Positions 1 through 39,999 of a stretch of 39,999 nucleotides of DNA are shown here, piece by piece. The stretch spans positions 1-39,999 of the forward strand of contig JAFWXX010000045.1 of the NCBI GenBank assembly GCA_017522915.1, written 5' to 3'. The notes below the pieces were generated by a model that ran no database searches, had not been told where the DNA came from, and saw only the letters and a program-made list of their open reading frames with translations. Made by a program: the position numbers and the translations under genes. The stretch's first letter is position 1. Every line of letters starts with the position of its first letter. Source of the stretch: Bacteroidaceae bacterium (GTDB lineage Bacteria; Bacteroidota; Bacteroidia; Bacteroidales; Bacteroidaceae).

Positions 1-51
1 AAATTTTTATGTAACAGACGGCACTTTTTGGCTATTGCAGCCATAATGAAA

Positions 52-83
52 CGATTCAGGCCCCGAATCCGGAGCCTGAATCG
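52..83 (-). terminator. Hairpin after the 55-aa gene
   Basis: A 10-bp perfect stem, CGATTCAGGC at 52-61 and GCCTGAATCG at 74-83, lies 8 nt past the stop codon of the small gene at 91-258. On the minus strand it is followed by TTTCATTATGG, which is only a short U run, so it is a weak candidate for an intrinsic terminator. It may instead be an mRNA 3' stabiliser. A second small hairpin (GGCT...AGCC, about 30-42) follows. Nothing else is visible in positions 1-51. Confidence 0.35.
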
Positions 84-90
84 ATAGAAG

Positions 91-258
91 TTACATCTCT
101 TTCCAAATGTTGTCCCAGTCGTTGCGGTGTTCGCCTGAGAGCTGTCCGCCCGTATCTTCAACAGTCTCATCATCTCCACCTACCCAAATAGAACCCTCTA
201 GTATTGTAGATGGTGATATTTCCAGAATCTCACAAGTTGGTTTTGTATATCGTTTCAT
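91..258 (-). CDS. Small 55-aa protein, function unknown, downstream of the C10-sialidase gene
   Basis: I translated this gene by hand. It runs from ATG at 258 to TAA at 91 and encodes 55 residues starting MKRYTKPTCEILEI and ending DNIWKEM. It begins 28 nt after the stop of the giant C10-sialidase gene, on the same strand, with a purine-rich AAGGAAAA about 10 nt before the ATG, so it is probably on the same mRNA. The N-terminal third is basic then hydrophobic. The remainder is acidic and Gly-rich, with GG at residues 27-28 and 37-38 and Trp at 25, 48 and 52. There is no signal peptide or transmembrane helix. From memory, short proteins beginning Met-Lys-Lys/Arg-Tyr-x-Lys-Pro are common orphans in Bacteroidales. 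A role as secreted peptide, RiPP-like precursor or inhibitor is only a guess. There is no maturation enzyme nearby other than the C10 peptidases. Confidence 0.6.
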   Translation of the reverse strand: MKRYTKPTCEILEISPSTILEGSIWVGGDDETVEDTGGQLSGEHRNDWDNIWKEM

Positions 259-286
259 AGCTTTGATATTTTCCTTGTTCTTGATT

Positions 287-3200
287 TTATTTTACAAACA
301 TCTTTTTACCGTTCACAATGTATATGCCCGGTTCGGTAATTTCGATTAACTTGCGTCCCTGAAGATCATAGATGGTTTCTGTTTCTTCTGCTTCAACTCC
401 GTCAATATCTGTGACATTGTCATCGTCAAATATAAAGTGGAATCCATTGCTGTTCTTCAGTATCTCTCCAAAGTTACCCTCTACAGGCAAGTAAGCTTTG
501 TGGCTGTTGTTCGTGAATGTAGGTGTTGCTCCGCCTGGTGTAAGGTATGAGTTTCCTGCAAGTGGGTACAGACCAACTTTGCCATTCCTTGAAGCCAATA
601 TATATGCATCCTTTGTTACACGGGTTGCAGCAACAGTTCCCTCAAGCACATTGCCTATGGCCTCGACTCTTGCCATATCGACATCGGTGTCATCATTGTC
701 GAGAATGACAAAATCATAGTTGTTCGGGGCTCCCTTCAGTATAACACCTGTATTTGGAGGTATTATTCCGTTTTTCAAACTTGTCATTGTTGCGTAAGTA
801 CCGGCAGTGAAATTCTGCTCTTTAAGAATATATGCTTTCACTCCGTCCGGGATTATAAGTGCAACTGGAGCGTAGAGTGTCGCATGCTCTGCAGCACTTA
901 TTGTTACAGGCAGGGATTCAACCTCCTCAAGGACGAGGTTATGTTCCTTATCACCGTTATCGCTACCGCAGTGGTCAATAAAGTATGTGGTATTGGTTCC
1001 GGATGTAAAACTGTTTGCGTGCATATAGCTTGTTGCTGCAATTGTCGATGTTTCGCCGGCCGTATTTATTGTGACTTCTCCGCCTTCAACTCCAATGCCC
1101 TGTAAACCGCGTGTGTTGCCAACCTCTTTAATATATGTACCCTTGTCGTATGAGAGCAACTTGCTGTCTGCATAGTAGAAGATTGATGCAGCACCGGTCT
1201 CCTGCGTCATAAGCAGGGCGTTTGCCTTGCCTGTAACATTGCTTGCCACGCTCTGCATATAGTATCTTGCTGAGCCGGCTGCTGCAGGTGCAGGGAAGTC
1301 ATATGCAATGCGGTAGTAAACACCTGCTTCGGCCGCCTCAACTTCAATAAAGTTGGCAACATATTCAACATCGGCCATGTTTGCGGCATTTCCAATGGCT
1401 GGGACAGTGTATTCCGCATCTGAGCTTACTACATTTTCGCCCTTTGTCCAGTTAACGAATTTGTAGCCGTCTTTATTGGTGGCTCTTAAGGTTGCAGTCA
1501 TGTTTAGACCAACTTTGACAGTTGTATCCGAGGAAGTGCCCGATTCTGCTTCTGCAGAACCATAGGCATCATCGTTGGCGCGAACAGTGAGGTAGTAGAA
1601 TGCCTCTTCAAAGTTAGCCGTGTATGTCACATCTTCTGTAGCCTCAACTACAAGGTTGTCTTCTTTGCCGGCCTCATTGCTTTCATCGTCGGTCCAACTA
1701 CCCAATCTATACCCATTGTTGGTAAATGTGTTAATCTTGACTATTGTACCCTCTTTTACAACAACTCTGGTTGTGGCCGCGTAGAGTCCTATTTGTGTAC
1801 CATCTTCATAAGTTATTTGTGTTATATATCCCATACTGTTTTTATTGGATTTTCCCACAACAACGCAACCGCGGAAGAAACGGGCCTCATATGTCGCATT
1901 CTCGCTCGCCTTTATAGTATATTCAAGTTCCTTGCTTATGAGTTCACCATCCTTGTACCAACCGTCAAAGAGATAGGCCTTCAGCTCGTAGTCTTCTGTT
2001 GCAACCATGTTTACATCAGTACCGACTGTAAATTCTGCCGAAGTAGGCCAAGGAAGTCCCAGGTTATTGAAGATTGCCTTTACATTACCGTCTTCTGCGT
2101 TGGTAACAGTTGTGCCGTCGGTCGATGCAACCGTGATGTGTATTGCAACAGTGCCTGTAGCCGCCTCATTGAAACGCGCTGTGTAGTTGATGTCGCTTGT
2201 AACATTGAAGGTGTAGGTTGCTTCAGCGCTTACAAACTCCTCGCCATTGTACCAACCTGCAAACTCATAACCGTCGTTAGCCACGGCTTTGAGTGTTACC
2301 TCGCCACCGTGCTCAACGGTTGCTGCATTTGTGTTTGCAACACCGTTTCCTTCGGCTGTTACATTAATGGTATATGTGTTTATTGCAAAGTTTGCAGTGA
2401 ATTCAATTACATCACCTTTATTTCCACTCATTGTTATTGTGGTTGCAGCATCGGTGCTTACAGCGTTGCCGCCGGCATCGGTCCAGTTTACAAAGTGGTA
2501 ACCCTCGGCAGGAACAGCTGCAAGAGGCAATGCATAGCCATTTGGCACATACTTGTGTACCACATTCTCCTCGCCGTTGATGTTTGTTGTACCACCTTCG
2601 GCAGGGTTAATGGTCAAGCCCACAGCCGGCCAGTTGTTCATTGCGTCCTCCATTGTCAAACCGTATGCATTAAGAGTATTAAATGTGATGTTATCGCTGT
2701 TATTTGCAATATCATTATTAATCACACTTATTTCATCGGTAATTATGCACTTGCCGTCTCCTGCGCCAAACCTTATGCCAAGTATTATACCCTGGTCCCT
2801 TATAATTGAGTAGTAGTCGGGAGCCTCCTTAAACTCTATCCAAGCACCTTGGTGACCGTTACTATTGTAGTGCGTCGCGTAGTTGTAGCCGGTTGCCGAT
2901 GTTGAGCAGAGGTAACCTTTGGTTTCGCCAAACATTGCAGCAAGTGCATACTTCGCATCTGTATCATAGGTTTGTCCTTCGGGCTTCATCTCAATAGTGA
3001 ACGCTGTTGCATCCTCGGCATTTTCAACATACTGTACATTTTGAGCATTACCAGTGGCAACATTTATTATCTTAATATACTTCTGAGTAACCTTGTTCTT
3101 GAAGATGAACTCAAAGCTGTTATTTACATTGTAGATTGCCCAGCTTATATTGTCATTGCCACTCTTTGTATTATATGTCGGGTGGTCACCATAAGCATAA

Positions 3201-6200
3201 GAGCCTGTTACCTTTGGTACATAAATATCATCAGCTGTTGACGCCGACAGGTATACCGGATAATCGTAGGCCTTTGTGTTTGACGGCCAGTAGATGTTAT
3301 GCCAGAGATATGCAGTGTTGGTTACCCTGAATGGCAGTTCAACCATGTTTGTGTAGGTGTATGCTGTGCCATCAATGTTTAGGACTCCAAAATCAATAAC
3401 ATCTCCTTCTTGGTCGGTTGTGCCCAAAGTGATATAAGGATAAGCCTCACGCAATTTCTCTGCAACGGCACCTTTTGTTATTTCTGCTGTAAAGCCGCTC
3501 ACCTGCATTTCGTATGTGTTGCCCTCTGCATCGGTGAGGGTTGCATTTACCACAATCTGCTCAAAGTTTGCCTCGAGGCTCAGTGCCTCGCTCACAGTAA
3601 CTGTGTATGGGTTGTCGGTGCTTACAACATCGCTGTTTCTTGCCTCGGCTGTTCTTGCAGCTGCGCTTGCTGCGGCAGCAGGTCTTGTCCAGTTGACAAA
3701 ACGGTAACCGGCAGCAGGTATAGCCTGAATAGTAACATTGCCCTTTGGAACGAATTTGTGGCTTACAAGCTCATCCAAAATCTTAACACTACCGGGAACA
3801 ATATCGTTAACCGCAGGAACGGTCAATGTAATCTCGGTATAGCTGTCTTTAACGTTCTGCACTGCTGTTGCCTGTGCGGTCAGGTCGCTGAAAAGCATTG
3901 TGCCAAGTGCATCTTTGTCTATACTGCTGATAGCGTCGTTCTCGGTGTATTTGCCATCACCGGCACCGAAGTCGTTGATGTCTGCAAGCAACTTTTCATA
4001 GATTGTCCAGTAATCGGGCGACTCAACAATCTTTGCCCAAGCACCGTGGTGACCGTTACCTGTGTAGTTTGTTGCATAGTCATAGCCGGCCGATGTACTA
4101 CATACATAACCTGTTGTACCATTATACACGGATGTTATCGCAAAGTCACCTTTGTAGGTAGTACCTGTGTTTTTTGTTAAGGTGAATGCTGTTGCATTAG
4201 TCTCGTCGGTGTAGATGACATTGCTTGCATTGCCATTGCTTACAACGCCATTAATAGCCATAAACTTGCCGGTCAACTTGTTCTTGAACTTGAATGTAAA
4301 GCTGTTGTTGACATTATATACAGCCCAACCGAGTTTGTCGGCATAGTTATATGTGTTGTACTGGCTGTTACCGTAATGAACCTTCTCGGTAATTTTGGCA
4401 ACATTTGTTGCATTGTCGGCATTTGCCATCATATAAATGGGGTAGAACTCACCTTCACTCGTACCGTTTGACGGCCAGTAAATATTGTGCCATACAGTTG
4501 TGTTGGCGTTACTTACCTTGAATGGCAATGTAACGGTGTTGGTGTATGTGTAATATGTGTCACTGCCCTGCAAGTTGCCCTCGCCCAGTTCGGAGATGAA
4601 TGGGTAGGCTGCTTTCAAGGCTGCATCGATTGCTGCAGCATCGCCCGGCAGATAGTCGAACTGGTGTGTGTAGGTGTTGCCCTGCTCATCGGTGAGTGTA
4701 ACATCAACTGTCACTGTCTCAACAACAGCATTGGGGTTGAGGAAATTGTCGTTGGTAATCTCCTCAATTGTCAATGGAATATATACCATTGAGTAACCCT
4801 TTGTGTAGTCGTCGCCGTAGCAAGGTGCTTCCTCAAAGAAGAGTGCGATTTCGCCGTTTGCCTGCAAGCACATTGTGCTGTATGCGCTGAGTTGGGTACT
4901 TACCTGCTTACCCATTGTCCAGTCGCTTGCAATTGTAGCTGATGTATATGTCTCGTCGGCACTTACTTCCTTGTACCAGATGGTCACATCCCTGCGGTCA
5001 TACTGTCCGCTACCGCCCTTTGGCTGCGACTGCAACAGAATCTTTGTAGGCTTGCCGTTGGGGCGTTTTGCATCCAAACAGATGATTTCGCCGTTTGTGG
5101 CGTTGCTGCCGCCGTTGTCGCAACCGTTGACAGCTGCATCGCCCCAAGAGCCTGCGCCATTGGCTTTGTCGTCGCCGTATGTGAATACGCGGAACACACG
5201 GCCACCACCACGGCGTGCACTCAGGAGAATCTGTCCGTTAGGCAAAATTTCAACCTTTGGTTCGTCGCCTTTTGCTACAGGGTTTGTGTTGTCACCACCA
5301 AGAATTTTCCAGGTAGCACCAAGATCATCACTGAATACACCAAAGTTGTTGTAGCCATCTGTACCAATTCTCACAAGCAAAGCACCATATATGCGCGCAT
5401 TGCCTGTGCCGTTGAAGTTGGGGTCAACAGCCAATTTACCGCTACCGAAGAATGCCGAACCACCGCTTGGAATGAGACTTGTACTCTGTGAGTACATCTT
5501 TGTTGTCATCTCCTCAATGGTCCAAGTAGCACCATTGTCGGTACTGTATATACGTGCCATCTTGTTAGGACTGCTTGTTGTTCCAGCAGTGTAAACCACA
5601 TCACCGGCTGCTGCCATAACAACGATGTTCTGTCCAACGGCTGCAATGGCTGCATCGCCGTATGCACGCTGGTAACTTCCTACCATGTTGTTGTCACCGG
5701 CTGCAATGGTCTTTGTTTCGCTCCAAGTAGCGCCGTTGTCGGTACTTGTACGCATTACAAGGTCAACACGCTTTGTACCTGTTCCGTGATTGTCACGGCC
5801 AATATCATCAAGGTTATGACGGTAGTCACTTACTGCAACAAGCATACCGTTATCGGTCTTTGCAATTGCAGGGATGCGGTAAGAGAATTCATCGTCATCG
5901 TAGAACAGAGTCACATCGTCGGTTGCTGTGAACTTTGCAATGAGCGGATTGTTCTCGTCAATTGCAGCAATATTCTCTGCGGTAAGTGTTGGGTTTGTAC
6001 CAAGCTCGGTTGAGCCAATGTAGAAACCGTTGAACTCAAAGCCACGGTACTTGCGTGTGAATGCAAGTGCTGTACCCTCAACAACAGGCATTGTAAGCTC
6101 GCTTGCTGTTTGGTGAGCAGGAGTGAGCTTCATAGCTGTTCCACCAATGGTTATTGTACCAAGGTGAGTGTTGGGGTTGTTGTCTCTCCAACCTTCAATC

Positions 6201-9200
6201 TCGGCCTTGAACATTGCCGGCTCAAATTCGTTCTCAACGTATGTGATTTCAAGCGATTTGATAATAAAACCGGCCTGTGATGATTGGTCCTCTACGCTAA
6301 AGGAAATCTCATTATTGTCAAGTCCTGTAACAGTAAGGGTGTTTTCTTCATTAGACTGAGCTATGGTTATTGTTCCTGTGCTCTGTTTGCCATTGGTGTA
6401 GGTGACGCTCTTTGAAACCAAATTATGTGCTTTGTAACCCAGTCTGTAACCAGTAATCTTACAATTTGCAGGAACTGAGATTGTGAAGCTGTTGCCATCG
6501 AGCAAGTAAGGGTGTCTTACTTCGTTGAAGGTGCTGTAACCAATCTTTGGTGTGCCATCAGTGGTTTTTACAGTAACGGCCGGAGTGGTGTTTGTTACAA
6601 CAGAAACCCACCAACTGCTTTCCTCATTATTCCAAGTAGCACCTGAGTATGTAACATTCAAAGTTTGCTCGTTATAGGCTTCTACAACCTCTACTGGAAT
6701 GTCATATACAATACCCTTGTCAAGCTCGGCTGTTCCATTGGCGGGCCAATCTTTCCACGCGTTGGTGTATATCATTCGTACATGTGATGTTCCCAATGGC
6801 GCATCTGCTGGCACTGTAATTTCGTGAGTGATATTCATTACACTGCTGTAATTGCCTGCAATATTGTCTGATGGTTTATAACTTCCCCAAGTCTGTACGG
6901 CTGCACCAAAGGTGCGGTCACCGTCAAAATCGGTGAATAGTGATGCGTGGCAATAACGCATATCCTCATATACAGAACTTGTACTTGAACTTAATGATTT
7001 TGCAACCAAATTAAGTGTGAATGATTTTCCCTGTTCAACACGCACTGTTCCAGGGAGAGTTACCACTTTATTGCCGGGGTGTGCATTTGCGGTGTAAGTG
7101 ATATTCTCGTTAGCACCGGTTGTTGTTACAGAAGTAAGGTAGTTGTCGGTGTATGTGTTGCCTGTCGGAGTGGGGTACTCGGTAGCTGTTGCTTCTTCCT
7201 CAAAGTTTGCAACAAAGTCCGAAGCCTCCGTGATTGTTACGTTGGGTGTGGCATTTGTGCTCACTTCCATACCACCCTTTGTCCAGTTGACAAATCTGTA
7301 ACCATTGTTTGCAACGGCATAGAGAGTCACCCCTGTTCCGCTTGCTACGTTAGCCGATGTTGTTGCCTGGCCTGTTCCCACAGCAAAAGTCGCTGTACCG
7401 CCAGCAGCCGGGTTGGCTGTTGTTGTTACTGCGAATGTAGTTAGAGCTGCAGCCTGGAAGTTCGCAACATAACTGGCGCTCGCATTTGCTGTAAACGAGT
7501 AGGTTGCATTTGTGCTTACAGTGGTTGTACCGCTTGTCCAGTTTACGAACTCGTAGCCACTGTTAGGTGTTGCTGTGAGTGTAACGGTTGCGCCTTCGGT
7601 ATATGTTCCGCCACCTGTAACGCTACCTGCTGTTCCTGGATTTGCTGTTGCGGTGATGGTGTATTGGGTTGGAGTGGGGGTTGAGCCGCTGCCGGCACCG
7701 TCTTTTTTAAGGGTGACAATAATCTGTTTTGTGTACATTGACCTGCCGGCGTCACCTTTTACTGTGAATTGTGCTGTTGCAGCATTTACATTGCTTATTG
7801 TAATATCCTGCTCTGATGTAGTGAGCGGATATTCGGCGTCAGCAACAATGCTAAGGTTGTATGTGCTTGAGGTTGACTGGCTTCTACATTGAGAAAATTT
7901 ATATTTTGTGATTGTATATCCTGTTGGAGCGGTTAGGGTATATGTTTCTGAACCACTTGCGCCTGCAAACAAAGATATATACCCGTTGTATGCAATTCCA
8001 CCATCGTCGGTTGAAAGGGTTAATTTTATTGCATTATGCTCCCAGTAGTTTACACGGCTTGTTGTCAGTGTTGTTCCTGTCGTATTGTCAATGATATAGT
8101 CAGTCTCTGCCAATGCAAAATTAGCGGTAACGCTCATTACGCCTGTTGCCACAAAAGTCAACGATGTGCCAGAGTAGTTTGTACTTTCGGTGCCTTTTGT
8201 CACTGTCCAGCCGTTGAATACATAGCCGTCGAGCGGTGTTGCGGTGAGGGTTACCTCCTCGTTAAGGCGTGGTGTAAGAGTTGTTCCGTTTGCAACAGTG
8301 CCGCTTGTGCCTGTTACTGTACCGTAACTGCTGTTGTATTCAACCGATACATTCACTGTTGTGTTGCCCACTGTAAGGAAGTTTGCAACATAGTCGTTGC
8401 CCTCTGCCGCAACAGTTGCTTTATATGTCTTTTCTGTGCTAACCTGTGCACCGTCCTTGCTCCATTGTGAGAATGTGTAACCGCTGTTGGCTGTTGCAAC
8501 AAGGGTTGCGCGTGTACCTTCCATAACTTCGGCGCTGTTTGCACTGCCGTTCACGGTAACGGTTCCTGCACCTGCAGGTGACACGCTTGCTGTAACGGTG
8601 CGCATAGTTCTATTAGGCGCAAGGTTAAAGAGTGCATAGTGCTCGGCACCGCTCTGCCAAGAGTAGTTGTCGCCTTGTGATGGTGTTATGGCATCCAACT
8701 TGAACCAGCCGTTGCCGTTGCCGTACCAACCGAAATTGAAATGGAAGTAGTCGTTGGCTGTGTAACCATCGACAACAAACATATGACGTGTGTCGCCAGT
8801 GCCGCTGTTATCCGATGCGTATGGTATTGGGCAACCGTTGTCAATGCTCTCCTTGATTTTCTCTTCCCAGGAATCCATAGTGAAGTTTGCCTGGTACGAT
8901 GCGTTGATGAGCTGGTAGTTGAAATAGTCATTCAGCACCTTGCTTGTCTGTCCTTCATTCACTGTGGTTGCGCCTGTGCCAATCGAAGATGGAAAACAAG
9001 CGTGCAGTACGTGGGAGAAGAACTTTGAAACCTCGTCAATTTGCTCCTGAGTCCAATTGCTGTTGTATGTGAGAGGCATCTTGCTGAAGTCATATACTCT
9101 GTCAGTTATCTCTACGTATGTAGGTGCCTGGCAATTATAAAGCGTTTTGGCTGTTCCTTCTGTCGGGAAACCGTGATAACGCATTACAATAGCGTATGCC

Positions 9201-9787
9201 GTAGGCACACAACCGGTAGCGGCATTAGTAGAGCCATTGTACGAGGTAAAGCATTGGGCGTTAAACGGATAACCCTGTCCCCAAGATGCTGTTTCCAAGT
9301 AAACCTTATTGCCCATTGTCGTGGCATTGTAGTTGGTCTTCTGCATTGCACTGCGTGCGGCAGCAGCCTTCTGCGGGTTCTCGGCATTGTACTTGCGGAG
9401 AGCTTTTACCTGTGCGTCGATGTCGGTTATATAATCGACAAAGCCGTCGGGCAGGTTGCTGGTGTCGATTGTGCCATCGAGCGAGTAACCGATGATAGGG
9501 TTCTCAATCTCCTCGCCCGATACAATCACGAAGCCTTCACCGCTTGCAGGGGTGAGAATGTGAAATGTCGGGGCTTCGTTGCTGCTGCCGTTTGAGAGAA
9601 TGCGGCTGTCGGCGCTCTTTGCCAAAGATACGGTTGAGCGTGCTGCTGCGCTTTTCTGTTTTCCGTTCTGGAAGAATTTGTTTGCAATCTCCTTTGCCTG
9701 CTCCGCGGTTATGGTTTGCGCTTGCGCGCCTGTAGCCATGAGGGCAAAGCATAAAGTAATTGCTAGTGAATGTAGAAACTGTTTCAT
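287..9787 (-). CDS. Giant secreted C10 cysteine peptidase-sialidase fusion (3166 aa)
   Basis: A secreted multidomain enzyme predicted to cleave both peptide bonds and terminal sialic acids of host glycoproteins. In order: signal peptide (1-23, ending AQA); a Spi-like propeptide (about 25-130); a C10/streptopain catalytic domain (about 155-395) with Cys193 in TGCVPTA and His335 in TRHMFVVDGY; several FVNW-type bacterial repeat modules (about 396-560 and 706-863); a GEVED-like region (about 866-1036); an exo-alpha-sialidase propeller (about 1290-1680) with YRIP at 1303-1306, Asp1321, and three Asp boxes (STDNGATW near 1348 and 1415, SDDLGATW near 1486), plus the late Tyr motif SAYSTMCL (Tyr1636). 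A duplicated module of unknown function follows (about 1690-1975 and 2080-2365), then five more repeat modules, and a C-terminal tail IYDLQGRK...PGIYIVNGKK that resembles a T9SS-type sorting signal. A TAACTTTG -7 box lies at 9833-9840. The reading frame is intact throughout. Family calls are strong; the combined substrate is inferred. Confidence 0.92.
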   Translation of the reverse strand: MKQFLHSLAITLCFALMATGAQAQTITAEQAKEIANKFFQNGKQKSAAARSTVSLAKSADSRILSNGSSNEAPTFHILTPASGEGFVIVSGEEIENPIIGYSLDGTIDTSNLPDGFVDYITDIDAQVKALRKYNAENPQKAAAARSAMQKTNYNATTMGNKVYLETASWGQGYPFNAQCFTSYNGSTNAATGCVPTAYAIVMRYHGFPTEGTAKTLYNCQAPTYVEITDRVYDFSKMPLTYNSNWTQEQIDEVSKFFSHVLHACFPSSIGTGATTVNEGQTSKVLNDYFNYQLINASYQANFTMDSWEEKIKESIDNGCPIPYASDNSGTGDTRHMFVVDGYTANDYFHFNFGWYGNGNGWFKLDAITPSQGDNYSWQSGAEHYALFNLAPNRTMRTVTASVSPAGAGTVTVNGSANSAEVMEGTRATLVATANSGYTFSQWSKDGAQVSTEKTYKATVAAEGNDYVANFLTVGNTTVNVSVEYNSSYGTVTGTSGTVANGTTLTPRLNEEVTLTATPLDGYVFNGWTVTKGTESTNYSGTSLTFVATGVMSVTANFALAETDYIIDNTTGTTLTTSRVNYWEHNAIKLTLSTDDGGIAYNGYISLFAGASGSETYTLTAPTGYTITKYKFSQCRSQSTSSTYNLSIVADAEYPLTTSEQDITISNVNAATAQFTVKGDAGRSMYTKQIIVTLKKDGAGSGSTPTPTQYTITATANPGTAGSVTGGGTYTEGATVTLTATPNSGYEFVNWTSGTTTVSTNATYSFTANASASYVANFQAAALTTFAVTTTANPAAGGTATFAVGTGQATTSANVASGTGVTLYAVANNGYRFVNWTKGGMEVSTNATPNVTITEASDFVANFEEEATATEYPTPTGNTYTDNYLTSVTTTGANENITYTANAHPGNKVVTLPGTVRVEQGKSFTLNLVAKSLSSSTSSVYEDMRYCHASLFTDFDGDRTFGAAVQTWGSYKPSDNIAGNYSSVMNITHEITVPADAPLGTSHVRMIYTNAWKDWPANGTAELDKGIVYDIPVEVVEAYNEQTLNVTYSGATWNNEESSWWVSVVTNTTPAVTVKTTDGTPKIGYSTFNEVRHPYLLDGNSFTISVPANCKITGYRLGYKAHNLVSKSVTYTNGKQSTGTITIAQSNEENTLTVTGLDNNEISFSVEDQSSQAGFIIKSLEITYVENEFEPAMFKAEIEGWRDNNPNTHLGTITIGGTAMKLTPAHQTASELTMPVVEGTALAFTRKYRGFEFNGFYIGSTELGTNPTLTAENIAAIDENNPLIAKFTATDDVTLFYDDDEFSYRIPAIAKTDNGMLVAVSDYRHNLDDIGRDNHGTGTKRVDLVMRTSTDNGATWSETKTIAAGDNNMVGSYQRAYGDAAIAAVGQNIVVMAAAGDVVYTAGTTSSPNKMARIYSTDNGATWTIEEMTTKMYSQSTSLIPSGGSAFFGSGKLAVDPNFNGTGNARIYGALLVRIGTDGYNNFGVFSDDLGATWKILGGDNTNPVAKGDEPKVEILPNGQILLSARRGGGRVFRVFTYGDDKANGAGSWGDAAVNGCDNGGSNATNGEIICLDAKRPNGKPTKILLQSQPKGGSGQYDRRDVTIWYKEVSADETYTSATIASDWTMGKQVSTQLSAYSTMCLQANGEIALFFEEAPCYGDDYTKGYSMVYIPLTIEEITNDNFLNPNAVVETVTVDVTLTDEQGNTYTHQFDYLPGDAAAIDAALKAAYPFISELGEGNLQGSDTYYTYTNTVTLPFKVSNANTTVWHNIYWPSNGTSEGEFYPIYMMANADNATNVAKITEKVHYGNSQYNTYNYADKLGWAVYNVNNSFTFKFKNKLTGKFMAINGVVSNGNASNVIYTDETNATAFTLTKNTGTTYKGDFAITSVYNGTTGYVCSTSAGYDYATNYTGNGHHGAWAKIVESPDYWTIYEKLLADINDFGAGDGKYTENDAISSIDKDALGTMLFSDLTAQATAVQNVKDSYTEITLTVPAVNDIVPGSVKILDELVSHKFVPKGNVTIQAIPAAGYRFVNWTRPAAAASAAARTAEARNSDVVSTDNPYTVTVSEALSLEANFEQIVVNATLTDAEGNTYEMQVSGFTAEITKGAVAEKLREAYPYITLGTTDQEGDVIDFGVLNIDGTAYTYTNMVELPFRVTNTAYLWHNIYWPSNTKAYDYPVYLSASTADDIYVPKVTGSYAYGDHPTYNTKSGNDNISWAIYNVNNSFEFIFKNKVTQKYIKIINVATGNAQNVQYVENAEDATAFTIEMKPEGQTYDTDAKYALAAMFGETKGYLCSTSATGYNYATHYNSNGHQGAWIEFKEAPDYYSIIRDQGIILGIRFGAGDGKCIITDEISVINNDIANNSDNITFNTLNAYGLTMEDAMNNWPAVGLTINPAEGGTTNINGEENVVHKYVPNGYALPLAAVPAEGYHFVNWTDAGGNAVSTDAATTITMSGNKGDVIEFTANFAINTYTINVTAEGNGVANTNAATVEHGGEVTLKAVANDGYEFAGWYNGEEFVSAEATYTFNVTSDINYTARFNEAATGTVAIHITVASTDGTTVTNAEDGNVKAIFNNLGLPWPTSAEFTVGTDVNMVATEDYELKAYLFDGWYKDGELISKELEYTIKASENATYEARFFRGCVVVGKSNKNSMGYITQITYEDGTQIGLYAATTRVVVKEGTIVKINTFTNNGYRLGSWTDDESNEAGKEDNLVVEATEDVTYTANFEEAFYYLTVRANDDAYGSAEAESGTSSDTTVKVGLNMTATLRATNKDGYKFVNWTKGENVVSSDAEYTVPAIGNAANMADVEYVANFIEVEAAEAGVYYRIAYDFPAPAAAGSARYYMQSVASNVTGKANALLMTQETGAASIFYYADSKLLSYDKGTYIKEVGNTRGLQGIGVEGGEVTINTAGETSTIAATSYMHANSFTSGTNTTYFIDHCGSDNGDKEHNLVLEEVESLPVTISAAEHATLYAPVALIIPDGVKAYILKEQNFTAGTYATMTSLKNGIIPPNTGVILKGAPNNYDFVILDNDDTDVDMARVEAIGNVLEGTVAATRVTKDAYILASRNGKVGLYPLAGNSYLTPGGATPTFTNNSHKAYLPVEGNFGEILKNSNGFHFIFDDDNVTDIDGVEAEETETIYDLQGRKLIEITEPGIYIVNGKKMFVK
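2692..4720 (-). repeat. Internal duplication of a ~290-aa module in the C10-sialidase protein
   Basis: Residues about 1690-1975 and 2080-2365 of the giant protein are diverged copies of one module. Shared landmarks in the same order are: TDxxGNTY; the pair TYTNTVTLPFKV / TYTNMVELPFRV; WHNIYWPSN; YNVNNSF followed by a FKNK motif; GYVCSTSA / GYLCSTSA; YATNY / YATHY; GHHGAW / GHQGAW; and FGAGDGK. Each copy is followed by an FVNW-type repeat. The module lies just after the sialidase domain, so a carbohydrate-binding role is plausible, but I do not recognise the family. Confidence 0.75.
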
Positions 9788-10284
9788 GACAATATTTTAT
9801 TTTGTTTTTTTTATCTTATGGATAGCAATTTGCAAAGTTAATAAAAAATATAAAAAAATAGTTGGTTCTTTTACTTTATAAAAGAATTTTAATTCTTTTG
9901 TGCCGTTTTTTTTTCAATTTGCTTTGTTTACTATTCCTGAGTCTGAGTTTCTGGCACAAAGAGAGCTATACTTTGAGCAATAATATCGCGATTGACTGCA
10001 AATCTATAAATCTTAACATTAATATTATATTGAACTGATGTGACTTATTTTATTGAGCTACTGTAACAAGGACTTATTCTATTTTGCAAAACAAGAGTTA
10101 CAATAGATCGCTGAATGCAAACATTTCAATTTCTGTTTTTTGAGATTCATCATTGTGTATCGGGATGACATTGATTTTCTGGTCAATATCGACATCATTA
10201 CCTGTTTTTATTCAACTTGTTACATTATAGCAATAAAAAAGTGTGTACGGAATTCCGTACACACTCATAGAATGTAGTATGTTT
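9788..10284. other. AT-rich intergenic region between the two C10 peptidase genes
   Basis: This 497-bp gap holds the promoter side of the C10-sialidase gene (TAACTTTG at 9840 to 9833, minus strand), a 20-bp AT-only hairpin at 9880-9899 (AAAAGAATT and AATTCTTTT around TT), and the terminator of the upstream C10 gene at 10240-10265. Between them, the minus strand has two open stretches without start codons, 9931-10044 (ending FVPETQTQE) and 10098-10211 (ending EMFAFSDLL). Their composition looks protein-like, so they may be the remains of a decayed gene, but stretches of 37 codons also occur by chance. No intact gene is seen. Confidence 0.5.
10240..10265 (-). terminator. Intrinsic terminator of the second C10 peptidase gene
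   Basis: This is a 26-bp perfect palindrome centred on GGAATTCC, with arms AGTGTGTACGGAA and TTCCGTACACACT. On the minus strand it is followed directly by TTTTTATTG. It starts 20 nt past the stop codon at 10285, so it is a convincing rho-independent terminator. Confidence 0.8.
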
Positions 10285-12210
10285 TTATTTCTTTATAACG
10301 ACGGTCATACCGTTGACTACGTAAACTCCCGGTATTGTGATTTTTTCTACTCTGCGTCCCGATAGGTCGTAAATATGTTGCTCTTTCTTATCTTCTGCAA
10401 CAGCGACGATATTTGTGCTTGCCGATTTCTCGAAATTGGCTGTAATAACCATAGCTTCTCTTGCTACAGTCGTGAATATGGGTTCTTTGCTTACAACATC
10501 TGTTCCTTTTGTCCACTCTGTGAACTTATAGCCCTCATTGGCTTTTGCCTCGAACACAATCTCGCTGCCGAGTGCAATGGTCTGTTTCTGTTCGCCGTAG
10601 ATAGTGGCTGTGCCTCCTTCGGTTGATGCAGTTTCTATAGTAACATTCAAATCGGTATCCTCTGTCACGAAGTTTACAAAAAAAGCCGCATCTTCAGTTG
10701 CAGTAAACTCATACGGGTTCTTGTTGGTGTGTATTGTCCCTTTTCCGCTGGCGATGGTGTTGCCGGTTGACCAGTAGGCGAATTTCCTTCCAGAGCCTTC
10801 AACAGCTGCGGCACGAATTGAAACAGTACTGCCTTTCTCTACTTCCAGTTTCCTGTCTGTACCGTTGCCTACATATGCATATCCTCCGCTGCCCTTAACC
10901 TCTATTGTTACTGTCCCGCTCTTCTCTATGAAGATTGCTGTATATATCTTGTCGCTTTGCGCTGTAGTAGAGAAAAAAGCATTTGTGCTTACGATGTCAA
11001 TGCCGTTTCTCCACTCGACGAAAATGTATCCCTCATCTGGGATTGCTTCAAGAGATACTGCACTTCCGGCTGTTACGGTAATCTCTGCCATTCCATTGAC
11101 TGTCGCATTTCCGCCTATGGTCGATTCTGCCTTTATTGTAACTTCGGCCGGTGTATTGGGCTCTTTACTCTCCTTGAAGTTGGCTGTGTATTCGGCATCT
11201 GCGGTTGCTGTTGTTGTGTATGTGCTGTTGCTGCTTACCTCTTCACCGTTCAATGTCCAGTTCACGAACACGTATCCTTCGTTTGCTGTAGCTGTAAGAG
11301 TGATGCTTGCACCTTCGTTCACGGTTACATTATCCTTGTCGTTTACAGTAGCGCTGCCGGCTTCTTCTTCATTTACCGCAACGCTTATAGTGTAAGTCGC
11401 AACATCTGGCTTAAGCATGAAATATGCTCTATGCGACTTTGAATAGTCACTGTATGCATCGGGTTTCATCTCATCGAGTTTGAACCAGCCGTTGCCTTGT
11501 CCGCCCCAGCCCCAGTTGAAGTGGAAGTAGCCCTTGTCGGTGTAGCCGTCCAGAATGAAGATGTGGCGGCCTCCGCCCGTTGTTGTGGATGAGTAGGGTA
11601 TAGGGCAGCCGGCATCGAGGCTCTGCTTAATGTATTCTACCCAAAGATTGTCGTTTGCAAGAACATCTCTGTTTGTGGCCATAGTTGCCGAGGAGGTGTT
11701 GGGTGACTCGCTTTTGTATTTGAAGATATCGATAAGCTTGGCCGCACCCTCGCCGCCTGCTCCAGATGCTGTATTGCCTGTCCCGTATTCAACTCCGTAA
11801 GCCCAACCCAGGTCACGCATGAGCGTTGCCACGGCATTGGCTTCCTCATCGGTGTATGTTCCGCTGTAGCTGCTGAGCATGTTGTCCCAATCATATACAT
11901 GCCCCAATGTCATGCTTTCTCCGGTGCCGGAGTGATAGACTCTCTTTTCATTGGCTTTTGCCGGCCATTTATGGTAGTTCATGAGAATGGCATACGCTGT
12001 CGGAACGCAACCTGTAATGGCTTGTGAGCCATTGCTTGTAAAACATAATTTGTTGTAAGGTGAACCTTGTCCCCATTTGGCTGTCTCAAGATATACTACG
12101 ATGTTGCCGTATTCCTCTTCTGTCGCTCCGGCCCTATCCTGTGCCTGCATTGGCATGAATAATGATAAAAGGCATGCGATAGCCATTGCTGTGCGTAAGA
12201 ATTTTTTCAT
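10285..12210 (-). CDS. Secreted C10 family cysteine peptidase with repeat modules (641 aa)
   Basis: A streptopain-like cysteine peptidase, exported by a signal peptide (1-23, ending MQA). The catalytic domain starts almost at once (about 34-270), with Cys68 in TGCVPTAYA, His216 in GGRHIFILDGY and the following FNWGWGG motif. The long Spi/SpeB-type propeptide present in the neighbouring C10-sialidase is absent. Four bacterial repeat modules follow (about 272-346, 355-430, 432-517, 521-593), recognisable by GYxFVxW and a closing YTANF. The C-terminal tail, IYDLSGRR...PGVYVVNG, matches those of the giant protein and the M60 peptidase. A TATTTTTG -7 box lies at 12246 to 12239, about 30 nt before the ATG. 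The gene probably arose from the same ancestor as the N-terminal part of its neighbour. How latency is controlled without a propeptide is unknown. Confidence 0.9.
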   Translation of the reverse strand: MKKFLRTAMAIACLLSLFMPMQAQDRAGATEEEYGNIVVYLETAKWGQGSPYNKLCFTSNGSQAITGCVPTAYAILMNYHKWPAKANEKRVYHSGTGESMTLGHVYDWDNMLSSYSGTYTDEEANAVATLMRDLGWAYGVEYGTGNTASGAGGEGAAKLIDIFKYKSESPNTSSATMATNRDVLANDNLWVEYIKQSLDAGCPIPYSSTTTGGGRHIFILDGYTDKGYFHFNWGWGGQGNGWFKLDEMKPDAYSDYSKSHRAYFMLKPDVATYTISVAVNEEEAGSATVNDKDNVTVNEGASITLTATANEGYVFVNWTLNGEEVSSNSTYTTTATADAEYTANFKESKEPNTPAEVTIKAESTIGGNATVNGMAEITVTAGSAVSLEAIPDEGYIFVEWRNGIDIVSTNAFFSTTAQSDKIYTAIFIEKSGTVTIEVKGSGGYAYVGNGTDRKLEVEKGSTVSIRAAAVEGSGRKFAYWSTGNTIASGKGTIHTNKNPYEFTATEDAAFFVNFVTEDTDLNVTIETASTEGGTATIYGEQKQTIALGSEIVFEAKANEGYKFTEWTKGTDVVSKEPIFTTVAREAMVITANFEKSASTNIVAVAEDKKEQHIYDLSGRRVEKITIPGVYVVNGMTVVIKK

Positions 12211-12281
12211 GGTATTATGTCTTTTTGTTCCGTAATGGCAAAAATAGTAAAATCCTTTGATTCTCCGGCAGTTTTCTGCAA

Positions 12282-12848
12282 TTATTCATTATTGAACAGA
12301 ATGCGGTAGTGTTCTGCTTTTTTCTCAATGGAAAGTGGGTAGGCGCGTGAACTCGATGGCATACGCCATAATCTGATTTTGCGTTTACCTGAAAAGAATA
12401 TAGTTGAACTACCTACAGAAGGCTCATCGCATAAAAAAGTCTCGGTGATGACTTCTGTGGCTTTCTGTCCTGTGGTGACAATGGCAGTACAGTGGGGCAG
12501 GGCTGTCAGCAAGGCACTTATGTCGGTTGGTGTTATCACTTCAAGAAACTTGTCCGAAGCATTCTCTTTCAGCCTTATTACCTCGCAGGCTGTGTCGTAA
12601 AGGGCAATGCCTTTGTCGAGGCAAAATTTAATGATGGCATCTTTGTCGAATCGTTTTTCGCCTTTTACCTCAAAATGGTGCTTGTCGTTGTAGAAGATTA
12701 ACCCCATTATTCGCCACATGTCGTTTATCCAGTTGGGGTAGAAGAAATCCATCGACCAACGTGCTTTGGGCGGCGGAAAGCTGCCGAGCATAAGAATTCT
12801 TGCGTTGCCGGGCAGAAATGGCTCTAATGGGTGCTTTTCACTCTTCAT
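12282..12848 (-). CDS. Uracil-DNA glycosylase superfamily protein (MUG-like)
   Basis: This 188-residue cytosolic protein belongs to the uracil-DNA glycosylase fold and probably excises damaged or mismatched bases. The N-terminal motif LMLGSFPPP (about 19-27), followed by WSMDFFYPNW, and the late motif WRMPSSSRAYP (about 161-171) are characteristic of the mismatch-type glycosylase group in Bacteroidota. VVTTGQKAT-like sequence in the middle is the usual strand and helix. Its start codon overlaps the 3' end of the DUF2156 gene by 11 nt, so the two are probably translated from one mRNA. The exact base specificity cannot be read from the sequence. Confidence 0.82.
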   Translation of the reverse strand: MKSEKHPLEPFLPGNARILMLGSFPPPKARWSMDFFYPNWINDMWRIMGLIFYNDKHHFEVKGEKRFDKDAIIKFCLDKGIALYDTACEVIRLKENASDKFLEVITPTDISALLTALPHCTAIVTTGQKATEVITETFLCDEPSVGSSTIFFSGKRKIRLWRMPSSSRAYPLSIEKKAEHYRILFNNE

Positions 12849-13746
12849 TCGGAATCATTTCGTATCGGTGCAGCATCATGGTGGGGTTGTAGGCGCGCTT
12901 GACTTGGCGCAGTCCGGGGTCGCCGAGGTCCTCTTCGCGGTTCACATATATGATTTCGGGGTGCTCACCGAGCATGTCATTTATGAACATGCGGTTTATG
13001 GCCTCGCTACTTCCTGCAATATTGTGGTTGGCTTTCTCTATGTGTACATATAGAGTGTCCCCGAACAGTTCTCCCAGCGTAAAGGCTGCGATTTCTCCTT
13101 TTACACGCAGGATGCCTGCGTGCTGTGCATATAGCGTGAGGTTTCTTACTGTAGCAATGCATTGCCACTGCTCGTAACAGCGCATGTTGTCTTCGCGGTT
13201 GTGCTGGCAGTCGCGGTTGCTTGCGAGGAAGCGCACTATTTCCTTAATATCATCGGCAGTACATCGGTTGTAGCTGTGTTCCGGGTTTTCGGCAATGAAC
13301 TTGTTGTAGCGGTTGCGTTTCTTGTTCAGGGCCTTGCCTTTCAGTGTGGCAAGTGATTCGGCACTGTATATGTAGTCGCTCCAGTTCTCCAATGAAGTGG
13401 CTGTGTGTTCAGGCAGCAACTCCTGCAATGCAGGGTATATATCTTCGGGTACGGCTGTAAGGCGAAACCTTTCACCGGCCTCGCAGCAATGCTGCCTAAG
13501 AACCTTAATCGACTCCTCTATAGGCAGTGCGCCTATAGGTGCGAGAAAGGCACGGCTGTTCATGTCGAGCTGTGACTTGCACTGCACGAAAAGGGTTCCT
13601 TCTTCTATGGCATATCTGTAGTCCATGAATCGGGCCCACATGACAAGGTTGCCCGGCGTGTAGTCGCACGAACGTGTATGGCATGATTGGGCAAACGGCA
13701 AAAGCTTGCCGATGTCATCTGTTGTTATTGGCTTGAATTGCAGCAT
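12838..13746 (-). CDS. DUF2156 domain protein (GNAT-like fold)
   Basis: This 302-residue protein has a DUF2156-type arrangement, related to the C-terminal domain of phosphatidylglycerol lysyltransferase (MprF). A helical and beta N-terminal half includes PGNLVMWARF. The diagnostic stretch DYIYSAESLATLKGKAL followed by NKKRNRYNKF lies at about 124-150, and the C-terminal half contains IAAFTLGELFGDTLYVHIEK and a closing YNPTMMLHRYEM. It has no signal peptide or membrane segment, so if it transfers an acyl or aminoacyl group it does so in the cytosol. Family members are mostly uncharacterised. It is the first gene of a two-gene unit with the glycosylase, and a hairpin at 13768-13797 separates it from the preceding yidC unit. 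Confidence 0.85.
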   Translation of the reverse strand: MLQFKPITTDDIGKLLPFAQSCHTRSCDYTPGNLVMWARFMDYRYAIEEGTLFVQCKSQLDMNSRAFLAPIGALPIEESIKVLRQHCCEAGERFRLTAVPEDIYPALQELLPEHTATSLENWSDYIYSAESLATLKGKALNKKRNRYNKFIAENPEHSYNRCTADDIKEIVRFLASNRDCQHNREDNMRCYEQWQCIATVRNLTLYAQHAGILRVKGEIAAFTLGELFGDTLYVHIEKANHNIAGSSEAINRMFINDMLGEHPEIIYVNREEDLGDPGLRQVKRAYNPTMMLHRYEMIPNEE

Positions 13747-13767
13747 GGTAACGGAGTGTATATCAAA

Positions 13768-13797
13768 GGGCTACATCAAACGATTCTGATGTAGCCC
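13768..13797 (-). terminator. Terminator of the yidC unit
   Basis: This is an 11-bp perfect stem, GGGCTACATCA at 13768-13778 and TGATGTAGCCC at 13787-13797, with an 8-nt loop. It is followed on the minus strand by TTTGATATAC. It sits 14 nt beyond the stop codon at 13811. The U tract is short, so efficiency is uncertain. Confidence 0.6.
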
Positions 13798-13810
13798 TCT
13801 TTCCCGGTTA

Positions 13811-14440
13811 TTATTTCTTCTCCAGGTCCTCTGCCTTAGGACGTGGCTCTTTTTTTGCAAGTGTAACAATCTTATAGACATACTCTGTCATCCATTCGGG
13901 GCTGTGGCCCAGCTTTTCGCGGTACTGGCGCACTGAATATACAGTACGGAACGTAGCCTCGTCCTTCCAGTTGTTCTTTGTGAGGATGTCATTTATTATC
14001 TTCTCTGTCATTCCGCGGAGCATCTTGTGCATGAAGCCCGGAACACGGAACTTCCACTTCATGAGGTTGCCTACCAGCATCATGAGGTCGTTGTTGAAGC
14101 CCTGGACTGCAAAGAGGTACGTCTGTGCATCCTGCATCTTCTTGCAGTTCTTCTTTACCGACTGGTCAATCTCCTTGAAGAATGCTTCGTTTAACCCGTA
14201 TATCTGTTCGAGCATCTTCTTGCAACGGCTTTTCTCTGCAACTCCAAGCTTGTTGTTCTGTGTCGCAACCTTAAGCGTGCGCTTGAATGTCGCAAGGTCG
14301 GGCAACATGTTTACATTGCTTATGCCGAGGTTCGATGCAAGCACCGACTGGTAATATACACGTATGAGGGTCATGAAATCCTCCATTCCTCCTACACGCT
14401 CTGTAGTCTTCTTTTTCTTGAAAAAATCAAATAGTCCCAT
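13811..14440 (-). CDS. Conserved hypothetical protein (209 aa) downstream of yidC
   Basis: I do not recognise a named family. The protein is soluble, mainly alpha-helical and rich in Lys, starting MGLFDFFKKKK and ending EDLEKK, with no signal peptide. A charged helical stretch with SVKKNCKKMQDAQTYLFAVQGF is followed by VGNLMKWKFRVPGFMHKML, an amphipathic segment that could contact membranes. It lies 47 nt downstream of yidC on the same strand with no terminator between, so it is probably co-transcribed. A role linked to membrane protein insertion is only guilt by association. Confidence 0.75.
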   Translation of the reverse strand: MGLFDFFKKKKTTERVGGMEDFMTLIRVYYQSVLASNLGISNVNMLPDLATFKRTLKVATQNNKLGVAEKSRCKKMLEQIYGLNEAFFKEIDQSVKKNCKKMQDAQTYLFAVQGFNNDLMMLVGNLMKWKFRVPGFMHKMLRGMTEKIINDILTKNNWKDEATFRTVYSVRQYREKLGHSPEWMTEYVYKIVTLAKKEPRPKAEDLEKK

Positions 14441-14487
14441 TTGGAAGCTGTTTAAATTCTAAAAAATATTTTCTTATAGAAGCTGTA

Positions 14488-16401
14488 TCACTTCTTGCCG
14501 TTTCTGGCTTTTCTCATCTTCTCCTGCTCTTCGGCAAGCCTTCTCTGCTGTTCCTGAAGAGCCTCAAGGCGTGCCATCATGTTGCTCTTCTTTGCAGGGT
14601 TGTTCTTGTTGCTCTCGGCGTAGGCCTCCATTTTCTTCAACAGCTCGTCCTCCTTTACTGCACGTCTAAGGTAGATGAATATGCCCACGCTGATGAGTGT
14701 AGATACGAAGTAGTAGAAGTTGAGGCCCGATGAATAGTCGTTGAACATGAAGAAGAACATTACCGGCATGAGGTACATCATCCAGCGCATCATCTTCTGC
14801 TGCTGTTCCATTTCGGAACTGCCCATGCTCGGCTGCATCTTGCTTGTATAGTATGTGTTCGCAATCTGTGTAACGCAGAACAGGAGGCAGAAGAGGCTTA
14901 TGTGATTGCCGATGAGCCATATCGGCTGGTCCCAACTTATGATAGAGTCGAATGCCGAAAGGTCATTTGCCCATAGGAAGCTCTCCTGACGCAATTCAAT
15001 GGCGTTAGGCACAAAATTGAACAGGGCGATGAATACAGGCATCTGAATGAGCATCGGCAGACATCCGCCCATAGGGCTTGCACCGTACTTCGAATATAGG
15101 CCCATTATCTCCTGCTGCTTCTTCAGCGCATCCTCCTTCTTTGTGTATTTTGCATTAATCTCGTCGATGTACGGCTTGAGGGCGCGCATCTTGGCCGAAG
15201 ATACGTACGATTTCTTTGTGAACGGATAGACAATGGTCTTGATTATTATCGTAAGCAGGATAAGCACAAGTCCCATGTTGAGTCCAAGGCCCGAAAGTCC
15301 GTCGAAAAGGTACATGATGAAGTACCGGTTTATCCAGCGTACTATAGGCCAGCCGAAGTATATAATCTCTTCGAGTTCCAGGTCGTCACCGGCATTCAAT
15401 GACATACTGCTGCACTCCTGGAGAGTGCCGAACTTATTGGGTCCGAAGTAGAACTGGATTCCTGTAGCCTTTACGCCTGTAGGGTCGAACGGTACATTCA
15501 TGTTGGCCGAGAAGCTCTTGAGCATGTTCTCGCCTTTCTCAATCTTCTTTGAGTCGAGGCTTACGTCGCTGAAGTCCTCTCCGGCAATCATTATGCATGA
15601 GAAGAACTGGTTCTTGCACGCAATCCATTTCATAGGCTCGGTGAACTTCTCGCTGTCGTCCTGCATCTCGCTCAGATAGTCGCTGTCGTCATCAACAGGC
15701 TTGTATGTCAGGCTTGTGAAACGCTGCTCGAACTCATATCCCGGCTCATGCTGGCGTGCGAGCTGTCTCCACTCGATTCCGGCACTCTTTCTGCTGCTGA
15801 GTATGTCGTCCATGTTCTTTGCATCGATATGCATGTCGAGCATGTAGCCGTTGAGCCTGTATGTGAACTCGATGTATCTTTCCTCACCGAGTGAAAGGCG
15901 CATTGCAGCCTCGGTCCCGCTCTTTACCATAGGGGTAAAGTAGAGCTCGTCTGTTGCAATGTTCCTTACTCCCTGCTTGCCTTCGAATATAAAGTTTATG
16001 GTGTTGCTGTCGAAGTTGCCGGCCTTGTCTCCCTTGTCGAACATTACGAGCGGCTTGCCTTGCTGGTCGTTGTACTCCTTGAGGGTAACGGCCGATACGC
16101 AACCGCCGAGAGTTGAAAGGTCAACACTTATGTACTCGTTTGAGAGAGTAATGGTCTCCTCTGTTCCGTTGAGAGCATTGAAAAGAATGTTTGAAGAGTC
16201 TTTCTTCTGCTCCTCGATCTCATTCAGTCTCAGTTGTTCCTGAGCCTTCTCTGCAAGTTGCTTTCCTTTCTCTACAAGAGCTATCGAGTCGTTGTATCTC
16301 TGCTGTCTGGCAATATCCTCCGGGCTGGGCTGGTTAAGCATGAAGTAGCCGATGAGTACAAAACCTATAAGTATATATCCGATAATGCTTCTTTTGTCCA
16401 T
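14488..16401 (-). CDS. yidC: Membrane protein insertase YidC
   Basis: The inner-membrane insertase that integrates and folds membrane proteins, alone or with Sec. The 637-residue length suits the Gram-negative form. It has an N-terminal anchor (about 6-22, IIGYILIGFVLIGYF), a large periplasmic beta domain (about 80-345), and the conserved 60KD_IMP core (about 355-585) with MYLFDGLSGLGLNMGLVLILL, VYPFTKKSYVSSAKM, the cytoplasmic hairpin KKQQEIMGLYSKYGASPMGGC, and later helices with PVMFFFMF. The tail is a highly charged coil (about 586-637) typical of Bacteroidota YidC. A TAACTTTG -7 box lies at 16452 to 16445, about 45 nt before the ATG. The gene heads a minus-strand unit and is divergent from the DUF3078 gene. 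Confidence 0.97.
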   Translation of the reverse strand: MDKRSIIGYILIGFVLIGYFMLNQPSPEDIARQQRYNDSIALVEKGKQLAEKAQEQLRLNEIEEQKKDSSNILFNALNGTEETITLSNEYISVDLSTLGGCVSAVTLKEYNDQQGKPLVMFDKGDKAGNFDSNTINFIFEGKQGVRNIATDELYFTPMVKSGTEAAMRLSLGEERYIEFTYRLNGYMLDMHIDAKNMDDILSSRKSAGIEWRQLARQHEPGYEFEQRFTSLTYKPVDDDSDYLSEMQDDSEKFTEPMKWIACKNQFFSCIMIAGEDFSDVSLDSKKIEKGENMLKSFSANMNVPFDPTGVKATGIQFYFGPNKFGTLQECSSMSLNAGDDLELEEIIYFGWPIVRWINRYFIMYLFDGLSGLGLNMGLVLILLTIIIKTIVYPFTKKSYVSSAKMRALKPYIDEINAKYTKKEDALKKQQEIMGLYSKYGASPMGGCLPMLIQMPVFIALFNFVPNAIELRQESFLWANDLSAFDSIISWDQPIWLIGNHISLFCLLFCVTQIANTYYTSKMQPSMGSSEMEQQQKMMRWMMYLMPVMFFFMFNDYSSGLNFYYFVSTLISVGIFIYLRRAVKEDELLKKMEAYAESNKNNPAKKSNMMARLEALQEQQRRLAEEQEKMRKARNGKK

Positions 16402-16585
16402 GTCTGTAAAGCTATATTTGTTTGTGAGTATGCGGAATTTCGTGCAAAGTTAGTAAAAATAACGATAAGGCAGGTTACTTTATCGATATAAAATTGAGTT
16501 TTTGAAAGGTCGGGGCTTTTCGGGATTGACTTTATTTTAAATAATGTACTTTTTATATTATCTTCGCGCAATTAAATTTTAGACA

Positions 16586-17866
16586 ATGAAAACAAAACTA
16601 CTGATATTTTTGTTCTTTATTCTTGCGTCATTCCGTATTGCGGCCCAGCATAAACCCGATTTGGTGAAATACTACAGTGCCGGAATCGACAGCCTCGTAG
16701 CGCAGTCGAGAGTCGTGAACGAGGATTACGAGGAGGAAAAGACCAATCCTGCCTATGCCAGATTGTTTGCCTCCCCTGTCCTCTATAGTGATGTGCTTGA
16801 AAAGGCTTTTGCTGCCGATGCCAGAAACAGGGATGCCTCCGGTAGTGAGTCTTTGGAGTTTGACAGCAAGCGCAAAGCAGTGATAGACGGCATGATGATG
16901 AATATCTATAGGAACTCTCCCAGGAGTGTCGTCATGACTGAGAATGAACTGCGCAGTGCAAAGCCGGTTTCCAATGAGACAAAGATAAATGCTCCGGTAA
17001 TAAAGATTGAAAATACGATAATGCCGCATGATGTTGCCGGCGACATGAAGACTAATGTCGTGCGTCCGAGCTATTGGAAATTCAAGGGAAAGGTTGCTCT
17101 CCGTTTCTCTCAGAACTACATATCGGGCAACTGGTATCAGGGCGGTGAGAGCAACAAGACTATGCTGGGTGAAGTCGATCTCGACCTTAACTACGATGAC
17201 AAGAACCGTATAACCATGACCAATCATATTGATGTCGATTTAGGCTTTGCTACGTCCAAGGCCGATACACTGCATAGCTTCAAGACCAATACCGACCGTT
17301 TGAAACTGGAATCGACACTTGGTTACAGATTGGTCAAGAATGTCGATTTGACGGCACGCCTGAAAATGGAAACCCAGATGTTGCCTAACTATCCGGTCAA
17401 CAGCCCCGATTTCGTATCGAAGTTCATGGCTCCTTTTGATGCAAATTTCTCTATCGGTCTTACATACAAGCCCAAATGGAAGAACTTTGCTCTGGAGGTG
17501 TATCTGGCACCGCTGTCGGCATACAACTACAAGTTCGTGCGTTACGGAGAGCTTGCACCGCGTTATGGCATAAGGGAAGGCCGTCACCATAAAGAGGATT
17601 TCGGTACTCAGCTTGTTGTTACAATACCTTCAATGAAGCTCTTCAAGATTGTCGATTTCTGGGCCAAAGGCGAGTACTATACCAATTACGAGCGTGCATT
17701 CTTCCATTTTGAATCGAAATTCGACATAGCATTGACACGCTACTTCTCAGCATCCTTGAGCATGCATGCGCGCTTTGACGACAGTGCTCCGGGCCTATAC
17801 GACAAGGACTACGGCTATTGGCAGTTCAAGGAGCTTATGATGTTAGGTCTTACATACAGCTGGTAA
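16586..17866 (+). CDS. DUF3078 outer-membrane-type protein (426 aa)
   Basis: An exported protein with a signal peptide (1-20, ending IAAQ) and, from about residue 165 on, alternating beta strands rich in aromatic residues and ending YGYWQFKELMMLGLTYSW. This suggests an outer-membrane beta barrel. The characteristic DUF3078 core is WKFKGKVALRFSQNYISGNWYQGG (given here in pieces: WKFKGKVALRF, NYISGNWYQGG). Function is unknown for the family. The stop codon lies 13 nt before the antiporter start, so the two genes form a tight operon. The start is supported by the signal peptide. A TATCTTCG -7-like box lies at 16559-16566. Confidence 0.82.
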   Translation: MKTKLLIFLFFILASFRIAAQHKPDLVKYYSAGIDSLVAQSRVVNEDYEEEKTNPAYARLFASPVLYSDVLEKAFAADARNRDASGSESLEFDSKRKAVIDGMMMNIYRNSPRSVVMTENELRSAKPVSNETKINAPVIKIENTIMPHDVAGDMKTNVVRPSYWKFKGKVALRFSQNYISGNWYQGGESNKTMLGEVDLDLNYDDKNRITMTNHIDVDLGFATSKADTLHSFKTNTDRLKLESTLGYRLVKNVDLTARLKMETQMLPNYPVNSPDFVSKFMAPFDANFSIGLTYKPKWKNFALEVYLAPLSAYNYKFVRYGELAPRYGIREGRHHKEDFGTQLVVTIPSMKLFKIVDFWAKGEYYTNYERAFFHFESKFDIALTRYFSASLSMHARFDDSAPGLYDKDYGYWQFKELMMLGLTYSW

Positions 17867-17879
17867 AAAAAGGAATCTT

Positions 17880-19910
17880 ATGAATTTAAGCTCGTTCTTG
17901 CCCATAACCGACCCCACCTGGATATTTCTGGGTGTGCTGTGCATTGTGCTGTTTGCACCGCTGATATTCAACAAGCTCCGTTTGCCGCATATCATAGGCA
18001 TGATACTGGCCGGTCTTCTCATAGGCCCTAATGGCTTTAATGTATTGGTCCGTGACGACAGTTTCGAACTGTTCGGCAAGGTAGGCCTCTACTATATCAT
18101 GTTCCTCGCCAGTCTTGAGATAAACATGCAGGAGATGAAGCAGGCAAAGGGAGGAGCCCTGCTCATGGGACTTGCCGTCTTTGCAATCCCCATAGCACTC
18201 GGTATGGTTACGAATATGTATATACTGGGCTTCAGCTTCATCGCGTCGTTGCTGTTGGCAAGTATGTATGCGTCATACACCCTCATATCCTACCCCATAG
18301 TCGCACGTTACGGTCTGTCGCGTCTGCGTTGTGTGAACATTGTGGTCGGCGGTACCATAATAACCGATACCCTTACCCTTTTTGTACTGGCAGTCGTTGC
18401 CGGCACGTTCACCGGCGAGGCAAACGTGTGGTTTGTGCTGCTCATGCTCCTCAAGCTCATTGCGATTGCGGCAGCCATAATCTTCTTCTTCCCGCGCATA
18501 GCACGTTATTTCTTCCGTACCTACAACGACAGCGTCATACAGTACATATTTGTTCTTGCAATGCTCTTCCTGGGTGCCGGAATGATGGAACTTGTCGGAA
18601 TGGAGGGTATTCTGGGTGCCTTCATTACGGGTCTTGTGCTGAACCGTCTTATCCCGCACTCCTCACCCCTCATGCGACGCATCGACTTTGTCGGCAATGC
18701 CATCTTTATTCCCTATTTCCTTATAGGAGTAGGCATGATGATAAACATACGTGTTCTCTTCAATGGCGGCAATTCACTCATTGTGGCAGGCGTAATGGTC
18801 ACTACCGCCCTTCTCGGCAAGTGGCTGGCGTCGTTCCTTGTCGCAAGGACATATCGCATGACGGGCGATGAGCAGAACCTGATGTTCGGTCTAAGCACCT
18901 CTCAGGCTGCAGCAACCCTTGCCGCAGCGATTGTCGGTCATGGCATAGTTCTTTCCGACGGCTCGCGTCTGCTTAACGAGGATGTGCTTAACGGTACTAT
19001 TCTGCTTATCCTGGTAACATGCATCGTGAGTTCTATTGTCTCCGACAGGGCATCGCGCAAGCTTGTTGTCTCTGCCGCTATCGACGATATGCCTTCGTCG
19101 AACTCCTCCAAGAAGACATTGCTGGCTCTTGCCAATCCCAATATGGTCGATAAGCTTATGGACCTTGCCCTTCTTGTGCGCAAGGATGACAGCAAGATAC
19201 CTCTTTCGGCCATTACAGTCGTTCTTGATGAGGACAAGAAGCTGCAGGCTCAAGGTACAAAACTTCTTGATTCTGCCGCTAACATTGCGGCATCGGTCAA
19301 TGTTCCGTTGCTCACGAAGATGCGCCTTACGACTAACCTTGCTCATGGTATTATACACGAGGTAAAGGAGAACGACTACCGCGAGATTATACTGGGCTTC
19401 CATAAGAGAGAGACTGCGAACGACAGTTTTTTGGGAAACGTGCTCCCGGAGGTTCTGAACGCTCTTGACTGTCAGGTGGTGATGGCCCGAATGAACATTC
19501 CGTTGAACACGGTGCGTACAATACACATTACTTTCCCGGCAAAATCGGAGTATGAGGCCGGTTTCTCCTATTGGGTAGAGGAGACAGCGCGTATGTCGAG
19601 CGGTTTGGGCTGCAAGATAATGTATCACGGCCACCCCGACACTATGGACAAGATAAAGGGGCTGCTAAAGGGCTTTCCTCCTATCGAAGCCAGTTTCTTT
19701 GAGACCGATGGCGGCAATGACCTGAAGCGTCTGTCCAAGATAATACACGAAGACCATCTGCTCATTGTAGTGAGTGCCCGTCGCGGTTCAATCTCGTTCC
19801 GTCCGTCACTCGACCATGTGTTCGTGCAGCTGCAGCGCGACTATCCCAATACAAGCGTTCTGCTTATCTATCCTAACGGCTATAAAGTCGAAGGTGGAGA
19901 GACGCATTAA
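17880..19910 (+). CDS. CPA2-family cation:proton antiporter with C-terminal USP-like region
   Basis: An integral membrane exchanger of monovalent cations for protons (Na+/H+ or K+/H+). The first 400 or so residues form about 12 hydrophobic helices, including LPHIIGMILAGLLIGPNGF (about 37-55), the FLASLEINMQEMK segment, and GMEGILGAFITGLVLNR. After helix 12, a soluble C-terminal part (about 415-670) contains AAIDDMP, IPLSAITVVLDEDK, REIILGFHKR and LLIVVSARRGSISF, resembling two universal-stress-protein-like subdomains that may sense a ligand. The ion cannot be told from the sequence. It is the second gene of the DUF3078 operon, and structured repeat element A begins 25 nt after its stop. Confidence 0.92.
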   Translation: MNLSSFLPITDPTWIFLGVLCIVLFAPLIFNKLRLPHIIGMILAGLLIGPNGFNVLVRDDSFELFGKVGLYYIMFLASLEINMQEMKQAKGGALLMGLAVFAIPIALGMVTNMYILGFSFIASLLLASMYASYTLISYPIVARYGLSRLRCVNIVVGGTIITDTLTLFVLAVVAGTFTGEANVWFVLLMLLKLIAIAAAIIFFFPRIARYFFRTYNDSVIQYIFVLAMLFLGAGMMELVGMEGILGAFITGLVLNRLIPHSSPLMRRIDFVGNAIFIPYFLIGVGMMINIRVLFNGGNSLIVAGVMVTTALLGKWLASFLVARTYRMTGDEQNLMFGLSTSQAAATLAAAIVGHGIVLSDGSRLLNEDVLNGTILLILVTCIVSSIVSDRASRKLVVSAAIDDMPSSNSSKKTLLALANPNMVDKLMDLALLVRKDDSKIPLSAITVVLDEDKKLQAQGTKLLDSAANIAASVNVPLLTKMRLTTNLAHGIIHEVKENDYREIILGFHKRETANDSFLGNVLPEVLNALDCQVVMARMNIPLNTVRTIHITFPAKSEYEAGFSYWVEETARMSSGLGCKIMYHGHPDTMDKIKGLLKGFPPIEASFFETDGGNDLKRLSKIIHEDHLLIVVSARRGSISFRPSLDHVFVQLQRDYPNTSVLLIYPNGYKVEGGETH

Positions 19911-19934
19911 AGCTGAGCCGTAAGGCGAAGCTTC

Positions 19935-20010
19935 GACAGTGCCGACAGCAGTCGGTCGCAGGCAGCGTGGCGTAGTCACGCCCTGCGGGATGCGATAAGG
20001 CGGCACTGTC
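19935..20010 (+). repeat. Structured hairpin element A
   Basis: This 76-nt nested hairpin has a perfect outer stem GACAGTGCCG (19935-19944) with CGGCACTGTC (20001-20010). A 12-nt linker ending AGCAGTCGGT follows, then middle stem CGCAGG (19957-19962) with CCTGCG (19982-19987), a 2-nt CA bulge, and inner hairpin GCGTGGC-GTA-GTCACGC (19965-19981) that includes one G-T wobble. The right linker is GGATGCGATAAGG. It shares linkers and architecture with element B and with the array at 29717-30225. It is in the same sense as the upstream antiporter gene. Confidence 0.85.
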
Positions 20011-20120
20011 AAAGAGTACAGATAACAGAGTACAGATAACAGAGAAAGTTGAGAGTAAGCGAGTGCAGAGAAAAAGTTTACTTTTACTATGCCGAGCGAG
20101 AGCAACTTGGGCGAAGCCAA

Positions 20121-20192
20121 CAGAGAACAGAGCAAAGAGAACAGAGCAAAGAGCAAAGAGAACAGAGTAAAGAGTAAAGAGAACAGAGAACA
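20121..20192. repeat. Polypurine simple-sequence tract
   Basis: An imperfect reiteration of GAGCAAAGA, GAACA and GAGTAAAGA. Its complement, CTCTTTGCTCT, recurs at 36348-36406, and similar pyrimidine tracts (TTTCATCTTT) follow the hairpin elements near 30 kb and 39.3 kb. Confidence 0.7.
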
Positions 20193-20223
20193 GATTTCTT
20201 TCTCCTTTCTCATTTCCTCCTTT

Positions 20224-22395
20224 TTACTTGAACTCCAGTACTCCGCCGTTCATTATGTCGCGGTGTGTTATAGTTGTGCCTTCAAGTTCATTGCCGTTCA
20301 GGAATGCTTTTAGAATCCTGCTTTCATTCTCGCTGTGTTCCAAATGGCACTGCACGGTAAAAGTATTGCCGTTGGCAAGGTGCAGTTTCACCTCCTCGAA
20401 CAGCGGCGCACCCACTTCATACACTCCGCCTACGGGGTCAACAGGGTAGAATCCCATTGCCGAGAATACGTACCATGCCGACATCTGTCCGCAATCCTCA
20501 TTGCCGCATAGTCCGTCGGGTGTATTGCGATATAGCTCGCGCATCACCTTTCTTGCGTAATGTTGTGTCTTCTGCTGCTCGCCAATTCTGTTGAAAAGAT
20601 AAATGACATGATGGCTCGGCTCGTTGCCATGGGCATACTGTCCAATCATGCCGGTGCTGAAAATCGGCAACTCTGCATTTTGGGCCGGAGTATATGTGAA
20701 CATGCTGTCGAGCTTCAGCGCAAATCTCTCCTTGCCTATAAGGGAAATGAGGCTGTCAATCTCATGCTGTACACTCCACATGTAGTGCCATGCATTGCTC
20801 TCGCATATATGCTGTGTATATTCATCGGGGTTGAATCCAGGCTGGAATCCGCCATTGCTGTTGCGTGGCTGCATGAATGTCGTTCCGGGGTTATACACAT
20901 TTCTCCAGTTCCTTGCACGGCTGTAGAATACCTCTGCGATGCTGTCATTTCCCATATCCTCAGCCATGCGTGCAATGCAGTGGTCGTCGTACGCATACTC
21001 AAGCGTGCGTGACAATGCCCAGTTGTCGTTGTTGTAAGGGTCTCTTACATCGTACGGAACATAACCTTTCTCCTTGTATAGCCCTATTCCCCTGTAGCTG
21101 TCGCAATTTGCAGTTGCTATACATGCCTTCAGAGCCTTCTCTGCATCGAACCCGTCTATACCTTTGAGATATGCGTCGGCAATGACCGGTACTGAGTGGT
21201 AGCCAATCATCATATCTGTCTCGCTTCCCCACATGTTCCATACCGGCAAGCGGCCATGCTCCTCGTAGAATGCGATGAAAGAGTTTATCATGTCGGGAAC
21301 ACGCTCCGATGCAATATATGTATATAAAGGATGTGCGGCACGGAAAGTGTCCCATAGCGAGAATGTGGAGTAGTTCTTCCAGCCGTCGGCCTTGTGGTTC
21401 TTTCCGTCTGCTCCCCGGTACATGCCGTCAACGTCGCAGTATAGTGTCGGGGCCAGCATTGTGCGGTAGAGTGCAGTGTAGAAGCATATTCTTTCATCGT
21501 TGCTGCCGCCCTTTATCTCTATTTGCGACAGCCGGCTGTTCCAATAATCACGTGTCCTCGCACGGTATCGGTCAAAGTCGTTATGAGGTGCTTCTGCCGC
21601 AAGGTTCTTGGCTGCTCCCTCGTTGCCTGTTCCCGAAATGGCGGTTATTGCAACAAGCCTGCGGTCCTTCTCCTTTGCAAAACTTAGCTGTACAGTTCCT
21701 GCTGTTCTCTTCATCTCCGTGCCTTGCACAAGCGTTATGCTGTCGCACTGCATGGAAATAATAGGGCGCGAGAAACGTGTCCTGAAATATACCTCCTGTC
21801 CTCTTGCCCAGCCGTTCGAGTGCCTGTAGCCCTCTATTGTAAAGCTGTCTGTCTGTACAACGTGGGTGGCTGTCGTTGCATCCCAGTTTGTAGCCTTGCC
21901 AAGATTAAGAAGAACTGTCGCATCTTCCGTAGGGTATGTATATCGCTGTATTCCGCAACGCTCGGTAGCGGTCAGTTCCACGTCAATGCCATAGCTTTCG
22001 AGGTGCACCTTATAATATCCTGCCTCACACTCCTCGCTGTCATGCCTGAAAAGAGAGTGTACGCCGAGCGGTGCTTCCGCTTCGCGCAAAGGAAAGGTGA
22101 CGGGCAGGAAACTTATATCGTATAGGTCGCCTGCACCTGTTCCCGAAAGATGAGTGTGGCTGAATCCTGCAATCGTGCTGTCGGGGTAGAAGTAGCCTGC
22201 AATCCAATCCCAACCCGGCACACCGTTGTCGGGGCTAAGCTGCACCATGCCGAAGGGTGCCTGAGCTCCCGGATACACGTTCCCTTTGTAGTCGGTACCT
22301 ATAATAGGATTCACGAGAGAAGCATAGTCGCTCTGCTCTTTTGTGTTACATGCAAGCATCAATAGTGCTGCAAATATGGTGAGAGTGTTTTTCAT
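20224..22395 (-). CDS. GH92 alpha-mannosidase lipoprotein
   Basis: A calcium-dependent exo-alpha-mannosidase of family GH92, which trims alpha-linked mannose from N-glycans or mannans. The start at 22395 gives 723 residues with a lipoprotein signal (FAALLMLAC, Cys16), so it is anchored to a membrane. The N-terminal beta domain begins NPIIGTDYKGNVYPGAQAPFGM (written here as NPIIGTDY and YPGAQAPFGM, about 29-50). The catalytic domain contains SLWDTFRAAHPLY (about 346-358), the family acid motif CESNAWHYMW (Glu532), NEPSHH (about 591-596) and GNEDCGQMSAWYVFSAMGFYP (GNEDCGQMSAW at about 631), which supplies the base and calcium ligands. Length and motifs are complete. The open frame continues upstream into the permease gene, but that part is antisense to nothing real and the lipobox fixes the start. 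The linkage specificity is not determined. Confidence 0.95.
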   Translation of the reverse strand: MKNTLTIFAALLMLACNTKEQSDYASLVNPIIGTDYKGNVYPGAQAPFGMVQLSPDNGVPGWDWIAGYFYPDSTIAGFSHTHLSGTGAGDLYDISFLPVTFPLREAEAPLGVHSLFRHDSEECEAGYYKVHLESYGIDVELTATERCGIQRYTYPTEDATVLLNLGKATNWDATTATHVVQTDSFTIEGYRHSNGWARGQEVYFRTRFSRPIISMQCDSITLVQGTEMKRTAGTVQLSFAKEKDRRLVAITAISGTGNEGAAKNLAAEAPHNDFDRYRARTRDYWNSRLSQIEIKGGSNDERICFYTALYRTMLAPTLYCDVDGMYRGADGKNHKADGWKNYSTFSLWDTFRAAHPLYTYIASERVPDMINSFIAFYEEHGRLPVWNMWGSETDMMIGYHSVPVIADAYLKGIDGFDAEKALKACIATANCDSYRGIGLYKEKGYVPYDVRDPYNNDNWALSRTLEYAYDDHCIARMAEDMGNDSIAEVFYSRARNWRNVYNPGTTFMQPRNSNGGFQPGFNPDEYTQHICESNAWHYMWSVQHEIDSLISLIGKERFALKLDSMFTYTPAQNAELPIFSTGMIGQYAHGNEPSHHVIYLFNRIGEQQKTQHYARKVMRELYRNTPDGLCGNEDCGQMSAWYVFSAMGFYPVDPVGGVYEVGAPLFEEVKLHLANGNTFTVQCHLEHSENESRILKAFLNGNELEGTTITHRDIMNGGVLEFK

Positions 22396-22426
22396 GATGT
22401 TCAGGTTATATGCCTGCGAATATAGT

Positions 22427-22454
22427 AAAAAAAAGAGGCCGTAGCCTCTTTTTT
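22427..22454 (-). terminator. Intrinsic terminator of the permease gene
   Basis: An 11-bp stem of AAAAAAGAGGC (22429-22439) and GCCTCTTTTTT (22444-22454) with loop CGTA. It touches the permease stop codon at 22455 and on the minus strand ends in eight T residues. This is a textbook intrinsic terminator, so the GH92 gene 32 nt further on probably has its own promoter or depends on read-through. Confidence 0.85.
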
Positions 22455-23903
22455 CTATTCGAAATGGAACGGTTCGAACTGAGAATCCTTGTCCACCCAA
22501 TGCGGTTTGCGCATTGCATATATCACGAATGGTGCTCCTACAACAATTATGCACCCGATGAAGAGCACTGCATACCACACCGTGTTGCTTCCTACCGAGA
22601 TTTGTGCCGGAGGTATAAAGCTGAGCACGAATGCGAGCAGGCTTCCCAGGAATCCCACACCGGCGACAATCCACATTACCGTGTTGCCGCTCTTGCCCAG
22701 GCGGAACGGGCGCGGAGCATCCTTCATGTTGTATCGGAGATATATTCCGGCAGCAAACATCAAGAGGTACATGATAAGGTAGAGAAGCACTGTCAGCTGC
22801 GATAGAATCTGGTAGAAACTCTGTACCGACGGCATAATCACGAACAGCATGCTCAGGAGTGTAACTATGCCTCCTTGTATGAGCAGAATGTTCTTCTGCA
22901 CTCCAATCTTGTTGCTCTTCTGCATGAAAGGCGGCAGGTAACCGGCCTTGCCTACAGCGAAGATACCTTTCGACGGGCCCGAAACCCATGTGAGCACTCC
23001 TGCAAGAACGCCGAACGCGAGTGCAATGGCAATTATCGGCGAGAGCCACGACATGCCCACATACTTGAAGTAGTTGTCGAAGCCCACCAGCAGGCTCTGT
23101 GTCAGGTTGATATCCTTTTGCGGAATGATGATTCCCAAAGCGAAAGTTCCTAATACAAAGATGAGAACCGTGATTATTGCACCCAGGAACACTGCGCGGG
23201 GATAGCTGCGGCTGGGGTTCTCCATCTCCTTTACATGTATTCCGGTCATCTCCATTCCGGCATAGAAGAGGAATATTCCCGATGCCAATACAAGGTTATC
23301 GAGTTTTGTTATATCAGGGAAGAAGCTTCCGCCGAAATCCATTTGCGACTGTCCTCCGCTTATCAGGTAGATGATTGCAAGCACCACAAGCAGTGCAGCC
23401 GGAATGATAGTTCCTACAAGTCCTCCAATCTTTGCAACCTTGCTCACCCAGCCCAATCCCTTGAGCGAGATGAATGTCGCGCACCAATAGATAGCAAGCA
23501 CCACCACGAGCGTGTAGAACTTGTTCGATGCTAGTGTCATGTCGGTAGTGCTGTCCATTCCTATGAAAGCCAGTGACACGGCACCGAATGTAAGCACGGT
23601 GGGGTACCATATTGTGCTCTCAACCCATTGCAGCCATATTGCAACGAACCCTGTTCTCTTGCCGAACGCTTCTCCTACCCAGCGGAACACGCCGCCTTGC
23701 TTGTCCTGGAACATGGCGGCAAGTTCTGCCGCAACAAAAGATGTCGGAATAAGAAATACCAATGCTGCAAAGAGGTAGTAGAAGGCCGAACTTATTCCGT
23801 ATTCAGCCTCTGCAGGCAGTCCTCGCAATGATACCACTGCTGTTACGTTCATTATGGCCAGCGTGGCCACACCCAGTTTTACGCTTTTTGTTAATGTTGA
23901 CAT
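22455..23903 (-). CDS. APC-family amino acid permease, GadC-like
   Basis: A 482-residue inner-membrane transporter of the amino acid/polyamine/organocation superfamily with about 12 hydrophobic helices. The first is VKLGVATLAIMNVTAVVSLRGLP, containing the family's unwound substrate-binding region (IMNVTAVVSLRGLP). Later landmarks are GGVFRWVGEAFGKRTGFVAIW, FLFYAGMEMTGIHVKEMENPSRSYP (FYAGMEMTGIHVKEM is the GadC-type helix-6 motif) and WVSGPSKGIFAVGKAGYLPPFMQ. These resemble glutamate/GABA antiporters and related transporters. No decarboxylase gene is adjacent, so an acid-resistance role is not supported here. It lies downstream of the PFOR gene with a hairpin between them. Confidence 0.88.
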   Translation of the reverse strand: MSTLTKSVKLGVATLAIMNVTAVVSLRGLPAEAEYGISSAFYYLFAALVFLIPTSFVAAELAAMFQDKQGGVFRWVGEAFGKRTGFVAIWLQWVESTIWYPTVLTFGAVSLAFIGMDSTTDMTLASNKFYTLVVVLAIYWCATFISLKGLGWVSKVAKIGGLVGTIIPAALLVVLAIIYLISGGQSQMDFGGSFFPDITKLDNLVLASGIFLFYAGMEMTGIHVKEMENPSRSYPRAVFLGAIITVLIFVLGTFALGIIIPQKDINLTQSLLVGFDNYFKYVGMSWLSPIIAIALAFGVLAGVLTWVSGPSKGIFAVGKAGYLPPFMQKSNKIGVQKNILLIQGGIVTLLSMLFVIMPSVQSFYQILSQLTVLLYLIMYLLMFAAGIYLRYNMKDAPRPFRLGKSGNTVMWIVAGVGFLGSLLAFVLSFIPPAQISVGSNTVWYAVLFIGCIIVVGAPFVIYAMRKPHWVDKDSQFEPFHFE

Positions 23904-23987
23904 GGTTATCCGTTTTTAAATGTATTTATAGCATGGTAGGATAACAATGCCCGTCGGCATTTGGTTCGTGTACTGCTGCTGAATAAG

Positions 23988-24035
23988 TATATAATAGAAC
24001 GGGAGTGCTTTTTGGCACTCCCGTTCTATTATATA
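23988..24035 (-). terminator. Long hairpin downstream of nifJ
   Basis: A 21-bp perfect stem (23988-24008 with 24015-24035, core AACGGGAGTGC and GCACTCCCGTT, base TATATAATAG) around a 6-nt loop. It sits 15 nt past the nifJ stop. There is no long U tract after it, although the stem base is AT-rich. Terminator or mRNA-stabilising hairpin. Confidence 0.65.
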
Positions 24036-24050
24036 GTGGCTGTCAGAATT

Positions 24051-27000
24051 TTACTCTTCTGTCTCAGCAACGCTCCAATCGAGCTTAGCCATGCGCTGGT
24101 AGCTTGCATAACGCTTCTTAGCCATGCCTTCGGCAGCCTCGAACAGCTCGTGTGCCTCAGCCGGGAACTGCTTTGCAAGCGATGCGTAACGTACCTCACC
24201 CTGCAGGAACTCCTGGAACTTCTCCCACTGCGGTTCCTTGCTGTCGAGTGTGAACGGGTTCTTGCCCTCATCCTCAAGCGCAGGGTTGTAACGCCACAAG
24301 TGCCAGTAACCGCACTCTACGGCAGCAGCCTGCTCAGCCTGAGCCTTGCCCATGCCACGCTTGATACCGTGGTTTATACAAGGTGCGTATGCAATCACGA
24401 GTGACGGTCCTGGGTAAGCCTCAGCCTCGCGGATAGCCTTAAGGCACTGGTCGTAGCTTGCACCCATAGCAATCTGTGCAACATATACATAACCGTATGT
24501 TGTCGCAATCATGCCAAGGTCTTTCTTCTTGATGCGCTTTCCGGCAGCAGCGAACTTTGCGATAGCACCGAGAGGAGTAGCCTTTGAAGACTGTCCGCCG
24601 GTGTTGGAGTAAACCTCAGTATCCAGAACAAGGATGTTCACATCCTCGCCCGAAGCGATTACATGGTCAAGACCGCCGTAGCCGATGTCATATGATGCAC
24701 CGTCACCGCCGATAATCCACTGTGAACGCTTTACGAGGTACTGCTTGATAGCGAGAATCTGCTCGCTTGCATCGCTCTCGAACTCCTCGCAAGCCTTGAT
24801 GATGGCAGGAGTAATCTCCTTTGTAATATCGGCATTCTCCTTGTTGTCAATCCACTTCTGTGCAAGCTCCTTCATATCCTCAGGGCAGCTGCGGTAGGTC
24901 TGAATCTCAGTGAGCAGTCTTTCAAGGCGTGCGCGCATCTTCTTCTCGGCAAGCTTCATACCCAAGCCGAACTCGCAGAAGTCCTCGAACAGTGAGTTGC
25001 CCCATGCAGGACCTTCGCCCTTCTCGTTTGTTGTGTATGGTGTAGAAGGTACCGATGCAGTGTAGATAGAAGAACATCCTGTTGCGTTGGCAACCACCTG
25101 ACGCTCGCCGAAGAGCTGTGTAAGCAGCTTCACGTACGGTGTCTCGCCGCAACCTGAACATGCGCCTGAGAACTCGAAGAGCGGAGTAGCGAACTGTGAG
25201 TTCTTCGGGTTGCTCTTCACGTCAACAAGCGACTGCTTGCTCTTCACGTTCTTCACGCAGTATTCCCAGTTTGCAGCCTCTGCTCTCTCCTCTTCCAGCG
25301 GAACCATAGTAAGAGCCTTTCCGCCAAGTTTCGGGTTGCCCGGACATATATCGGCACAGTTGCCGCAGCCCAAGCAGTCGAGCACGCTCACCTGTATTCT
25401 GAACTGCATGCCCTTCATTGCAAGCGGAGCCTTCATCTCAATCTTGTCGGCGTTGATTCCTGCAGCCTCCTTCTCGTCCATAACGAACGGACGGATAGCA
25501 GCGTGAGGACAAACGAATGAACATCTGTTACACTGGATACAGTTCTCGGCGTTCCAACGTGGAACAAATGTACTTACACCGCGCTTCTCATAAGCCGATG
25601 TACCTACAGGCCATGTACCGTCCTCAAGTCCCTTGAATGCAGAAACTGGAAGCTGGGCACCCTTCTGAGCGTTGATTGTGCGTACAATCTTTGTGATGAA
25701 CTCAGGCTCGTTTCTCTTCTCCTCAACGTCGGCAGGGAGCTTCGACCAGTTGGGGTCGATAGCCAGCTGACGGTACTCGCCACCACGGTCAACCGCTGCG
25801 TAGTTCTTGTCAACGACATCCTGGCCCTTCTTGCCGTAAGACTTCACGATGAACTTCTTCATCTGCTCAATGGCAAGGTCAACAGGGATAACCTGAGTGA
25901 TGCGGAAGAATGCACTCTGGAGAATAGTGTTTGTACGGTTGCCGAGGCCAATCTCCTGAGCTATTCTTGTAGCATTGATATAGTAAACCGTGATATTGTT
26001 GTCGGCGAAGTACTTCTTGACGTTGTTAGGCAGGTTCTTTACAAGTTCGTCGCCTTCCCATACAGTGTTCAAAAGGAATGTACCGCCATTCTGCAAGCCT
26101 TTGGTGACATCGTACATGCGCAGGTATGCCTGAACGTGGCATGCAACGAAGTTTGGTGTGTTCACCAGATATGTACTGCGGATAGGCTTGTCACCGAAAC
26201 GCAAGTGTGAGCATGTGAAACCGCCCGACTTCTTTGAGTCGTACGAGAAGTATGCCTGGCAATGCTTCTTTGTATTGTCACCGATAATCTTTACAGAGTT
26301 CTTGTTTGCACCTACAGTACCGTCAGCACCAAGTCCGTAGAACTTAGCCTGGAACATTCCGTCCACAACTGCAATCTCCTCCTTTGGAGGGAGTGAAAGG
26401 AATGTAACGTCGTCAACGATACCGAATGTAAAGTGGTTCTTTGGTTCGGGCAATGCAAGGTTCTCATATACACCCATGATTATAGCCGGTGTAGTGTCGC
26501 AAGAACTCAAACCGAAACGGCCGCCAACGATAATCGGGTTGATTGCCTGCAGTTCCGGAGTGCTGTTGAATGCCTCGACAACATCGAGGTACAGAGGCTC
26601 ACCGTTGCTTCCCGGCTCCTTTGTACGGTCGAGGACTGCAATGCGCTTCACAGTCTTAGGCATCACTGCAGCAAGGTATTTGACCGAGAACGGACGGAAG
26701 AGGTGTACGCTTACCAAGCCCACCTTCTCGCCTCTCTCAGTCATGTAGTCGATAGCCTCCTTAACAGCCTCGGTAGCCGAGCCCATTACGATGATTACTC
26801 GGTCTGCATCCTCGGCACCGTAGTATGTGAACGGAGCGTATTTGCGTCCGGTGATAGCCGAAATCTCCTTCATGTACTCTGCAACGATGTCGGGAACGGC
26901 GTTGTAGAACGGGTTCTCGCTCTCCTTGTGAGTGAAGAATGTCTCAGGGTTCTCAGCTGTACCGCGTACAACAGGCGATGACGGGCTCAAGGCTCTGTCG

Positions 27001-27617
27001 CGGAACTCCTGTATGCTGTCCCAGTCAACGAGCGGTGCAATCTCCTCCTGCTCGATAAGTTCTATTTTCTGTATCTCGTGTGATGTACGGAATCCGTCAA
27101 AGAAGTTCAGGAACGGGATGCGGCTCTTCAATGTAGAGAGGTGTGCTACAGCAGCAAGGTCCATGACCTCCTGTACCGAACCTTCGCAGAGCATTGCGAA
27201 ACCGGTCTGACGGCAAGCCATAACGTCCATGTGGTCGCCGAAGATACTCAGTGAGTTGCCGGCCAATGAACGTGCCGATACGTGGAAGACTGTAGGCAAT
27301 TTCTCACCTGCAATCTTGTACATGTTGGGAATCATCAGCAACAAGCCCTGCGATGCAGTAAAGGTGTTAGTCAATGCACCGGCCTGCAGTGAGCCGTGAA
27401 GTGCGCCTACAGCACCGCCTTCCGACTGCATTTCCTGTACCGATACAGTCTCGCCGAAGAGGTTCTTGCGGCCCTGTGCTGCCCATTCATCGACATATTC
27501 TGCCATTGTTGATGATGGTGTGATAGGGTAGATTGCTGCTACCTCGGAAAACATATAGGCAATGTGTGCCGCTGCCTGGTTTCCGTCACAAGTGATGAAT
27601 TTTTTTGCTTTTGTCAT
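24051..27617 (-). CDS. nifJ: Pyruvate:ferredoxin (flavodoxin) oxidoreductase
   Basis: A single-chain PFOR that oxidises pyruvate with CoA to acetyl-CoA and CO2 and reduces ferredoxin, central to anaerobic fermentation. Translation from MTKAKKF at 27617 gives 1188 residues, the usual length. An upstream in-frame ATG at 27704 adds 29 residues with no family similarity. Landmarks: YPITPSSTMAEYVDEWA (30-46), EKLPTVFHVSAR (105-116), two 4Fe-4S motifs CIQCNRCSFVCP (Cys693/696/699/703) and CLGCGNCADICPG (Cys748/751/754/758), the proximal-cluster CSGCGETP (Cys820/823) with Cys848, and the thiamine-diphosphate motif GGDGASYDIGYGGLDH (971-986) followed by YSNTGGQSSKATP. All catalytic features are present. 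A TACTTTTG -7 box at 27727 to 27720 gives a leader of about 100 nt containing a 14-bp palindrome. Confidence 0.97.
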   Translation of the reverse strand: MTKAKKFITCDGNQAAAHIAYMFSEVAAIYPITPSSTMAEYVDEWAAQGRKNLFGETVSVQEMQSEGGAVGALHGSLQAGALTNTFTASQGLLLMIPNMYKIAGEKLPTVFHVSARSLAGNSLSIFGDHMDVMACRQTGFAMLCEGSVQEVMDLAAVAHLSTLKSRIPFLNFFDGFRTSHEIQKIELIEQEEIAPLVDWDSIQEFRDRALSPSSPVVRGTAENPETFFTHKESENPFYNAVPDIVAEYMKEISAITGRKYAPFTYYGAEDADRVIIVMGSATEAVKEAIDYMTERGEKVGLVSVHLFRPFSVKYLAAVMPKTVKRIAVLDRTKEPGSNGEPLYLDVVEAFNSTPELQAINPIIVGGRFGLSSCDTTPAIIMGVYENLALPEPKNHFTFGIVDDVTFLSLPPKEEIAVVDGMFQAKFYGLGADGTVGANKNSVKIIGDNTKKHCQAYFSYDSKKSGGFTCSHLRFGDKPIRSTYLVNTPNFVACHVQAYLRMYDVTKGLQNGGTFLLNTVWEGDELVKNLPNNVKKYFADNNITVYYINATRIAQEIGLGNRTNTILQSAFFRITQVIPVDLAIEQMKKFIVKSYGKKGQDVVDKNYAAVDRGGEYRQLAIDPNWSKLPADVEEKRNEPEFITKIVRTINAQKGAQLPVSAFKGLEDGTWPVGTSAYEKRGVSTFVPRWNAENCIQCNRCSFVCPHAAIRPFVMDEKEAAGINADKIEMKAPLAMKGMQFRIQVSVLDCLGCGNCADICPGNPKLGGKALTMVPLEEERAEAANWEYCVKNVKSKQSLVDVKSNPKNSQFATPLFEFSGACSGCGETPYVKLLTQLFGERQVVANATGCSSIYTASVPSTPYTTNEKGEGPAWGNSLFEDFCEFGLGMKLAEKKMRARLERLLTEIQTYRSCPEDMKELAQKWIDNKENADITKEITPAIIKACEEFESDASEQILAIKQYLVKRSQWIIGGDGASYDIGYGGLDHVIASGEDVNILVLDTEVYSNTGGQSSKATPLGAIAKFAAAGKRIKKKDLGMIATTYGYVYVAQIAMGASYDQCLKAIREAEAYPGPSLVIAYAPCINHGIKRGMGKAQAEQAAAVECGYWHLWRYNPALEDEGKNPFTLDSKEPQWEKFQEFLQGEVRYASLAKQFPAEAHELFEAAEGMAKKRYASYQRMAKLDWSVAETEE

Positions 27618-27696
27618 AACGCATTTGAATTTATGATTTGTATTATCCGTTATATCGAACATCAGTCTGTGCCTTGCCTGCATCGTATGATAATGT

Positions 27697-27710
27697 TGAT
27701 GCAAGCATCA
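27697..27710. promoter_or_regulatory. Palindrome in the nifJ / GH10-like divergent promoter region
   Basis: TGATGC and GCATCA flank AA. The site lies just inside the predicted nifJ transcript, 80 nt before its ATG, and about 60 nt upstream of the TACATTTG box (27771-27778) of the divergent gene. It could be an operator or an mRNA hairpin. No regulator gene is adjacent. Confidence 0.35.
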
Positions 27711-27793
27711 CAAATCATACAAAAGTACAAAATATTTGGGAACACCTCTATAAAAAAGCACGAAAATGAGTACATTTGTAATTATTTTTATTT

Positions 27794-29455
27794 ATGAAAA
27801 AGAATCTCCATATACTGCTTCTTCTGCTCCTTTTCCTGCCGCTGCAACTGCCGGCCCAAACGGGTGCACCTCCCAAGTATGAGTACCGTGCCGTGTGGCT
27901 CACGACAGTCGAGAACCTCGACTGGCCGAAGACGATAGTAAAATCCCCTTCCGATATAACTGAACAGAAGAATGAGCTTATTGTTCTTCTCGATTCCCTT
28001 AAGGGCATGAATGTCAATACCGTCATGCTCCAGTCGCGTGTCCGTGGCGACCTCATCTACCCGTCAGCCATAGAACCCTTTTCTCATATCCTTACAGGTA
28101 TTCCGGGCAAGAATCCCGGCTACGACCCGCTTGCCTTTGCAATCGAAGAGTGTCACAAGCGCGGAATGCAGCTTCATGCATGGCTGGTCACCATGCCTTT
28201 GGGCAAGGACGACCTCATACGCCGTCAGGGCAAGCTCGCTCTTTCAAAAAGGAAGAAGTCACTCTGCACGCGATACAAGGGTGCCTGGTACATGGAACCA
28301 GGCAATCCTGCAACAATACCTTATCTTGTAGAGCTTGTCAGGGAACTCGTATCGAACTATGATGTTGACGGCGTGCATTTCGACTATATAAGATACCCCG
28401 ACCGCACCAACGGCTATCCCGATGCCGCCCTTCACCGCAAATACGGCAAGGGCCGCTCTCTTGCCAACTGGAGACGTGGCAACATAACCGCATTGGCATC
28501 TGCGCTCTACAAATGCGTAAAGGAAATCAAGCCCTGGGTGCGCGTGAGCTGCGCCCCGCTCGGCAAGTACAATAACCTAACCCGTTACAAGTCATTCGGC
28601 TGGGATGCCTACAATGCCGTTTTCCAGGATGCGCAGGCATGGCTGCGTGACGGAATAATGGATATGATTCTGCCGATGATATACTTCGACAAGAACCATT
28701 TCTATCCCTTTGTCCTCGACTGGCAAGAGAACTCCAACGGCCGTCACGTCATTCCGGGCATAGGAATATACCGTCTTATGCCGCAGTACGGCGGCTGGCC
28801 CCAGTTAGAGATTGAACGTCAGCTGAATACCTCCCGCAGTGCCGGTACTGCAGGAACGGCAATGTTCCGTGCCGAACAGCTGCTGGGCCTCGGCCATGCG
28901 GCATATACCAAAGTCTATTCCTCTCCTTCGCTCGTTCCGCCCATGTCATGGGCCGGGACAGCACCCCGGCAGCCGCAGGGGTTTAAGGCAGTGCGTGATG
29001 CCGAAGGCATTTCCCTTGCGTGGGATAGAGTAGAGGCCGAGAAAGGCTTCCCGGCTATAAAGTACAATGTGTATGTCGCTTTGGATACGGTTGTCGATAT
29101 TGACAGAATCTCTTCGCTTGCGGCATCCTCTATGGATTCTGTTTCTTACCGTTGGAACTGCATTACAGATGCTCCTGTAACGGTTGCCGTGACAGCAGTC
29201 AATGCCTACGGAATAGAGAGTGCCCCGGCCATAGCTTCGTTCCGTGTCGAGGATGTTCATGTAAAGGGAATCTCCCTGCCTGAGTTGCCCGGATGGGGCT
29301 ACAGGCTTGAAGTGTGTGACCTATTCGGTCGCAAGATATATTCAGGACGTTATGGCACGGATGTCGGTGTCGAAGGATTGCAAGGCGGCAACTACATGCT
29401 TAAGGTCTATGACCGTCACGGCGCAGTAGTGCTCTCAAGAACTTTCAAAAGGTGA
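27794..29455 (+). CDS. Secreted GH10-like (DUF187) hydrolase with C-terminal sorting-type domain
   Basis: An exported 553-residue protein with signal peptide (1-21, ending LPAQ). Residues about 28-345 form a DUF187/GHL10 TIM barrel: YRAVWLTTVENLDWP (31-45), NVNTVMLQSRVRGDLIYPS (74-91), MQLHAWLVTMP, the signature DGVHFDYIRYPD (192-203) and ILPMIYFDK. A fibronectin-type beta domain follows (about 392-485). The last 60 residues have the pattern of a type-A T9SS sorting domain (VCDLFGRKIYSG ... GLQGGNYMLKVYD ... RTFKR). Family members act on peptidoglycan or glycans, but few are characterised, so the substrate is not claimed. A TACATTTG box at 27771-27778 lies close to the start codon. The gene has its own terminator at 29460-29500. 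Confidence 0.88.
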   Translation: MKKNLHILLLLLLFLPLQLPAQTGAPPKYEYRAVWLTTVENLDWPKTIVKSPSDITEQKNELIVLLDSLKGMNVNTVMLQSRVRGDLIYPSAIEPFSHILTGIPGKNPGYDPLAFAIEECHKRGMQLHAWLVTMPLGKDDLIRRQGKLALSKRKKSLCTRYKGAWYMEPGNPATIPYLVELVRELVSNYDVDGVHFDYIRYPDRTNGYPDAALHRKYGKGRSLANWRRGNITALASALYKCVKEIKPWVRVSCAPLGKYNNLTRYKSFGWDAYNAVFQDAQAWLRDGIMDMILPMIYFDKNHFYPFVLDWQENSNGRHVIPGIGIYRLMPQYGGWPQLEIERQLNTSRSAGTAGTAMFRAEQLLGLGHAAYTKVYSSPSLVPPMSWAGTAPRQPQGFKAVRDAEGISLAWDRVEAEKGFPAIKYNVYVALDTVVDIDRISSLAASSMDSVSYRWNCITDAPVTVAVTAVNAYGIESAPAIASFRVEDVHVKGISLPELPGWGYRLEVCDLFGRKIYSGRYGTDVGVEGLQGGNYMLKVYDRHGAVVLSRTFKR

Positions 29456-29459
29456 TTAA

Positions 29460-29500
29460 GCAGGCCGGTGAGCGCGTAGAACGCGCAGTCGGTAATCTGC
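29460..29500 (+). terminator. Terminator of the GH10-like gene
   Basis: A compound stem: GCAG with CTGC outside, CCG with CGG in the middle, and GCGCGT with ACGCGC inside around AGA. It is followed by AGTTTTAATTGTTTCTTTTT. It starts 5 nt past the stop codon. Confidence 0.55.
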
Positions 29501-29551
29501 AGTTTTAATTGTTTCTTTTTGAAGAGCGTTGCGACGAAAGCCTCAGGTTTA

Positions 29552-29629
29552 GATAATGCTGGTAGTAAATGGTCACGCGAAGCACAGACGAAGTTTGTGC
29601 CGCGTGGGTTACGACAAGGCAGCATTATC
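29552..29629 (+). repeat. Structured hairpin element B
   Basis: A 78-nt nested hairpin. The outer stem is GATAATGCTG (29552-29561) with CAGCATTATC (29620-29629), perfect. The left linker ends AGTAAATGGT, the middle stem is CACGCG (29574-29579) with CGCGTG (29601-29606), the bulge is AA, and the inner hairpin is GCACAGAC-GAA-GTTTGTGC (29582-29600) with one G-T wobble. The right linker is GGTTACGACAAGG. Segment lengths (10, 12, 6, 2, inner, 6, 13, 10) equal those of element A, although the stems have different sequences. Confidence 0.85.
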
Positions 29630-29716
29630 AATGAATCTCAAAATATTGCAAAATAAGAGATTTCTCACATCTGTTCGAAATGACAGATACGCGATCGTCT
29701 TTGCTCTTTCCACTTT

Positions 29717-30225
29717 GACACCCTTTGCTGTTCGCAACCCACGCGGTGCAACTTGCAGCTGCACTACGCGCGACCTATTGCTGCAAAGGCTATCGAAGCT
29801 TCCAGCTTTCATCTTTCATCTTTCATCTTTTCTCTTTGACACCCTCGTCTAATCGCAACCCGCAGGGCGTGACCTTGCCACGCTACCTGCGACCCATTGC
29901 TGCCAAGGCTATCGAAGCTTTCAGCTTTCATCTTTGACAACCTTTGCTGTTCGCAACCCACGCGGTGCAACTTGCAGCTGCACTACGCGCGACCTGTTGC
30001 TGCAAAGGCTGTCGAAGCTTTCAGCTTTCATCTTTGACAACCTTTGCTGTTCGCAACCCACGCGGTGCAACTTGCAGCTGCACTACGCGCGACCCATTGC
30101 TGCAAAGGCTATCGAAGCTTCGCTTTCATCTTTCATCTTTTCTCTTTGACACCCTTTGCTGTTCGCAACCCACGCGGTGCAACTTGCAGCTGCACTACGC
30201 GCGACCTATTACTGCAAAGGCTATC
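29717..30225 (-). repeat. Tandem array of five structured hairpin elements (C1-C5)
   Basis: Copies at 29717-29794, 29838-29913, 29936-30013, 30036-30113 and 30148-30225, all with the element sense on the minus strand. C3 and C4 are exactly 100 bp apart. Each has an outer stem of about 12 bp (CCTTTGC with GCAAAGG at its core), a left linker AGCAATAGGT, a 6-bp middle stem, TA bulge, inner hairpin, and right linker GGTTGCGAACA. C1, C3, C4 and C5 share stems CGCGCG/CGCGTG and inner GTGCAGCT-GCA-AGTTGCAC. C2 instead has CGCAGG/CCTGCG and GCGTGGC/GTCACGC, the stems of element A. Copies are joined by TTTCATCTTT-type spacers and share the flank AAGCTTCGAYAG with element A. They lie downstream of, and in the same sense as, the MCE gene. 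Confidence 0.9.
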
Positions 30226-30282
30226 GAAGCTTCGCTTTCCACTTTCATCTTTCATCTTTCATCTTTTCTCTGTTCTCTCTCT

Positions 30283-31185
30283 TCACTTCTCTTTTCTGCC
30301 GAAGATTGAGAAATGCACATATCTCTTCGGGTGCTCCTTCAGGTCTTCGAGGAGTTCTGTGGCCGCAGCACATGTACTGTTCAGGTTGTTGTACAGGGTG
30401 CTGTCCTTCAGCAGCATTCCGGCAGTTCCTTCTCCGTTGCTGAGAGCCTCGGTAATCTGCTTGAGGTTTGTCGCGCTCTCTTCAAGTGTCGCGAACATTC
30501 TCTTGTAATCGACCTCGCTGAGCTGTGACGAAACAGCAAGCATATTATCCTCTATCTTGATAAGTTTCTCTGTAGCTTCAGGAATCTCGTTCTTCAGCAG
30601 CGAGTTCAGCATGGCGGTTGTCTTGCCTAACTCTTGTGTAAGCTGTTCCACGTTGTTTACCGACCTGTTTATCGACGGGTTGCCCAGGATATTGTTCAGC
30701 GATACCAGTATTGAATCCACTTTCGGTATCATGGCATTTATCTGCGGCAGCATGTTGCCGGCCTCCTGCATCGCACCGCCGTTCAGGTAGCCGTTTATGG
30801 TATCTCCGGGAGCCACGAACTTGTTGCCCTTTCCCAGTCGCAGGCTTATTGTGCTGCTTCCCAGCATCTTGTTGTTCACCTCGGCATAGCTGCCTTGCGG
30901 AATATTCAGTCTCTTGTCAACGTTGATTTCAACGAATACGCCGTCGGTGCTGTTGAAGTCGTATATGATATTGCTCACATTTCCCACCTTGTAGCCGTTG
31001 AGGTAGATAGGGCTTGTGTTTACAATCTCGCCGATGTTGTCGAACTTTACATAGAATTTCTTTCCCTCCTTGAGCACATTCACACCCTTGAAGAAGTTTA
31101 TCAGCAAGTATATGATGAGCAGTGCCAGAATACCCAACAATCCTACCCAAAGTTCTCTTGTAAAAGTCTTTTTCTTATCCATCAT
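30283..31185 (-). CDS. MCE/MlaD family protein (300 aa)
   Basis: A membrane-anchored periplasmic protein of the MCE family, which binds lipid for transport between the membranes. One transmembrane helix (about 13-31, LWVGLLGILALLIIYLLINF) is followed by the MCE domain (about 38-118) with KKFYVKFDNIGEIVNTSPIYLNGYKVG and GSYAEVNNKMLGSSTISLRLGKG, then a long helical region (about 150-275) that would form the family's coiled-coil needle. No partner ABC ATPase or permease (MlaE/MlaF) is in this window, so the transporter may be encoded elsewhere. The ATG overlaps the amidase stop (sequence ATGATG, with TGA inside), so translation is coupled. Either of the two Met codons could be the start. Confidence 0.92.
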   Translation of the reverse strand: MMDKKKTFTRELWVGLLGILALLIIYLLINFFKGVNVLKEGKKFYVKFDNIGEIVNTSPIYLNGYKVGNVSNIIYDFNSTDGVFVEINVDKRLNIPQGSYAEVNNKMLGSSTISLRLGKGNKFVAPGDTINGYLNGGAMQEAGNMLPQINAMIPKVDSILVSLNNILGNPSINRSVNNVEQLTQELGKTTAMLNSLLKNEIPEATEKLIKIEDNMLAVSSQLSEVDYKRMFATLEESATNLKQITEALSNGEGTAGMLLKDSTLYNNLNSTCAAATELLEDLKEHPKRYVHFSIFGRKEK

Positions 31186-32339
31186 TTAGAGTTTTTGAAA
31201 ATCCTTATGGCCTCCTGTGTGTCCATTCTCTTGCCGTTCATGAATGCAACGATGAACGCCTCCTTGAACTTGCTCGAAATCTCTTTTCTCTTCTTTAGAA
31301 TGAGATTGTAGTCCTCGCTCTCGCCATAGGTATATTTATATGTTCCTTTTTCTACATAATAGCTTGCCTTCACGCCTTTCAGCCTCTTGTCCTTGTTGCT
31401 CAGTTTCTTGCCCGATGTCAGAATCTGAACCTTGAACAAAGGCTTTCCGCTCTCTTTTGAGGCAACCTGTTTGCTCTTTGCCGGCTGCTTTGGCTCTGCC
31501 GGCTGCTCAACGCTCTCAACACTCTCGCCGGCCTCAATGTTCTTCGGCTTGCTTCCGTTTCCTTTATGATATGTCAGGTAGAAGTTAGAGAATCCCTCAA
31601 AAATGCCCTTCGCGAGTCTTCTCTGTCCCTCTTTCGAAGCTATTACATTCTCGTCTGCGCTGTTTGTGATGAATCCCAACTCCACAAGAATACTGGGCAT
31701 TACTGTTCTGTGCAAGACAAGGAAACCGGCCGACGAAACACCTCTGTTCTTCAGTTTTCCATGCTTTACCATGCCTTTCTGGACCATCTGTGCCAAGTCG
31801 GCACTCAGTTCCATGTCATGGCTTCTTATAAGCTCGAATATTATGTAGCTCTCGCTTGAACGGGGGTCGAATCCCTTGTAGAGCTCCTCGAAATTTTCCT
31901 CCGATAGGATAACCTCATTCTCATACATTGCGGCAGCCTTCGCTTCGGCACTGCTTCCTGCTCCAAGGGTAAAGGTCTCGCATCCGTTCGCGCTTCTCGA
32001 CTTGCTTGCGTTTGAATGTATCGAGATGAAAAGGTCGGCATTGGCATCGTTTGCTATGCTTGCGCGTTTTACCAATGGAATCTTCACATCTTTTGTACGT
32101 GTGAAAATCACCTTCACTTCGGGGTAGCTCTCCTTTATCATGTCGGCAAGCAGCCTCGAAACACTCATGTTTATATCCTTCTCCTTCGATTTCCGTCCCA
32201 ATGCTCCTGGGTCAACACCGCCATGACCGGGGTCAATCACCACGGTAAATCCCTTTTTCTGTGCCATAGCAACAGGGAATGCCGCTGTCAACATCAGCAG
32301 CACGACCGCAATTCTCATAAGCATTAGCCTGCAACTCAT
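31182..32339 (-). CDS. N-acetylmuramoyl-L-alanine amidase with SPOR-like C-terminus
   Basis: A zinc amidase that cuts the bond between N-acetylmuramic acid and the stem peptide, used in cell separation. The start at 32339 gives 385 residues with a signal peptide (ending VAMAQ). The open frame extends to 32387, but that ATG overlaps the predicted -7 promoter box (32385-32392), so the inner start is preferred. The Amidase_3 domain (about 30-270) shows VVIDPGHGGVDPGALG (zinc His), IFTRTKDVKIPL, SIHSNAS (zinc His) and ILVELGFITNSADE (catalytic Glu). After a Lys/Ser-rich linker, a SPOR-like domain (about 300-380) contains FKVQILTSGKKL, YKYTYGES and EAFIVAFMNGKR. It forms an operon with the MCE gene, linking septal peptidoglycan hydrolysis with lipid transport. 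Confidence 0.93.
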   Translation of the reverse strand: MSCRLMLMRIAVVLLMLTAAFPVAMAQKKGFTVVIDPGHGGVDPGALGRKSKEKDINMSVSRLLADMIKESYPEVKVIFTRTKDVKIPLVKRASIANDANADLFISIHSNASKSRSANGCETFTLGAGSSAEAKAAAMYENEVILSEENFEELYKGFDPRSSESYIIFELIRSHDMELSADLAQMVQKGMVKHGKLKNRGVSSAGFLVLHRTVMPSILVELGFITNSADENVIASKEGQRRLAKGIFEGFSNFYLTYHKGNGSKPKNIEAGESVESVEQPAEPKQPAKSKQVASKESGKPLFKVQILTSGKKLSNKDKRLKGVKASYYVEKGTYKYTYGESEDYNLILKKRKEISSKFKEAFIVAFMNGKRMDTQEAIRIFKNSK

Positions 32340-32384
32340 ATCTGTAATCCGTGTTCTTCCTTGTTTTTTAGGAGCATATTTCTG

Positions 32385-32415
32385 CAAAATTAGTTTATTT
32401 TATAGTAAATGCAAA
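32385..32415 (-). promoter_or_regulatory. Predicted promoter of the amidase-MCE operon
   Basis: The minus strand has TTTG at 32415-32412, a 19-nt spacer and TAATTTTG at 32392-32385, matching the Bacteroidota pattern TTTG/TAnnTTTG. Transcription would begin near 32378, about 40 nt before the preferred ATG at 32339. This excludes the longer reading frame starting at 32387. Confidence 0.6.
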
Positions 32416-32534
32416 GTGCTATGCCCTAAATTGATTTCTCTCTGTTCCGAAAAAGACAAAAAATGCGTTGTTTTGTGCTAACCGGTTTCTTGATTCTTCT
32501 GCATCAATCCGTTCATTTTATAATCTCATGCTTA

Positions 32535-32565
32535 TTGCATAATCCGCAGTTTGTGCGTATATTTG
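32535..32565 (+). promoter_or_regulatory. Candidate malQ promoter ahead of the tandem repeats
   Basis: TTG at 32535-32537, a 20-nt spacer and TATATTTG at 32558-32565 match the Bacteroidota promoter. If used, the malQ mRNA would carry all four hairpin repeats in a leader of about 350 nt. Each later repeat carries the near-match TATATTCG, so the promoter itself may have been copied and weakened. Confidence 0.4.
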
Positions 32566-32900
32566 CCTTACGGCGCATATACTGCCTGCACTCGCTGTAA
32601 AAAATTGAAGTAAACTTCATATTTCTTGCTCGTTTGTGTGTATATTCGCCTTACGGCGCATATACTGCCAGCACTCGCTGTAAAAAATTGAAGTAAACTT
32701 CATATTTCTTGCTCGTTTGTGTGTATATTCGCCTTACGGCGCATATACTGCCTGCACTCGCTGTAAAAAATATTGAAGTAAACTTCATATTTCTTGCTCG
32801 TTTGTGTGTATATTCGCCTTACGGCGCATATACTGCCTGCACTCGCTGTAAAAAATATTGAAGTAAACTTCATATTTCTTGCTCGTTTGTGTGTATATTC
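32565..32900 (+). repeat. Four tandem 83-85 bp repeats before malQ
   Basis: Units start at 32565, 32648, 32731 and 32816, with a truncated fifth at 32901. The first two are 83 bp and the last two 85 bp, differing by an inserted TA after the A run. Each unit has a hairpin CGCC-TTAC-GGCG whose stem extends to TATATT and CATATA (one mismatch), the palindrome TGAAGT-AA-ACTTCA, and a possible alternative pairing of TTACGGCG with CGCTGTAA. Between units there is almost no sequence change, so the amplification looks recent. Confidence 0.9.
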
Positions 32901-32927
32901 GCAAGGTTTATGCAAAAACACGTAAAA

Positions 32928-35615
32928 ATGAAATTTCTGGAGTTCAATATACGTTACGAAGTCGATGACAACAGTGTAGTCTATCTTCGTTACAATCTCG
33001 ACGACAATGGCAGCATCACCGAAGGTGTTCTCTCTCTACGCGAAGTGCAGCGTGGTTGGTGGCAAGGTTCCATGCAGGTAGATGACAGTTACGACCGCAT
33101 ACACTACGGCTATGAGCTGCTTACCGGCGGCAAGCTGTCGTGCAGGGAGTGGAACGGCACGCCTCACCACTTGCGTTTCAACTGCGTGAACGACAACTAC
33201 ATCGTTTACGACATGTGGCGCGATTCCCCCATCGGCTATTATGGCCAGACCAACCTCTTCCGTTTCTTCGACAAACGTGGTCTCTCGCTCGATGAGCCAA
33301 GCATCAACTGGTACAACCGCAGCGTAACCTTCTCGTTATATGTGACCGGTCTTCGCAAGGGCGAGCGTCTCTACCTCTCCGGCGATGCCGATGTGCTGGG
33401 CCGTTGGAACACCGCCAATGCGCTCCCCATGCAGCAGCGTGTGCCCAACCGCTGGAGTGTGACATTCGATGTTGCCAACCTATGGAGCGGCAGTCTCTAC
33501 TATAAGTTCATAGCAATCGGAGAAGACGGTATTGTCCGTTGGGAACAGGGCGAGAACCGCCACATACTGTTGCCCGATTTCGAGGCATCCACAAATTACT
33601 ACTATCAGCTCGACGAACTCCATTTCGATGCTCCCTCACTTCGCCTGGCAGGAACAGTCCTTCCCCTCTTCTCCATGCGTTCTGCGCACGGGTGGGGCAT
33701 AGGCGACTTCGGCGATATAAAGCTCATGGCATCCTGGCTTGCCGAGACCGGGCAGAACATTCTCCAGCTCTTGCCGTTGAACGACACTACCGTGTGCGGC
33801 GGAAATGAAGATTCCTACCCCTATAACTGCGTTTCGGTCTTTGCATTGAACCCGATATATGCCGACCTCTCCGTTCTTCCTCGTCTGTCGAGCGCAAAGC
33901 GCAACGACTACTACAGCAAGGAGCGCGAGGCACTGAACGCACTCCCGACAGTGAACTATTCGGCTGTATATAGGCTCAAGATAAATTATCTCCGCGAACT
34001 TTTCGATGAGATATCGGGCGATATCCTCTCAAGCGACAGCTATAAGCTGTTTGCCAGGGAACAGGAGGAGTGGCTCAAGCCATACTGTATCTTCCGTTTC
34101 CTCTCTACACGCCTTCACTGTAACATCTGGGAATGGAAGGAATACCCATATTACGACAATACCACTTGGGATAGAGTAGCGGCGGAGTACCCCGATGCCG
34201 TTCGTGAGACGCGCTTCTATTCATTCGTGCAGTACATCCTCTACACTCAGCTCAGCGAGGCTCATGCCTATGCCAACAGCAAGGGTGTCGCACTTAAGGG
34301 CGATATCCCCATCGGTGTTGCTCCTAACGGTGTCGATGTATGGTGCTGCCGCGAGCAGTTCAATCTTTCGGTTTCAGCCGGTGCGCCTCCCGACATGTTC
34401 TCTGCCGATGGTCAGAACTGGGGCTTCCCCACATACAACTGGCAGGTTATGGAAGCCGACGGTTACACATGGTGGCGTCGTCGCCTGCAATACATGTCCC
34501 GTTTCTTCGATGCCTACCGCATCGACCACGTACTCGGTTTCTTCCGCATCTGGGAGATACCGCGTACAGCCAAGAGCGGTCTTCTGGGCAGCTTCTCTCC
34601 CAACAAGCCATTGAGCCGTGAAGAGATAATAGCATCGGGCTTCGAGTTCGACGAAGAACAGCACACCGTGCCGTATATCGACGATGCGTTGCTCAAGAAG
34701 CACTTTCCGCGCAAGGCAAAGCAGATAGTTGAGGCATTCCTCGACCCGCAGCCTGGCGGAACATACCGTTTCAAGCCCGAAATCGCGAATGCGAACCTGC
34801 TGGCATATTACATATACGAACGCACTCCAAAGTTATCGGCAGTAATGAAGGAGTCACTTCTGCGAATATACGGCAACGTACTCTTCATGCGTGACCTGTA
34901 CGAAGAAGGAATGTTCGTTCCGCGTATCCTCGGCAGCGACACCGAAGCCTACGAACAGCTCGATTTTGGCGACCGCATAGCATACGACCACCTCTACGAG
35001 GATTATTTTTATAATCGCCACACCATGTTCTGGTATCGTGAGGGTATGCGTAAGCTTGCTCCGCTGTTGGCATCTACCACAATGACAGCGTGCGGTGAAG
35101 ATCTCGGCATGATACCGGCATGTGTTCCCTGGGTAATGAAGAACCTGCAGATACTCTCTCTTGAGATACAGCGCATGCCAAAGCTCTTTGGCGAGATGTT
35201 CGCACGTCCCGAACATTACCCGTATCTCTCTGTCGCCACACCATCGACCCATGATATGAGTACTCTCCGTGGCTGGTGGAAAGAAGACGAGGCACTGTCG
35301 CAGCAGTTCTATAACAATGTTCTCGGCTTTGAGGGCAAGGCTCCTGCCGACATGGACGGCAATATAGCGCGTGCAATCCTCCTGCAGCACCTTCACTCCC
35401 CCTCTGCATTTGCATTGTTCGCATGGCAGGACTGGATGGCTATGGACGAACGTCTCCGTCGTGCCAACCCCGATGACGAACGCATTAACGTACCTTCTAA
35501 CCGCGATCACCAGTGGTGCTACCGTATGCATCTCACTATAGAGCAGCTGTTGGAGGAACGTGCATTCAACGATACCGTGCATCGTATGGTTGAGGATTCC
35601 GGCCGTCTTGTTTAA
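32928..35615 (+). CDS. malQ: 4-alpha-glucanotransferase with N-terminal CBM20 domains
   Basis: Amylomaltase (GH77) that transfers maltosyl or longer glucan chains, in starch and glycogen metabolism. The start at 32928 (MKFLEFNIRYEV) gives 895 residues. Alternative Met codons at 32910 and 32889 lie within repeat-derived sequence. Two CBM20-like starch-binding domains occupy about 1-115 and 125-235 (second: LYLSGDADVLGRWN, YYKFIAIGEDG). The GH77 domain follows, with SYPYNCVSVFALNP, KGDIPIGVAPNGVDVW, the nucleophile Asp533 in YRIDHVLGFFRIWEIP, the acid Glu724 in CGEDLGMIP and Asp776 in TPSTHDMSTLRGWW. This long form with starch-binding domains is usual in Bacteroidales. The FNT gene follows on the same strand after 72 nt. 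Confidence 0.96.
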   Translation: MKFLEFNIRYEVDDNSVVYLRYNLDDNGSITEGVLSLREVQRGWWQGSMQVDDSYDRIHYGYELLTGGKLSCREWNGTPHHLRFNCVNDNYIVYDMWRDSPIGYYGQTNLFRFFDKRGLSLDEPSINWYNRSVTFSLYVTGLRKGERLYLSGDADVLGRWNTANALPMQQRVPNRWSVTFDVANLWSGSLYYKFIAIGEDGIVRWEQGENRHILLPDFEASTNYYYQLDELHFDAPSLRLAGTVLPLFSMRSAHGWGIGDFGDIKLMASWLAETGQNILQLLPLNDTTVCGGNEDSYPYNCVSVFALNPIYADLSVLPRLSSAKRNDYYSKEREALNALPTVNYSAVYRLKINYLRELFDEISGDILSSDSYKLFAREQEEWLKPYCIFRFLSTRLHCNIWEWKEYPYYDNTTWDRVAAEYPDAVRETRFYSFVQYILYTQLSEAHAYANSKGVALKGDIPIGVAPNGVDVWCCREQFNLSVSAGAPPDMFSADGQNWGFPTYNWQVMEADGYTWWRRRLQYMSRFFDAYRIDHVLGFFRIWEIPRTAKSGLLGSFSPNKPLSREEIIASGFEFDEEQHTVPYIDDALLKKHFPRKAKQIVEAFLDPQPGGTYRFKPEIANANLLAYYIYERTPKLSAVMKESLLRIYGNVLFMRDLYEEGMFVPRILGSDTEAYEQLDFGDRIAYDHLYEDYFYNRHTMFWYREGMRKLAPLLASTTMTACGEDLGMIPACVPWVMKNLQILSLEIQRMPKLFGEMFARPEHYPYLSVATPSTHDMSTLRGWWKEDEALSQQFYNNVLGFEGKAPADMDGNIARAILLQHLHSPSAFALFAWQDWMAMDERLRRANPDDERINVPSNRDHQWCYRMHLTIEQLLEERAFNDTVHRMVEDSGRLV

Positions 35616-35687
35616 TTGGGAAATAATGATAGGCAGCCGGGCATTCAGCAGTTGTATAAGAAACGAAAATAATAAACAATTCTCAAA

Positions 35688-36314
35688 ATGGATATGAAAG
35701 ATACATTCCGTTCTGCAGTGCTCTCAGGCATAGCGGTCGCTATCGCCGGTTGGGGGTATCTTGCCTTCCCGAACATCATTGGAGCCGTTCTATTCTCCTT
35801 CGGTCTTCTCACTGTAGTCAACTACAAGCTGAAGCTATATACGGGAACAGCCGGTTTCGTGCCTCTCCGTTACGAGGATGGCCGTTCACGCTGGCTGCGT
35901 GCCATAGGTGAGCTTCTTTTCATTCTCTTTGCCAACATCGTAGGCTGTCTGCTCATCTCCCTTCTTGCGCGCATGTCGCCCATAGGGTTGGGAGAGTCGG
36001 CGCAGAAGATTCTCGAAGCGCGTCTTGCCATAGGCCCTCTTCGTGCAGGCCTGTTGGCGATAGGTTGCGGTTTCATAATGACAACAGTCGTCACCTTTGC
36101 GCGCGAAGGCAAGCCGTTGGCACTCCTCTTCGGTGTACCGCTCTTCATCAACTGCGGCTTTCCGCACTGTCTTGCCGACGCATTCTACTACATGACAGTT
36201 CCTCTCTCCTATACAGGAACACATCTGGCCCAGGTAGCAATGCTTTATCCCTGCCTGGTAATAGGAAACTTCATAGGATGTAATCTTTACCGTTTCATTG
36301 CACCGAAACATTAA
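35688..36314 (+). CDS. Formate/nitrite transporter (FNT) family channel, short form
   Basis: A 208-residue membrane protein with six hydrophobic helices and FNT-type signatures: YKLKLYTGTAGF in helix 2-loop (about 46-57), FANIVGCLLISLLARM, GCGFIMTTVVTFARE, and LFINCGFPHCLADAFYYM (about 151-168), where the His corresponds to the central pore His of FocA-like channels. It is shorter than the 260-285 residues usual for FocA/NirC because loops are trimmed. The substrate is probably a small monovalent anion such as formate, nitrite or hydrosulfide. Formate would suit a PFOR-using fermenter, but this is inference. The start could be Met1 or Met3. The stop codon lies within a 46-bp perfect palindrome. 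Confidence 0.85.
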   Translation: MDMKDTFRSAVLSGIAVAIAGWGYLAFPNIIGAVLFSFGLLTVVNYKLKLYTGTAGFVPLRYEDGRSRWLRAIGELLFILFANIVGCLLISLLARMSPIGLGESAQKILEARLAIGPLRAGLLAIGCGFIMTTVVTFAREGKPLALLFGVPLFINCGFPHCLADAFYYMTVPLSYTGTHLAQVAMLYPCLVIGNFIGCNLYRFIAPKH

Positions 36315-36347
36315 AAAAATGGGGCCCCATTTTTTTAATGTTTCGGT
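36302..36347. terminator. 46-bp perfect palindrome overlapping the FNT stop codon
   Basis: Two 23-bp arms meet without a loop at 36324/36325: ACCGAAACATTAAAAAAATG runs into GGG on the left, and the right arm is its exact reverse complement. The last four codons of the FNT gene and its TAA (36312-36314) are in the left arm. The A7 and T7 runs around GGGGCCCC make it a terminator in either direction. Confidence 0.75.
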
Positions 36348-36406
36348 ACTCTTTACTCTTTGCTCTTTGCTCTTTGCTCTCTCCTCTCTCCTTTCTCCTT
36401 TGTTCT
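36348..36406. repeat. Polypyrimidine simple-sequence tract
   Basis: This reiterates ACTCTTT, GCTCTTT and CTCTCC between two GGGGCC-type hairpins. It is the complement of the purine tract at 20121-20192. Confidence 0.7.
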
Positions 36407-36445
36407 CTACAAAAAAAATGGGGCCTCAGCCCCATTTTTTTGTAG
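36407..36445 (-). terminator. Terminator of the M60 peptidase gene
   Basis: CTAC, A8 and TGGGGC (36407-36424) pair with GCCCCA, T7 and GTAG (36429-36445), loop CTCA, with one extra A in the left arm. It begins 5 nt past the stop at 36451. The core A-run plus ATGGGG is shared with the palindrome at 36302-36347. Confidence 0.75.
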
Positions 36446-36450
36446 TAGAA

Positions 36451-39168
36451 TTACTTTATCAATCTCTTTTTGCCATTGATGATGTAAATGCCCGGTTTTG
36501 TAATCTCGTCGAGCTTGCGGCCGGTGATGTCGTAAATAACATTGCTCTTTGTGTTTTGCTCAATTATCTCCTCTATTCCGGTGTTGTTCGCCTCTACGCG
36601 TACAATGGTCCACATGGAGTTGTCAACAAGCTCGGCTGTGCACACGACATTGTATTCGCTGTTGAGAGTGAGGTATGCACCTTCATTCTTTGTGCTGAAG
36701 AATACTTTGCCGTCGTTCGTGTAGTTTGCCTTGAATACAACTGCACTGCTCTTGTCCGCACCGCTGCACGATGTGCCAAGGTTCATTTCAAAGTCATTTA
36801 TATAAAGCCCGTTCTTGTTCTTTATATAGTAGTGGTGCAGCTCTCCTGTGCTTTCGAACATCCACTTCTTGTCGTCCGAGGTGGTTGCTGTCTGGGTCTG
36901 CTTGTTTGCCTTAAGCCCATACTTGTCGTAGCACAGCTGGTATGCCTTCTCCTTGGCATTGGTGAGTTTATATACGTCCAGCTCCTTCAGATATGCACGT
37001 GCATTGAGGTCGGCCGATATACGCTCTATTTCTGCGCTTAGCAGTGCAGCCCACTCCTTGTATGTGTGTACACTTGTGTCCTTGTTGTCGGCAGCATCCT
37101 TTGCATTGTTGTAGAGGTCGGTGAGTGTGGCAAGTGCATCGGTATAATAGTATCCTATATCACGTCCGGTTGCTGTCTGTTTGTTCATGATTGACTTTGC
37201 TGTAGAAAGTACCGCATTGAGTGCCTCTATCTGCATCTCTTCGTTGTCGCTCTCTGCAATGTCCTGCAGCTCGGCATCTGTCCCGTCAGCCTGTGCCGCA
37301 ACAACCCTGAGGTTCGCACCCTGAGCCGAAACCGGAATCTTCAATGAATATTCGTTGTTGAACGAAAGAAGTTCTCCGTTGTCGGCATTGTACAGTTTGA
37401 AGCCGAGTGCACCTTTGGCACTCTCTTCGGCTACGATAGTCACATAGTTTGTGCTCTTCTTGTAGTAGTAGCCTTCAGCCTTAACGCTCTCGTCGATATA
37501 ATCCTCCCACTGGCCGGTGCTTCCCATTGTACCGATAGCGTACTCATCGCTGTAGTCCAGACGGTAACCGTCTACACCGTCTGTTCTCTTCGAGGGCTTT
37601 ATGCGGTCCTCTATGAACATTAGATGCCCGCCTTTTTTGTCATATTGCTGCATGCGTGCGCGGCTTGCCTCGGCCTCCTCCTCTGTCAGTGATACAAAAA
37701 ATGTACCGTAATCACCCACTTCGGCTTTGTTCATCGGCTCGAAGAATCCCCATGCATCGAAGAACTCGCTGAGGTCCATCTGTGCAATCTCGCAACACTT
37801 CTCGGCGAACTTGAGTTGGTCTTTGACAGCGCTTGTCTGTGGTCCTTTCTCCAGTGGATTCCTACGCAGGGCCTCAAATAGCCTTGGATAGAATGTTGTG
37901 TCTTTCTTTGCTGCATGGAAATAAAGATACAGCTGGAAGAACATGCGTGACTTGCCGATTACATCGCCTCTCAAAGGAAAGGCTACCTTGTTCTCAAAAT
38001 CCTCCTTGCATCCTTTTACGCCTGTACCGCGTGTTGTGGTCTTGCCTACACGGAACAGATGGGCATTGGAGAATAAGTTGTTGCTCGCTTCGGTACACGA
38101 TACAATGTTGATTGCTCCTTGGTTTATGTGTCCGATTTCATGAGCCGGTCCCCACATCTGTCCGGGGTTCGCATATACTGTGGCCCATGGCAAAATGTCC
38201 TTTATCGTGTTGTGCTCGTAGTAGGTGTAGTTACTTGTGGCATACATGTACATGCCTTCGTATCCGTCGCGTGCCATGAGCAGGCTGTTGAAACGGTCGT
38301 AATAGTTGTTGACACCCATCAATTCATGTTGCCATGTGAGGCACCGGTCCCACCAGCCAATGGCATCTGTGATAGTGTTTGGGCATACTTTCCTTATGTT
38401 ATCAAGTTCCATATGAAAGAGTACCCTGTCGCCTTTAACCTGCACACTGTAGTGCTTGAAGTGGTTGGCAAGCATATCGCGCCAGTCTTCATCGGTGTGT
38501 CTGCTCTTGTCGAAGTAACCGTTTACGTTACCGCCTTCAATGTGTATCCTTGCTGTCGGGTAGTCGGCAAGTCTGGGACTGTCATCCGTAGTATCCGTTG
38601 TTACGGCGTAGCTTATGAAGAGTATAGCATTATCCTGTGCAACGGTAACCATGTTCAGACCCTTGACAAGTGTCTTCTCGGAATTCATTACACCCCAGTC
38701 GGCAAATGGCTCGTTTTTTGCTATTTCGTTCAGTTTTAGGAATGTACCTGCCTTTACATTATCTACGAATATAAATAATGTATCTCCCTTCTGGGCGCTT
38801 ATGCCGGTAGGGTGTTGCAGTGCTGAATATTGGTATGTTTTCAGGGAGTTTCCCCAACTGTATACATTGTTGTGTGGCTTGTAATCTGCAACGCGGAATT
38901 CTTTTTCACGTTTTGCCCAACTGTCGTTTTTTACTTTAAGGGCTATCTCGACAAGTTCCTTTGGTGTATCTCCCAGAACTTCGAGCAGTTGCTCATCGGT
39001 CATTGCAGAATAGGGCACTGCAAGCTCGCTGCAGCTGCCATCGGTAAAGTACCTTTTGAATTCCGCGTAGCGTCCCTGGGCATTTTCAGGAGTAATAGTG
39101 CTTTGTGCATTAATGTTGATACTTATTGCCAAGGCAATAATTGATAGTAGTAAAGTTTTTATTTTCAT
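36451..39168 (-). CDS. Secreted M60-like (enhancin/mucinase) metallopeptidase
   Basis: A zinc metallopeptidase of the M60-like family, known for cleaving mucin-type O-glycoproteins. The start at 39168 gives 905 residues with a signal peptide (MKIKTLLLSIIALAISININA). Met codons at 39174 and 39195 are alternatives but lie closer to the promoter. After an N-terminal beta region, the catalytic domain has the zinc motif HEIGH (His343, Glu344, His347) and a downstream Glu360 in SCTEASNN, preceded by GQMWGPA. Later parts are a helical segment (about 640-760) and a beta-trefoil-like segment (about 768-860), followed by the tail VIYDITGRK...PGIYIINGKK shared with both C10 proteins. A full TTTG/TACTTTTG promoter lies at 39193-39224. 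Specificity for mucin is inferred from the family and neighbours. Confidence 0.92.
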   Translation of the reverse strand: MKIKTLLLSIIALAISININAQSTITPENAQGRYAEFKRYFTDGSCSELAVPYSAMTDEQLLEVLGDTPKELVEIALKVKNDSWAKREKEFRVADYKPHNNVYSWGNSLKTYQYSALQHPTGISAQKGDTLFIFVDNVKAGTFLKLNEIAKNEPFADWGVMNSEKTLVKGLNMVTVAQDNAILFISYAVTTDTTDDSPRLADYPTARIHIEGGNVNGYFDKSRHTDEDWRDMLANHFKHYSVQVKGDRVLFHMELDNIRKVCPNTITDAIGWWDRCLTWQHELMGVNNYYDRFNSLLMARDGYEGMYMYATSNYTYYEHNTIKDILPWATVYANPGQMWGPAHEIGHINQGAINIVSCTEASNNLFSNAHLFRVGKTTTRGTGVKGCKEDFENKVAFPLRGDVIGKSRMFFQLYLYFHAAKKDTTFYPRLFEALRRNPLEKGPQTSAVKDQLKFAEKCCEIAQMDLSEFFDAWGFFEPMNKAEVGDYGTFFVSLTEEEAEASRARMQQYDKKGGHLMFIEDRIKPSKRTDGVDGYRLDYSDEYAIGTMGSTGQWEDYIDESVKAEGYYYKKSTNYVTIVAEESAKGALGFKLYNADNGELLSFNNEYSLKIPVSAQGANLRVVAAQADGTDAELQDIAESDNEEMQIEALNAVLSTAKSIMNKQTATGRDIGYYYTDALATLTDLYNNAKDAADNKDTSVHTYKEWAALLSAEIERISADLNARAYLKELDVYKLTNAKEKAYQLCYDKYGLKANKQTQTATTSDDKKWMFESTGELHHYYIKNKNGLYINDFEMNLGTSCSGADKSSAVVFKANYTNDGKVFFSTKNEGAYLTLNSEYNVVCTAELVDNSMWTIVRVEANNTGIEEIIEQNTKSNVIYDITGRKLDEITKPGIYIINGKKRLIK

Positions 39169-39192
39169 AAGCATGTCTGTTCTAATACTTTT

Positions 39193-39224
39193 CAAAAGTA
39201 CTCTATTTGCTTCTAAAATCCAAA
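39193..39224 (-). promoter_or_regulatory. Predicted promoter of the M60 peptidase gene
   Basis: The minus strand has TTTG at 39224-39221, a 20-nt spacer and TACTTTTG at 39200-39193, a full match to the Bacteroidota consensus. Transcription would start near 39186 and give a leader of about 18 nt before the ATG at 39168. Confidence 0.6.
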
Positions 39225-39266
39225 TTATTCACCCCTCAGTCACTCGCTTCGTTTTCTTTGCACTTT

Positions 39267-39343
39267 GACAACCTTGCTGTTCGCAACCCAAACGGCATAA
39301 CCTACGGCTATGCTACGTTTGACCTGTTGCTGCAAAGGCTGTC
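39267..39343 (-). repeat. Structured hairpin element D
   Basis: A 77-nt copy of the hairpin family, with its sense on the minus strand. The left linker is AGCAACAGGT, the middle stem CAAACG with CGTTTG, the bulge TA, the inner hairpin GCATAGCC-GTA-GGTTATGC (one G-T wobble), and the right linker GGTTGCGAACA. The outer stem has one bulge. The linkers are nearly identical to the array at 29.7-30.2 kb, while both inner stems are replaced by different complementary sequences. Confidence 0.85.
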
Positions 39344-39419
39344 GAAGCTTTCATCTTTCATCTTTCATCTTTGCTCTGTTCTACTCCTCACCCCTTGCAA
39401 AAAGTTGCAATAGGTCCCG

Positions 39420-39965
39420 TTGGGGAACTCCTTAGGGAACATAAATGTTCCGCCGTCGCAAACATTGCTCATTCGCAATGGTGTCTCAAACAACTTTTCG
39501 TTCAAACAGCGGGGAGAGGACAACTCGCTATTCACGAAAAACATCATCACGTATATGCACCGCTCAAACAATTCCTCTCCTTATCCGCTGTTTGAACGGT
39601 TGTTTGCTATAATTTGACTTTGTCTAGCCTGCTTGCGTTCGTGGTGCAATTACAAACGGGTTTGTATTGCACTCACTTACCCGCAGCCTTTATCGGTGAC
39701 GGATATTAAGGACATTACCTTTGGCTGTCGTATAGCAATGGTAATTCTAAAAAAGAAACCGGCACAGTCTAAATCACAATTCAATGCCGTTGGAATTCAT
39801 GAGCAAGCGAGGACATGCCTGCAGTGCGGCAGCGTTATCTTTTTATTATAACGCTGGACCGCACAAGTTCCGGAGCGCATGAATTACAACGATTAGCATT
39901 GAATGGCACCATTGCGGACGAGCAATGTTTGCGACGAAGGGAGCTTTAGCTCCCCAAAGGAGTGT
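39420..39965. mobile_element. Possible non-autonomous element with structured inverted ends
   Basis: The left end (39452-39482, read on the minus strand) and right end (39908-39938) match at 27 of 31 positions, starting ACCATTGCG and ending GTTTGCGACG. Each end carries CATTGC...GCAATG and, further outside, a hairpin: GGAACAT-AA-ATGTTCC on the left (39436-39451) and GGAGCT-TT-AGCTCC on the right (39941-39954). Both are followed by AAGGAGT. The interior is non-coding and holds strong hairpins at 39487-39606 (arms of about 33 bp including GTTCAAACAGCGG), 39644-39672 and 39779-39904. No transposase is present and no target-site duplication was confirmed, so the mobile-element call is tentative. 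Confidence 0.4.
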
Positions 39966-39999
39966 GCTTCAGCACCCGGCCAACCGAGGGATGTCGCTC

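Follow-up and report, generated by a model that had tools for sequence, protein, structure and literature searches.

The 39,999-nt stretch of DNA analysed here (the window), contig C39 of a 2.41-Mb Bacteroidaceae genome in 60 contigs that is 92% complete, carries eight members of a family of hairpin elements. Because the letters of these elements keep changing while the folded hairpin is kept, it appears to be the shape of the hairpin, and not its sequence, that matters. Five pairs of occupied and empty sites, compared at the level of sequence, indicate that the elements are mobile. We give about even weight to the explanation that they form a family of non-autonomous mobile elements working as a folded single strand, as REP elements or the ends of IS200/IS605 elements do.

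An earlier note on this DNA had described eight hairpin elements with shared linkers, four versions of the middle stem and a 2-nt bulge ending in A. A search of both strands of the window with the linker pattern recovered all eight (Table 1). Their cores are 49 or 51 nt long, the bulge reads CA, AA or TA, and the middle stems are CGCAGG/CCTGCG, CACGCG/CGCGTG, CGCGCG/CGCGTG and CAAACG/CGTTTG, as described. While the hairpins themselves stood, the size of 76-78 nt given for them did not, since the unit also takes in the small palindrome 5' of the hairpin and, at either side, class-specific feet. All eight copies are present, but four of them (C1, C3, C4 and C5) lie in tandem and are near-identical, which means that the eight are not independent and that about five distinct states can be counted in the window alone. 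The starts of the five C elements are spaced 98-121 nt. The small palindrome of element A begins at the stop codon of an antiporter gene, and its stem of 5 is non-significant alone (p 0.07). Element B is a member of a subfamily with near-identical copies at other places in this genome. Copies also seem, from their sequences, to exchange parts, because D and a copy at C24:42371 have an identical 51-nt core with different outer arms (those of the C24 copy being unmatched) and because C2 carries A-type stems within a C-type frame.

Table 1. Positions in the window of the hairpin elements and of one empty site (caret, junction).
Feature	Position	Strand	Basis
Element A, small 5' palindrome AAGCT GA GCC GTAA GGC GA AGCTT	19910..19933	+	read from sequence
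Element A, big hairpin	19933..20012	+	R1 match 19927-20017, 89.2 bits
Element B, small 5' palindrome AAGCC TCA GGTTT	29538..29550	+	p 0.40 alone
Element B, big hairpin	29550..29631	+	R1 match 29544-29636, 90.8 bits
Empty site AAATGACA^GATA	29679..29690	none	paralogous stretch in L082 (contig C21) occupied here
Element C1, big hairpin	29715..29796	-	R1 match 29710-29802
Element C2, big hairpin, A-type stems	29836..29915	-	R1 match 29831-29921
Element C3, big hairpin	29934..30015	-	R1 match 29929-30021, 104.1 bits, best in genome
Element C4, big hairpin	30034..30115	-	R1 match 30029-30121
Element C5, big hairpin	30146..30227	-	R1 match 30141-30233
Element D, big hairpin	39265..39345	-	R1 match 39260-39351, 94.2 bits

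Each unit consists of a small variable palindrome followed by a hairpin of about 80 nt that is built of three stacked helices and has GTCAA at its 3' end. The hairpin has a 2-nt bulge, asymmetric internal loops that are conserved and a G-T wobble that is kept, and it often closes on a purine-N-A triloop. The consensus of 65 sequences is about 80 nt long, and the internal loops are its most conserved parts. Sequence conservation at the ends is limited to the outermost TCGACAA/TTGTCAA, and a terminal C-A mismatch is kept along with the G-T wobble and the asymmetric loops. Folding of A, B, C1, C2, C3 and D as RNA gave z values of -2.6 to -5.4 against dinucleotide shuffles; as DNA the same six gave -1.6 to -5.0, with C1, C2 and C3 individually weaker than -2.

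The linker motif had 17 matches in the genome, compared to none for a reversed control, and 16 of these 17 were used to build a covariance model, R1, with 30 base pairs. R1 found 76 matches at E<=10 in the same genome, 68 of them at E<=1e-3, among the best 150 of 865 candidates scored, a count in which some matches lie at contig ends and may have been counted twice. In a scan of 61 genomes, R1 found further copies in all 37 genomes of the same genus (own genome included), with 1-69 matches per genome, the high counts being lower bounds as 70 candidates were scored in each; in the 24 genomes from other families of the order, with 70 candidates scored in each, there was no match. A related genome beyond the 37 (G080) also has a match. 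Among 101 genomes of the family, seven had matches, five of the same genus and two of another genus, and in each of these last two there is a single copy, located behind the same gene for a large secreted protein. A scan of 395 genomes of the phylum, which is a weak negative at 10 candidates per genome under strict filters, returned matches in the own genome only. The strict pattern was carried by 92 named stretches, all from metagenome-assembled genomes titled Bacteroidaceae bacterium or Bacteroidales bacterium; where titles state a source, it is the rectum, colon or cecum of ruminants. On 80 of these 92 stretches, R1 gave 143 matches. A 331-base stretch had no match in plasmid and phage collections, and no stretch in viral_contigs had the strict pattern.

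Among these 143 matches, 93.6% of cells pair, compared to 75.4% when shuffled and 26-47% when slid, and changes on both sides were seen at 24 of the 30 pairs. Covariation was tested by a script with a tree-aware null, in which the changes in 65 sequences of less than 92% identity were placed on a tree. The mean covariation score was 0.586, against a null mean of 0.183 and a null maximum of 0.244 in 300 simulations, and p<0.01 was reached at 14 of the 30 pairs. Covariation beyond the phylogenetic background supports what the earlier note had proposed from the window, that pairing is kept and that a folded RNA or single-stranded DNA is under selection. At pair 44-52, 123 of 125 copies have G-U, although both neighbouring pairs vary. 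With that pair set aside, G-U cells outnumber A-C cells by 59 to 16 (20 to 3 in the inner helices), an excess that may be inflated by R1, which collected the copies and favours G-U. The kept wobble and the excess of G-U over A-C therefore indicate that one strand, as drawn, is held to a fold.

Mobility is seen in the five site pairs, which were kept from the 16 listed after refiltering of 242 candidates, the other 11 being dropped for arrays, repeats or other elements at the site. The inserted piece in each of the five is the small palindrome plus the big hairpin. Pair (i) lies in a recombinase-gene remnant: the empty site reads ACATTTGAAAG^TTTCGC (L195), and in L200 the element follows GAAAG, with AAAG repeated at its right end. 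In pair (ii), the window itself holds the empty site, AAATGACA^GATACGCG, and L082 is occupied with AATGACA on both sides. Pair (iii) is a B-type copy in L085 nested within another intergenic repeat that is empty in L088; in pair (iv), L094 compared to L200, insertion at the stop codon of a guaA-like gene turns TGA into TAA; pair (v) compares L127 with its own paralogous stretch, and its right flank is imperfect. Two of the five pairs have clear flanking repeats (AAAG and AATGACA, 4 and 7 nt), and in the others the repeats are ambiguous or imperfect. The lengths repeated left and right vary, and the five pairs display no target duplication of constant length, in which they may resemble IS200/IS605-derived elements. 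Ten near-identical B-type stretches occur in this genome, seven of them identical over 93 nt, although four of the seven are at contig ends and may be counted twice. A search for an autonomous form, with the hairpin split by a gene, returned eight left-half motifs that had no perfect right half and that by eye were variants or truncations.

The feet and the sequence before the hairpin carry further signals. Over 64 foot classes, the 5' foot forms 2.16 Watson-Crick pairs of 4 with the 3' foot (permuted mean 1.17, maximum 1.58 in 5000), and part of the left flank recurs at the right end, with a longest match of 5.39 nt compared to 4.42 under permutation (maximum 4.92 in 1000). Immediately next to the hairpin, the 5' flank carries a helix, with a mean score of 6.17 compared to 3.54 shuffled and 3.91 twenty bases upstream, although p<=0.05 was reached in only 27 of the 76 elements. 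These 76 were kept from 187 after the removal of 60 redundant elements, 37 lacking GA at the expected place, 10 lacking TCAA and 4 at edges. Among the 32 elements that have the stop codon of a same-strand gene at most 70 nt upstream, an abutting helix is significant in 20, and the 5' arm of this helix starts within the coding sequence in 19 cases, nine of these 19 being behind a guaA or guaA-like gene. The 12 that lack a significant helix include two (L110 and L081) behind genes of the same K-V-L-V-K kind.

Often the segment before the conserved fold reads as the reverse complement of the host gene's 3' end and matches its particular codons. The gene end and the 5' segment are GTTTTGGTGAAG-TAA and TCACCAAAAC in L105, GTTTTGGTCAAG-TAA and TTGACCAAAAC in L112, and GTTCTCGTTAAA-TAA and AACGAGAAC in L133; guaA-like genes ending in GGAGTAA (L209) and GGAGTGA (L219) are followed by TTACTCC and TCACTCC, respectively. 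Matches of the 5' palindrome to host sequence are often 9-22 nt long, which is more than a 4-nt guide would need. Neither mobility, nor sense placement behind genes, nor the complementarity of the 5' flank to the gene end had been seen in the earlier note.

If the elements do move as a folded single strand, a putative enzyme would recognise the folded strand, cut it and join it, and the 5' foot would serve as a guide, pairing both with a short target upstream and with the copy of that target at the right end. Lineages would differ in their targets (AAAG, AATGACA, TGATAA and TGGGAGTAA), and after insertion the units would multiply in tandem. We suggest, tentatively and at less than even chances, a guide-directed form of this mobile hairpin, in which the enzyme would select gene ends with the 5' segment as a changeable guide, or would copy the target end into the element as it inserts, so that the address is rewritten in each lineage.

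A different possibility, against which we judge the chances to lie, is that the elements are structured RNAs in the 3' ends of transcripts, serving processing, stability or protein binding, whose fold is kept by selection on the RNA and which spread by recombination or by an RNA route such as reverse transcription. The 142 non-redundant matches comprise 59 at locus edges, 42 in tandem, 30 convergent and 8 divergent settings and 3 inside an ORF of at least 150 aa; with an ORF cut of 100 aa, 30 of the 143 matches fall inside ORFs, 29 of them small. In 60 of 80 cases the gene upstream lies on the strand of the element and is directed towards it, a sense placement that fits a role as RNA as well, whereas the 20 elements that are antisense to the upstream gene speak against it. 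Within 80 nt of a gene end there are 17 sense and 6 antisense elements, and at the same distance from gene starts there are 8 sense and 2 antisense, although all these context counts include orthologues and arrays, which makes them less independent than they seem. The strand of the element agrees with the local GC skew in 25 of 70 loci (p 0.02, uncorrected for gene strand). The position of element A is occupied in 3 of the 30 antiporter loci read, the gene being present in 39 of 44 genomes of the genus. Behind the guaA-like gene, R1 found elements or longer three-way-junction variants, often in arrays, in 24 of 26 loci, and these variants would suit an RNA; none of four loci with full-length guaA in the same set has an element, and one elsewhere (L163) does. 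We take these genes to be GuaA-related from their translations and a match. The folding of the six elements as RNA, and the excess of G-U over A-C on the sense strand, which RNA tolerates best, also favour this explanation.

Other observations point away from RNA. Among 112 distinct inner hairpins, counted where the script could parse them, 70 have a 3-nt loop (38 of them GNA) and 9 a 4-nt loop. One report describes GNA loops as forming extraordinarily stable DNA mini-hairpins (PMC4686876), and from these loops we therefore infer a lean towards DNA. Reverse transcriptase (PF00078) was found in only 18 of the 44 genus genomes, own included. Rfam had no match above the gathering threshold in the window and none at E<=1 in 29530-30250; together with a literature search that found no described family with this layout, this upholds the earlier statement that no such family was known. 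A consensus scan for intrinsic terminators, hairpins followed by a T-run, found none in 29400-30350.

We regard it as unlikely that the paired changes are mutational, arising when replication switches templates between the two arms, so that passive repeats would stay paired with selection unneeded. A 2022 PNAS paper (PMC8794818) reportedly found that RNA hairpins can be created by template switching and maintained by it through compensatory changes, and in several cases the small 5' palindromes perfectly match host-specific codons, as copying of an arm would produce. However, the G-T wobble, the terminal C-A mismatch and the asymmetric loops are all kept, although such copying would replace them, and G-U intermediates are present and exceed A-C, which argues for stepwise change on one strand. 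Template switching may still shape part of the small palindromes, but it leaves the retention of the wobble and loops unexplained.

The family can also be set beside known mobile systems. It would be like the ends of IS200/IS605 elements (IS608) in having a folded strand and a guide-like 5' foot, for which both an upstream target and the right end may be pairing partners; unlike IS608, it has one complex hairpin in place of a left and a right one, its targets are lineage-specific, and no Y1 transposase was found in this genome. Integron attC sites are hairpins of variable sequence and conserved structure in which unpaired bases mark one strand, and the elements may be like them in these respects; unlike attC sites, their ends are TCGACAA/TTGTCAA, and in the arrays read the copies are separated by spacers of tens of nucleotides with no cassette genes between them. 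Small size, high copy number, a non-autonomous nature and some short flanking repeats (the 4- and 7-nt repeats of two site pairs) recall MITEs, but we consider an ordinary MITE of a DDE insertion sequence with palindromic ends quite improbable: the repeat lengths differ, conservation at the ends is confined to the outermost TCGACAA/TTGTCAA, and it is the internal loops, the most conserved parts, and the pairing that are kept and not long terminal repeats.

REP elements are defined as palindromes of 20-50 nt with an unpaired GTAG or CGTC at one end (PMC3733652, PMC8266576), and those of the CGTC class are said in one of these sources to have no dedicated transposase (PMC3733652). The REP transposase of E. 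coli is reported to cleave 5' or 3' of one folded REP. Like REP elements and REPtrons, our elements are dispersed, clustered, extragenic imperfect palindromes that lie mostly downstream of genes (only 3 of 142 are inside an ORF of at least 150 aa), with sites flanking one hairpin. They are, in contrast, longer and three-tiered, and their stems change freely by paired substitution. That they are classical GTAG or CGTC REP elements moved by a RAYT is very improbable in spite of their extragenic clusters behind genes and their bulged imperfect palindromes, as no GTAG or CGTC tag is present at the foot of the consensus of 65 sequences (by eye) and, unlike for GTAG-class REPs, no RAYT/TnpA-REP (PF01797) match was found in this genome.

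The IS200/REP transposase Y1_Tnp (PF01797), not found in our 92% complete genome, was found in 5 of the 44 genus genomes, and no R1 element lies within the stretches fetched around these five genes. The IS110 transposase (PF01548, DEDD) occurs in 7 of the 44 and has no match in the own genome, which sets the elements apart from IS110 bridge-RNA elements. None of PF01797, PF00078 and PF01548 was found in every high-copy genome, and all three were rejected as the mobiliser. We read the family as a REP-like mobile hairpin of an undescribed kind, with a putative mobiliser other than the known enzyme. If this inference holds, the elements would work like a REP or an IS608 end, yet we do not class them as either, because the matching enzyme was not found in the own genome or in 39 of the 44 genus genomes in all.

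Taken together, the many copies make up a natural series that keeps its structure but not its sequence and that includes both occupied and empty sites, and for this reason the recognition rules of a folded mobile element should be readable from sequence. The same series offers a test of whether selection or template switching causes the paired changes in stems. If the pairing of the 5' segment with gene ends represents targeting, this family would be a very small element that chooses its sites by base pairing and that is moved by an enzyme other than the known one.

B-type elements (the subfamily of element B) are nested inside a distinct intergenic repeat, GTCATTCCGA..GCGACGAGGAATCTC, which is separate from the hairpin family. 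Behind (3' of) a 436-aa GuaA-like gene, loci L194-L219 carry variable arrays of longer, three-way-junction versions of the element, separated by T-rich hairpins and ending in TCAATGGGA; beyond these arrays lie remnants that we named, by eye, recombinase-like and integrase-like. The usual amidotransferase cysteine seems, from inspection of the sequence by eye, to be absent from the GuaA-like protein.

The window holds several further repeats. The tandem unit carries its own hairpin, GTATATTCGCCTTACGGCGCATATAC, and a 4-alpha-glucanotransferase gene follows immediately downstream. The two long palindromes are perfect and look like bidirectional terminators, and the inverted repeat (arms 81% complementary, 423 nt apart) lies close to the contig end. 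Purine/pyrimidine-rich simple tracts, with the motifs CTTTCATC, CTTTGCT and AGAGAACAGAGCAAAG, adjoin elements; AAAG sites within these tracts may be sites used by the elements with AAAG as putative target.

Coordinates of the accompanying features (in the window unless another locus is named)
Feature	Position	Strand
Predicted protein, 3166 aa, numerous internal repeats	287-9787	-
Intergenic repeat	29533-29650; L085; L088 (about 6780-6880, as example); L100; L117	
Tandem repeat, 83-85-nt unit	32516-32941	
Palindromes	23988-24035; 36302-36347	
Inverted repeat, 57-nt arms	39427-39483; 39907-39963	
Simple tracts	20009-20195; 29699-29850; 30120-30300; 36343-36408; 39340-39391
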